Assembly: GCF_035083965.1 (NCBI RefSeq)
Contig: NC_089723.1
Coordinates: 34,289,193 to 34,353,192 of the forward strand
Origin: Branchiostoma lanceolatum
Lineage: Eukaryota > Chordata > Leptocardii > Amphioxiformes > Branchiostomatidae
Reading direction: 5' to 3'
Length of the DNA stretch: 64,000 bases
In this document: in pieces, positions 1-64,000 of the stretch
Layout of the letters: each line of letters opens with the position of its first letter
Position numbering within the stretch: the stretch's first letter is position 1
The notes under the pieces: model-generated
The model's input: the letters and a program-made list of their open reading frames with translations, nothing else
Databases searched by the model: none
What the model was told of the DNA's origin: nothing
Made by a program: the position numbers and the translations under genes

Positions 1-218
1 GAAGACATCGACTGGTTGTGTTGATCTGTCAGCTCTCATATTTTTTAGATGTTCCGCGTAGGAGTATATTCAGGAACTTGACATTTAATGCAAGTATCAC
101 GGTCTTCTGTGTTAGGTTGTTGTGTAACCTTTGATACAGGCAGCTGTTTTAGGAGTTCCATTTCTTTAAGAACATATATTTTGGTTTACAGTATTGTACT
201 TCACTAATTGTATACGAT

Positions 219-711
219 TAAATCCCAATAGATACAATCCGTTCAAACTCAACATGACGTAAGGCAACATATAACTGACCTGAAAAAAAAAAACGACCCG
301 TTTGCGCTCAAAGGGGACAGCAGTTTTGTCCAGTGATCTACCTTAAACTTTAGGTACAGCCCCATGCTAAAGATTGAGGATACTGTTCTCGTCGTGCTTG
401 GATCGTCCGCTTGCCGTAACTGAGAACTTATTGAACATTGTCTTTTGATGGGTACCGCATTTGGGTAAATCTTTCTTGTATTTGCTTTCACTGTCGAATT
501 TTACGAGGAAGGTGTGGACATCATGGCATGTGCTGTCAATGCCTACGAATGCGCCCTTAACAATTCCGTCTAATATGTTAACGTTGGCAGTGACCACGAC
601 TCTTGCACCTACTGCTATTGACAATATCTCTCTAAAGCCTTTTTGGAGGGTGTTAGATTTGTGAGACCTGTTACTGTTTTTTCGTGTCTCTGTATCAAAT
701 GTGAAACACAC
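219..711 (-). pseudogene. PIF1/Helitron-like helicase C-terminal remnant
   Basis: The minus strand encodes a stretch with IAVGARVVVTANVNILDG, which matches the late PIF1-type helicase block (GA-x-VM-x-T-x-N-x-DG). Nearer the low-coordinate end another frame reads GQLYVALRHVE, resembling helicase motif VI (GQ-YVALSR), followed by a stop near 219. These motifs belong together in PIF1 helicases and in the Rep-Hel protein of Helitron rolling-circle DNA transposons. The pieces lie in different frames and no upstream helicase or Rep motifs are visible, so it is a decayed fragment. A host PIF1 pseudogene is the alternative. Confidence 0.55.
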
Positions 712-1054
712 TGGAGGGGAGTTCCATCAGGTCCTGATGGGTAGCATGGGTCTGTTTTAAAGATTATCCTGATTTTGAGGATTTTTATGTCACTATCTGC
801 GCAAGAACCTTTTCTTACTCTCATCTACGAAGGACTGTGGTCCACATCCAGTGTGGTATACAACTGCATTTTACAAACCACATAAAGCTTAGTATAATGC
901 CTTCTGTAGTGCCTGCTGCTTGCACATTTCCTTATATTCATCGTTTTGACTTGTCCCGCACAGGACCAGACCTTTCCTGTGTTTGTTGATATAAGCTCCG
1001 TCCCAGCCGGAGTGTAGTTCATCTAGAGAGAGAATCCGCTGCAGTATTGTTGGA

Positions 1055-1240
1055 AAACGACAGGTGAACGATTTTTGAACTTGACCTTCCTTTGCACAAC
1101 CACTACACACCTACCAAATATCATGAAGATCCATCAAAGGTTTCCCGAGTTATGCTCTTGACATACATACAGACCCACACAACAGCCGGCTCAACCGAAA
1201 ACATAATCTACTCCGAGTTCCTCGGCGAAGATAATCAGCT
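1055..1240. repeat. Interspersed repeat R1, copy 1
   Basis: This stretch closely resembles the segment near 34175-34375. Both share the GAACTTGACCTTCCTTTG block, a run about contacting an ACACACCTACCAAA box, and the CTCCGAG...CTCGGCGAAGATAAT end. Looser relatives lie at 19655-20110, 32570-34400 and 58430-58720. No coding potential is conserved. The element family was not identified. Confidence 0.6.
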
Positions 1241-1348
1241 GTTTGTGTTGGTGCTTGCTTGTGTATCATTGCGTGACATTACCTGTAAGACAATGATCTT
1301 ACCTTAAGAATTCATAGGCATTTGTCTAGTGTTTTGCTTTTCACCAAG

Positions 1349-1852
1349 GTGGGGGACTCAAGAAGCTAGAGGCCTTAGAGAAAATTGACCAGAAATTAAA
1401 GGAAAACGTTAAGAAGGTTGATGAAGAGGCAGCCTGGGAACAGGCGATGGAGGACTTGGAGAATCTGGCCGAGAAACTGAAGGTAAAAACTGGAGGTGAC
1501 CTTCAAGATGATGCAGGTACGGCGTGAAATATTTATTAATGAATGTCAAACTGAAAATGAATTATTTGCACTTCCCAATTTCAATTTGACTCATATTTCA
1601 GTGATTCGCCAATTTAGAGTTAGCGCTGCCTTTTTTGTAGGCTCACTCCAGAAGAAGGAAGAATCTGGGTTGCAGTTTGATGAAGAAGCTGCAGAGTTCG
1701 TGGAGGACGATGGAGGTTTGGAGATGGAGGAGGAGACCGGTGGAGGTTTGGAGGAGGAGGAGAAGGAGACCGATGGAGGTCTTGTGATGGAGAAGTTAGA
1801 GGAGCTGGAGGACGAGCTAGATGTTCTGAAGGAAGGTCTTCAGAAGGGGTAG
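1349..1852 (+). CDS. 3' end of an unrecognised acidic coiled-coil protein
   Basis: Two coding exons are supported. Exon 1349-1516 follows an AG acceptor and ends at GT. It encodes a charged helix (LKKLEALEKIDQKLKENV and following) with heptad-like spacing. Exon 1641-1855 resumes in phase 1 and carries three near repeats of a Gly-Gly-Leu plus Glu-rich unit, then a Leu/Glu helix ending GLQKG with stop TAG at 1850-1852. A GT donor at 1856 and an AG acceptor at 1993 suggest a 3' UTR exon from 1994 to about 2105, with ATTAAA-like signals. Upstream exons were not found in the window. No family was recognised and no function is proposed. Confidence 0.5.
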
Positions 1853-2109
1853 TAGGTACGTAAAGGTTATCACATAAAACGTCTATACATCTCTAATACT
1901 GTATTTTGTTTATTGATCCATATGTTAGAAATTCGCTATGTAAAGAAATGATTGCATTTTCTGTGGATTGACTAGCTGTTCATTTTCTTTTAGACGGGCA
2001 GATGTGCTGGATGCCTTCACATCCCAAGACAACGCGCGAGGAATGCAAGACGCAACCTGTTCATCTTTAATGTGTAACTTTAGACAAGCACAAATTAAAC
2101 TTATTACAT

Positions 2110-3423
2110 GAAGTCTACATATAGCACTTTTAAACTAGAATACATTTGTGTATATAAAGTAGAAGATATTTGCTATCGTGCTGTTCAATCTGTACGTAAT
2201 AGCGGTAGCCAATCATAATCTGTTTAAGATGTGTACGTAACAGTTCAAATGAGCTTCGCTAGGTGGATTTCCCGACCATGCTCTTCTTGCTAGATATTTG
2301 CAATAGTTCAACGGCCATGCATGTACGCGGACATACATTGTGCCAGTTACAATTGTCACGCAATAAAGTTCTTCCTCATCAATTTACCCCCGAGTATCAC
2401 TGTGACTGTCTACGTGACCATATAATTCGATGATTTCACACAGCAGTGCATAAGGTGTGGAATATTTCTCTGGGTTTGAATACAATTGAAAAAAATGTTT
2501 ACATTTACTTCGTGGTTTATCATCAATGATCTATCAACGTTCACGTGTAACTTTGTTTCACTTGAGAAGGTTTGTACTAGACGAACACTCAAATGTATAC
2601 TCATTCCCCCCTTTAAGGATGACAAGAAGACAAGAAGAAATCGGAGATCTCATACCTCTTTGAATTTCTTGACAAAATGTAACACAACCATGTCCATTTT
2701 ACACATCACACACTTCACTCTCAAGCACATGTCATCCTCGGGTTCCTGACAGTAGTTTTGTTTGTTTTATTAAGAGCTCCATTAGTGTACAATCTTAACA
2801 ATTTATACACTAATCTTCCTGGAGTCCGCCTAATTAAATACAATATTATCAATACAGGAACAATAAAAGTAATTCAAATACAGGAAGAACGAAAACAATT
2901 GTTAGATAGTAAATCATACAAAATCAAATATGATGAACTTAAAATGAGCGGAGAGGTCAGAGGTCAACATGACTTTTGGAATTGTGCCAACGTTCACTTT
3001 CTGTCAGCCTGCCGAAGAACTTCAGCTCGGGAACAAACCTGAACACACACCAAAACAAACATCGGGGTTAAACCATGCCTACGGAGGTAACAAACGGCTT
3101 ACATGCACTTCAAACAACAGACGGCACTTTAATTTATAAGCAACATGTCATGGCCTCTACTTGGGCAAATAGCAAAGTGTGTTATTATATAGACTCATGT
3201 ACGCTGCACGCTAACAATGAAATGTGACATGAAGTGTCTAGTGCTGAATATAGATCACATTATTCATAAACCCATAACAACACGGGCTTTACCCTAGATG
3301 TAAGATCGTGTTAGTTACAGTATACGTTGTCAATTTTCACCTCCAGTGCCCAAACCACACAAAACGGTTTAGTGACGCTCCCCCGTATCTCTCCACGAAA
3401 CAAAAAGGACAGGAAGAGAATCT
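2110..3423. other. Intergenic, no gene seen
   Basis: AT-rich sequence between the coiled-coil gene and the first WSC receptor. Short open frames here lack splice context or recognisable motifs. The last 120 bases (CAGTGAC/GTGACGCTCCCC onward) resemble the proximal upstream regions of WSC-R2 and WSC-R3 and probably belong to the promoter. Confidence 0.5.
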
Positions 3424-3480
3424 TGACCTATGACCTCATATGACCATATGAGGTCATAGCTACAGCCATTATGAGGAAGC
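3424..3480 (+). promoter_or_regulatory. WSC-R1 proximal block: DR1 + palindrome + Ets-like site
   Basis: TGACCTATGACCT (3424-3436) is a perfect direct repeat of the nuclear-receptor half-site TGACCT with one-base spacing (DR1). It overlaps a perfect inverted repeat with 15-base arms (3428-3442 and 3445-3459) and a 2-base centre. GAGGAAGC (3473-3480) is Ets/PU.1-like. The same order is found upstream of all four other WSC genes. Binding is inferred from motif form only. Confidence 0.5.
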
Positions 3481-3548
3481 AATTGCTTTTTGTTCAGAGT
3501 GTTAGAGTGGCAGTGGGGACATTTCTTCCTTGCTTATCCAAGAACGTC

Positions 3549-6134
3549 ATGGAGACTTTGGTCCTAGTTTTGGGAGTTCTGTTTGCAGGATTATCGGCTG
3601 CTGATCCTCCGCCAGGTCTCTACACCGCGGAAGGTAAAGTTAGACTTTTATGTATGTAACGGTTTCTATTCGGATTGGATAAGGAAATAGACTGACAGAG
3701 AGAAACGAAAGTCACAGGCCATATTGAAACTTATGTCCAAGCAGATGTTAGAGTTGTAAGCTGTACGTTTTCTGACTGCCCAAAAACGTTCATATGGTCT
3801 TTTGATATAGTTTCTTTCCTAAACCTTGTACGAATAAAAGAAGAAAGCAGGTGGAAAGGGTGAAATCTGCTAGTGGGTCGATCGATATTAAACGTCATAT
3901 CAAAATTATTCCATGTCTGCAATTCCTTTTTTAAGTACATGGAGATCTATCGTATAGCAAGCTAATGGAATTACATATCTAATGTGTACCACAATACACC
4001 ACATGTATTGCAATACACAATGGATTATGTTATAATGTACATTGTACGAAAGTCTAAACTTATGTCGGTTTTTTGACAACTTTGTTCTTCTGCTCTTGAC
4101 AATTATTTTACACAGGAGTTGAATATGTCGGCTGTTTTGAACACGGTCAGCCGCACCAGGAACAAGTGCTCGAAGTACAAATTGCAGACTGTACTTCATC
4201 GGACACCGAGCCATGTTTAGTCCCCGCAACTTGCATCGATGCGTGCCAAAACGCCAGCTCAAACTACACCTACGTCGGTCTCAAATACCCAGGACAGTGT
4301 TTCTGTGACTCGGTGCTACGTGGAGTGAATCAAGCAGATTCCGTCGAAGGCATTCAGTGCGATGGGAGGTGTCCTGGTGACTTACAGCTTGCCTGTGGTG
4401 CCTCTAGCAATATGCTCGTCTATCTATGTAAGTTCGGGTTAGAAGCAGTTTCTAGATACATTCCACACAAAATATTCTTTCGTTCTGTAAATCATATCCA
4501 TGTACTTCCATATGCAATATAAACATTTCTGTGTGATGACAGATGTATCCCTAGCCCTGCCATATATATTTTTGTGTTCACTTGTAAATGAACTTGAATA
4601 CAATGAGTACTTCAATATATAATTACGTTGATTACGCTACTGTATTCGACACACGTTTGCTGTAATCCTAATGTACCCGTATAATAACAAGCAGTTCTCA
4701 ATAACGTTTGTTCCTTCAATATATATGGGAACCATTGTTTCAGGGACCAACATCCCTCCGCTGACAACAAGTCCAGTCATAATCACATGTAAGTCTCTGC
4801 TCCATCAGACATTTATAGGTACTCGAACGGCTCCTGTTAAATCGTAAACTTCTCTCACATGTCAGCTGCACTGCGTAGAAAGCACTTGAACACCGGTACA
4901 GTATGTGGCAACTTTATTTACCGACAAATTTATAACATAGAAAAGTCGACGGTATAGAATTTGCTTCATCGCAGATTTTCCATGACTTTTTTTATCAGAT
5001 AGCGCCACCGTGTCGGGCCCCACAACTAAACCAGAGGTTGTGTCGACTACAACGTACAGAGGAATTAAACACCCAACAAATAACACTGGTATGTAACATA
5101 ATGGTAATATAATCCCACACAAACACTCATAGAATGCCAAATCAAACACTCCTACCACTGCCTGGTTGTAAAAACTGAATGAGATGTAGTCTAGACTATA
5201 TAAACTGTTTCCTTAAACTGGTGCTGACTATATATAAAAAATCTGGAAAAGTACTATTTGGCATCATCATTGACTTTTTCTCCTCCCTCCCTTCTCAGGA
5301 CTTATAGCCGGAGTGACCGTAGGTGGCGTTGCTTTTGTTGGTCTTGTTGTGACTGTGGTCTTGGTCTACCTGCGGCGAAAGTGAGTTCAGTTAAACACAT
5401 TATTAATTCCATCCACCCGTGTAATCTAAAGTGATAAAACTTGACTTCCTCAATCTAATCTACCTTCATTTTGTATAACGTATAGTTTAAGTGATCACCA
5501 TCAAGACATTTTAACAACATAAATTCTGACATTTGAAAAACAAAATCTGACATCTGCTTGTTGAATAATTGAACGGACTTTTTTTTCAAAATACCAGAAT
5601 ACGTAGACTCACGCAGTCACTCTCAATATAATCACATTTTTTGTTCGAAACAGGAAAACGTCAGATGGCAAAAGCGCCCATGACCAAAGTACCAAGAGAA
5701 CACATTACGTCAATGGCCAATTCCTTGACAATGAACAGCGTTCACGGACCAATCAGGACGTTCCTGACAGGTCACATGACCAAGGCATCCAATCTTCTCT
5801 CCAATCCAACGCCTCAGATGTAGACTTATACCTTGAGCCAGGGGTACCCATAGACGATTATGAATATGTATGTTTTGATAATCGTAATCATTATGATACC
5901 CCACCTGTAACCAACATGTCAGGATGGCAGACTCCAGCGACCAATAATGATTTAGATTACGTAAACCAGCCAACAAACCACTTTTATGTCAATGCATCGG
6001 AAACTGGCGTTGATCGAGACTCCCTTGTGTATGAAGACGTCATCGTTCCCAAGCGGAACACGGATGGGGGCGGTGGACAGTACATGAACGTAAGCTACAG
6101 TCACAATCAAGACGAGACTTACATGAATATATAA
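3549..6134 (+). CDS. WSC-R1: single-WSC transmembrane receptor with Grb2/ITIM-type tail
   Basis: Six exons: 3549-3633, 4116-4427, 4744-4788, 4999-5088, 5299-5380 and 5654-6134; all introns are GT-AG. Exon 1 encodes a signal peptide (METLVLVLGVLFAGLSA). Exon 2 is one WSC domain: VGCFEHG, CIDAC, YVGLKYPGQCFCDS, CDGRC, LACG and MLVY match the WSC Cys framework, a presumed carbohydrate-binding fold. Exons 3-4 are a Thr/Pro stalk. Exon 5 is the TM helix (GLIAGVTVGG...), ending YLRRK. The tail (about 160 residues) has YVNG, YVNQ, YVNA, YMNV and YMNI (YxN, Grb2-SH2 type) and LVYEDV (ITIM form). The METLV start is chosen because it is conserved in R2 and R3; an in-frame ATG at 3471 is not. Likely a surface receptor recruiting SH2 proteins. 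Confidence 0.85.
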
Positions 6135-6454
6135 AACCCCTACACGTACCCACACAGACTACAATAAGAATATATAGCACATATACTAGTATATGTACAT
6201 AGCAAACATATGATGAGAGATAGCAACAACAATATGTCTGCTGATTTCTTTCATATTTTATGACATTAATGTTAGATAAGTAATTATGTTAGATAAGTAA
6301 TTGTAATTATGTAATACATGTATATGTATGTCATGACTGTACCAAACCTTGTCACACACAGAGTAGAATATATTGATTTATATGATAGATTCCATTCTAT
6401 GTCTTCATTTGAACTCATAGTTGCTTTGTTTGCAGCTCCAAACTGAAAACAAAC

Positions 6455-6460
6455 AATAAA
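6455..6460 (+). terminator. WSC-R1 polyadenylation signal AATAAA
   Basis: AATAAA lies about 320 bases after the stop. It sits in a block (AACTGAAAAC... TTTTATTCC) that is also found after WSC-R2, where the hexamer has diverged. Confidence 0.5.
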
Positions 6461-7261
6461 TGTTTTATTCCGAACACTTCGAATTTCTTTTGTGTAAGTT
6501 CCTCTTTTTCGCCTCGTGTTCCGAGTAATGCGTTAACTATGAATCAGTGACAGATTTAAAGATAATCATTCCGTTTTTCAATGGTATAGTCACCATACTC
6601 TATCTTAGCTGAAACTACAACTATAGAGTATATTATATACATTGTACATCGGTATTGATTTCGCAAACGCAGGAGTACAGCTACTGTGCATGAGGCTTCT
6701 GATGTGTGTGCACTCGTGTTGTAAAATATACATACAGTCAAACACAGCGCCTCCTATCAACCTGACCTGACTGTGCAAATAAGTCCCGCCAGTTCAGAAG
6801 TAAAAGGGAAACAGTTTATTTGATGCGGTGAATACAAAACGTAAAGTTTCAGTGTAACCGGGTTTCCGTCTGACATAACTTTACTTTCAAAACGGTGTAT
6901 AGAATGAATTTACTAAAAGTTAAAACGTTTCATGTGAGACCCTCTCTTTAAACTAGATACCCACAGACGATGCATGTCCCTACCCCCCTTAAACCTTCAT
7001 GAACAGACAGCATTTGGTCGAAAATAAATGAAAAACTATGAGATGGTTTGTAGGGGTAGGGTGCTGTGCCGATACACCGTAAAGGCAATTACAATGTTCA
7101 TGTCAAATGGCAAAGTACAGATACATGTAACTTACTGTACGCTGTATCCCTGGACTTTGTATTAGTTAATTCTAGACAATGGAACCGAAACCACACGCGC
7201 CTATTAAAAGTGACTCTCCCCTCTCTTTCACCGTAACAAAGTACAGGTAACTAGATAAATT
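6461..7261. other. Intergenic between WSC-R1 and WSC-R2
   Basis: No gene is seen. The first half resembles the sequence after WSC-R2 (about 10310-10700: TAAGTTCCTCTTTTTCGCCTC and GATAATCAT boxes), which shows that the duplication unit included flanking DNA. The last 60 bases (GTGACTCTCCCC to the DR1-like site) match the WSC-R3 promoter. Confidence 0.6.
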
Positions 7262-7309
7262 TGACCTATGACCGCGCACGGCGGATGACGTCAGCCTTCA
7301 TGAGGAAGT
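7262..7309 (+). promoter_or_regulatory. WSC-R2 proximal block: DR1-like + CRE + Ets-like
   Basis: TGACCTATGACC (7262-7273) is followed by a full palindromic cAMP-response element TGACGTCA (about 7286-7293) and GAGGAAGT (7302-7309). WSC-R3 has TGACCTCA where R2 has the CRE, so the CRE is specific to R2. Confidence 0.5.
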
Positions 7310-7396
7310 CATATTTTCTTTACGAGTGTAAATGTTGCGGTGAAAAATTCCAGATTTTATTGCTCATACTTGAGAACTTCGATTGGTCCTTGTGTC

Positions 7397-10001
7397 ATGG
7401 AGAGGTTGGTCCTACTTTTAGGAGTTCTGTTTGCAGGATTATCGGCGGCTGATCCTCCCCAGGGTCTCTACACCGCGGAAGGTAAATCTTTCCATGTTTT
7501 CATGTGTATGTAGCTATAGGTGACAACAGGGTCTGGCCAAACAAAAGACTGACAGCGACAAATATACGTGACAGCAGAGATAATTACAACCAATCACCAA
7601 GCAGAGTTTGTGAGGCGAAAACACGAAAACAGTCTTTCAGAATCGTAGTATTGATCCCACGGCACATTGATATGAAAGTGTATTTAAACACTGTTTGTTC
7701 CGACCATCGTTAAACCTTAACATTGGTGACAGGCTTATCTCAGCCTGATCAGGACTTTCATTTCTAGTTCTTACCCCAAACCACGGAGGTGGAAATGTCT
7801 GTTTTCAAATGATCCGTATATTGGTGAGGATCATAGAAATATGTTGAGAGTAAGTATACGGAGACACAATTCTGTAAAGTAAGGACGTTTGGTAAGTTAT
7901 ATTATGCCTCCTACGTATACGGTTTTACAGCTAAACTCGTGCCAATGTTTTCCGCAGGAGTGACGTACGTTGGTTGTTTTGAGCACGGCCTTCCTTTCCT
8001 CGAACAAGTGCTAAACGTCCACATCAGTGACTGTACTTTAACCCACCCTGAATCGTGTCTAACACCTGCGACATGCATCGATTTGTGTCAAAACACCAAC
8101 CCAAGCTACATCTACATCGGTCTGAAGTACCCAGGACAGTGCTTCTGTGACTCGACTTTACGAGGAGTGAATCAAACAGATTCCAACGATGGGATTTACT
8201 GCGATGCAAGATGCTACGACGACACACAACTTGCCTGTGGTACCTCATTCAATATGCTTGTCTATCGATGTAAGTTGTAGTTTGGCCTAGTTTCTAGATA
8301 ACCGTTGCGTCCTCGCAGAGTATTTTAAACTTCTATGCACTACGTATACGTTGTGCTTGTTGCTTCAATATGTATTATTCAGCATTCAGAGTCCCCGTTT
8401 GAACAAAATGTTTGTATGTATGCAATGAATATTCCCGAAGACTTTCATAGTGATTACACTACTACATTCAACACATCTTAATAAATAGTTTTGATCTTCA
8501 TACGGACAAATACAATGCTCAATAACATGTGTTTGATATATAAATCATTGTTTCAGTGTTTAACATTCTCCCGCTGACAAGTCCAGTCACATGTAAGTAT
8601 CAGCTCCGTCCGGAAGCTCTGTCAGACATAAATCAGTAATCATCATCAGTATCGTCAGTCCTATTCAGTGACAGGTGTCGCATCAGAAATCAGAAATAGC
8701 TGTTGATAGATAGTAAAATTCGATAACATGTCAGTGCGTGGCAGGAAATTAGATAAAAACAAACCGAAATATGGGGAAAGCATGTGACGACCTAGCCCGA
8801 CAAGTTCATTATCTGTTTGTACTGAATAATGGGCATAGAGGTTCTTCACTACAAGGTTTTCATGTCGGTTTGTTTTTTTCGCAGATAACGCCACCGTCCC
8901 GGGCTACACACTGTCAACTAGACCAGAAGTTGTGCCGACCACAACGTACAGAAGGGATAATCAACCACGGGTTAATATTGGTAGGTGACGACATATTTTC
9001 CTGTATAAACACGAATGCTATAATAAAACAAACAAAAACTGAATGAGTTGTTGTTTAGACAATTGATTGTTTTCTTACAACAATGCTGACAGAAATCTAA
9101 GTTCTAGAAAACAGACATGCCCATGATATTCTAGCACCATCATGTGTCTTTTTTCCCTTTTCAGCACTTATCGCCGGAGTAACCGGAGGTGTCGCTGGTC
9201 TTGTGGTTATTGTTGCTGCTGTTGTCTGCGTCTATATGTGGCGACGAAAGTGAGTTCAATTCCATCCACCCGTACAATCTGAATTGCTAAACTTGACTTC
9301 ATAAATATGAATTCTATGTAACGGAAGTTGTAACGTTATAATTCAAGATAAAAATATCATATCACAATCTAGACACTTTCATAACACCAATCCTGCCATC
9401 TATAATTTGATATCTTCTTGTTGAGATAATTGAAAACTACAAATAAATGGGAATTTTTCGTCCAAATGCCAAAAATATATCTAGACGTATACTCACAAAA
9501 ATTCTCTTCTTTTTTTTTCAATTACGAAACAGCAAAACAGAAGGTGACAAAGGCACTGGTACCGAGAGAACACATTACGTCAATGGCCAGTTTCTAGACG
9601 ATCAACAGCGTTCACGGACCAATCAGGACGCTCCTGAGATGAACCAACCCACCCCAACTCCCCGCCCATCCTCTGGTGTCTACCTGGAGCCAGGTGTACC
9701 CATAGACAATCATGAATATACATATATTGATAATCGTAATAACATTCCCCCTGTAACCAACATATCGGGTAGGCCGACTCTACCGACGTCCAATCAAAGT
9801 CCGTGTTGCGTAAACCAGCCACCAAACCACTCCTATGTCAATGTATCCGAGACTGGCGTTGGTCGAGATTCCCTTGTGTATGATGACGTCATGGTTCCCA
9901 GGCGGAACAGGGAAGAGGGGGGTGGAAGGTACATGAATGTGGGCTACAGGCACAATCAGGACGAGGCTTATGTAAATGTGGCGACCCCTCGGCGTTCCTA
10001 G
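7397..10001 (+). CDS. WSC-R2: single-WSC transmembrane receptor with Grb2/ITIM-type tail
   Basis: Exons 7397-7481, 7958-8269, 8557-8592, 8885-8980, 9165-9249 and 9533-10001 have the same phases as WSC-R1. Signal peptide MERLVLLLGVLFAGLSA. The WSC domain in exon 2 includes VGCFEHG, CIDLC, YIGLKYPGQCFCDS, CDARC, LACG and MLVY. A short Thr/Pro stalk precedes the TM exon (ALIAGVTGGVAG..., ending YMWRRK). The tail has YVNG, YVNV, YMNV and YVNV (YxN), YLEPG, YTYID and LVYDDV (ITIM form), and ends with TPRRS. It is the closest paralogue of WSC-R1 in ectodomain, tail and flanks, so the pair arose by tandem duplication. The second WSC Cys-to-Cys loop differs most. Ligand unknown. Confidence 0.85.
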
Positions 10002-11146
10002 ACAGGATTTAAACCATTCTATGTGATTACTGATGTTTGCAAACATAAAGTGATACATCCGAACGCATTTTCTACGAGTTATTACATTAGGATATCTTGT
10101 AACTTCAGTATGTACCATATGTCTAGTTGCTTTCACATGTCTCATCAAATAATTGTAATTATGAAATGTACGTGTCATAATTGTACCAAAAGTTGTCACG
10201 CACATAGTGGAATTTATTGCTTTGTGTGATAAACTCCATACAACGCCATCACTTGAACTCCTGGTTGCTTTCATTACTCCAAACTAAAAATAGATAAACG
10301 TTTTATTCCTTTCCTTTTTCTGTAAGTTCCTCTTTTTCGCCTCATGTTCATGGTGACCGACCTATCTAAAGATAATCATTTTTCAATGATAATACTATGC
10401 CCTACTCAATCATTGCCATGGAGTGAATATCACTATGGATCTAGAAAGTGTCGCCAAGTACAGCTGTTATGCACGCGGCTTCTAACGTGTGTACACCCGT
10501 ATTAAAACCTCTAAGAGTAAAGTACAGCCAAAAGGCACCGTCCCCTATTTGTTTGCAGGTAGATCTCACTGTGCAAATAGTAGTGCCGCCATCCAAGAGG
10601 TCAAAGGAAAACACTGAATTAGTCACTTTATTTGGTGTCGTAATTTGTAATAGAAGGCGTAAAGTTTCGACGTCATATCGTTTACGTCTGATCTGACACA
10701 CCTTGACATCAATTCAAAAGTGTATGAATAACTTTGTGTATGAACGTTTATAAAAGTATAAAATGGTTAATGTGAGACCTTTCCTGTGAATTCACCCTTA
10801 ACTAAAACGTAATTAAACTGACCGCATATAATTTACAATCAGTCGAAACAAAACGACGAAACGCTACAAAATGCTCAGTCAAAGTAGTTGTGCTTTCATG
10901 TCGTAAAAGCAACCACAAGTCAAATGGGTACAGGCACACGTATCTTGCTGTACCTAATCTATTGCTCATTTGATTTTTAATCAAACGTATCTTTTAAAGT
11001 CACATTGAACATCTCGGAATCTCTTTATTTCTTCATATTAGTTAAGATAAGCCAAATAAACCCCACATTCCAAACCATACACGAATATTCAGTGACTCTC
11101 CCCTTTCTCTTTCATCCAAAACAAAGTACAAGTAACCAGATAAATT
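10002..11146. other. Intergenic between WSC-R2 and WSC-R3
   Basis: No gene is seen. The 3' flank is homologous to that of WSC-R1 up to about 10700. The rest is AT-rich unique sequence, ending in the conserved GTGACTCTCCCC promoter lead at about 11090. Confidence 0.55.
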
Positions 11147-11194
11147 TGACCTATGACCGCGCCCGATGTATGACCTCAGCCTTCATGAGGAAGT
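11147..11194 (+). promoter_or_regulatory. WSC-R3 proximal block: DR1-like + Ets-like
   Basis: TGACCTATGACC (11147-11158) and GAGGAAGT (11187-11194) have the same order and spacing (about 28 bases) as in WSC-R2. The flanking 60 bases upstream (ACAAAGTACA, AACCAGATAAATT) are nearly identical to R2. Confidence 0.5.
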
Positions 11195-11280
11195 AAATTT
11201 TCTTTCGTAGTGTAAACGCTACGGTGAAGAATTCCAGATTTTATTGCGCATACTTAAAAACGTCGGTAAGTCCTTGTGTC

Positions 11281-13891
11281 ATGGAGACGTTGGTCTTAAT
11301 TTTGGGAGTTCTGTCTGCAGGATTATCGAAAGCTGATCCCCCGAAAGGTCTCTACACCGCGGAAGGTAATGAGCCTTTGTATAGTTTACATGTATAGGTA
11401 TAACGCCACGCTCTAATAGTCAGACAAAAAGGCTGACTGAGACAAATAGTCATGACAGCAGAGATGTTTACAATCGCCAGGGGTCATATCTAAACCCAAT
11501 CTCCAAGCAGAGGTTGGGAGGTAAAAGGTTGAGGTTAACATTTCCCCCTATGAAGCCAATGAAACTCTATTGTGGTCGAACTCCCCCGCCCAAAACATTA
11601 TCCCCTTTATAGCCAGCGTTACTAAGATATCATTACCTCAGCAATACCTACGAAGGTATCGTTTTCGGTGTTTGGTTTTTTGTGCTGCATCATTTTGTTT
11701 TTTCCATGTAGAGTAACAGGAAGTGATCAATGGGCACATGTAATGTTAATCAAAACTTTTTTTCATAAACAATGAACTATGATTAAACAAACACACAAGA
11801 TACTAAAATATTTCACTGAGGTATGAGGTCTTCGGACTCGTGTTCTGTTTTGTGCATGTGATATGCAAAGTGGCTCAGTGAGGGTTATAGAAATAAGTTA
11901 AGCATGTGCTTTAACAACTGCTTATATAGCATTATGGTATCACACGAAGACGCATTTTATGTGTACAGTATAACTCATGACTATTGTTTTACACAGGAGT
12001 GACATACACTGGTTGTTTTGAACACGGTCGACTACATGATGAAGAGGTGCTCCAGGTCCAATCAAATGCTGAGTGCACTTCTACCCAACTCGGATCGTGT
12101 CTAACTCCTGCAACCTGCATCGATTCGTGTCGAAACGCCAGCACAAGCTACATCTACATCGGTCTGAAGTACCCAGGACAGTGCTTCTGTGACTCGATGT
12201 TACGTGGAGTGAATCAAACGGATTCTGTCGATGGCATTCATTGCGATGGGAGATGCACTGGCAACAGACAACTTGCCTGCGGTGGAACACATAACATGCT
12301 CGTCTATCAATGTGAGACCTCAAACAGTTTCACTAACTTAACTATTTTTTAAAGTTTTTGCTATGAGCAGCTTTCAGCGACTGAGATCAAAAACACTTGA
12401 ACTACATTTTTTCACAACAAATATCCAACATTTAGGGATTAGCACCTTGAGATTATGAGTTAGTATAACTACTGAGTTAAACGATATCGATTGTAACTTT
12501 ATCATTCAATGCAACTGTTCTGAAAAAATAAAGGGGGCTTTGTCATAAATGCAATATTGCTCTAATTATGATGTATCATCATCCTTTTCATGGGACTCGT
12601 TTTACAGTTTCAAGTGTTCCTCAGTCGACCACCTGTACTAGCACAGGTATGCCCTCCATTTTTAACCATTAAGCTACAATTGTGTAAATATAAATGAAAT
12701 CACACTCAGTAAACAATGGCACGCACCACATCAAACAAGTCAGACATCTTAGACCTTACTGCAAACTGACAAGTGGTTTATCAATGAGACGTGACCTATG
12801 AATCACGTGCGATGTTTCACCAGATTTGACTTCCATACACTTACACATTACAGTGGTATTCATTATTTCACAGGCATTACAAATTCTGAGGGCTACGGGA
12901 CTACAGGTGATATCACGGTGACTACGCCTATCAAGACAAATGAAATACCACAGATCAACACAGGTAAGTGTTTGTGAACTTCAGCAGTCTCAAACTAAGT
13001 AAAATATCTTATACAGTGTGTCTTATGTTAATACATGTAGCAAACGTATGTAGATCTTGTTTGTCCACACAAAAAATGAAAGCGATGTAAAGCTAATTTC
13101 AGCCAATGTTTACCTTGATTTTCCAAAAGCACTCATAGCTGGAGCGGCCGCTGGTGGGGCTGCCGTGCTGATTGTTGGGACTGTGGTTGGTGTTTGTCTT
13201 TGGCGAAAGTGAGTACACTATAAACTGTTTATGTTGTACCACAGGTATTGTATGGATGATTTTGGTGCAGGTAGAAGAATGTACAGAGGGACATATCATC
13301 AGTTAGATTGTCATCATATACCTACACTAGCCAACGTTTCATGTACCTGCGCATCGCCACTAAAGTTGATGTTAGCCCTGCGATTATATTGCTGTTTGAA
13401 TAAAGTTACTTTTTGGTTTCCTTCTTAGGAAATATGGACAGAGACGTGATGACAAACCAAGCAGTTCCCTCGCACTGCAAGATGTGAGCCACCATTGCAC
13501 CTCTCATCCACCGTCCGCCTCCCACGGTAACCCCACCGTACCACCGAACCTCTCCAACATAGACGCCCTGTACGCCAAACCTGACAAGAAAAGGAAACCA
13601 AAGATGTCCAGTCCAGACGACCCCTCCTATCAGGACGTCATCCCAACGGGTGCTCAGCACCAGTATGCCACAGTCAGCGATAACCAACCTCCAAACTTAA
13701 TGGTTCGAAAAGACCCAAATCCATATGACTCTATTCAAAATGATCCTCAGTACGCTGTTGTCAACAAGCGCCCGAAATATAGGCCCAATGTGGATGTTAA
13801 TCCAATATACATGGGTGAGGGGGCAGAGGTTTCACCAAAGCAAGAAACCTCAGACACGCTTGAGATGGTTGATAATGTCATTTATGAATAG
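11281..13891 (+). CDS. WSC-R3: chimeric WSC receptor with YxxV-type tail
   Basis: Exons 11281-11365, 11997-12311, 12608-12646, 12874-12963, 13130-13208 and 13429-13891. The signal peptide (METLVLILGVLSAGLS) and WSC exon (TGCFEHG, CIDSC, YIGLKYPGQCFCDS, CDGRC, LACGG, MLVY) are of the R1/R2 kind. From the TM exon on (ALIAGAAAGGAAVLIVG...) it resembles R4/R5. Its tail shares NIDALYAKPDKKRK, DPSYQDV, HQYATV, YDSI and PQYAVV with WSC-R5. None of the YxN motifs of R1/R2 remain. The 3' flank also matches that of WSC-R4. The most direct reading is recombination in the stalk introns that joined an R1/R2 ectodomain to an R4/R5 tail. Confidence 0.85.
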
Positions 13892-13912
13892 ATTTACATT
13901 GTCGCAAATTAG

Positions 13913-13918
13913 AATAAA
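13913..13918 (+). terminator. WSC-R3 candidate polyadenylation signal
   Basis: AATAAA 22 bases after the stop codon. It would give a very short 3' UTR, so later signals may also be used. Confidence 0.35.
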
Positions 13919-14842
13919 ACAAAATATTGCGATAACAACAACAATGGTCATAGAAATGTAGCTTTGTAATATTAGAAACAGCACTCCCCAGCCTGAGGTC
14001 TATCATTGTCATAGAGATAATGCTCAGCTTATCATTTGATATTGCTGGAATTGTGTCTCCATACAAGATGATGCACGTATTCTATTTCTGTCTCTGCTAT
14101 TGGGGTTATCTATTCATACATGTAGATTTAAAGTCTGAACATACAACATGATGGTCCCGTTAACTACCCTCTGTAAACATAATGCTTACGCAGTGTAAAA
14201 CTCCTATAGTACTGTGTATATATGTATAGTACTGTTAAATTTGCGTTATATAAAGATAAATTACTGTAGTTGTTCACAAGCAACACAACTCTTAATGGCA
14301 ATTAGATTAGACATTGTATTTGTATTCACATATGGTAAACTTTCTTATCGAATGCTTATGACATTGGTTTACAACTATGACTGGTAACAATAATGGAATG
14401 GAAATAGCCCTATCGTCTGGGGCAAGAAAACTTGGAGGAAACAAATGGGCAGAACATTATAGATTGTTTCACATTCGCACAGTTCGCATTCATAACGCCA
14501 GGGGCGTCAGCGTGATTAAATGATGCACAAACAAAAGAGATATTGATTGCTTTGGTGTCCTTGTTCTATTGAATTACTCAAACTCTGGCCAGAGTATGGT
14601 GTGGAACTTACACATGTTTTTGGTTGGATCGTTCAAATGTATATATCAGATCATATATATATATATATATAACGTTATGTATATACCAACCAACCAACTA
14701 ACTACATGTGTAGGGGTCCACATCACTATGCTCTGGCTAAATTCCAGGGAACATTTCAGACTTATGCAAATCAGCATCAGTAAATCTTGAGCCCTTTTCT
14801 ACTAACGTAAGAAGCACGTTGAACCCTGGAAAACATGCGAGT
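13919..14842. other. Intergenic between WSC-R3 and WSC-R4
   Basis: No gene is seen. It matches the flank after WSC-R4 (18930-19560) in several boxes, such as TATTGGGGTT, GACATTGGTT and AATGGAATGGAAATAGCCCT. A short (TA)n run lies at about 14650-14672. The last 150 bases (TCAGTAAATCTTG, CCCTTTTCTACTA) match the WSC-R5 upstream region. Confidence 0.55.
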
Positions 14843-14890
14843 TGACCTCTGACCGCACAACACTTGGTCCCCCTAAACTAAACAGGAAGT
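14843..14890 (+). promoter_or_regulatory. WSC-R4 proximal block: DR1-like + Ets-like
   Basis: TGACCTCTGACC (14843-14854) followed by ACAGGAAGT (14882-14890). The block around it (AACATGCGAGT upstream, CCCCCTAAAC between) is shared with WSC-R5. Confidence 0.5.
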
Positions 14891-14950
14891 ACCTGTTTAT
14901 ACTCGGCACGAGTACGACTGTATTCTCTGTCACACGTTTAGTGTATAATC

Positions 14951-17900
14951 ATGTTCAAAGTTGTAGTGTTCGTTACTGTGCTGGTAATTTTCCACCCACA
15001 AAGGACTGTGGCAGATTGTACTGACAGCTACATTGTCCCAGGTGTGTAGCCGAAAGTTTTATGGTTGACGTCTTACCTAAAAACGATAAACGCAGATTCG
15101 AATTCAGTTACTTCCTGTTGTGTTTGTTTGTAAGTTAGACACAGCTCATCTTCAATGCCTGTGGTTTGTCAATGATTGCGCGCTCCAAGTATCGTTAGAA
15201 GTCTTAATGCATAAAACCTTTCTTCAGAACTCATTCTTTTCTAAAATTTCAAGTCTATGCGTTGAAACGAGTGTATAAAGATATGTTATTGCATGTACAG
15301 ATCCAGAGTTCGTCGGCTGCTATCAAAGAAGTCCGGGTCAGGCAGACCCTTTTCTACCTTATGACACACAGACAACGGTGTCCACCGCCACTGGCTGTGT
15401 GTCCTGCTGTGCAGCAGAAACTCAGAGCTTCAATTTTGCTGGGATAGTAACACGTCCTGACCTCCAAGTTGAGTGTACATGTGGACAGAGGAGTGAGCAA
15501 TACTATGACTTTATAACCTCCCATGGTGCAAATGGTTGCTCTCCATGTCCTGGGAATAATGGTCAGTCGTGCGGTCTGTATGGGGTAAGAGTATCCGTGT
15601 ACAAAGGTAAGAAAAGGTCAACGTCTCTCTCAAGTTTCGTTACGGGTGGATGATGATAAACTTTTAACTTGATACAGCCCATGAAATAAGGTCGACTAAA
15701 GGTCGACTATATATATGAGGCATTATTTCCTGTCATCCATGTAACGTTGGGTAACATAAATTCGCGGGGTACTTAAATTCGGGATTTTTCGAAAACGGGG
15801 TATTTAGGGATATGTGCTAGATGCAACATCAGTAATACCGCTAGAAATGCAAACTTGACAGACTAACGTATTCAGAACACTGTCTGAAAAGGTTCGATAA
15901 CCATGCATTAGAAGTTGGCTACGTCAAAAACTCTCCGTCCCTTATTGTCACAGTCTGAGGGCTTCGTGGGAGAATTATACTACATAGTTGTTCGAAGGTT
16001 TATAAGACAAATGTCACATCCGCTTCCTGCTCAACACAATTATTTACAATACAACTTATTAGAATCTCTTTTGCTAACCTACAACTGGACTCTAAGTGTG
16101 ATTAATCATCAAAACGCCTCTTTGTTGCTACAACCAATGGCTACGGCACTACGGTGAATTTTCCCGCCGCCATATTCGTTACCCAGAATCCTGCTATTCG
16201 GCAGACGACAAACGTTTGCGAGGAACACTTTTTTGTCCAAATGTTGTGTGTGATAGTGGACTGATGGCGATATTTTCCTCAAAGTTTGCTCTTAGCACAA
16301 GCAGAAACACATGGACATAGTAGTATTACCATTTCTACTGCATCCAGCTAACGCCCCGATGAATAATGTACAAATTTCCATGACAGTGGGGGTCGACTTT
16401 GAGTAACGTTGTACCGACTCAACACACGGATTGTTCCCGGAGGCCTGATGTGTGCGGTACGGCCGTTTTTTCGTGTATTTTTTTTACTTGGACACGTCTA
16501 TATCCATAGCGCTCTCCTCAAGCCAAGGATGGAACGAATAGCTGCTGTATAAAATGTAATTAGCGGTAAGATATTCAAGACGAATCTTCTCTCCCGAATT
16601 AATGTTCACCCCTGTCCGACAGCACCGTCATTGTGCGTGCGGCGGACGGTAGTTTCAAGTTTAAATATTATGGTGTCAGCACGACTAGAGACAAAATCTA
16701 CCATATATATGATTAGTGCAAAGATAGTACATGATACTGACAGAATAATAGAAAAAAAGGATGGTTTATTGTTCTGCTAGATTGATTTCAGTCAACCATT
16801 ATCGGAAAAATCCCGAATTTATGTTACCCAACGTTAGTTTGTATGAACATTTTGTCACATTTTAGTTCCAGAGTTCAACTTGACAACAACAACAACGCAC
16901 TCAATTCAGGTGTCCATTCGTGAGTACTGACAATTGAAGTAACGACTTTTATAGTTATTTCCCGTGTTGTTGTTGATTTGTGGATATGGTACTACATCTT
17001 AAGTATGACATATTATATTTGACTTAAGAGATAAATCAATAGCATAAAGTTACTGAGGGTTATCTTTAAAATGTCACCTCAGTGCATTCGTCTCTTGAGA
17101 CGACACGAAGTCCTTCCTTACGACCATCGTCACAGCCACCTGACGTAACATCAGTTCCTAACGCCGGTCTATCAACGAGGCCTTACACCTCTCGATCACT
17201 AGCGCAAACTTCTGATTCGACCCAACGTCTGACATCGGAATCTGCAATATTGTTGACAACAAGCAACATGGGTGATTCGGGCTACAACACAGGTAATGCT
17301 ACGGTCACATTTCCAAACCGGGGCCCGGCCGGGCTGTTTGCGGGAACAAAAAATTAAAATGTACGTCAAGAAATGTACACAAATCATGCTCATGATTGAT
17401 ATCTTTTATGTCTGCGTGTTTTGTTGTCTTTTATATCATACTTTTCGTTCTCCCAAACTGCCCGGCCGGGTCCCGGTCTGGAAATGTGACCGTAGCATAA
17501 AGAGGTATCAATCAATCAATCAATCAATCAATCAAACAAGCAATCAAGCAATCAAACAAGCAATCAAGCAATCAATCGATCAACCAACCAACCAACCAAC
17601 CAACCAATCAATCAATCAACCAACCAACCAACCAATTAACCAACCAATCAATTAATCTGTATTGAATCTTATTTCTCACAAATATAGCTCAGGCCGTCTA
17701 CTTTAGTAACTGGCATTTATGATAGATTTGTACGAATTTCTTAACGATATAGACATTCATCTTAGCCATTAACTGTCGCACAATAAATCTTTCCCACCAG
17801 CCCTGATCGCCGGTTCAGCAGGGGGAGGAGCCGCTGTTCTGCTGGTCATCTGTGGTGTTGTTGCTTTCTGCGTGATCCGCAAAAGGTGAGATCATCTTAT

Positions 17901-18913
17901 AAGATACTTAGGTAGACTACATTTCCCTTTACCTTTTTGAAATAAGACGGGGACATTTTGTCTTGTTGAAGAGTACAAGCTGTATTTCCGGGCAGATTTT
18001 GTATCCACTCACACCGGAATGGATCCGTACTTTTATCGATAAGTGTGGTGGTGCTCAAGATTGTTTGTTCTCCTAAAACACGGGACCTCTGTTTCACGTC
18101 CTATCCGAGGGACGTCCCTAGTCGAAGTTAGGTACTCATTTACACCTAAGTCGAGTGAGGATATTGGTGTAAATTACCTCCAGGATCTGAGTCACCAACC
18201 TATATCACAAGCCCATCATGCTGTGTGAATTGCATATCTTATTTAATTCCAAGAAAGAAAAAAAAATTAACTAATTACATCGTCTATTTGTATTTTTCGT
18301 CATTTTTAGGTCATCAACTTCCAAGAAAAACAATGTTCCCCCAGGATCTATTAATTTAAACGAAGTTGGTGGTGGTACAGGTGGCCGGAGGAATCAGACA
18401 TTTCAGCACGATGCAAACACAGAGGTTCTGTGCACAAACACCACAGACCCGGAGGACCCGTCCTACCAGGACGTCATACCCACCGGTGCCCAGCATCAGT
18501 ACACCACTGTGCAGGACGACTCCCATCCTTACACCTCTCTTCAGGACGAGCCCAACTCCTACACCACCTCTCAGGACGACCCCCATCCTTACACCACTCC
18601 TCAGGACGACCCCCATCCTTACAGCTCTCTTCAGGACGACTCCCATCCTTACACCTCTCTTCAGGACGAATCCCATCCTTACACCGCGCTCCGTGGCAAG
18701 CCCAACCTTTATGACTCTATCAAAGATGACCACCAGTACTACAATGTCCAGAAGGGCCGTAAGCATGATCCTAACGTAGAGACAAACCCTCTGTACGGGA
18801 CTGGCGGTGTTGACAACACAGCATATGATCAAGAGGGCCCTCTGTCCAATGACGACGATAGGGCTCCTACTAGTTCTGTGTGTGAGATGATGGATAACAA
18901 CCTTTATGAATGA
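14951..18913 (+). CDS. WSC-R4: WSC-like receptor with ITAM-spaced tyrosine repeats
   Basis: Exons 14951-15041, 15301-15606, 16866-16919, 17083-17292, 17801-17885 and 18310-18913. Signal peptide MFKVVVFVTVLVIF. Exon 2 is a divergent WSC-like domain: FVGCYQ, GCVSCCAAE, FAGIV, CTCGQ, CSPCPG, SCG and VSVYK keep the WSC order, with a characteristic CVSCC. Exons 3-4 are a long Ser/Thr stalk. The TM exon is ALIAGSAGGGAAVLLV..., ending CVIRKR. The tail starts with PSYQDV and QYTTV, then a 10-residue repeat (HPYTSLQDD type) gives YTSL, YSSL, YTSL and YTAL. Three of these are spaced as YxxL-x6-YxxL-x6-YxxL, the ITAM form. YDSI, YYNV and a terminal LYE follow. Two DNA elements sit in introns 2 and 4. 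Likely activating if the motif is phosphorylated; this is inference. Confidence 0.85.
15744..16834. mobile_element. Non-autonomous TA-flanked DNA transposon in WSC-R4 intron 2
   Basis: The ends ACGTTGGGTAACATAAATTC and its reverse complement are inverted; homology continues through a TCGGGATTTTTC block. It is flanked by TA on both sides (15742-15743 and 16835-16836). The homologous intron of WSC-R5 has the empty site (CATG-TA-GTTTGTAT, about 22109), which confirms a 1091-bp insertion with a TA duplication, as in Tc1/mariner-type elements. No transposase frame was recognised. Confidence 0.75.
17297..17497. mobile_element. MITE (about 200 bp, TAA duplication) at the WSC-R4 exon 4 donor
   Basis: Long terminal inverted repeats of about 50 bases start TGCTACGGTCACATTTCC and read back at the other end. 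It is flanked by TAA (17294-17296 and 17498-17500). WSC-R5 has the uninserted GGTAAAG at the same place. The 3-bp TAA duplication is typical of PIF/Harbinger-type MITEs. The insertion point is the fourth base of the intron. Confidence 0.7.
17506..17656 (+). repeat. (CAAT)n/(CAAC)n simple repeat
   Basis: Imperfect tetranucleotide tract in intron 4 of WSC-R4. WSC-R5 has only about four CAAT units at the orthologous point (22583-22600), so the tract expanded in R4. Confidence 0.8.
17960..18115. repeat. Interspersed repeat R2, copy 1
   Basis: Resembles 62713-62850. Shared boxes include AGTACAAGCTG, CCACTCACACCGG, GATAAGTG and ACAGGACCTCT-like sequence. It lies in intron 5 of WSC-R4 and is absent from the shorter WSC-R5 intron. 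Confidence 0.55.
18505..18696 (+). repeat. 30-bp coding minisatellite in the WSC-R4 tail
   Basis: Six to seven copies of a 30-base unit, each encoding a 10-residue block with one tyrosine (CAGGACGAC TCCCATCCT TAC pattern). WSC-R5 and WSC-R3 have two or three non-identical blocks here, so the array expanded in R4. Confidence 0.9.
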
Positions 18914-19650
18914 TTCTTTTAGCTGAGTTTTCGCGGTGATAACCAGCAAGCCGACATTTCAGATTCTTTTAGCTGAATGTAACAAGTTATGATATCCAAT
19001 CACTTCACTTCACTATATCTTGCCACACAGCTACTATGGTACAAAACATTGTTGCTATTCTTAGTGCCGTTTTCATGACTTGAATATGTAAGTAAAGTAA
19101 TGTTGATAACAGCAACTTTTCCTACAGGTCTGCTTAATGTACTAGTACTACTATAAAGTTAAATGGTACTGTAAACTGTTAAGACCACATTGTCTATATT
19201 GTGCAGATAGATATAACACATCTACTATTGGGGTTGTCTATTCAAAGATCTGAATTCTGAATATACATTAAAAACCTTTTGGATACTCACTGTATACACA
19301 CATCTTTATACTGTGTATACTTCTGTAGTACTGTGTGTGTCAACTACTGTTAAATTTGTGTTATATACATGTAGTTGTTCGCTAGCAACACAATTCGTAT
19401 TTCCAATCAAATGTATACCATTGGACTTGCATTTCGATGGTAAAAGCTTTCTTATCTGATGAATGATTATGACATTGGTTGACAATTACGCTGGTAACAA
19501 TCATAATGGAATGGAAATAGCCCTATCATCTTGGCCAAAAAAACTTTGAGTGCTCAGCAAAGTGCTAAAAAAACAAATGAATGGCCACAACATTCTAGAT
19601 TGCACAGTTCACATTCATAATGCCAGGGGTATTAGATTTATCAAATAATA
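18914..19650. other. 3' flank of WSC-R4, no gene seen
   Basis: Homologous to the WSC-R3 flank. Contains GTAAGTAAAGTAATG where WSC-R5 has a clean AATAAA, so the polyadenylation site is uncertain. Confidence 0.5.
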
Positions 19651-19654
19651 TACA

Positions 19655-20110
19655 CAAACAAAACCATAGAATTTCCTCGTTAATCATGCAAATGCTGTCT
19701 TTTTTGCATAATCTTGTGTTTTATCTTGTACATCTCTGTCTAAGCTACCTGCACATCCAAAATCATGAAAATTCGTTGCTCCTTTCTTCGGTTATCCTCT
19801 TTGGAAGATTTCAACAAAAGTAAACGGCCATGCAGTTCCACAGTTTGATGCTAGGAGACTCAAACTTAACTTACGGTAACTTCTTTCAAAGTACAAGAGC
19901 TATCTACCACCCAACAGTCGTGACCATAGCTTGTTCACTGAACACGAAACATCAAAACCGGAAGTGCCCTGTAGTACCATAAAAAGCCACCAGAGGCCTA
20001 AACTCGAGGTCTCCGATCAACATACCCACATACCAAATATCAATAAAATCCATCTAGGTCTTCTAGAGTTATCGTGGTGACACACATACATGTACACTGA
20101 ACGAACACTC
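19655..20110. repeat. Interspersed repeat R1-like block
   Basis: Contains the boxes ATTTCCTCGTTAATCATGCAAAT, CCAAAATCATGAAAAT-CGTTG, and later CATACCAAATATCAATAAAATCCATC, in the same order as copies near 33600-33790 and 58500-58680. Non-coding degenerate repeat. Confidence 0.55.
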
Positions 20111-20402
20111 CTGCTATAAACATAACCTCCACTTTTGGAGGTAAACAAACAGTGATATTAATGGCTTTGGTGTTGACTTACAGCTAGACCCTAACAGATG
20201 GTGCACTTCGAAAAGAACATGGGCGTAACTTGTGATATAGACGCTCGTTAAAGAACCAACCACACATGTCGATAAGTGTAGAGGTTCACCCCAGTATACT
20301 CTGGCCAAATTCGTGGGGATTCGTCCCACGCTACTCAGTATCAGTAAATCTTGCACCCTTTTCTACTATAGATGCACATTGAACCCTGTCAAACATGCGA
20401 GT

Positions 20403-20443
20403 TGACCTCTGACCGCACGACTCGTTCCCCCTAAACAGGAAGT
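20403..20443 (+). promoter_or_regulatory. WSC-R5 proximal block: DR1-like + Ets-like
   Basis: TGACCTCTGACC (20403-20414) and ACAGGAAGT (20435-20443), as in WSC-R4 but with slightly shorter spacing. Confidence 0.5.
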
Positions 20444-20507
20444 ACCCAACGGTACACAAGTACGGCTGTATTTTCCGTCGCTGTAATCACACCTTTTCTG
20501 TATAACC

Positions 20508-23493
20508 ATGTTCATAGTAGTGCTCTTCATTACTGTGTTGGTGATTTCCGTCCCACAAAGGACTGTGGCAGATTGCACTGACAGCTACGTTCTTCCAGGT
20601 TTGTAGCAGAAAGTTTTATGGTTAAAGTCTTACCTGTCGATAAACACAGATTCATTTACTTCCTGTTGTGTTTGTATGCAGGTTAGACAAGTTCAACGAT
20701 GTGACAATGCTTGCGTGCTCGTAGATATTTTATCGAACGAATGCATCCAACTATTTCTGAAGAACACAAGATGCGGATATTGAAGTCAATGCGCTAAAAC
20801 GAGTGTACTAAAATTATGATATCACATGTACACTCTGTTACAGATCCAGTGTTCGTCGGCTGCTATCAAAATATTTCGAGTCAGGCAGACCCTTTTCTAC
20901 CTTATGACACACAAACAACAGTGTCCACCGCCACTGGCTGTGTATCCTGCTGTGCAGCAGAAAACCAGAACTTCAATTTTGCTGGGATAGTAAGAACAAC
21001 TCCTGAACTCCAAATCAAGTGTACATGTGGACAGAGGAGTGAGCAATACTATGACTCTATAACTGACTTTGAATCAGGTGGTTGTACTCCATGTCCTGGG
21101 AATAATGATCAGTTGTGCGGTGAGAACTCGGGGGCGAGGGTATCCGTGTACAAAGGTAAGAATGAGTCGTCAACTTTCCATGTGACTTTCTCTCTTTCTT
21201 TCTTTGCTATGGATATTCTAATAATGCGTGAAGAAATAAATAGAACAAGAGTCCGTAAGACACAATTCTCTGTGAAGTATCTATAGTGTGTACATTTTGG
21301 CTAAGGTGCTTTATTATTCTCCTTTGCTATTGATTGGCTAGTTGTAGGATAAATGCATGAAATGGATATTGATGTAAGGTGCGAGGTCACAGGCCCTGAT
21401 TTGACAGGGAAACAAGGCACACTATCCACGAATAGTTATTAACATTCTCCAAATGTCAGATCTAATATCATATTCAAATAACAACTATTACAATTCCACA
21501 CACACAGCATCAGTTGGATAATAGACCGATCCTGTCGAACACCATACCAGCTGTTCGACTGGGAGGTCAGCAGGTTCGGTTCCGGGGAACGTTGGTCTGA
21601 AAAATAGGCTTCTCATGCACACGTTCGTAGCAAGAACTCACGATTCCGTTGCTACATTGGTATGTAACTTAACAGTGACCACAGCAAGTAGCGAAAGAAA
21701 CTACCCTTACGACATTGCCCAACATTGCTAAATCGTGTGCGGGATAAGAGGGCTGTACCATATGCGTGTCAATGTAGGGGTGCAATTACGATATTGCATT
21801 GCCGATAAAAGCAGTTACGGTGTAAAAAAAAAAGACATCGTGCATCATCACGCCCAACCTAGCAAACGATATGCCAAGTTACACACCAATGCGACAAGGG
21901 GATCGTGAGTTCTAGCTGCGAACATGAATCAAAAGCATTCAGTCTAATACTCCCGTCAGGAGGTCATCCTCCTTCCAGGAGTAACAATCAACTAGTTTCA
22001 GATATTCCACCATATTTCAAACAGCAAAGTCACGGTTGTGCTAAATGTATAACTTGATAAGGTCGAGTAACGCTTAACTACATGTATGAGGCATTATTTG
22101 AGGTCAACCATGTAGTTTGTATCCTCAATCTGTCATATTTCAGTTCCACAGTTCAACCTGACAACAACAACGTTCTCAACTCAAGAGTCCATCTGTGAGT
22201 ACCTACAATTGAACCTACCTGAATTATTTCCAGTATTGTTTGTGATGTGGATGTGGGGCTAGTTCCGCTAGAAATATTGTATTTGACTTTATAAATGAAT
22301 CAATAGAATAACATTTTGACGTACTTAGTGTTGCCTTTAAAATGTTACCTCAGTGCATTCGTCTGTTGAGACAACACGCTTGACGACAAGTCCTTCTGTA
22401 CGATCATCGTCCAAGCCACCTGACGTAGCATCAGTTCCGAACAACGGTCCATTCATCGGTTCATCCTCTGGATCACTGACGGAAACGTCTGATTCGACCC
22501 AACGTTTGACATCGGAATCTGCAACATTGTTGACAACAAACAACATGGGCGCGTCCGGCGACAACACAGGTAAAGAAGTGGCAATCAATCAATCAATCAA
22601 TACTGGTTTTAATTCTTACAAATATAGTTCAAAACCTTTTTTTTATAGTAGCTGGCAATCATTGTACATTCGAATTAATTTCTTAAATATCTAAACATTC
22701 ATCGTCGCGACTTAAATCTTGCCCACCAGCCCTGATCGCCGGTTCAGCAGGGGGAGGAGCCGCTGTTCTACTGGTCATCTGTGGTGTTGTTGCTTTCTGC
22801 TTGATCCGCAAAAGGTGAGACCAGCTTAGGGATCAGATTTTTTTTTTTATTGGGTGGGCTGACTCTCTTCGCTGCCAGGGGCTGAATAGCGAGGAGCTTA
22901 GGTATCAGACATTCTTCATTCTTCTTCTGTAGAGTGAGATGAGAGAAATATACATATCCTATTAAAGACCATAACGAATTGTATTATATATTTCTATAAT
23001 TTCTAGGTCATCAACTTCCAAGAAAAACGATTTCCCCTCTGGATCAATTAACTTGCACGAGGTTGGAGGAAGCACAGATGGCCTAAGGAATATGTCAAGT
23101 CAGCCGAACGATGCAAACATAGACGCTCTGTACGCAAAGCCTGATAAGAAAAGGAAGAACCAACAGCAGCCACCAACCACCGGCGACCCCGAGGACCCGT
23201 CCTACCAGGACGTCCTACCCACCGGTGCCAAGCATCAGTACGCCACTGTTCAGGACGACTCCCATCCCTACAACGCGGTAGGCGACGAGACAAACCTCTA
23301 TGACTCTATCCAAGATGACCCCCAATACGCCACTGTCCAGAAGGGCCGCAAACAAGGTCCCAATGTAGAAACAAACCCAATGTGCGGGAAAGGTAGTGTT
23401 GACAACACAGCATATGATCCGGGCCTGCTGTCAAACGACAACGAGAGGGCCCCTAGTGTGTGTGAGATGATGGATAACATCATCTATGAATAA
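20508..23493 (+). CDS. WSC-R5: WSC-like receptor with YxxV/I tail
   Basis: Exons 20508-20598, 20844-21155, 22144-22194, 22354-22569, 22730-22814 and 23007-23493, phases as in WSC-R4. Signal peptide MFIVVLFITVLVISVP. The WSC-like exon keeps FVGCYQN, GCVSCCAAE, FAGIV, CTCGQRSEQYYD, CTPCPG, LCG and VSVYK. The Ser/Thr stalk (exons 3-4) and TM exon (ALIAGSAGGGAAVLLV, ending CLIRKR) are close to R4. The tail has ALYAKP, PSYQDV, QYATV, PYNAV, LYDSI, QYATV, TAYDPG and a final IIYE. Unlike R4 it has no pair of YxxL at ITAM spacing; most motifs are YxxV. AATAAA lies 100 bases after the stop. R4 and R5 are recent duplicates with diverged tails. Confidence 0.85.
21506..21590 (+). repeat. tRNA-like (SINE head) sequence in WSC-R5 intron 2
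   Basis: CATCAGTTGGATAATAGACC resembles an A box and CAGGTTCGGTTCCGG resembles a B box (GGTTCGANNCC) about 50 bases later. A cloverleaf was not established and no 3' tail was seen. It is probably a SINE head or tRNA pseudogene rather than a functional tRNA. Confidence 0.35.
21608..21940. mobile_element. Diverged MITE-like inverted repeat in WSC-R5 intron 2
   Basis: The arm at 21620-21669 (CGTTCGTAGCAAGAACTCAC...) pairs with the reverse complement of 21877-21926 (...GTGAGTTCTAGCTGCGAAC), about 50 bases at roughly 80% identity, enclosing about 210 bases. WSC-R4 lacks it. The outer ends and target duplication are unclear. Confidence 0.5.
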
Positions 23494-23593
23494 TTCCTCT
23501 ACATGAAAAATAACAAGCCAACATTTTAGGATTTTGTCAACGTTCGAATATAACATATCTTGTCACACAGCTGTCCTTAGTGCTGAAAATGTC

Positions 23594-23599
23594 AATAAA
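23594..23599 (+). terminator. WSC-R5 polyadenylation signal AATAAA
   Basis: AATAAA 100 bases after the stop, followed by an AT-rich stretch. Confidence 0.5.
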
Positions 23600-24454
23600 G
23601 TAAATAACTAATGAAACATGTACCATATTTATCCTAGTAGATAAATGAAACTCCTCCAAGTTTAGTCAACAACAAAAAATGCATGTTGAGTCAACATGCT
23701 ACAATTATACTAGTAAGTGAAACTGTTAACACTATGTTGTATAGATGTCTACCACCATTTTATTTTACTAATCGACATTAGTGACAAAAGAAGATGAATA
23801 AGGAGACCTTTTGAATTTGGTTTCTGAGGCTATAAGCCATCTCACTGTTTAGTTCCTGTTTTGCGTCACTAGTGTAACATATGTCAATTAATGAAATTGA
23901 TTAACCCCCATCTTAGTCATAGTTAGTCGGAAAATACAGCAACGAAGACACCGTGAGATGATTTCATTATCCATGTATTTTTTTTCTCATTTTTTTTCGT
24001 AGCTTTTTTGTAGCTTGCTCTGATTACATGTAACTTTGTCGGACAAGTGATGTGTCCATAAAAGCAATCAAGATATGTGGTAACTACAGAAGATTCACAA
24101 TAAAAATGGCTTCTGTCTGCTATGGGCAAACTTAGACAAGAAGCTGACTTTAGTGTGATTGATCCCGTTGTTTACCACATTCAGACATAGGGAAGTGTCA
24201 CATAATTGACCCTTTCATTTGTTCACCAAATAGAAACTCAGAACCAGACGTAAACACTTCAACGTTGGTTAATCATTGACGAGGCTCATGGCAAAGTTCA
24301 ACACGTATGCTGGGTAACGGGTGACTCCGGAAATGGCATTAAAACTACATCCGGGTCAAGAATACGATAACGTTTCATGTTAAACTTGCTGTATTGGTCA
24401 GACGGGCCGTGGCTATCATTATCACCATCATCATCGTCATCAGCATACTCACCC

Positions 24455-24660
24455 ACTAATTCACACATACACACACTCACATACACACTCACTCACTCAC
24501 ACACAGTCACATACACACTCACTCATTCACACAACCACCCACCCACTCCCTCGCTCACCCACCCACTCACCCACTCAGACACCCACTCACACACTCAGAC
24601 ACCAGTCCACTCACTCACATACTTATCCACTCACTCACTCACTCACTCACTCACTCATAC
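24455..24660 (+). repeat. (CACT)n/(CACA)n simple repeat
   Basis: Imperfect CACT, CACA and CCAC units dominate this stretch. The open frame across it is low-complexity only. Confidence 0.85.
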
Positions 24661-24799
24661 CCTCAAACATACATAGCTAGATACAAACCCTCAAAAACAT
24701 ACAAGTACATGATAATATACATACATACATTGAAAATTTCATCCAGTTGCTTGTCAATGAGAAACTAGTTTTGGCGTATATACATATACCTAGATGTCT

Positions 24800-24890
24800 A
24801 ACCCTCAGCTTGGCTGTCTGGCGCTCCACTATGTATCGTCTTGTTGCAATTTTTTATAAAGAATAAAGAATAAACCCTCATCAAAGATAC
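24800..24890 (+). repeat. Possible LINE 3' tail
   Basis: A short unique block ends in TATAAAGAATAAAGAATAAA, a repeated-hexamer 3' end of the kind seen on CR1/L2/RTE-like LINE copies. No reverse-transcriptase sequence is attached. Confidence 0.35.
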
Positions 24891-25633
24891 ATTCATAGCA
24901 TTTCGTAATCATAGTCATCAAAATGCACTAAGGAACAGTAACGCAAGTGATGTAATTAAGATGGATGATTTCCTTGACAAGGGAAGGAAGAGTCCAGGAG
25001 GAGCTCGAGTGTTCTAGATAGTCGCCATTGTTCCCTTCTCCCCGCGGCCTTGACAGTAAATATGCATGTACTATTGGTGCCTGAGTTACTCTAGTACTTC
25101 AAGAGAATTCATGTAAATATTGAGTTCTTGCTAGACTCCTTTATTCAAATGTATCACCTGGACAATGATAGACAAACACAACCAGACATGCGAAGTGTTA
25201 AGTATATATTTGAAAAAAAGCTGTGCAGGAAAAGAATGTGTATTAAGATCTTGTACACCCCCACTACATCACAGTTCTGTCCTCCATATTCAACGTTACA
25301 CAATAGGTGTCATGGTGAATTCTCGTACCCTATCAATTCCGGCTTTACATTTGTCAAAGTCAATTGAAAACATTTACAACACCAATTACAAGCTTTGATG
25401 AAGTGGCTATTGTGTCAATTAGAGACCACATACGTTAGTTTCTGGCGCAATGGTCACAAAATAGACCCAAGCGCAAAGAACTAGTATGTAATTCATTTAT
25501 CAATGTACAAACACAGCCAAGGGTCGTTGCTTAGCGCCGTTAAGCTGCGCCATATTGGGAACATAGCGAGTGTTTTCCTGTTTTCCGTAACATAAACTGC
25601 GCAACATGTCGCGGCTGTGATTTTTAACCAAAG

Positions 25634-28600
25634 ATGAGGCTTCTGAAGATCGCACTGTTTCTCTGTGTGGTGACGGGACAGCTGGAAGGCACCCTAGCTC
25701 AAACCAACGGTAGGTCCCTTTTTTAAAGAGGAAGTTGTTCATATCAACGTTTGTTTAGTTGATTTATTAGTTTCCTTCTCGCCACTATGGTAAATATGTT
25801 CATGCCCACATGAAGTACACAACCGATCACTTTGGTTTATGATATGTATGTTTTCTTGTTCTATTTCCACGAGCCTTGAGATATCATATGTTTTTATAGC
25901 CCTTTTAAAATAGCCAACTATCCCATGGCCACTTTCAGTCGCCATATCGACCACTCGTACTTTGTGCACAGTAAATGACGGATGTTTTAGACTCTAAAGA
26001 ATGTACAGTACGGTTTCGTAACTTGAGTCTGCAACAGACGCTGTTAAACACCAGATGGTAGATAGGGGACACTGTGCCTTTAAAGACTTGTAACGATTTT
26101 TAAAACGTTACATTGGCGATATTGACAGAATGCCATCTATCTGATACATATTGTGCATATATAAAAAAAGTCCTGCTTTTTAAAACGGAGATATGTATAA
26201 TATGTGTAAGAAAGAAAGAAAGACAATCGTCTAAGAGTAAGGAAATATATTGTATGTCTTGATTTCTCCTGACTGAACCAAGTCTAATGTATGTATTTTC
26301 ATAAAGAAAACGACAAGAGTGATTTTGTTTCAGTCGTGACAAATATTTCTGCTACAAACAAACATTCTCTATGAGAAAATGTTAGTAATACAGCAGGCAG
26401 ACCATATCTTACAATTCAAGACTCATTGAAAGCCATCTTGATATATCATTATTATTATCTTACACTTATTTCCCTTTTAGAGTGCGTAGGTCCCCCACCG
26501 CTGTACAACAACAGCGCATATGACCATTGTGTGGCTAATCAGGCTACAGGCGGCTGTAACTGCACGGATCCGAATCAAACCTGTAGTTTCGGCGACCAAC
26601 TGTGGTACGCATGCAGCCACGACAGAGCTCTGGACTTTATCATCGTCTGCGACCGCAAAGATGGTCAGGGAAACTTTGGATTCATCAGCTTGGTAGCTGG
26701 TAGAGATGAGTTTAAAGCCTGCACGGGTGAGACTACGCACTGCTGTCATTTTTGTTTCTTAGATGCACACGAGAATGCAAGTTACTACACTCTGCTGTCA
26801 TTTTTGTGTCTTAGATGCACACGAGAATGCAAGTTACTTGACCTTGACCTCCCTAAGTTGAGAACCTACAAGAATCACAATTTGTGAAAATGTCGTCATT
26901 TTTCAAGATGATGGATAACAATGAGACGACATTTGTCCGCTACATTTTGCAGTATTAAAGATGTAGTAACCTATTTTGTTTCAAATGGTCCTGTATATTC
27001 TTTGAGATGACCAGTATTCTGTACGCATTCTTCGCTTCTGTAGTACAATAATTTTCATTTGTTTTACGATACGAAACATCATAAAAAGACATCTTTTGTA
27101 CATATTTCTATTTATAAGGCTCCCCGCCCCCGGTGGCGTCAACACCACCACCAGCACAAACGTTCCCTCCTTCCGTGTGCTCCAAGTTCAACAACGCAAC
27201 CTGGCCACCAGAAGGTATGTACAAACGCTAGTCACGTATATTCTCAAACAAACAAACAAACATATAAGCAGGCAAGAAAACAAGTAAAGAAACAAACATA
27301 CATACAAACAAACCTACACTTGACTGATACTTAGATGCATATGTACGTTATCTTGATTCCCTTTCCAAATATTTTGGAATGAATTGTTTATAATCATTTA
27401 CCCTTTATGTTCAAGCCTGCTCTACATTTTTATCATGTTTAGCATACAGAGAATTCAACAAGTCAAACAAGATGAGGTAAAAGGCAATACAAGAATGACC
27501 TATATGTGTTTTCCCTCCAGGCTGCATCAGGCTTATTGGAAGTCATACGATGCCCCACGAGACGACAGGTATCCTCCAGGTGTACTTCAACAATACCTGG
27601 GGGAGCGTGTGTTTTACAGGTATCTGGACTCAGGACACATTGGTCGACATTGCATGCAGGATGCTCGGGTTCAACCGCCATGGGTCCTTCTCGGCACTGC
27701 AGTTGGCAATTCGTAAGTCATATATCACATGCTTCACAGCTATCGCTCTAAAAAATAGTGTTTCCTGTCATGTGTATTCTACAATACTTACGAGCCTGGA
27801 GACAGATCTCCATCTTCACTGCTACCTTGTCCCCCCAACGACCCGGAGGTCAAGGGACTAGGTAGGTAGGTAGGTAGGTAGTATTCTAGTATTCACAGTA
27901 GCAAGCAACAAATGTTTGAAAACTACCACAACCTTTGTACATGAAATCAAATTGTTATTGTTGCTGTCATACATACAGCAGCGGGCCTTTCTAACGACGC
28001 ATGGATGGTCAACATACAGCACACCTGTCCTGGTACGGTGAACAGTCTGTGGGACTGTGCCCGCACAGAGCCTTGCTGGCTAACATACGCCGTGGGAGGA
28101 AGTGGAATATGTCCTACCGTGCTTAACATCTCGTGCGAAGGTAGCAGACAGTTTCTTACCCTTCTTTTATTAACGAATCTCCCTCACCTTGTTCTCTCTA
28201 CTTGTTCATGCCTATACTCATCAATGTACTTGCTAAATTCCCACAAGGTCTACAAATAGCATTGTGCATGGTTGTTGACATTTGACTTCCTTTTGATTTC
28301 TTGTTAATGAAAGTAAATTTCTACAGTGCATGTGTGTGGGATACATTTGCATGCCCAACATCTCTACGTTTTCTCTGATCCTAGAAGTGAACTGTAGTCT
28401 GCTACAGCAACAATGCTTTGCCAATTTGCAAGTAAAGTTATCATCATTTCCGTGAAAACGGACGCATTGCAATCTGTTGATATTTTTTGTGGATGTGAAG
28501 GTAACCTTTAAAGTTGCTTTATTGTTAATTCACAGTGCAAACGACGTTCCCTGACCTGACCTCTTGCCCACCTCCCACAACAACCACTCCCAACCCGACC

Positions 28601-30402
28601 ACGTCTGGTCCTGACGTCTCTACACACGTACACCACTTAGAAGGTGGGTTTGATTAATAATTAGTTAACGATATACAAGCTTAATACGTTTGTGAAGGTT
28701 AGACATCCAGGTAAACAATACCATAGGAACCTTCCCAACTTATTTTACATGACATTACATTGTGTTTTCTTACCATAGGAATCTTCCTAACTTATTTTAC
28801 ATTACAATGTCGTTTATGCATGACTGTGTGATTTGCCATGTAAAAACCGGTTTTTCTAGTTATTGTATATAAGTACTGGTTCGTTCTGCTAGTTCACTTT
28901 AGTGACGCTGAAGAAGAGTGATGGATGTCACTCGAAACGTCCGGAAATAAATCTCCGAATTTTTTATCCAGTTGAAGAGTTTGAATTTCTCCGTATAGAT
29001 ATACAAGCTTCTTTGAAGATGTAGTGGCAGAGTTGGTTCAGTTGCTTAATGATATATATGAACTCGATGAAGCTGTTATAGAAAGTTTGGGGGAAATGCT
29101 GACTACAATGTACAGAGATAATTTTCAAAGGACAAGCAAACACAAACATATTTCAAATATAAGTCATAACAGTCTGTACTCCGTTAATGCTCGAGTTATC
29201 GTTTTACCGTAATGATAATCACTCATTTGCTTCATATATTCGACCACAGATATACAGCGAACTACGGTTTCGGGACACGAGTCATCCCCGAATACAGGGC
29301 TTCCTACAGGTACACAAGCCTTGGACGTACTCAAGTTATCAATTGTGGTTTTCAAATAGCAACTGGATTGCCATTTTGATTAACATTACTATCAAAGGAA
29401 AGAGATCCATAAATGGGTTGAAGACTGCCATCTCTAACCTTTTGTTCCATTTGAGTTTTGATACGATTAACAGAACTTTGTGTAAATGTGGTGTATTCCA
29501 CTATTCAAGGAAGATATCATATAGATAACTTAATTGCACAACGTTTGTACAAGGCACAAAGTATGGCTGGTACCTAACTACGGTTCTATGTATATCTAAA
29601 GGCTAATCTACCTAATGCTGATATATATGGATTGTCACAGAATGCTCGCATTTTAACTAACGATTTCAATGAAGGTGTAAATTATTTCCCTCTCTCCCTT
29701 TTATACAGGTGCAATCGTCGGTATTGCTGTTGCAAGCGTTTTTGTCGTTGGGGTTGTCGCTCTGTTTGTCCATATGAGGTACGTTGCCAATAGATACATG
29801 TACGTTTCTATAACCTACTAGTTTAGTCGCTTTTATACTTATTTCGTATATGTGTTCTTTTATCTATGTTATTTGCAATAAACCTTCGGGCTGGAATTTG
29901 CAATAAACTTTGCTATATTGTTAACATATATGTACCACGTGAAGTATACCATTCTCGTCAGTGCATTGTGTTTTGCTCAGAATCGGTTTTATTCCATACA
30001 GTGTTGACCGACATGTTTGGTTTTGTATATACGCCATGGCCTTACCATATCTTACACGCATTGTATCTGTATCTCACGTAACTGATCACTATCATTTCCA
30101 GCGGAATTTGCAAGGGGAGCGCACAGGGAAGCCAAACACAGCAACCAAACGAGAGAAGTCGAAACCCTGCTAGAGCAGACACAACTCCACCAGCAGAGTC
30201 AGGTCCAGTACAGGCAGACAATGGTCAGGCAGTAGAGCCAGAGGAACCTCATGATCCGATTGATGATGCAGAAGACGTGCCAGCAGAGGGGCATAACGAT
30301 CCACAGGCTGCAGCTGCAGTGGACGCTCTGGGCAGCACGCCTAGGGTTTATCCGATCAATGCTCCTACAGAAAGCCACGAGATGGCAGAACCTAGCATGT
30401 AA
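25634..30402 (+). CDS. SRCR-R1: Cys-rich domain + SRCR transmembrane protein
   Basis: Exons 25634-25709, 26481-26726, 27119-27214, 27521-27712, 27979-28140, 28536-28643, 29709-29778 and 30102-30402. Signal peptide MRLLKIALFLCVVTG. Exon 2 encodes an unrecognised eight-Cys module (CVGPPPLYNNS, GGCNCT, CSHDRALDFIIVC). Exon 3 is a Pro linker. Exons 4-5 form one SRCR domain (GCIRLIG, WGSVCF, DIACRMLGF, SLWDC, LNISC); two coding exons is the usual gene form of group A SRCR. Exon 6 is a Thr/Pro stalk, exon 7 the TM helix (GAIVGIAVASVFVVGVVALF), exon 8 an acidic tail with a single tyrosine (RVYPIN). SRCR domains bind proteins and microbial surfaces in many animals. The tail offers no clear signalling motif. 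Confidence 0.8.
26740..26838 (+). repeat. 52-bp tandem duplication in SRCR-R1 intron 2
   Basis: Two nearly identical copies (26740-26791 and 26792-26838) begin right after the exon 2 donor. Each contains a pyrimidine tract and TTCTTAG or GTCTTAG, so two acceptor-like sites were duplicated. No matching donor follows. Confidence 0.85.
28719..28815 (+). repeat. 52-bp tandem duplication in SRCR-R1 intron 6
   Basis: TACCATAGGAACCTTCC and TACCATAGGAATCTTCC start two copies offset by 52 bases. It is preceded by GGTTAGACATCCAGGTAA, a box also found at about 32598 and 34571. Confidence 0.75.
28895..28965 (+). repeat. Penelope-like fragment with a hammerhead-like core
   Basis: CTGAAGA is followed by a stem GAGTGA/TCACTC around a 6-base loop, then GAAAC and GTC. 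This is the order of a type I hammerhead ribozyme core (CUGANGA, helix II, GAAA, then UC at the cleavage site), known from the terminal repeats of Penelope-like retroelements. Only a short fossil fragment is visible, with no reverse-transcriptase domain. Activity is not claimed. Confidence 0.4.
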
Positions 30403-32560
30403 TCTGACATAGAAAGAGATGTGAAATGGCAAAATGCCATATGTCTATGAAGAGCGTGCAAAATATATTTTGTGCACCAGTCTAAGATATATCGTATTCT
30501 AGAAAACATATTGCATGTCCACCTTTTAATTTTGAGGTGCTCTTTTAGCAAATTTTGATATTGCAAAACGTCAGGTGACTGAAGAAAAGAGTATGACACT
30601 GTTTTTGTGCACCCTTTTTACCTTTGTTGTTTACTACAGCACATATCCTGTGTAAATCTTATGATTTTTATGTTCTCTTTTCGTTAATTTTGATATTGAT
30701 GCTATGACGCGTCGACGAAGGACTGATGCTTTTCTATTTACATTTTAGACCACATGTACAGTTCTTTGCATAAAGAGTGAAGTGATAACAGACAAATAGA
30801 CAACAAGCATAACGTTTGACGAAAACTCTGCATTTTATAATGTGAATATTTAGCTCACAATGACAGAGTGAGAATTGCCGTATTTCACGTTTTAACGGAT
30901 TCTGAAGCTGCCTTTAGTCTATCAAGTGTGGTTTTACATGCAAGCGTTTTATATTTCTTTTTAGCTGGCTTTGATGTTAAAAAAACTATATACGCACTTT
31001 TTTGTGTCCATTTATTTTTTTGTACATTGTGCCAGCAAACTGTAACGTTAGAACACAAGAATGCCATGCCCTAGGCAATGATAGCACAATATTTGTACGC
31101 GTACTTCACTACATACTTCACGATACCACCAACCCCTGCAAATTGGGCAGGAGCCAAGTTCTTGCTGTGTTATTACTAGGAAAATTATAATCTCCAGGCA
31201 GATCTTCGGCGGGAGAAATTGTGACGATATCTGACTGAACCCCAGGATCTTACTACTACGTACGATACCGGAAACTGGCCGTCAAAAAACGGGGCAAATC
31301 GTCCCTTCCAACCTCTGCTTGGGAATGATATTGGAGATGTTTTAAGATACCAGGGGCCTAGCGGTCAGATCTTGAGTTCCAAAAACCGCCATAATTTTGT
31401 CCCTAACAGTCTGTTTAGAGATTATTTTGCAACAGGTCTTCGTAGTCCACGCGTCAATCAATTTGTAAGGTTTTGAAAGGCCATCGCGTGGGTCTACAGA
31501 ACGTGTTGCATGTTCTACTTAAACTCGACAAGTCAATAATAGCAGCTGTCAGTATCCGGGTCAAAGTAGGGGCAGTTGGAGAACCGTAGTCCAAAGTATT
31601 GCCTGGTGAATAGAAAAGTACTGATTCAGCAGTGTGTAGCACTGTTTTGTACATACTTAATAGGGTCATTGTACGTGCTACGAAAGTTTCAGGCGTCTTT
31701 TTAAAGAATATAGGGAGAGTGGAAGTTCAGAGGGGGGTTGACAACTTTCTATACACGTCATATCCCTTCCGTTTTTTTCCGATGAGTGTAGACCATACAT
31801 TGTGCATCATGCCACATCATAAAGACTTTTCTTTGCTATTTCAGTATTTGTCAAGCCATGAGGAAGTAAAACCCCGAGAAAAATAAGTCACAAACAAGTA
31901 TTTGCTCTTCGTCAGATCTTTAGTAGAGGTATTGGGCAGATTCCAACTTCGTCAATAGGGAAATGACAAGGTACGCGGTCGGTGCTAGGTTACCAGTAGC
32001 GTACCCAACAATGCAGTAACGGTCTCTCGGATAGTGTTGTGGGATTGGCAGCGACCTTAGTGGTTCGTCCACACAGATACATAAATACAAACTTGCCATA
32101 CGTATAGGCCAAGGAAGAATTATATTTTTACAACGATTATTACTATGACTTCCAGTTGATCTTATGTGCCACCCGTTGAACTCACTAAACAACGGTGATG
32201 AAATAGAATCATTTTGGAGATTAAATTTGCCGTTAAGATGGACGTAAAATTGTGTCAATATCTACTAGGTTAGGCTCGAAATATACGTTGTATTCATTGG
32301 TGGCTATTTGGCGATGTGAATGTAACTGTAGCGACATCAAGCAATGTGTAGGACAGGACCACGGGATGTAATGAAATATAACTAGAGTTCCACGACCTCA
32401 TATCTTCGCCAAATAATATGAATTGTACCGACAGATGCAAGTACCAAATTCCCGCCATTTACCAATATGGCATTACATAGCCATTTTTCTAAACAATGAC
32501 TAAATTCAAGTCAATAATATCTATCAATGTTCCCCTCTTTCTCAATGGCTTGATATGCCA
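30403..32560. other. Intergenic after SRCR-R1, no gene seen
   Basis: Scattered short open frames on both strands (for example minus 31920-32258) match no family known to me and have no splice context. A possible 3' UTR of SRCR-R1 covers the first few hundred bases, but no clean AATAAA was found. Confidence 0.45.
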
Positions 32561-32569
32561 CAGGTCTGA

Positions 32570-34400
32570 AAGTCCTCTCATGGAATGTCAATGACGGTTA
32601 GACATCCAGGTAATAAGATACGCAATAAAACTGGATGGATTTTCGAAACGTAGTGAAGTAGCATAACTCTATCAAATATTAGACCCTGTTTTGCATAATC
32701 AGCATCTTATTGTTTAACTTGGCTTGGCTATGTCAATGATCAGATTCAGCTATTTCAAAATGCCCAACATGAATATAAAAAGTCCTGTCATTTACGAGCA
32801 TAGTGTTATTATCTTAGTATAATCTCAGCAATAATCCAAATGAGGTCATTTGAATAATTGATATTTCGAATTCGATTATAATCGATAATTACTAGCCTCT
32901 CTTTCTCAGTGAAGGATGACACAGTTTTTAAAGGTGATTTGTTTCTATTTGTTTTTTCGGCAGTAGATAAGTACAGCCAGGGCTACCGAAGGCTAAGGCT
33001 ATTACAAAGGGTTAGCCCTAGTAACAGAACAATATACAGACCTTGATACAAGCTTTCACAAAGACTAGAATACGACTTAAATGCATATAAACGGGCACAA
33101 ACATAGAACTCAGCGCATTTCAAAACATTTCATTAATCATGCAAATTAGGTCCTGTTTGGCATAATTACAATGTTACGTCAATCGTAAGATCCACTTTTA
33201 AATCTTCATACCAAACATAACAGATACATTTTAGTCCTGTTTTTTTTCAATTGCCCAGCTAGTAAGCTAGCTGTTGACCTAGATTCAGGACGCCAGCTGT
33301 TGACCTAGATTCTGGACGCCAGGTGTGTACTAACACATGCCGCGTACTATGGTGCGGCAGTCCTATATATGCCAATTATGATGTAAAGTAGGTCATGATC
33401 TGCATAATGAGCATATCATTATGTTGATCATCACCTAAGGAACATATATACCAAATACAAGAATAATCCATCAACCCCTGCTTGAGTTATTCCTCCTCAA
33501 AAGATACAAACAAATAGGCCCACTGCAGTTTAAGGCAAGCCGCAAGGGGCTTCGACCACAAACTTTAAGCGGATAGATAAACTTTCTGCATCTATTATGC
33601 AAATTAGTTTCTGGTTTTCATAATATGTATTTGATTATGTAAAACATTACCCAAGCTATCTAAATACCGAAAATCATGACGATCCGTCAACCCCTTCTGT
33701 AGTTATTAGCCTCCAAAGGTTTCAACAAAAACGCCAACTGCAGGTCCAAACAAGCCGCTAGGGGGGCCAAACTTACACCACCTATTCCCTGTTCCATACC
33801 CTATGTATTGGTGAAATATCATGAACCTGGCACTTCCAGAAAATTTGACCACAAAATTTAAAACTCAGCTGCAGTACCTTACTTATCCGCTAGGAGGCCC
33901 ATTATCGAACTTGACCTTCCTCTTTAACACTCCTACCTACCAACTGAATATCATGCACAGCCGTCAACAGCACCTCGAGTTATGCTGGCGACATACAAAT
34001 TCACTCACATATAAAGCCAGCTGCAGTACCGACGGAAAATGCAAGGGAAACCATTTTTGAACTTGACCTCCGTTTCTACAACATCTACACACCTGCAAAA
34101 AATCACGAAGATCCATCAACGTTTCCGTCACTTTTTTGCCTACATACAAACACAAAAAATGCAAAGTCTGCTGCAGTACTGTTGGAAAACGCCAGGTAAA
34201 CCATTTTTGAACTTGACCTTCCTTTGCACAACCACTACACACCTACCAAAAATCATCAAGATTCATTGAAGCTGTCAGGAGTTATGCTCCTGACATACAT
34301 AAAGACCCACCCAACAGATTTTTCAACCGAAAACATAATCTTCTCCGAGTACAAGTACTCGGCGAAGATAATTACCGCAACATATAGGCATACGTTTACA
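32570..34400. repeat. Degenerate R1 repeat field
   Basis: Successive blocks of about 150-200 bases recur with the boxes CATTAATCATGCAAATTAG, CCAAATACCGAAAATCATGA, GTTATTCCTCC, AACTGCAG, GAACTTGACCTTCC and ACACACCTACCAAA. The clearest units start near 33870, 34020 and 34170, a period of about 150 bases. The end at 34175-34375 matches 1055-1240. Non-coding. Confidence 0.65.
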
Positions 34401-34987
34401 AAGTGCTCTATGTTGATCAGTCGGTTATCATAGTAAGACGTATTGATAACCTAGTCTGAACTTTCGGCACGTACCAAAGAAACTTGTAGCCATCCTAGAA
34501 TCCTTGGGTACAAACCAAACAGGCATCAAATGTTTCACAGTCATTTACGGCTATTAATCGTTTTACGTCGATGAAGGTAAGACATCCAGGTGATAGAAAA
34601 CGTATCAATCCGATCGTTTTGATTGAATGTTTTTGCTTCCTTCTTCGAGAAAAGAGAACAGCAATGATTTCATCGTCATTCAACTTCTCACCAATGTGAA
34701 CGTTAACTTGGCGGGGAGCATGTTTGAGTACCCAAGCAACGCAAGGTCTTTGGAACAATAACTTGAGCACATATACATAGCGTGTTTGCTATCAGTGAGT
34801 CCAAGCTCATACAGTGAAAGCCCGTACACAATGGTAACAAATGATCCCCCAGCGCACAATGTATTTTAAGCAAGCGAACGACAAGACCACAAATTAAACG
34901 ACGCCAGCGGACTCAGTGCGCCATGTTAGCGACTTTCCGAGGATCAGAAAGTGCCTAGTTTCTGTGACATTGAACTAGCGACAAGGG
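34401..34987. other. Upstream flank of SRCR-R2
   Basis: No gene is seen. AAGGTAAGACATCCAGGTGAT at 34571 is the third copy of a box found at 28699 and 32598, so retroelement debris is likely. GTGCGCCATGTTAGCGA just upstream of the gene is shared in part with SRCR-R1. Confidence 0.4.
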
Positions 34988-36962
34988 ATGGGGTTTTTGA
35001 AGATCGCTCTGTTTGTCTGCGTGGTGGTGGGTCAGACAGAAAGCACCGTTACTAACGGTAGGTCTTCATTCAAGAGAAGTTGGTTGGCCAATAGCTAGTG
35101 TGGTTGACATGTTTGATAAACTTTAGGTCCTTTCTCACAACGATGGTATTTGTTTTTGCAGTACATTTGAGCCCCTGTCACACATAGCCGACCTTCTCAA
35201 GACCTTGGTTGGAAGTTGGTCGGCGAGATTGTGTACTATTCTGTCAAAAGTCGTGGGTGCCAGCCGACTATAAAATCTTGAACAGTCAAAGTCAAGAAAT
35301 CGTGTTTTGCTTGGATGCGATAAGACTGGCGAACTGGGGCTAGAATAGAATGTATACCAGGCTAATCCCAATCCAGTGCCGACCTTGGTTGGAAGTGGGT
35401 AGGAGCAAAGTCATGGGAAGGTCATAGATGTGTGACAGGGGCTTTGCACAAGTAAGGGATGCCTGTATGTCTAGTGATTGTAGTTAATAGTTAACATTTG
35501 GGATAGTTTACTCGTATTTTTCGGCTTTCCTTCTTTAGGGTGCACTGGTCCACCCCCTCCGTATAACAACAGCACGTTTGACCATTGCACGGAACAGACG
35601 ACAGGCGGCTGTAACTGCACAGCGACGAATGAGACGTGCCTGCCGGGTGACCGGCTGTTCTACAACTGTAGCCACGGCACGGGGTTGGACTTTCTCATCG
35701 TCTGCAACTATATCGACGTACTGGGAAACCACTACGGATGGGTCGTGGACAATGTCACAGAAAAGTTTGAAAACTGCACAGGTACGATTGCACTTCTTTG
35801 TAGATTCTTCTCCCTTTTCCCTTATTTCAATGTCATGAGTTTGATTGCATTGAAGAAAGTAACAACAAAGCACAATATCTGAGAATCTAACATCGGTTTC
35901 TTGATTTCTTCCATATCTTAGATTCCCAGGCGCCAGTTCAAGCAACGCCAATACCACGGCCAACCGCACCTCCTTTTCATGGCAAGTAAAATGCATTCAT
36001 GTCCATGTTATTCATACCTTTTTTAATTTGTCATGGTCACGAGCATTTCTTCTCTCCCTTTGAATCGTACAACATATTCTCGGGAAATGATTTGTAAATA
36101 AGATATATAAAATATAGAATATAGCAAATCAATTGTGGACTTTAAACAAGACGAGGTTGTACAATGATCACTTTCCCTTCAGGATGTATCAGACTTGTTG
36201 AAAGTCAGACGATGCCCCACGAGACGACAGGTATCCTACAAATGGAGTACAACGACACCTGGGGCAGCGTGTGTCACACAGCTACCTGGGCTAACACCCC
36301 CCTAGCCAACATCACATGCGGGATGATGTTCGGATTTAGCAGCTACGGATCCTTGGAACAATTGCCAATAAGTAAGTAATCACGTTTTAGGGAATCAATG
36401 TAAAACATTATTTTATCTTTTGTAAAAGGACATTGGCTTTTTTGCTCAGCAAAGTTAATGTGGCGTTAGCTACACGTTTTGTAGGCCAGTCAAAGAACAG
36501 ACTTGGGCCTAAAAGTCATTTCAGTCTACAATAGTACGGAGGTCATGCTATATCACTGCACACGTGATTTGTCCCGACCATAATATTTTTGCATGTCAAA
36601 ATAACACTCCAACAAATAGCTGACTAGATCTATATAATGGTAAATAAAACAATTGTAAATATGACTTCAAAAATGAAATGCCTCGCTGTTTTCCTACAGA
36701 TGATCGACCGTTGAACATTTCTACCGACGCCTGGGAGGTTAACATAGTTTACTGTTCCGGTGAAGAGTCGACTCTGTGGGACTGTGACCTGGCATCAGAC
36801 AAGTCAGACTGGCTAACGTATTCAGAATTTGGAAGTGGAGGGTGTAATAGCCTGTTGAAAATATCGTGCAAAGGTACGGACGGATTTCCTTTTCCTCCTG
36901 TGCAGAATTGTGATGTTTCTGGTATAGTTTCGTATTTCATTCTAAAAGGTTACACTAGTCAT

Positions 36963-37045
<83 letters not shown>

Positions 37046-39421
37046 GTATCTTGTGATGGGAGGGGTTGCAAGACGGGTGCAGCCCCAATAGAGATTTCCT
37101 TCCCAGGATGTGGAACCAGGAGCTCAACTGTGAGGCTGCTACCAGTTAAGCTACAGGGACATCCCTGTTTCCTCACATGCTTACGGGGATTTACGTCGCC
37201 CCTATCGGCCCGGTGAGGTAAATCACATGTTAATCGTTTGTTAATGGTGCTGTGTTGTTGACATACAGTAAACACGACTCTACCTGACCTGACCTACTGC
37301 CCGCCGACCACAACAACAACCAACCCAATAACGTCTACACACTACACAGAAGGTACGTACTTTACTTTTGGGACCGAATTTTCTAGCAGCAACACCTATA
37401 GCTGCAGTGCAGTGTGAACCAGCCAAGAGTGCCCTCTGGAAGGTGACAGTTGGTCACCGAAACGTCGGTGTGAATAAAAAAAACACTTGGTTGGATATAA
37501 GGAGTCGTTTTATTCAGTGTCTTAACAACATGATGAAACTATTCACGGCACACAGAATTTAGTTTTGACACCAACGAATAGAATTCATACTACAATTGCA
37601 ATCTGTATGGGATTTAGGGTAATTGTTGATTACAAATATAAAATATGAAATCATTTTAAGAATTGACGAAAAAGGAAGAGTCTAAGCAAAGACCATGTGG
37701 AGTGAAATCAGTAACGTTTATTCTATGTTTTTGCTGCCCAACACAGAGTCACCTGGAAACGAACCTTCGGCTAATGCAGGACTTTCTAGAGGTAAATAAG
37801 ACGTGTTGAATATACTGAGAGTACCATCTTCCGCCTCAAGATGTGACAATTGGATTCAACCATTGACCTATAAATTTTGGTTGCTATAATGTGATGAAAA
37901 CCTACAGTAACGCATTTATCTCGACTCGGTTTATGTTAGCACTTACCCATTGATGGAAGGGTCAATCTAACTAATCAAACTCACAGTCAAGTCGAGTCAA
38001 GTCAAAGCCTTTATTTTCTTTCGAAACGGGATGCTTGTTCAGCCACACGGGTCGCTTTTCAACAAGGTCGAAGTGCAGAAAAAAGAGTTCAGTGACTCAT
38101 TATTTTGGCATTGGAGGACAAGATCTGTAAACAACTGTAAAAGTAACAGTCAAAGCTATGTCCGTGTTCATGTGTTTTGTGCCACACTCCACACTTTAAG
38201 TGGTACATTATGATTTGGATCTTTAGAGTTAATCTAGCTCTAACAAACTGGTGCATGTTTCTCCACAGATGCAGTCATAGCCATCATTGTTGTCGTGGCA
38301 CTTCTACTTCTACTTTTGATAGTTTGTCTGGTTGTTTGCAACGGGTGAGTACTACTATTCTAGAGAAAAATTATAGATGTACAACATGTATATGGCTCTA
38401 ACATTATTTTTTGTTATTGTGCAAATTTGACGAACACTTTTGAGAGAATATTTTCTTCCTGACTTTACAGCATTGCCCATGTTTACACGTAATGTAACCC
38501 ATGCTATTAATTACTTGTAGTTCTAAAAAATCTGGGCGCGGTACGAGAAGAGTGGAAACGCAGCGAAATACACAGAGACGAGCTGCAGTGGTAAGGGAAC
38601 ACGCACCCAGAGGGGACAATACAACAGAACAGCAACCACCACACGAGATGAGGAGATTATCGACACCTTCAGGTGATGGAAACCACAATCAGGTGACACA
38701 TAACCCCGTCTTAACCACAGTAGACCCAACTGACACGGCAACAGAGATAGAGTCAAGACCGTTTGAGGAGGAATCCTCTCTACCCAGGACAGGCCCAACA
38801 GATGAGCTACCAGAGAGCGAACGCAGCCCGGATACTGACGAACGCTCTGAAGCACAGCCAGAGACACCGACAGAGACGGGCTTTCACGAGCCAGGAGAGG
38901 AACCCAAAGACTTGAACACAAAATCAACAGAAGACACAGGAGACGAAGACGTCGATCAGTCTGTAAAGCAACCGTTAGCCACGGCAGTTGATCGAAAAGA
39001 AGAAGAAGCAGAAGATTGTGACCATTACTCTTCTTTAGAAATTCCAAACGCAACGATTGTCTCGATAGATGCTTCTGCCAAACCAGAGACCCCTTCGTCT
39101 ACAGAAAGGTATCCACCAGAAGCAGTGCCAAGCCCTACTGGAAGAAGCAGCACCCTGTCTTCATCAGACACACATCGCGCGGCGTGGACTGAGTCAACAG
39201 AAGGACCAACAGGTGGAGACAGCACAGGAGAACCCACAACAGCCAGGCTGAGCCAAACAGGGAGGCCCAGAGGACGACTATCCTCTGTGACAAACCCTGT
39301 ATTCCCCCTGCCAGATCAGTGTGGACCGCTCCACCAAGATAAGGAAATATTAACCGGCAATCAACCGGCTAGTATGGGAGGCACGCGAGTGCAGGACGAT
39401 TTGACAGAGGAAGATCTGTAG
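34988..39421 (+). CDS. SRCR-R2: Cys-rich domain + SRCR transmembrane protein
   Basis: Exons 34988-35057, 35539-35781, 35922-35981, 36183-36371, 36700-36873, 37269-37352, 37747-37791, 38269-38344 and 38521-39421. Signal peptide MGFLKIALFVCVVVG. Exon 2 repeats the Cys-rich module of SRCR-R1 (CTGPPPPYNNS, GGCNCT, CSHGTGLDFLIVC). The SRCR domain (exons 4-5) has GCIRLVE, WGSVCH, ITCGMMFGF, YCSGEESTLWDC and LKISC. Thr-rich stalk exons 6-7, then TM exon 8 (DAVIAIIVVVALLLLLLIVC). The tail is about 300 residues, rich in Glu, Thr, Pro and Ser, with one HYSSLEI (YxxL) motif; it is much longer than in R1 and shows little similarity to it. Intron 3 uses a GC donor (GCAAGT at 35982). No ligand can be assigned. 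Confidence 0.8.
35171..35442. mobile_element. MITE family M-TTAA, copy 1 (SRCR-R2 intron 1)
   Basis: Inverted ends GCCCCTGTCACACAT and ATGTGTGACAGGGGC enclose about 240 bases rich in GACCTTGGTTGGAAG-type sequence. It is homologous, inverted, to copies at 60784-61096 and 61811-62125. Flanks are TTGA and TTTG, diverged from the TTAA seen at copy 2. Confidence 0.65.
36966..37165 (-). mobile_element. tRNA-derived SINE with (TA)n tail in SRCR-R2 intron 5
   Basis: On the minus strand from about 37162: GTCCCTGTAGCTTAACTGG and GTAGCAGCC form an A-box-like tRNA head, and CTGGTTCCACATCC is a B-box-like element 40 bases later. A short body follows and the element ends in a (TA)n tract (36966-37039). 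This is the layout of a tRNA-derived SINE with a microsatellite tail. Confidence 0.6.
37404..37520 (+). repeat. Penelope-like fragment with degraded hammerhead-like core
   Basis: GGTGACAGTTGGTCACC forms a 6-bp stem-loop followed by GAAACGTCGG, as in the fragment at 28895, but the CUGANGA box before it is imperfect (CTGGAAG). It ends in A-rich and TTTTATTCAG sequence. Fossil fragment. Confidence 0.35.
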
Positions 39422-42043
39422 AGATGACAAAAAAGTTGAACGATTCTTTGAGGACACATTGTAAACTACTGAAAACTTCAACTGTTTACTTTATCCTTGA
39501 GAACATTGATAACCCGTCTTTGAAATTATTTTTCGTTGATGCTGTGTTTTATCCCTTGAACATGTATAATGTTATACTGTATGTGTGAAGACAAAAGCCA
39601 CTATGTGGCTGTCTTGTATTTATCATTTTTATGTTGTAACACTGCTAATATTCTGTCATAGAATATACAAGTAGGCAGTGCATTTTTACGAAGGTTTAAC
39701 ATTACATCCCTCATCATAAATTCACATTTCATGGAGATGTGTGCCTTCAAATCTGAATATCATTTCAAGCCAAGTTGTTTTGACGTCTGGACATTTGCAC
39801 TTATCTTTCAATTTCCAATTTTCATTCACTAAATACAATTCGCATGATTGTTGTTTGTTTGTTTGTTTGTGTGTTTGTTTAGCCTTTTATCGACGACATT
39901 GCAGGCAATGAGTAACATATTTGAATTTGGCGGTGCGATCATCATCACATGGTTGGACGAGAGCCAAGCCGTGCTCCATTTATGAATAAACAAGACAATC
40001 AATATGGCCTCGGGATAAGTACACAGTGTTGTGCGACACAGACACAACAATAACATTAGTATTGTGTCGTACGGCATTTTCACCACACCATTCTTGGGAG
40101 AGTTGTATATGTGTCGCACAACTTTCAACTGTCCTGCGATGGACATATTTCCGTAGTTCCTTGCCGATATCTGATTCTTCCAGAGCCTGACTGAAAATGG
40201 TATGACAAAAATATTAAAGCGTCTACTACGAAAAGGGCCGCGCTAGAACGTACGTGTCAGCTGAACGTTGCGGTACACGTAGGCCCTGGCCGGGCTTAGT
40301 CAACACAGGCCACCTTTGAGGTTCACCCAGAGGGCAGTTGAGCAGGGAGGTGAAGGTCCAAAGTACTTTAATTTCAAACAAACACTGATCCGCCAGTTTG
40401 TACACGTAACGTAACGTGACCAGTTTACGTCCGATTTATTCAAAACGTTATTTATCATAAAACCGCGCGGACAGAGCCAAATGTTTAACCCATGGGTAGA
40501 AATATTAGCTCTTCTAACAAGAAAATGCATGGTCTGTAAGTTTTTCTCCGCCTGTTTAACGCCGTGCGAGCATGTATTTATACTGGGGTATATGGTGAAG
40601 AATTGCGCTAGGCTTACCCTTTATCGTCCACCTCAGTATTTTCCCTTCTAGCACTATGCTTGAAGAACATAAGCCGGAAAAAATGCACAGTAACTGTCGA
40701 AAGTAGTCTACAGACGAATGACAGTAAAGTCACTATGTTTGTCCCTCCGCTTGCCCGACGCGATGGAAGAAAACAATTTTTGTATTGTGAATTTCCCCGA
40801 AATCAGCAGCACGTGGTGTTCACGTGATAAACGCATGGCCATGTTGTTATGCCGTACAAAAATGTATCATCTGAGCGGGGGTCGCTACTGTTGTATCAAA
40901 CCTTCCTAAAACTGGCAAGAGTTTCAAACCTCGAATCACCATGGATAGTCTGCATATCAAAGACAGGTTTGACGTCAGCTACTTTTAAAAGATACTAGCT
41001 ATCGTGTAAGTTAGAAAAGCATGATGAAATACGCGGTGTCGAATTACATATGAAATGCGTCATGCATGACGCTTCCGTGCAACTTGTTGTTACTGGTTCA
41101 GGAGTTTATTCTGTTATGTCGCTGGACGTAAACCCTTTTAAATGTTTTGCATAAAAGAGAGAGATGACTGAGGATCATACTTATGACGTTCTTTGTTTCT
41201 CATGAGAACAGGCTTAGGCATAATACACCGCGACATGTGAACATGACCCAATCTGGACGTAAACTACTCCTGCACGTAAATAGGTCATGTTACGTTACCA
41301 CCTTTATTTTGCAGTCAATCAAACAGTGAGCTATTACAACTGGTTCAGAAGGTTCGTGTGATGAGGAAATGGCGTTGAAGTAAAGATGTTGTCACAGCTG
41401 ACAGTCGTTCATTCGTTTCTTCTGTCTTAATGAAATTTTTTCCCAAGACCATCTGTTTAGAGATTAGATAATCGGTAAAATAAAATAGATTTATCTTTAT
41501 TTGCAAGTATTTGTCCCAAAATGAGGAAGGGAAAAGGGGTGAGAGAGTTTACCCGGCATTTGTTCTTTATCAGATTATCTCGCAAGAACATACAGCACCT
41601 GGGGCAATGAAGGAAGTTACAAGGTTCCATCTATGTTGTTAAGAGCTGCTAATATGACGTTCGCAGCAATGACATCATATTTGTGCGTCCTGAAAATCAG
41701 CTTTAATCCATCTTCTTTATACTGAGCCCTCATCATCATATCTTGTCGCTCCACGGCTGTAACCACTGACGGGCAGTCTGAGCCCTGAAGTTGGAGAAAA
41801 CATTAACTTTTAAACCATTGGATACGTTTCAACTGTACAGAAACGTGTAAATATTTGCCGAAGCCGACCACACGATGGCGGCCCGGTGTTTATATATATA
41901 GTGTCTGAATAGATCTAGGGAAATGTTGCATTGCGCTATCTTCACGCTATGTGGCGTTGTGATACTTAGTCAAGGGCAATGTCATATCGGATTACGTACG
42001 GGTACGGGAGCGACGGGGGGTAGACATATATATTCAATATATA
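39422..42043. other. Intergenic, no gene seen
   Basis: Contains the probable 3' UTR of SRCR-R2 at its start and AT-rich sequence after it. A (GTTT)n run lies near 39850-39880. Nothing else was recognised. Confidence 0.45.
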
Positions 42044-43143
42044 ACGGGGGGTGACCAAATATCGGACGTTTTTTTACGCGCTGGAACTCACGGCGCTCCA
42101 TTGCTGGTTGTCAGAGAATGGTCATGTTTTAATGAATGAATTTTGAACTAATTCATCTAAAGACCATACTTGGACAAAAAATGTATTCATACTGTTCATG
42201 GGCCCTTCATGCTCCGTGTTACATGCGGAAGACGCTGTGAGACATTTTCACCAATGTACCTTCTGATTTAGTGCTACGCCAGATAGTGTGCCTAACTTCT
42301 TACGCTTTGGTAATTTTGCTCTCTTCGGAAGTTGGTGATGAAGTTAGGGAAATGTAAATAAGGCTTGAAGTCTGCTATATTCTAGCTTTCTTTTGACCGG
42401 AAAATTTTGACTGTGTGCACTTCTCACGTCATGTGAGAAGGGCTATATCTAGCGCATCCCAGCTCATGTTCCCACGGGAAATAGGCTACTACGCGGCCCG
42501 ACGTACGTATTGAATGCGGCCCGACTTACGAAATCATTACGAAAAAACGACACCGCTTACATCAACAATACTCCGTCTACTTATTGGGAAATATATTCGC
42601 CATCTCTGTATTCAGTTTCCTTTTCATAGACGGTACCAATCACATGTTAGAGCGTAACAAAACTGTGCGTTGAATCGTTCCGCCACCATCGCGGCCCAAA
42701 AAAATGGCGGGAAAACAACGTCGTCAGACGACGGCAATGTTTACGTTGTTTTTCTTTGGTCGGTTTTCTTATCAACAAAAACTTAAAGACCCAAATTTTT
42801 AGTGTTTTATGAAGTTATTTTTCTTATGTGTATGATAGCTGTGTGACTTATGTATCTGCTTGGCACAGGTCGTATATTTAGGTGCCGGGACGTCTAGCTA
42901 CGCTGTGACCCTCTACTTAGCGCTACCATCATTATTGTCAAAATACTACTTTTCGACAAAACAAGAAATGAATATGTACACATATGTTTTGAATGTAAAT
43001 GACAATTATGTGCATGAACTTGGGTTATTTACCTTCCTTATCATCATAGTCATTGGACACAAACACAGCGTACTTATGCAAAATAAGATCAGTAAAAAAT
43101 CCGTGCGATGTTAGGGCGCGTGCGATGTCAGGGCGCCCCCCGT
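42044..43143. mobile_element. Probable non-autonomous DNA transposon, TA-flanked, about 1.1 kb
   Basis: The ends ACGGGGGG and CCCCCCGT are inverted and flanked by TA (42042-42043, 43144-43145). Inner similarity of the ends is partial (ATCGGACG against ATCGCACG). Length, TA flanks and TAACG start resemble the 1091-bp element in WSC-R4 intron 2. No transposase was recognised and there is no empty-site comparison here, so the call is tentative. Confidence 0.45.
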
Positions 43144-43703
43144 TACATAAAACAGATCATCGGTCCTAACAGACAAACTTCTCCTAAGTCTAAACAATAT
43201 CAGAAAGTACAGCAATCCTCCAATGTGATTGAAATATTCTAACAACAAATACACAGCCGTGCGTGGCAAGGACGCCTTAGTCGTTGGTAACGACTCGTTT
43301 CAACAGTAAACGCGCTGACCTTTCTATTGATTATTTTATCAAGGTTATCTCGGGTCGTGATAAAGCGAATAACATTGCCGACCTGTGGACTACACACTGG
43401 ACAGGTGTGATGGCTAGTGCGGAAGGGCTATCATGGGGGTGGACAGGAAAATGTTGGGAGCTAATCTAGTTGTGGCGACCACACTCTCACTGTACAGATT
43501 CATCGTCTTTTAGTCATCGGTCCATTGAGATCAACTTTATGTAGATATCTATAGACAAAAATACCTAAATTGATAGTATTGTCATTCTAGGTGATACCAG
43601 AAACCCCTTGGATATACAATTCTTTGGGGGTTACTTAAATAAGGCCAAGCTAGCCAACGAATGGTACTTTGTGCTTCGGAGTGGCACAGGGTCAACTTTA
43701 AAG

Positions 43704-46804
<3,101 letters not shown>

Positions 46805-47264
46805 TGAAATATACTATAAGTTATGGCATGATGCAATACACCTTTAGTTGGAATGATCTGTTAACGGTGTACGTCAAAATAACATTGTACGAAAGAACCA
46901 ATAGAGGCCGGGACGCTAGCACGGGCTACTGTGACATGTACTCTGACATTCATGGGCAACAATAAGATGGCTGGCTCTTATATCTAACTAGTTTTGCCAA
47001 ATTGTCTCTCCAATGATATGTATATAAAACATTGATGTCCAGACCTTGTTTGCGGCGGGTTAGGAAAAAAAAACATTTTCAAGTATTTCAAAAACGTGTT
47101 TATTTCAAGTATAGAGTATCTCCTTTGTGTTGTTGAAATCAATTAAAGAATATCAAAAAGTTTGCATTCTTCTGTTATAACCTTTGAGGCCGTCCTTGTG
47201 ATTACTTTGTTTACCCCATTTACCAATAGATGAGGTCAGACGTTATTTATGTAACGGCAAAACA

Positions 47265-47270
47265 AATAAA
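47265..47270 (+). terminator. Candidate polyadenylation signal of the discoidin-EGF gene
   Basis: AATAAA about 460 bases after the stop. An earlier ATTAAA at about 47141 is an alternative. Confidence 0.3.
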
Positions 47271-48029
47271 ACACCGAGGTGTGAAAATACACACTCTTCA
47301 CTTGCATATGTAGCACGAAGTCACTCCCGCAAGGTGCACTATATCTTATCGATCTATCCCCAACCCACTTCAGATGGCGTCCTTATCAAAGGTTTGCAAT
47401 ATTTTTTGTATTACAGAACCACAGTTCGTCTAAACATAAGGCTTAAGATATTTGGACGTTACTCAGCGTGTGTAATACACCTAGGTAGCGGCAGTGCGCT
47501 TCTGTCATCTTTGATGTGTCCACATAGCCTATACAACCTTTAGCTGTGGACCTTTGACACTGAGATCGAACAACAGTCGACTTCAGTAATTAATGTATCG
47601 ATCAAAACATCTGTCAAAGGATTTGATAATGACATGCTGGTTAACACAAGGAGGTTTAAATAAGATCTTTTGTTAACCTCCTTGGTTAACATATGGACAT
47701 GAATATTTCAAGGTGCTAGTAGTTCTCTCATTCGGATTATCGATTAAATCATAGTGTTTAAGATTTCTTTTGGAAATCACAGACCCAAGAAGTATTAAAA
47801 CGTGCATCATGTACATGGTAAAAACAAGACACTGGAATCCATCCACAGCTGATCGCAATGTAGTTACGTGTTTACTATAGGAATAACTATGGTCCTTTAT
47901 TTCATAGTAAACATAGACATTTCAACCTTTACAGTGAACCAGCAAGGGCGGTATAACGTAATATCACGCCACAGCCTCAACATTGCTTTCTTTCACGACT
48001 TCCTTATGACCCCATTCACGCTCCAGTCA

Positions 48030-48480
48030 CTTTTAAGTCGCAGAGAGAGCCCGGCGAGGTCGCCGCCCAAGTGGAAAGACATGAAGCTACCACCTGGAGC
48101 TCCAGCCCCCTCCCTCGCAAAGATTGCTATGTTTAATGAGCCCGTAAATCCCCCGTCACAAATAAGAAATTCAGCTCGGCCGACGTGTTGGCGAGCTTCA
48201 AATGTGCATTTTTGGCCAAAGTACGGCCGACGTCCTGTCGATTACGCGGGCTTCGGGCGATTTTTAGAAATAAAAGTTCATCAAAATATTGGCCTTTTAC
48301 CAGGTTAGTCGATACTGACTTCGTCCATGTCCAAAATATGGTACCATCTCATGAGGGATTTTTAGTTTTTAGTGTTCGACGGACGTCGCCCGAAATTTTT
48401 ATTGGAAAATACGGTCGACGCTCGGGCGATTTTGAAATTCGGCGAGCTTCGGGTGATCGCATGAATTGTGACGCCGGCTT
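48030..48480. repeat. GC-rich block with internal repeats
   Basis: GGCGAGCTTC, CGGGCGATTTT and TACGGCCGACG/TACGGTCGACG each occur twice, in an otherwise AT-rich area. It interrupts the array described at 47311-53960. Origin unknown; no family recognised. Confidence 0.4.
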
Positions 48481-51400
48481 AATCACAGTCTTTTTCTCCA
48501 CAGGAAGAAACTCAAGAGGCAAGTGCTCCCATCTGACGACATCCGCTTGTTGTGAGAAGGCCAAGGTCAACGGAACCACCGCGGTGTTACAGAGTTTGCA
48601 ATGGCACGTTGTGCTTACAATAGACTGATAGCTGTAGATTTGCTGTGCACGTCGTAAGACATTGAGTTTGACGGGATGTTATTGTTGTTCAAACTAAATA
48701 TTGAAAGATTATGGGAGACATGATCTGTGGATTGTATGTCTAGCCATTATTGGCTATTCAATTCAATTATTTCTTAATTGACTTGTTGTCGACATAGAGA
48801 AATGAATACCTCTTCTAAACATTTTTCTATTACATTTATACATTTTTAAGGTTAGTATATTTGTCAACGTTTTACATAAATCTGTAATAGAAAGTATGCG
48901 TAGTAAATATGTGGTGAACAGTGTCTTCGACATCAAATCTTTACGCATAATTGATTACTGACTTTATTGGTTTGTGATATGAGTTGACAAAGGTCACACT
49001 TCTGTCTGGGGGTCACCAAATAAATAACAATGGACTGCACTTTGATACGCAAGATAGTTGGAAGCCTGACCCCCCGACCTAAGTCAATGACTGTATCAAA
49101 TCATCTAAGTGCTGACAAAAGTTACTTTTCAAGCAATTTCAATACGAATTAACTTTGTTCATTAATCAATTTATATTCTAATAAGTTTCGCTCATCACTT
49201 TATGAATTTCATTGAATTTGCAATGAAGAAATAATAGCATTCAAACATCACTTTATTCATAATCACATTGACGACTTCACAAATACGTTTGTAATCTCGG
49301 AACATTTCATGATGATTTTGTGACATTTTCAAACTTTAACCTCAATAGCCCTTTCTATACATACACTACACAGTGTATAGCATCGATAGATGTGTTTTAG
49401 AGCGTTTAAAGACCATCCATGCATACATTTAAAACAAAGCATGGCTACATAAACAAAGTCACACAAAGTATAATTATTGATAACATTGATAGATGATTGA
49501 TAGAACTCATTAATGCGCACATTTACATAAAGCATCTAAAAAAAGCCTGGCTACATAAACAAAGTCACACAAAGTTTATTCTTGCACCTCGATAACTCTG
49601 GAGTTGTAATATTGATCACCTGTGGCGTTATATAAAGGTTGTGAATTAGTCTGCCACTCAGAATGTGTTTACGGCGTTCCAAGCAACTCCTGACGCAGAT
49701 CCGACATTTCGTGAATGACTGAAACGGAGGATTATAATCAGACTGTATCAATTGAAAATTTGTAACATGCTTTTCCTGTTGCACTTACTTTTCAGATTAT
49801 TACATACATATACTTTGTGAAGATTTGCAACACACAATGGTTATTTTTGTACAAATAACACGAAGTCATTCTCGTAAGGTGCAGTGTCTCTGAATGATTT
49901 TCTCCCTTCCACTTCAGATGGCGCCCTTATCAAAGGTTGGCCATATTTCTGTATTACAGAACCACAGTTCGTCTAAACACGAGGCTTGAAATATTTGCAC
50001 GTTACTCGGCGTGTGTGATAAACCTAGGTAGCGGCAGCGCCTTCTGTCATCTTTGAAGTGTCCACATCCCTGTAACCTTTATCTGGGACCTTTGACACTA
50101 AGATCGGGAAACGGTCCCATGGGATACAGAATTAATTGATTAAAACCGCTGTTAAAAGATTTTCTGATGGCGTATTGATTAAGATAGGGACACGAATGTA
50201 AGCGGGAGAGCTAACATTGTCGCATACGGACTATCGATGAACTTATAATGTTAGAGATTTTTAAAAACGCGTAGATTCGACAAGTGTTGAATATAACATG
50301 ACAAAAGAATGCTACGTGCAAAGTTCATTATATGGTAAAAACAAGCCATCGGATGATATCAACGTTGAAGATACAATGGGATGGAGTTTGTGAGGGAGGT
50401 GGGGAATATTGTCTCAACTTAAATCATGGAGGCAACTTTGTGTGGATTCGCGCTTCTCTTAATCTAGTCTGTGTCTTGTCTTGTGCAGGTCCAATGAAGA
50501 AAGCAAAATTAGCATTCAAACATCACATTGACGACTTCACAAATACGTTTGTAGTCTCAGAAAATTTCATGATGGTTTTGTAACTTTTTCAAACTTTAAC
50601 CTCAAACAAAGTCACACAAAGTATATTCTTGCACCATCATAACTCTAGAGTTAGTTGTAATATTCATCACCAGTGGCGTTATATAAAGGTTGTGAATTAG
50701 TCTGCCACTCAGAATGTGTTTACGGCGTTCCAAGCAACTCGTGACGCAGATCCGACATTTCGTGAATGACTGAAACGGAGGATATATTAATCAGACTGTA
50801 TTCATTGAAAATTTGTAACATGCTTTTCCTGTTGCACTTACTTTTCAGATTATTACATACATATACTTTGTGAAGATTTGCAACACACAATGGTTATTTT
50901 TGTACAAATAACACGAAGTCATTCTCGTAAGGTGCAGTTTCTCTGAATGATTTTCTCCCTTCCACTTCAGATGGCGCCCTCATCAAAGGTTGGCATTTTT
51001 TCTGTATTACAGAACGACCGTTTGTCTAAACATGAGGCTTAAGATATTTGCACGTTACTCGGCGTGTGTGATACACCTAGGTAGCGGCAGCGCTTCTCTG
51101 TCATCTTTGATGTGTCCACATCCCTGCAACCTTTATCCTGGACCTTTGACACTGAGGTTGCAAAAAGTCTGGCTACATAAACAAAGTCACACAAAGTATA
51201 TTCTTCCACCTCTATAAAAGAGTTGTAATATTCATCACCTGTGGCGTTGTATAAAGATTATGAATTAGTCTGCTACTCAGAATGTGTTTATGGCGTTCCA
51301 AGCTACTCGTGACGCCTATCCGACATTTCTTGAATGACTGAAACGGAGGATTATAATCGAACTGCATTCATTGAAAAACTTGTAACATGCTTTTCTTGTT

Positions 51401-51699
51401 GCACACAGTTTTGATATTATTACCTACATATACTTTGTGAACATATGTAACATGATTCACCTCTTCTTCATACACAATAGTTATTTTGTACAGATAACAC
51501 AAAGTCATTCTCGTCGCAGATGGTGCCCTTATCAAATGTTGACAATATTTCTGTATTACAGACCCACAGTTCGTCTAAACAAGAGGCTTAAGATATTTAC
51601 ACGTTACTCGGCATGTTTGATACACCTAGGTAGCGGCAGCGCGCTTCTGTCATTATCTCCATGAAAAAAGGCTTTTTCATGGATATACTGTTTTGCTTG

Positions 51700-52640
51700 C
51701 GTTTGGTGTTTGTGTGTATGTATGTGTCACCGGACGCTTAAAGTCACCATAACTGTAGAACCTGTACATGGATTGAAATAATTTTTGGTATGTGGGTTGG
51801 TGTTAGGTGGAGGAAGGTCAAGGTCGATTTTGGGCTTCCTGGCATGTGTGACTGGAACTGCAATGGCGTATTTGTTAAAATCTTAAATGTAGAAGAACTG
51901 AAGAGTGGATGGACAGATCGTCATGTTCTTTGGTACACAGGTAGGTTAGACCAAGTTGTACACACTTAAGTGCAAACTATGCAAATGAGACCGAATTTGC
52001 ATAAGTAAGGAGGTAAATCGTTTGCATGTGTGTCGTCGGATGCTTAAAGTCAGCATAACTGTAGAACGTGTAGATGGATTGTAATGATATTTGGTATGTG
52101 GGTATGCGCTGGGAGGAGAATGGTCAAGGTCGATTTTGGGCCCCCTGGTTTGTGTCCCTGGAACTGCAATGGCCTATTTGTAAAAATGTTCTAAAGGGGT
52201 TTAACTGAAGAGAGGAACAACAGATTTTCATGTTATTTGGTACGCTGGTAGGTTGGACGGAGATGTACACACTGAAGTGCAAATCATGCGAAGTTATTGT
52301 GTTTGTGTGTGTGTGCGCGTGTGTGTATGTTTGTGTCACCGTGTTTGTATGTATGTGTCACCGGACGCTTAAAATCAGCATAACTGAAGAACGTGTGGAT
52401 GGATTGAAATGATATTTGGTATGTGGGTAGGTGCTGGGAGGAGAAAGGTCAAGGTCGATTTTGGGCCCCCTGGTATGTGTCACTGGAACTGTAATGGCGT
52501 ATTTGTCAAAATCTTCAAAGGAGAATAACTGAAGAAAGGAGCAACATATTTTCATGTTATTTACTTGGCAGGTAGCTTAGAGAGGGTTGTATACAATGAA
52601 GTGCAAATTATGCAAATTGGACTTAAGTTGTCTAAGTAAT
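51700..52640 (+). repeat. Three tandem copies of a roughly 310-bp minisatellite
   Basis: Each copy contains GGACGCTTAAAGTCA, CATAACTGTAGAAC, TTTGGTATGTGGG, GGTCAAGGTCGATTTTGGG and GAACTGCAATGGC. Copies start near 51712, 52025 and 52350. The spacer between copies 2 and 3 has a GT-rich tract (52298-52340). Confidence 0.85.
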
Positions 52641-53194
52641 GGGGAAATCTATATTTGCAGTTATGGCCATTGTAGCACTAATAACAGCTGTTACTAGCTA
52701 TTGATAGCGAAAGTGGGTCACTGTGGAACCTGAGCCCCCAACATGTGGCCGGGGGTCATACCATTGAGCGATATAGAATGGGGGGAACAGGTTTAATAAA
52801 ATAAAAAGTTTCATGGAGATTTTGGGTCCTAAGACTCTTGTTTTTGATGTGTCCACCTTTAACCTTTATGAGTTTATCTGGGGACCTTTGACACTGAGAT
52901 CGCAAATAGAACAACGGTTCCGTAGGGTGCAGAAGTAATTGTAATCAAAACAGTTGTCAATGGGGTAAATAATGACGTTTTGAATAAGATAGGAACCGTT
53001 GACGAAGTATTAACATTGTCGCATACGGACTATCGATGAGCTTATAATGTTAAAGAGAAAAAGACACGTAGATTCGTGCTGAGTGTTACATGACAATGTT
53101 ACGTGCAAAGCTCATTATATGGTAAAAGCAAGCCATCGGATAATATCAACGGTTGATTATCCAGTGTGAAATCTGTATTGTATGTGACATGGCT

Positions 53195-53336
53195 TTTATT
53201 GATTGATTATTATTGTTACGGTGTACTATGTCGTAGTTGTGTTTTTTATATGTAATATCATGGATACCTGAAAAACAGGCTTCACAGCCTGAGTTGTATT
53301 TGCCCTGTATAAATAAATAAATAAATAAATAAATGG
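53195..53336 (+). mobile_element. LINE-like 3' tail ending in (AAAT)n
   Basis: CTGAAAAACAGGC-TTCACAGCCTGA forms a short hairpin, followed by TTGTATTTGCCCTGTATAAA and six AAAT units (53311-53334). This form is typical of truncated LINE 3' ends. The 5' part is missing. Confidence 0.45.
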
Positions 53337-53475
53337 TGTCTGTCGGGGAGGTAGGGAATCTTATCTCAACTTAAATCAAAGAGGCAACTTTGTCTTCTCT
53401 TAATCTAATCTCAAGAGTCTTGTCTTGTCTTGTGCACGTCCAATGAAGAAAAGGAAATTATAATTCACACATCAC

Positions 53476-53481
53476 TTTATT
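53476..53481 (-). terminator. Candidate polyadenylation signal of the LRR receptor gene
   Basis: AATAAA on the minus strand, 620 bases beyond the stop. The same hexamer occurs in the repeat copy near 49252. Confidence 0.35.
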
Positions 53482-54098
53482 CATAACCACATTAAAGTCT
53501 TCACAAATAGTCGCAGCAAACTTCATGATGATTTTGTGACATTTTCAAACTTCAATTTCAATTACCGTTTCTATATTTACACAACACAATGCATAACAGT
53601 AATAGAGCTGCTTTTGAGTTTCAAAAACTCATTCACATTTACACCAAACATCAAAGAAAAGATATCCTGCCTACATAATCAAAGTCACACAAAGTATATT
53701 CTTCCACCTGGATAACTCTAGAGTTGGAATATTCATCACATGTGGCGTTATATAAAGGTAATGAATTAGTCTGTCACTCAGAATGTGTTTACGGTGTTTA
53801 AAGCAAGTCGTGACGCAGATCCGACATTTCTGGAGTGACTGATACAGCCCTGAGGATTAATATAAACTTTATATAAATCAGACAGTCTTCTATGAAAATT
53901 TGTTACATGGTTTACCCTTACACACAGTAGTTGTTCTGACATTATAACATACATATTGATTAGTTATCAGTTATTAGATGAAGATAATCCTTCTGAGTCC
54001 CGGTCAGATAATGTCAAGTGCTTGGTCATCTGAGATCACGAGCGTTTAGCAGTTTATGGAGTTGTTTTGTTTCAGCATTGCCTGTAGCTAACAAGTGT

Positions 54099-57000
54099 TC
54101 AAACCGGGAACTGAAACTCCTTACTTTCTGACTCGGGTAACGTCACGTAAACGTGATCGGAAATGTCGTCTGCGTTGGACGAAACAGTGTCTAAGTCTGA
54201 CCTGTGCCCGATTTGACATTCTGTCTCAGGAAAAGTCACATAGGTGTTGTCAGAGTTATCCTCTTCGTGTGACACAACAGTGCCTAAGTCTGACTCGTGT
54301 CCGTTTTGACATTCTGTCTCAGGAAAAGTCACATAAGTGTTGTCACAGTAGTCCTCTACGTGTGACACAACAGTGGCTAAGTCTGACTCGTGTCCGTTTT
54401 GACATTCTGTCTCAGGAAAAGTCACATAGGTGTGGTCACAGTTATCCTCTGCGTGTGACACAACAGTGTCTAAGTCTGACCTGTGCCCGATTTGACATTC
54501 TGTCTCAGGAAAAGTCACATAGGTGTTGTCAGAGTTATCCTCTGAGTGTGACACAACAGTGTCTAAGTCTGACTTGTGTCCGTTTTGACATTCTGTCTCA
54601 GGAAAAGTCACATAGGTGTGGTCAGAGTTCTCCTCTACGTGTGACACAACAGTGTCTAAGTCTGACTTGTGTCCGTTTTGACATTCTGTCTCAGGAAAAG
54701 TCACATAGGTGTGGTCAGAGTTATCCTCTGAGTGTGACACAACAGTGTCTAAGTCTGACTTGTGTCCGTTTTGACATTCTGTCTCAGGAAAAGTCACATA
54801 GGTGTGGTCAGAGTTCTCCTCTACGTGTGACACAACAGTGTCTAAGTCTGACTCGTGTCCGTTTTGACATTCTGTCTCAGGAAAAGTCACATATGTGTTT
54901 TCAGAGTTATCCTCTGTGTGTGACACAACAGTGGCTAGGTCTGGCGCTTGTCCGTTCTTTTTACCCGCCGCTCTTTGCTGTTCATCCGCATTTTCCTCCC
55001 CAGGAAACGTCACATAGGGGTGATCAGAGTTATCATCTGCGTTGGGCACAGCTGTGTCTACGTCTGACCAACCTCCTTGGTCTGACACGTGTCCTGCTCT
55101 TTTTCTAGTCTTTCCGTCAGTATTTTCGTCCCCAGGAAACGTTACATAGTCGTTGTCAGGCACATCATCAGCACATGAAGACGTAGATGCAGGGTTCCTG
55201 TCTGTGGCTCTACTCTCACATTGTTTACGCTCTTCTCCAACTCCAGTGTCTTCTGGAGAAAAGTTAGGGAGCGTGATGTAGTCTTGGTCTGAGTCGCTGC
55301 CGTCATCAGTTCGCTTGGTCGTTTCTGAAGCCGTTGTATTCGGGAGCGTCATGTAGTCTTGGTCTGAGTCGCTGCCATCGTCAGTTCGCTTGGTCGTTTC
55401 TGAAGCCGTTGTGTTAGGGAGCGTCATGTAGTCTTGGTCTGAATCGCTGACATCATCTGTTCGCTTGATCGTTTCTGAAGCCGTTGTGTTAGGGAGCGTC
55501 ATGTAGTCTTGGTCTGAGTCGCTGCCGTCATCAGTTCGCCTGGTCGTTTCTGAAGCCGCTGTGACTAAATCCGTGACCGGTCTCTCGTTGTCATAATCCC
55601 CGTCATCAGATGTAGCACTGTCCAAAGATTCCGTCGCCTCCCTGCTGCTGAGACCCACAGCGTTCTTGTCGTTATCATAATGTCCATTTGCTTGTGCTTT
55701 CGCATGGACCTCTGCGAGGATGGTTAGTACTTTGCTCTTGGCTTTGAGTCTGCTCGATGTCGCAGCCTCATTGTTGCTGAGTTCTACATTGCTCTTGTCG
55801 TTGTCATAATGTCCACTTGCTTGTGCTTGCCTATGGACTTCCGCGAGGATTGTAAGTCCTTTGCCCTTGGCTTTGAGTCTGCTTGGTGTCGCAGCCTCAT
55901 TGTTGCTGAGTCCCTCAGTGTTTCTGTCATTGTCATAATGTCCACTTGCTTGTGCTTCAGCATGGGCATCCTCAAGGATGGTTAATAAAGTACTATTGGC
56001 TCTGTACCTGTCTGATCTTCTTTTAGCCAATCTACTCTGAATGAGACGACGCCTGGCACTTTCGGCCTTGGCAAGGGAAGGTTTCTCATTGGTCAACTTG
56101 TGAGGGGTCGCCCTCTGCGGGTTATCATCATCGGAGGACTGGTCATCGTTTTCGTAGGAGTTTTCATTTGCTCCGCCTGTGCCCGAAAACTGGTCGTCAT
56201 TTTCATAATGAACTCTTGTTGTGCCGTCAATGTCCGAAAACTGGTCGTCATTTTCATAATGAACTCTTGTTGTGCAGTCAATGTCCGAAAACTCGTCGTC
56301 GTTTTCATAGTGAACTCTTGTTGCGCCGTCAGTATCTGAACACTGGTCGTCGTTTTCATAGTGAACTCTTGTTGCGCCGTCAGTATCTGAAAACTGGTCG
56401 TCGTTTTCGTAGGTGGCTACTCTGACTGAGTCCGTGGCTGAGAACTGGTCATCGTTCTCGTAGTGTTTGTCCTTGGCAGCATCCCCTTGTCCATCGGCGT
56501 TCTCTTGCTGACGGTCTCCTTTACACTTGCGCACACAAACAGCTACCACTCCAGCGATAACGGAACATCCAACGAAAGGTGCCAGTCCAACAAGGGCGAG
56601 CTGTATCGCGGACAGTCCAGGACGACTTGCGGTCTCCTTGGTCCCCACCGGCGTCGTGGCATCCCACACCGAAGTTTGGGGTAGAGAGGTGTACGTGTAC
56701 GTGTCCGTTCTTGAGCTAGTCTCGCTTGTTGTGGTCTGGACGTCGCTTGGAAATACAGCAACAGTGAGCGCACCAGTGGATTCACTAACGTCGTTAGAAT
56801 TGTCAGACGTTACTGGGCAAGTGTGCGCACCTCCCATCCCGTAGCCACGTGCTGGGGTATGCATCGCGGAGTTGCACGTTCTCTGTGCCATGAGTGTTTC
56901 TTCTCTCGCGACGGCGAAACCTCCAGTAACGTTAAAGGCACACTTCAGATCGCTCATGTGAAGCCATCTGAGTCGCTTGAACAGTCCGGTGGCCGGGTGT

Positions 57001-57722
57001 GTGCACGTGATGCTCCACTGAAAGTGCCCTTTCCTCATCATCCATGCTTTCACTCCTCGCAGTCTGCAGTCACACAGGATCCCGTTTCGAGCCAAAATCA
57101 GGCGTGAGATGTGCTCGAGTTCTTCAACGCAGATGATTGACGTGATAGGATTCCATGTCATGATGAGCTCGAGGGGCCAAGTCGTCTGATCTGTCCCCCG
57201 TGGAATGCTGGACAGGCAGTTTCTACTCAGAGACAGCTTACGGAGTCTAGCGAGACCAGCAAACGCCGTGTCATTAATGTACTGTAACCGGTTACTGTCC
57301 AGGTTCAGAACCTCGAGCTTGGACAGTCCCTTGAAGGTCTCGGCCTCTAAGTGCCCGATTCTGTTTCCAGACATGGAGAGTTCTAACAGACCCGGCAAGT
57401 CCTGAAATGACCCAGGTTGGACGGTAGTGACCTGGCTCTCCCGTATGGTCAGCATCGTCAAAGATTCGAGAGGAGGAAAGTCTCCCGTCGTGATCTTTGG
57501 GATGTTCTGAAGCCACAGCATGAATCGTTCCAGACTTGGTGGCAACGGTTTGGGAATGGAGAGGAAAGAACAGGCTGGATAGCACTCGAGCTGGGTAATG
57601 CTTCCGTTGTTCACACTGGAATACGTCGCACAGCAACATTCCAGGTTCGGGTGGATGGCCGCGCAACCTGATCCACTCCATATCAATACTATAAGCAAAC
57701 TAAGCAGACCCGAGTGCGCCAT
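54099..57722 (-). CDS. LRR-R: LRR transmembrane receptor with four arrays of tyrosine motifs
   Basis: One uninterrupted frame of 1207 codons. Signal peptide about 1-22, Cys-rich LRRNT about 28-51, five to six LRRs about 60-215 (LLELSMSGN, LEVLNLDSN, LRKLSLSRN), and LRRCT about 236-283 (CDCRLRGVKAW, TCTHP, LKC). A Ser/Thr stalk and TM helix about 370-397 (LALVGLAPFVGCSVIAGVVA, then RKCKG) follow. The roughly 800-residue tail has seven 17-residue YENDDQFSD units (about 421-533), three HYDND units of about 40 residues, four 25-residue SDQDYMTLPN units, and about eight 30-residue TYVTFPETEC units with three diverged relatives. YEND and YDND fit YxN; DQDYMTL resembles a hemITAM. It probably arrays SH2 docking sites. 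Opposite in strand to its neighbours; the end of the reading frame lies beside a repeat array. Confidence 0.85.
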   Translation of the reverse strand: MAHSGLLSLLIVLIWSGSGCAAIHPNLECCCATYSSVNNGSITQLECYPACSFLSIPKPLPPSLERFMLWLQNIPKITTGDFPPLESLTMLTIRESQVTTVQPGSFQDLPGLLELSMSGNRIGHLEAETFKGLSKLEVLNLDSNRLQYINDTAFAGLARLRKLSLSRNCLSSIPRGTDQTTWPLELIMTWNPITSIICVEELEHISRLILARNGILCDCRLRGVKAWMMRKGHFQWSITCTHPATGLFKRLRWLHMSDLKCAFNVTGGFAVAREETLMAQRTCNSAMHTPARGYGMGGAHTCPVTSDNSNDVSESTGALTVAVFPSDVQTTTSETSSRTDTYTYTSLPQTSVWDATTPVGTKETASRPGLSAIQLALVGLAPFVGCSVIAGVVAVCVRKCKGDRQQENADGQGDAAKDKHYENDDQFSATDSVRVATYENDDQFSDTDGATRVHYENDDQCSDTDGATRVHYENDDEFSDIDCTTRVHYENDDQFSDIDGTTRVHYENDDQFSGTGGANENSYENDDQSSDDDNPQRATPHKLTNEKPSLAKAESARRRLIQSRLAKRRSDRYRANSTLLTILEDAHAEAQASGHYDNDRNTEGLSNNEAATPSRLKAKGKGLTILAEVHRQAQASGHYDNDKSNVELSNNEAATSSRLKAKSKVLTILAEVHAKAQANGHYDNDKNAVGLSSREATESLDSATSDDGDYDNERPVTDLVTAASETTRRTDDGSDSDQDYMTLPNTTASETIKRTDDVSDSDQDYMTLPNTTASETTKRTDDGSDSDQDYMTLPNTTASETTKRTDDGSDSDQDYITLPNFSPEDTGVGEERKQCESRATDRNPASTSSCADDVPDNDYVTFPGDENTDGKTRKRAGHVSDQGGWSDVDTAVPNADDNSDHPYVTFPGEENADEQQRAAGKKNGQAPDLATVVSHTEDNSENTYVTFPETECQNGHESDLDTVVSHVEENSDHTYVTFPETECQNGHKSDLDTVVSHSEDNSDHTYVTFPETECQNGHKSDLDTVVSHVEENSDHTYVTFPETECQNGHKSDLDTVVSHSEDNSDNTYVTFPETECQIGHRSDLDTVVSHAEDNCDHTYVTFPETECQNGHESDLATVVSHVEDYCDNTYVTFPETECQNGHESDLGTVVSHEEDNSDNTYVTFPETECQIGHRSDLDTVSSNADDISDHVYVTLPESESKEFQFPV

Positions 57723-58429
57723 GTCAGAGTTGCGGCTCTGCGAAGACGTCCAAGGAAAGTCGTCGGCTACATCTTAGACACTCACATACAAAGTCAAGAA
57801 AACTTGGAGAACAAACGAGGTCCCTTCTGACCTTCTCCTACCGCCTTGTGCTGAGATACGTCATGTTCGTATCGATGCTAGTCTTTTCAACACTTCGTTC
57901 ACGAGCACTTTTTTTCACAACCTTTCTCCAGCCAGAAATCGTCTAAAATGAAAATGCAAGTTCGCACGTAGTCTGGGTGTATGCATAGTCATGACGGCGA
58001 CGTAGGAACTAATAATAACTCTAATAATAACTGTTTGCTCCTGAATTGAACATTCATAGCTAATAATCAGATTTTTGTCATTTCCAGACCGAAAAAACTC
58101 ACGTAGCAGGGCGAAGCCGCGCCGCTACTGAAGTGCTTTGGTTACAACAAGTTATATTGAAACAGCAAAATCAACAGCGACTTTCGTAAGGTCTACTACA
58201 ACTATACAACATGAAATTCATATGGACGCTTTCTGTTAAGCAATACGAAACAAACACCAACGGACGTCATTCATCCGTGAGATATTTAGATATTTTGTGA
58301 ATTTATTGCTTAATCATGTCTCGTTAATCATGGAAGTAAGGTTGCAATCATCGTTATCTATCTTAGTTGATTTTCTTCTATCCGAATTACATATACTGTA
58401 TGTGTAAAATTCCTATCCTTTGTCAGAAC
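57723..58429. other. Upstream flank of LRR-R, no other gene seen
   Basis: This is the presumed minus-strand promoter and 5' UTR. No clear TATA box was identified and no upstream intron can be excluded. Confidence 0.4.
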
Positions 58430-58720
58430 GCCATCTTGCCATTTCATCACTAATTATGCAAATAACTGCAACAATTTTACAAAAACTACGTATGTTACAT
58501 CCATTGAAGTCATATTATGGAATTATAGAATTTCCTCATTGATTATGCAGATTAAGCCCTAATTTTCATGATTTGTATCTCATTGTGAACATCTCTGTAA
58601 ATAACGTTACTACTTATGTCAAAAATCATGAAAATCCGTTGTTTTTTGTTCTGTTATACTCTTTCAAAGACAAAACGCCACTGAACAACTCTAAAAGCGT
58701 TAAGAGAACAACATCACAGT
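58430..58720. repeat. Interspersed repeat R1-like block
   Basis: Carries ATTTCCTCATTGATTATGCA, AAAAATCATGAAAATCCGTTG and CTCTTTCAAAGACAAAACGCCA, in the same order as at 19655 and 33600. Confidence 0.55.
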
Positions 58721-58839
58721 GTCCCTTTATCTTCTATCTGCGGGGCTTATCTTATGGTCTGCTGTGCACGTTTTTGATGAAGTATTTATCTTGCAATTGC
58801 AATGCAAATATTGTCACTTTCCCGCTAGTATCACAGGCG

Positions 58840-59160
58840 GTAGGCAAAGCGGTATTGTCGTTGAATGGCTGCCGAAGTTCCGATCGTGACGAAGTACTCG
58901 GCTCGGGGATCACCCGTGCCGAGCTTCCGAGCGAAACCCCAAGTGATACCGAAGGCGCGAGCGGGGAGTTCGGCGGAGCCGAAAAGGTTTCGGTGTTCGG
59001 CGGAGCCTAACAGTGTTCCGGCGGCGGAGCCGTCCCCGCTAATGAGTAATTTTCGGAGTGAGCGACGGGAGAAACCGTCGTCGGGAGCATTTGAGCGAAA
59101 ACATGTACCGCGGGCGGTTACACAACATAAATGCCGTAGCCTAAAGCCCGTGCTAGTATT
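58840..59160. other. GC-rich island of repeated GGCGGAGCC/GAGCGA motifs
   Basis: TTCGGCGGAGCC occurs twice and GGCGGAGCCG once more within 80 bases; GAGCGA, GGGGA and CCGAGC words recur on both strands. Composition differs sharply from the flanks. Open frames cross it on both strands but none has a recognisable domain. It could be part of a mobile element or a CpG-rich regulatory stretch. Confidence 0.35.
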
Positions 59161-59316
59161 TGAGATTCGATAAAAGGAATGGATAAGAACGTTCTCATAG
59201 GTGCGGGTGAGGGGGTACAGTTGACACACTAGTACTGATCCACTGAAGTCTTCTATACATTGTATTTTCTGTGCATGGAAAAGGTGCGCGTCTGTTTACT
59301 GAAAAGACGCTCAGTT

Positions 59317-59902
59317 ATAGCGATCGCTATACGTATACTTTGATATGTTCCTGTATCACTGAGGCCTCTATGCGGAGGTAATGTAAACTGCAGTGTAAGC
59401 TGGCCACTGACAACACGGCACATCAATAGACCAATGGCAGCGTGGCTCTGACAGGGTTTTCAAAGGTACAAACCACAGTGTACTTAATTAAAGAAAACAA
59501 AGCCTCGAGTATCCAAATCAGGCAGTAATCGATGATTCATTGTTTGTATGAAATGATACCAATACCATGTGAATTGTTAGTCAGCTGTGTGCTGGTCAGG
59601 CAATAATACGATAACGATAATAAGTTGATTGACAGATAGCGATCGCTATGTTGTATGTACATGTATCACTGAGGCCCCCAAGCGGAGTTAAAGTAAACTG
59701 CAGTGTAAACTGGCCACTGACAACACGTCACATCAATAGACCAATGCCAACGTGGCTATGAGAGGGTTTTCGAGGGCACAAACCACAGTGTACTTAATTA
59801 AAGAAAACAAAGCCTCGAGTATCCAAATCAGGCAGTTATCGATAATTCATTGTCTGTATGAAATGATATGAAGACCATGTGAATCGTTATTCAGCTGTGT
59901 GC
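59317..59902 (+). repeat. Two tandem copies of a roughly 275-310 bp unit
   Basis: Both copies start at the palindrome ATAGCGATCGCTAT (59317 and 59636) and end at CAGCTGTGTGCT (59582 and 59892). Shared inner boxes include GGCCACTGACAACACG, ACCACAGTGTACTTAATTAA and CCTCGAGTATCCAAATCAGG. The second copy ends 130 bases before the start of the discoidin gene. Confidence 0.85.
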
Positions 59903-60030
59903 TTGGCAGGTATTAGATTTGTGACAGATATGTAAGCCCACATGTGGATACTCATTGGATAAGTTCACCCACTATTTCAAACTTTGCTCATTCTATATCT
60001 CGATCGCATCGAGTGAAGACGAAATCAAGG

Positions 60031-63000
60031 ATGACCTTTGGATTTCAGGCGCCGTTTTTTGTGGTGTTTGTTTCCGTAGCTGTGTGGCTGGTGGCAGTTC
60101 AACCGTGTCAATCGCAAGGTGGGCCTTGTTCATTTTAATGGCAAAGCTATTATTCTAGCGTGTAATGTCCTGATAACGTATCTTCTTGTGTGACCTATGC
60201 CTGCGTGATTATAGCTGATAAAAGACCATATGTGATTACTGACTGAATAATTGCCACATGTATTACATATAAAAGAATGGATGTTTGACCTTGGTACATA
60301 TAAAGCAAATGAAAGTGGTAATGGGATAAAAGTATGTGTCTTGTTTCCAACTTCTTTGAAATAATGCCCTTTTTGTCAGTCGTTTCAGGGCAAAGTTTGA
60401 CTTTCATTAGATGGGATCGTGCTTGTTTGCTCGTTTATGAGAAGGATATTTATCTTAGTAGATCTCTATCGACGACAATCAAACGAGCAAACTGTCCTTT
60501 GGAGTATACCCTCACTGTATTGACAGCTTATCGACCTATCAGATAATTACGATAATAAGTTGATGATGATTACTTCAAAAAAGACACTTTGTATGTCAGC
60601 ATTCCTTTCCCGAAATAAAGTTTCCTGGCACACTGGGCGCATCGCGGTCGGGTACATTTTCAAATTTGAAGTTACGGTCGTTTTTTTACTTCCGTAGGTT
60701 ACAAGAATTATGTAAACGTGTACAAAAAATCAAGGTTCCATCGCTTCAGTTATTTAAGGGATATGAATTATCGTCATGGTTAAGCCCGTGTCACACTTTT
60801 CGGATCTTCCCACTACCCGACGATTTCCCAAACAAGGTCGGCGCTGGGTTGGGAGTATCCTGGAATCCATTCTATTCTTGATCCATTTCCCCCCTCCGGA
60901 TCACACCCAAGCGAAATATGACTTTCCCAACTTTGATTTTTCAAAATTTATAGTCGGTTAGGACAGACGACTTTTAAAGACTAGAAGTTAACCTCGTCGA
61001 CCAACTCCCAACCACAGATGACCTTGCTCACGACTAACTCCCAACCATGGTCTGGAGAAGGTCGGGAGGCCATGGTCGGGTATGTGTGATGGGGGCTTAA
61101 ACGCAGTGCCAGGTGAAATAACACTGGATACACAGGTAAACACGTTTTCTCCAGGGCTTCTCATCCCCATTTCTGACATTCCGAACAGTAGAAACATGAC
61201 ATTGTTATTTGCCATGCAACTAATGCAGTACGTGCACGATGATGTACAAAACAAAATGTTGATTTTGTCGACGAGAAGAGTCGAACAAAACACGAATCAC
61301 GATCAGACACACACACCAGGGATAACGTCCTGACAAGGAGTGTGGCCATTGAATAGGAAGAGAAAACGAAACCTCATATCTGATAACGTTTGGCATATCT
61401 ATCAAAGTTCAGGAGAATGAAATATCAATTTACATACCGCCATGCATGATAGAAAATGGTTTGGGTAATAGCTGGTAACGCTTCTATTATTTTAAAACCT
61501 CCATAAACACATATCGTTGTCAAAGGTAGAGCGCCGAGCAACATATACAATGATGTTGTATTCAGAACAGATTAGTGTAAGTTGTGTCAACCTAAGTGAC
61601 CTTGATTTCAGTCGTCGACAGAAAATGGCAGTGTTACAAATTCTGATGAATGTCTTGAACCAGTGTGTAATGAGTTGAGTCACTGTGTTTGAAAACGCCC
61701 ACGTTTGTCACATCCCAAGACAATTTACGGTATGCGAAAGTACAATTGTTTAGTGATCGACGAAAGTAATATTTCTTACATGTTTTGTCGTCTGAAAGCT
61801 GATACGTTAATCCCTGTCACACATTCACGCCCCCCCCCCCCCCCCACGAATTTGCTCCCAACCACTCCCGCTCCCCAACCAAGGTCGGCACTGGGCTGGG
61901 AGTAACCTGGAATCTATCCTATTCTAGCTCCGGTTTACTCCTCTGGTCGCATCCAAGCAGAATGTGACTTTCCCAAGTACTTCCGACTGAGGTTCATAGT
62001 CGGCTGTTGCTAGTAGACAAACTCGCCGACCAACTTCCAACCACAAAATGATCTTGCTTATGACTAACTGCCAACGTTCTGGGGAAGGTTAGGAGAGGCC
62101 ATGGTCGGCTATGTATGACATGGGCTTCAGATTAGACCTAAAGTCAAGGGTATGATTTTTATGACAGCGATACCAAGTACAAGCTGTAATAACATTTACA
62201 ATGTACTGTCACGTTCTTTCATAGCTCTACGTTTTGTGATTACAAACAAATACCTACAAGGTAGCACTGAGAAGCACCTTTTTTCATATTTCATATTTCG
62301 TTTCAGTGGGATGCGTTATTCTATCTTGAACACACGCTCTCTTTTGAAGTTATCACAGGAAGCTGTAACGCCTCTCTTGGTATGCAAAATGGTCTGATCG
62401 AGAACGACCAGATCAACGCGTCGTCCTACAACCGGACCGGGTACGAGGGTTGGCGGGCCCGGCTGCACGGGGACCGGGCATGGTGGATGGCCATGGGCGA
62501 CACCGACAGATGGATACAGGTCTCAACATTCATAACTTGGACCTTTTAGAGATTTGTTAATACTGAAGAATGTCATACATGTATCTTATACATAACACAT
62601 TGCGGTACAACAAAGTTTTGTTTGTATGTTTTTGTTTTGTTTGTTTGTTGTTTGTTTCTTTGTATTGCATACCCGTTAAACCACCTCATTGCGTAACACA
62701 CAAAGTTTGGACTGAACAGTACAAGCTGCATATCCGGACAGATTTAGATGGTCCACTCACACCGGGAAGGACCACCGCTCTTTTTGATAAGTGCGTTGGG
62801 TTCTTTTACGTGCTCGCGGTGTGGCTCCCCTCAAACACAGGACCTCTATTTAACGTTCGATTCGATATATATATTCATTTTTACCTGAGTGAAGTAAGGA
62901 AAGTCGTGCATTGTGCACAGCGTCCATGGCATGTCAGGGGATTCGAAACCAGGACCTCTGGGTTCTGGGCCAAATACCCTGAGCTTTATGCTAGCATGAC

Positions 63001-63368
63001 GTCAGCAAGAGAAATGGCACAGCGGTTGATACGGTTACACTATCAAGTTTTGCTACAATACACACATGTCCTACTCACATCCTACGGTTGGACATAAGTT
63101 TTATTGAAAACGAAAGAAGATGTATTTCCATCTGCAATATTTCTGTTAATCATTTTGTCAAACGTTTGATGACATGTTTACACCTGTCTTTCCCTCCTAG
63201 TCTTACATCTATGTCGTTGTATCGTTTCTCTAGGTGGATTTTAAGTCCCGAGCCCCGCGCATTGTCACGGGTATCCAGACGCAGGGACTGTGGGGAGGGT
63301 GGGTCACGTCATACACCGTCTCCTATAGCAACGACAGCGTGGACTGGACCATGTACGGGGGTGGACAG
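60031..63368 (+). CDS. Second discoidin (F5/8C) gene, 5' part only
   Basis: Exon 1 (60031-60118) encodes a signal peptide (MTFGFQAPFFVVFVSVAVWL) and ends in phase 1. Exon 2 (62359-62519; GSCNASLGMQNGLIENDQIN, WRARLHGD, DRWIQ) and exon 3 (63234-63368; VDFKSRAPRIVTGIQTQG, WVTSYTVSYSND, WTMYGGGQ) give the first two thirds of an F5/8 type C domain with the same intron phases (1, 0, 0) as the gene at 43704. The exon 2 donor is GTCTCA, weaker than usual. The next exon, expected to start VFxGN, lies beyond the window. Other domains are unknown. Long intron 1 holds two MITE copies. Confidence 0.75.
60784..61096. mobile_element. MITE family M-TTAA, copy 2
   Basis: Ends GCCCGTGTCACAC and GTGTGATGGGGGC are inverted and flanked by perfect TTAA (60780-60783, 61097-61100), as in piggyBac-type elements. 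Inner CAAGGTCGGCGCTGGG, CCAACTCCCAACCA and GGCCATGGTCGG blocks match copy 3. Confidence 0.7.
61811..62125. mobile_element. MITE family M-TTAA, copy 3
   Basis: Same orientation and length as copy 2, with TTAA on the left (61807-61810) and TTCA on the right. A run of about 17 C lies at 61831-61848. Confidence 0.65.
62713..63020. repeat. Interspersed repeat R2, copy 2, with B-box-like element on the minus strand
   Basis: The first half matches 17960-18115. In the second half the minus strand reads CCTGGTTTCGAATCCCC, a good RNA polymerase III B box, with a less clear A box upstream. It may be a tRNA-derived SINE or a composite of two repeats. Confidence 0.45.
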
Positions 63369-64000
63369 GTTAGCTAACTTGTTTCTCCTGCTGACTGGGT
63401 TGGGTGCATATTTGATTTCTGAGAAATGACACATTTCATTGTCCATTGATTGTCCTTGCACTTTTTATTCGTTAACTTATCTTATGTTTTTGCCCCTAAC
63501 CTCTGTGATTTATTTTTTTAATGCCATACAAGACACATGGAAGTTAAACACACTTCACTGCCAGTGGACTAGCCTCCTGCTGCAGTGATTGCACCACAGT
63601 GTGGCCCAGGGCTATGGAACGGAGATGGGCACCGCCCTATACATCAATAGTGGTGTGGGAGGATTTTAACTTACTAGTAACTAACATACAAGACAGATTA
63701 GGATTGATGCTAGGTTACACCACCTTCCCACTAGTGGCTGCGACCGCGCTGCCACCAAAGATTCGACGATTCACTCAACAAATGTCATAGCCAAAGAACA
63801 CATTTTTTAAAGTCTTGTGTAGTTGTGCGTTTTGTTGTCTTTTACATCATGCTTTTACATATGGATTATATTCCACAAAGGGTCACACAAATTCAATTTT
63901 GGTTGCTCACAGGTGATAGATCAGTGATCGTCATCTAGTTGAAAGGGGACGTTAACAAAATGTATTTTACTCCCTATTTTTGGTCATAGATTCTCGCTGG
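63369..64000. other. Intron of the second discoidin gene to the window end
   Basis: No exon was recognised. GTAGTTGTGCGTTTTGTTGTC TTTTA near 63817 resembles the inner part of the MITE at 17297 (CTGCGTGTTTTGTTGTCTTTTA), so a related fragment may lie here. Confidence 0.35.

Follow-up and report, generated by a model that had tools for sequence, protein, structure and literature searches.

A tandem array of five WSC-domain receptor genes with two classes of tyrosine-rich tail in Branchiostoma lanceolatum, and its resemblance to paired immune receptors

Five neighbouring genes of Branchiostoma lanceolatum raise the question of whether receptors resembling the activating and inhibitory immune pairs of vertebrates may carry WSC, an outer domain that would be unexpected for such proteins. 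The genes (R1-R5) all lie on the + strand, at 3549-23493 of the window (the whole 64-kb stretch of DNA analysed). Our reading, to which we give a probability of about 0.5, is that they encode a tandem array of type I surface receptors whose ectodomain is in each case one WSC domain on a Ser/Thr-rich stalk, with phosphotyrosine docking tails and a paired-like output.

Gene structure and ectodomains

The five gene models, predicted from the genomic sequence with splice boundaries set by eye, share one structure: six exons in one orientation, as a first-pass annotation had described, GT-AG borders in 25 of 25 introns, identical intron phases (1,1,1,1,2) and a joined coding sequence open to a single terminal stop. 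Between-gene length differences are multiples of three in every exon and thus preserve the frame. The exons encode, in order, a signal peptide, a single WSC exon, a stalk, a TM exon and a single exon for the whole cytoplasmic tail.

3549..6134, + strand: R1 gene (coding span); signal peptide, WSC, stalk, TM, tail with five Y[VM]N and LVYEDV; exons 3549-3633, 4116-4427, 4744-4788, 4999-5088, 5299-5380, 5654-6134
7397..10001, + strand: R2 gene; WSC receptor, tail with four Y[VM]N and LVYDDV; exons 7397-7481, 7958-8269, 8557-8592, 8885-8980, 9165-9249, 9533-10001
11281..13891, + strand: R3 gene; R1/R2-type ectodomain, R4/R5-type tail (HQYATV, DPQYAVV, YDSI, YQDV); exons 11281-11365, 11997-12311, 12608-12646, 12874-12963, 13130-13208, 13429-13891
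14951..18913, + strand: R4 gene; divergent WSC, tail with eight Yxx[ILV]; exons 14951-15041, 15301-15606, 16866-16919, 17083-17292, 17801-17885, 18310-18913
20508..23493, + strand: R5 gene; divergent WSC, tail with HQYATV, DPQYATV, YDSI; exons 20508-20598, 20844-21155, 22144-22194, 22354-22569, 22730-22814, 23007-23493

No extra copies were found in the 64-kb window by tblastn (E up to 1), no relatives were confirmed in prokaryote and viral contigs, and scans with NCBIfam (4 pieces), Rfam and for tRNAs gave no match. A gene neighbouring the array encodes an SRCR domain.

The ectodomains are encoded by the following exons:

4116..4427, + strand: R1 WSC exon, phase 1-1
7958..8269, + strand: R2 WSC exon, phase 1-1
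11997..12311, + strand: R3 WSC exon, phase 1-1
15301..15606, + strand: R4 WSC-like exon, phase 1-1, with one cysteine beyond the eight of the framework
20844..21155, + strand: R5 WSC-like exon, phase 1-1, with one cysteine beyond the eight of the framework

The WSC family (PF01822) was matched above the Pfam gathering cut-off by R1 (E 5.8e-9, 36.5 bits), R2 (E 1e-8, 35.7 bits) and R3 (E 8.7e-9, 35.9 bits), and slightly below the cut-off of 27.8 by R4 (25.4 bits, E 1.7e-5) and R5 (26.6 bits, E 7.2e-6), for which "WSC-like" is therefore a fair term. When compared by eye with the four-disulfide framework given in the consulted part of PMC9024836, all five fit its eight cysteines (first Cys, CxxxC, CxC, Cys at +3/4 and +8), and the cysteines beyond it are one pair in R1-R3 and, in R4 and R5, a single one in each of exons 1 and 2. 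The CGG motif of the domain, taken from the same part of that source, is present as CG in all five exons, with the third G in R3 only. Profile matching retrieved Kremen1 and a fungal WSC structure (E 7e-5 each), the Kremen1 WSC being the nearest solved animal relative. One WSC or WSC-like ectodomain per protein, as first annotated, is thus borne out.

That the ectodomains are shared holds closely for R1-R3 (69% identity in exon 2) and not for R4 and R5, which are 16-23% identical to R1-R3. BLASTP detected no useful similarity between the WSC exons of R3 and R5 (E 0.33), so these exons are judged related by their Pfam matches, cysteines and gene structure. With Pfam at E up to 1, no LRR, kringle or CUB domain was detected in R1-R5. 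Each protein has one internal TM segment, in no case (0/5) with a charged residue in its core, and GxxxG stands at the same place in all five TM exons; Ser, Thr and Pro make up 36-49% of the stalks.

The WSC exons of R1-R3 look constrained rather than diversified (omega 0.22-0.37 by NG86, 0.29-0.46 by ML, and 0.40 and 0.63 by YN00 in two of three pairs). For R4-R5, omega was 0.86 (NG86), 1.10 (ML) and 1.42 (YN00); nonsynonymous changes cluster in codons 53-91, with only 2-3 synonymous changes per sliding window and the windows ending at codon 91. Several of the YN00 and ML estimates saturated where exons were short or divergent. Positive selection on the WSC exons, a prospect raised by the first-pass annotation, was not demonstrated by NG86, ML or YN00 within R1-R3 or R4-R5.

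Two classes of tyrosine-rich tail

The tails are all long (153-200 aa, no short-tailed member) and, as annotated, rich in tyrosine, with 11, 9, 9, 14 and 8 tyrosines in 159, 155, 153, 200 and 161 aa in R1-R5. This gives 51 of 828 residues, versus 3 of 407 in the tails of two neighbouring SRCR-type genes as read from ORFs by eye. They form two unrelated classes, the R1 and R2 tails being 12 and 17% identical to that of R3 over alignment columns.

5654..6134, + strand: R1 tail exon, Grb2-type motifs
9533..10001, + strand: R2 tail exon, Grb2-type motifs
13429..13891, + strand: R3 tail exon, homologous to the R5 and R4 tails
18310..18913, + strand: R4 tail exon, predicted cytoplasmic tail
18500..18685, + strand: 30-bp in-frame tandem repeat in the R4 tail, 6.2 copies, tyrosines 10 residues apart, ITAM-like
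23007..23493, + strand: R5 tail exon, predicted cytoplasmic tail

Expected motif counts come from shuffling each tail 20,000 times. Y[VM]N occurs five times in R1 (expected 0.12), four times in R2 (expected 0.10) and never in R3-R5; one other YxN, in R4, is at chance level. Counts of Yxx[ILV] in R1-R5 are 4, 5, 4, 8 and 5 (expected 1.57, 1.26, 1.33, 1.52 and 0.98; P 0.05, 0.003, 0.027, 0.0001 and 0.0005). A chance origin is ruled out for Y[VM]N in R1 and R2 and for Yxx[ILV] in R2, R4 and R5; the case is weaker for Yxx[ILV] in R3 (P 0.027) and marginal in R1 (P 0.05). The Yxx[V/I/L] series first noted in R3-R5 is indeed present there, but R1 and R2 hold four and five such motifs themselves, so the division into classes is not clean.

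The ITIM-like motif annotated in R1 (LVYEDV) and R2 (LVYDDV) occurs once per tail and is conserved in both; unlike Y[VM]N, it is not more frequent than chance (P 0.30 and 0.23). The R3-R5 tails contain no canonical ITIM, and this motif was dropped as a defining signal because its frequency does not exceed chance. HQYATV is common to the R3 and R5 tails. ITAM spacing (Yxx[LI]-x6-12-Yxx[LI]) was found in R4, as annotated, in three overlapping pairs, and is absent from the other four tails, but it is a by-product of the 30-bp (10-residue) tandem repeat.

Conservation around the tyrosines is uneven. In the divergent R3-R5 tail pair, conservation is higher at residues no more than three positions from a tyrosine than elsewhere (43/67 versus 29/80, P 0.0006, among 12 tests in all), but the effect fails in R4-R5 (P 0.59-0.92) and is weak in R1-R2 (0.01-0.09) and R3-R4 (0.05-0.12). 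Considered by themselves, the tyrosine columns show no significant excess of conservation in any of the four pairs (Fisher 0.31, 0.47, 0.69 and 0.22), and omega for the R1-R2 tail (0.61 by NG86, 0.76 by ML, 1.30 by YN00) points to loose constraint.

YxxPhi motifs are compatible with endocytic sorting too, which counts against a signalling reading. In each of the five tails, Yxx[LIMFV] is more frequent than expected (5, 5, 4, 8 and 5 in R1-R5; expected 1.97, 1.49, 1.57, 1.73 and 1.23; P 0.0001 to 0.0475). The array might accordingly encode endocytic or scavenger receptors whose WSC domain binds polysaccharide, whose YxxPhi motifs direct AP-2 uptake and whose tails differ only in trafficking or adaptor strength and send no opposing signals. 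The SRCR domain of the neighbouring gene would suit such a role, as would the binding of glucans by fungal WSC proteins, reported in the consulted part of PMC9252488. The tails of the two neighbouring SRCR-type genes are tyrosine-poor, which speaks against it. Sorting tails usually have one or two tyrosines, compared with 8-14 per tail here, and Y[VM]N, present five times in R1 and four times in R2, is not known as an uptake signal; we regard an endocytic function as rather improbable.

The R3 mosaic and the promoter block

From its promoter through exon 2, and in exon 5 at the DNA level, R3 is R1/R2-like, and its exon 6 and 3' flank are R4/R5-like. Informative sites favour R2 by 65 to 3 in exons 1-2 and stand at 2 (R2) to 40 (R5) in exon 6. 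The noncoding flanks are concordant with this mosaic; the flank scan row 14640-14839 was left out since it overlaps R4 itself.

13209..13543, + strand: putative tail-swap junction of R3, in intron 5 or at the start of exon 6
14093..14536, + strand: non-coding flank 3' of R3, aligned to that of R4 at 19221-19663 (70%, E 5e-60)

R3 is thus a mosaic that apparently arose from a tail swap between neighbours, so that one ectodomain type is carried on two tail types, which strengthens the analogy with paired receptors.

All five promoters contain TGACCTNTGACC, followed by AGGAAG:

3424..3435, + strand: TGACCTATGACC, upstream of R1 at -125
3474..3479, + strand: AGGAAG, 38 bp past the R1 element
7262..7273, + strand: TGACCTATGACC, upstream of R2 at -135
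7303..7308, + strand: AGGAAG, 29 bp past the R2 element
11147..11158, + strand: TGACCTATGACC, upstream of R3 at -134
11188..11193, + strand: AGGAAG, 29 bp past the R3 element
14843..14854, + strand: TGACCTCTGACC, upstream of R4 at -108
14884..14889, + strand: AGGAAG, 29 bp past the R4 element
20403..20414, + strand: TGACCTCTGACC, upstream of R5 at -105
20437..20442, + strand: AGGAAG, 22 bp past the R5 element

With any of the five segments as word source, the best total was at least 8 in 300 random sets versus 2 observed, a null that ignores kinship within R1-R3 and within R4-R5. When R1-R3 and R4-R5 are taken as one case each, the common 12-mer with one mismatch is ordinary: 112 of 1000 random pairs also share one with at most one mismatch, and 29 of 1000 do so at positions no more than 30 bp apart. 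A 15-mer with at most one mismatch, the level reached by R2 and R3 against R4 and R5, occurred in 15 of 1000 random pairs, or 1 of 1000 with position; R1 needs two mismatches (64 and, with position, 18 of 1000). These comparisons moderately support a promoter block common to both gene groups and, through it, the paired-receptor analogy.

Precedents and the paired-receptor reading

KIR, LILR and SIRP are vertebrate paired receptors, whose activating members typically combine a charged residue in the TM segment with a short tail. The array likewise combines clustered genes with closely similar ectodomains (R1/R2 versus R3) and different signalling parts, but it is not Ig-based and has five long tyrosine tails and uncharged TM segments, with no activating-type member among the five. 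The paired reading of the first-pass annotation therefore gains from the tandem array, the non-random tyrosine motifs and the R3 mosaic and loses from this missing member; that the only canonical ITIMs sit in R1 and R2 also counts against it. Similar ectodomains on different TM and tail parts, with domain shuffling, are described for Xenopus XFL in the consulted part of PMC2413239. Such logic is not restricted to vertebrates, given the Botryllus FcoR (fester co-receptor) genes of a tunicate, an invertebrate chordate: in the part of PMC12065747 consulted, these are clustered type I receptors with tails that vary in ITIM, hemITAM and YxxI/L/V core motifs, but with Ig and sushi ectodomains, fester-family partners and a polymorphic allorecognition locus.

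Among amphioxus proteins, the consulted part of PMC8211107 describes BbLcLRR of Branchiostoma belcheri as an Lck-regulated inhibitory LRR receptor that is expressed in the gut and for which a WSC domain is predicted. It is phosphorylated by BbLck or human Lck, its motifs include DDYATV and HDYSEV, and the phosphorylated form associates with SHIP1 and, to a smaller extent, SHP1/2. R3 and R5 resemble it as predicted membrane receptors with a WSC or WSC-like domain, tail tyrosines and the identical YATV core, which is functional in BbLcLRR; they differ in that its main ectodomain is LRR, which had no Pfam match in R1-R5 (E up to 1), and in that this part of the source presents one gene, with no Grb2-type partner sharing the ectodomain. 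By this analogy R3 and R5 look inhibitory. Two unrelated tail types on a common ectodomain type are observed; their opposing polarity is what we infer from such motif likenesses.

YMN and YVN are Grb2-type sites, by which R1 and R2 look Grb2-coupled. BbGrb2 binds a phagocytic receptor (PMC10199209), and Slp76, GADS and Itk are present in amphioxus according to the consulted part of PMC5431462. Against the analogy, FrLRR, the Grb2-associated precedent, has a predicted GPI site instead of a YxN tail. In the mechanism we propose, the WSC domain would bind a glycan or protein ligand, the receptors would dimerise, perhaps through the GxxxG common to the five TM exons, and a Src-family kinase would phosphorylate the tails. 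YVN and YMN of R1 and R2 would recruit Grb2/GADS-type adaptors to drive a response, e.g., phagocytosis or MAPK signalling, and YATV and YAVV of R3 and R5 would recruit SHIP/SHP-type phosphatases that dampen it. R4 may have an R5-like tail in which the repeat created ITAM-spaced YxxL/I, with a sign that could go either way. If the common promoter block leads to co-expression, a single cell could weigh two outputs of one shared ligand against each other, as in paired receptors.

The SH2 domains bound by Yxx[ILV] can include ones that are not necessarily inhibitory, and the motif is present in both tail classes next to the Grb2-type YMN/YVN, which would suit a docking family of one sign whose adaptor choice (Grb2, PLC-gamma, SHP2, Src-family kinases) was diversified in a LAT/CD28-like way and which had no inhibitory partners. 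We consider such a family unlikely, since R3 joins the R1/R2 ectodomain type to another tail and the YATV core (Y539 of BbLcLRR) is among three sites needed for inhibitory output in Jurkat cells in the consulted part of PMC8211107.

The proteins might instead serve development or mechanical sensing at the cell surface rather than immunity, either as an animal equivalent of the yeast Wsc sensors or as a Kremen-type co-receptor. The domain order, the stalks of 36-49% Ser/Thr/Pro and the Kremen1 WSC as nearest solved animal relative would agree with this, but it is very unlikely given the abundant SH2-type motifs and the lack of kringle or CUB matches in Pfam; moreover, the family is clustered and recombining and one of its tails bears a repeat, which we judge unusual for developmental receptors. 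The yeast sensors have the order signal peptide, WSC, Ser/Thr-rich stalk, TM and tail, and those of the Wsc1 type signal to the cell wall integrity pathway and are not known for phosphotyrosine docking. Kremen1/2, which have a Wnt/Dickkopf role, likewise carry an animal WSC domain, but in a kringle-WSC-CUB ectodomain, and kringle and CUB were without match in R1-R5 (E up to 1). The consulted part of PMC9024836 describes one WSC domain with the four-disulfide framework in Wsc1-type sensors and a contact between the Kremen kringle and Dkk1.

Returning to paired-like output, the observations of the first-pass annotation are confirmed and its interpretation is partly supported. Among the matches listed in openly licensed PMC literature there was no WSC-based paired receptor family. 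We suggest, tentatively, that the array is such a system in an invertebrate chordate, independent of the Ig-based ones of vertebrates. One ectodomain type would sit on a Grb2-type activating tail (R1/R2) and, by recombination near the pre-tail intron, on a SHIP/SHP-type inhibitory tail (R3), under one common promoter block, with in-frame minisatellite expansion setting the number of docking sites and, in R4, perhaps the sign via ITAM spacing.

Should R2 and R3 recognise one ligand and signal in opposite directions, the paired-receptor design would have arisen outside vertebrates on a scaffold other than Ig. The genetic route would be simple, because the tail is one exon and one recombination upstream of it changes the output and keeps the recognition. 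The origin of balanced activating and inhibitory signalling would then be testable with five small genes and the known amphioxus kinases, adaptors and phosphatases.

Gene models and WSC ectodomains

Five complete-looking genes (R1 to R5) were identified on the + strand between positions 3549 and 23493, with splice boundaries picked by eye on the genomic sequence.

Receptor genes, with the position of the 12-bp upstream element TGACCTNTGACC relative to the ATG
3549-6134, + strand: R1, element at -125
7397-10001, + strand: R2, element at -135
11281-13891, + strand: R3, element at -134
14951-18913, + strand: R4, element at -108
20508-23493, + strand: R5, element at -105

Each gene contains six exons, GT-AG borders are present in 25 of 25 introns, and the phases are 1, 1, 1, 1, 2 in all five. 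Exon 1 encodes a hydrophobic leader, exon 2 the entire WSC domain with symmetrical 1-1 phase ends, exons 3 and 4 a stalk (Ser/Thr/Pro content 36-49%), exon 5 the transmembrane (TM) helix and exon 6 the complete cytoplasmic tail; yeast Wsc sensors have the same domain order. The models are supported by exon length differences between genes, which are always multiples of three. Poly(A)-like words within 900 bp 3′ of each gene (in R2 and R4 solely the variant ATTAAA) are weak evidence; such words are common. Intron 2 of R4 carries an insertion of ~1.09 kb (15742-16836) with perfect 23-nt terminal inverted repeats; the corresponding site in R5 (22113/22114) has no interruption.

Pfam WSC matches are clear in R1-R3 (E 5.8e-9 to 1e-8) and slightly below the curated score of 27.8 in R4 (25.4 bits) and R5 (26.6 bits). 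By-eye matching to the eight-cysteine WSC framework of yeast Wsc1 and Kremen1 (PMC9024836) places all eight cysteines in all five genes; the full CGG motif occurs in R3 only. A five-exon WSC profile matched the solved Kremen1 and Fusarium FgrAldOx WSC domains (E 7e-5 each; the latter is 9N3U, as reported in PMC13094651), and R1 alone matched the fungal domain at E 2.5e-5 and Kremen1 only at E 0.29. Pairwise identity of exon 2 is 69% among R1-R3, 76% between R4 and R5, and 16-23% between the groups. WSC exons of R1-R3 appear to be under constraint: NG86 gives omega 0.22-0.37, and the other methods reach at most 0.63; omega in R4-R5 is near 1, based on few synonymous changes. Because a fungal WSC lectin is described as binding beta-1,3-glucan (PMC9252488), a microbial or algal polysaccharide is a fair guess for the candidate ligand by analogy.

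Mosaic structure of R3 and the promoter block

At the sequence level, R3 is a mosaic of an R2-like 5′ part and an R4/R5-like tail and 3′ flank. Informative protein sites in exons 1-2 group R3 with R2 at 65 positions versus 3 with R5, and those in exon 6 at 2 versus 40 (Fisher 6e-24 against exons 1-2); exon 5 favours neither, with 5 for R2 and 7 for R5. R3 DNA matches R2 at 77% in each of two stretches, 11031-11473 (including exon 1 and part of intron 1) and 11964-12316 (the exon 2 region), exons 3-4 match neither R1/R2 nor R4/R5 by blastn, and exon 5 again resembles R1 (70%) and R2 (67%). From 13544 the match is to R5 (68%), with 13613-13794 also matching R4, and 444 bp of 3′ flank (14093-14536) match the R4 flank (70%, E 5e-60) and show no match to the R5 flank. 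A scan (200-bp windows every 140 bp) mapped the change in affinity between the end of exon 5 (13208) and ~13544. R3 is located between R2 and R4, as expected of an unequal-crossover fusion. Either R3 may be derived, or the tails of R1/R2 may have been replaced.

Exactly six exact copies of TGACCTNTGACC occur in the 64 kb (0.017 expected per simulated 64 kb, 60 simulations), those within R1-R3 and within R4-R5 not being independent. When one mismatch is allowed, 8 were seen versus 1.07 expected, the two extra copies (54198, 54477) lying within coding repeats of an LRR receptor gene. All five promoters contain AGGAAG 22-38 bp downstream of the element. TGACCTNTGACC is a candidate DR1 nuclear-receptor site (HNF4, RXR, COUP-TF), and AGGAAG a candidate ETS core. 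A blastn comparison at E 1e-3 gave no upstream match between R1-R3 and R4-R5. Among random pairs, and tolerating no more than one mismatch, 112/1000 shared a 12-mer (29/1000 if placed within 30 bp) and 15/1000 a 15-mer (1/1000 if placed), the latter being the level reached by R2/R3 versus R4/R5; the between-group 15-mer of R1 requires two mismatches (64/1000 and 18/1000). The block counts as moderate evidence linking the two groups.

The sixth exact copy, on the minus strand at 2955-2966, lies 594 bp upstream of the R1 ATG and may serve R1 as a second element or else belong to a different gene. The R1 promoter copy overlaps a perfect inverted repeat (3428-3459; 15-nt arms, 2 nt apart); R2-R5 have no like palindrome over the element, and in R2 a shorter palindrome lies at 7283-7296.

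Tyrosine tails and neighbouring genes

Compared with shuffled tails, Y[VM]N is enriched in R1 (5, expected 0.12) and R2 (4, expected 0.10) and has no occurrence in R3-R5; YxN is a Grb2-type site. For Yxx[ILV] the counts are 4 in R3, 8 in R4 and 5 in R5 (expected 1.33, 1.52 and 0.98); R1 and R2 also carry this motif, with counts of 4 and 5 (expected 1.57 and 1.26). Together the five tails hold 51 tyrosines in 828 residues, versus 3 in 407 in two neighbouring SRCR-type tails taken from ORFs by eye. The first-pass annotation had stressed an ITIM in R1/R2; each has one canonical ITIM, no more than chance gives, and the motif count found none in the R3-R5 tails. The reading proposed here moves the emphasis from ITIM (R1/R2) and ITAM (R4) to probable Grb2-type (R1/R2) and SH2-phosphatase-type (R3/R5) coupling.

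The ITAM spacing that the first-pass annotation noted in R4 is real, comprising three overlapping Yxx[LI]-x6-Yxx[LI] pairs, but has a simple mutational cause: the pairs lie within and just 3′ of a tandem array at 18500-18685, in which 6.2 copies of an in-frame 30-bp unit set the tyrosines 10 residues apart. Alignments show no such expansion in R3 or R5. This spacing alone is no proof of Syk binding.

Residues near tyrosines are better conserved in the R3/R5 pair (P 0.0006 to 0.004, three window widths), weakly so in R1/R2 (P 0.09 to 0.014) and R3/R4 (0.12 to 0.05), and without excess in R4/R5 (P 0.59 to 0.92, three window widths); when the tyrosine columns are taken by themselves, none of the four tail pairs has a significant excess. 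The R1/R2 tail is loosely constrained overall (omega 0.61 to 1.30 depending on method). YATV and YAVV sites include HQYATV in R3 and R5, DPQYATV in R5 and DPQYAVV in R3. The three YxxV-type tails also share a C-terminal -YE, with tyrosine last but one: DNVIYE in R3 (13886-13891), DNNLYE in R4 (18908-18913) and DNIIYE in R5 (23488-23493).

Other receptor-like genes in the window (TM segments placed by eye)
26480-30402, + strand: SRCR domain above the Pfam cut-off, likely TM, tyrosine-poor tail
35500-39421, + strand: related gene, weak SRCR match (E 0.003), likely TM, tyrosine-poor tail
43700-46805, + strand: EGF domain, F5/8 type C match below cut-off, Thr-rich stalk, likely TM, very short tail (also by eye)
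54099-57773, - strand: LRR type I receptor encoded by a single exon, 1207 aa when read from the likely ATG

The two SRCR-type genes share an N-terminal cysteine-rich segment (CxGPPPxYNNS) with no match in Pfam. The 806-aa tail of the LRR receptor has 28 tyrosines, mostly in four in-frame minisatellites (51, 129, 75 and 93 bp), and includes 11 YxN (YEN/YDN), 4 Y[MI]TL and 11 YVT[FL]; the two kinds of motif seen across the WSC array are present in this one polypeptide, with the repeat mechanism of R4. An RNA polymerase Rpb5 N-terminal Pfam match to its repeats (E 9e-13) is probably spurious.

Proposed signalling and known receptor systems

BbLcLRR is an amphioxus LRR receptor for which a WSC domain is predicted and whose motifs include DDYATV. 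It is reported to be phosphorylated by BbLck or human Lck, to associate then with SHIP1 and to a lesser degree with SHP1/2, and to reduce TCR signalling in Jurkat cells, an effect lost on mutation of three tyrosines (PMC8211107). Association of BbGrb2 with a phagocytic receptor is described (PMC10199209), and amphioxus is reported to have Slp76, GADS and Itk (PMC5431462). The needed signalling machinery exists in amphioxus, and in the most economical reading the R1/R2 tails would couple to Grb2-type adaptors and the R3/R5 tails to SH2 phosphatases. The odds for the overall interpretation come chiefly from the tyrosine motifs and the mosaic structure of R3.

No WSC-based paired receptor family was among the matches listed in literature searches. 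A short-tailed member with a charged TM residue is a classical feature of paired receptors, but none is present among R1-R5; apart from this feature, the five genes may work like a paired receptor array. Since a clustered tunicate family with mixed tyrosine tails, Botryllus FcoR (PMC12065747), offers a precedent, mixed-tail logic is no vertebrate monopoly.
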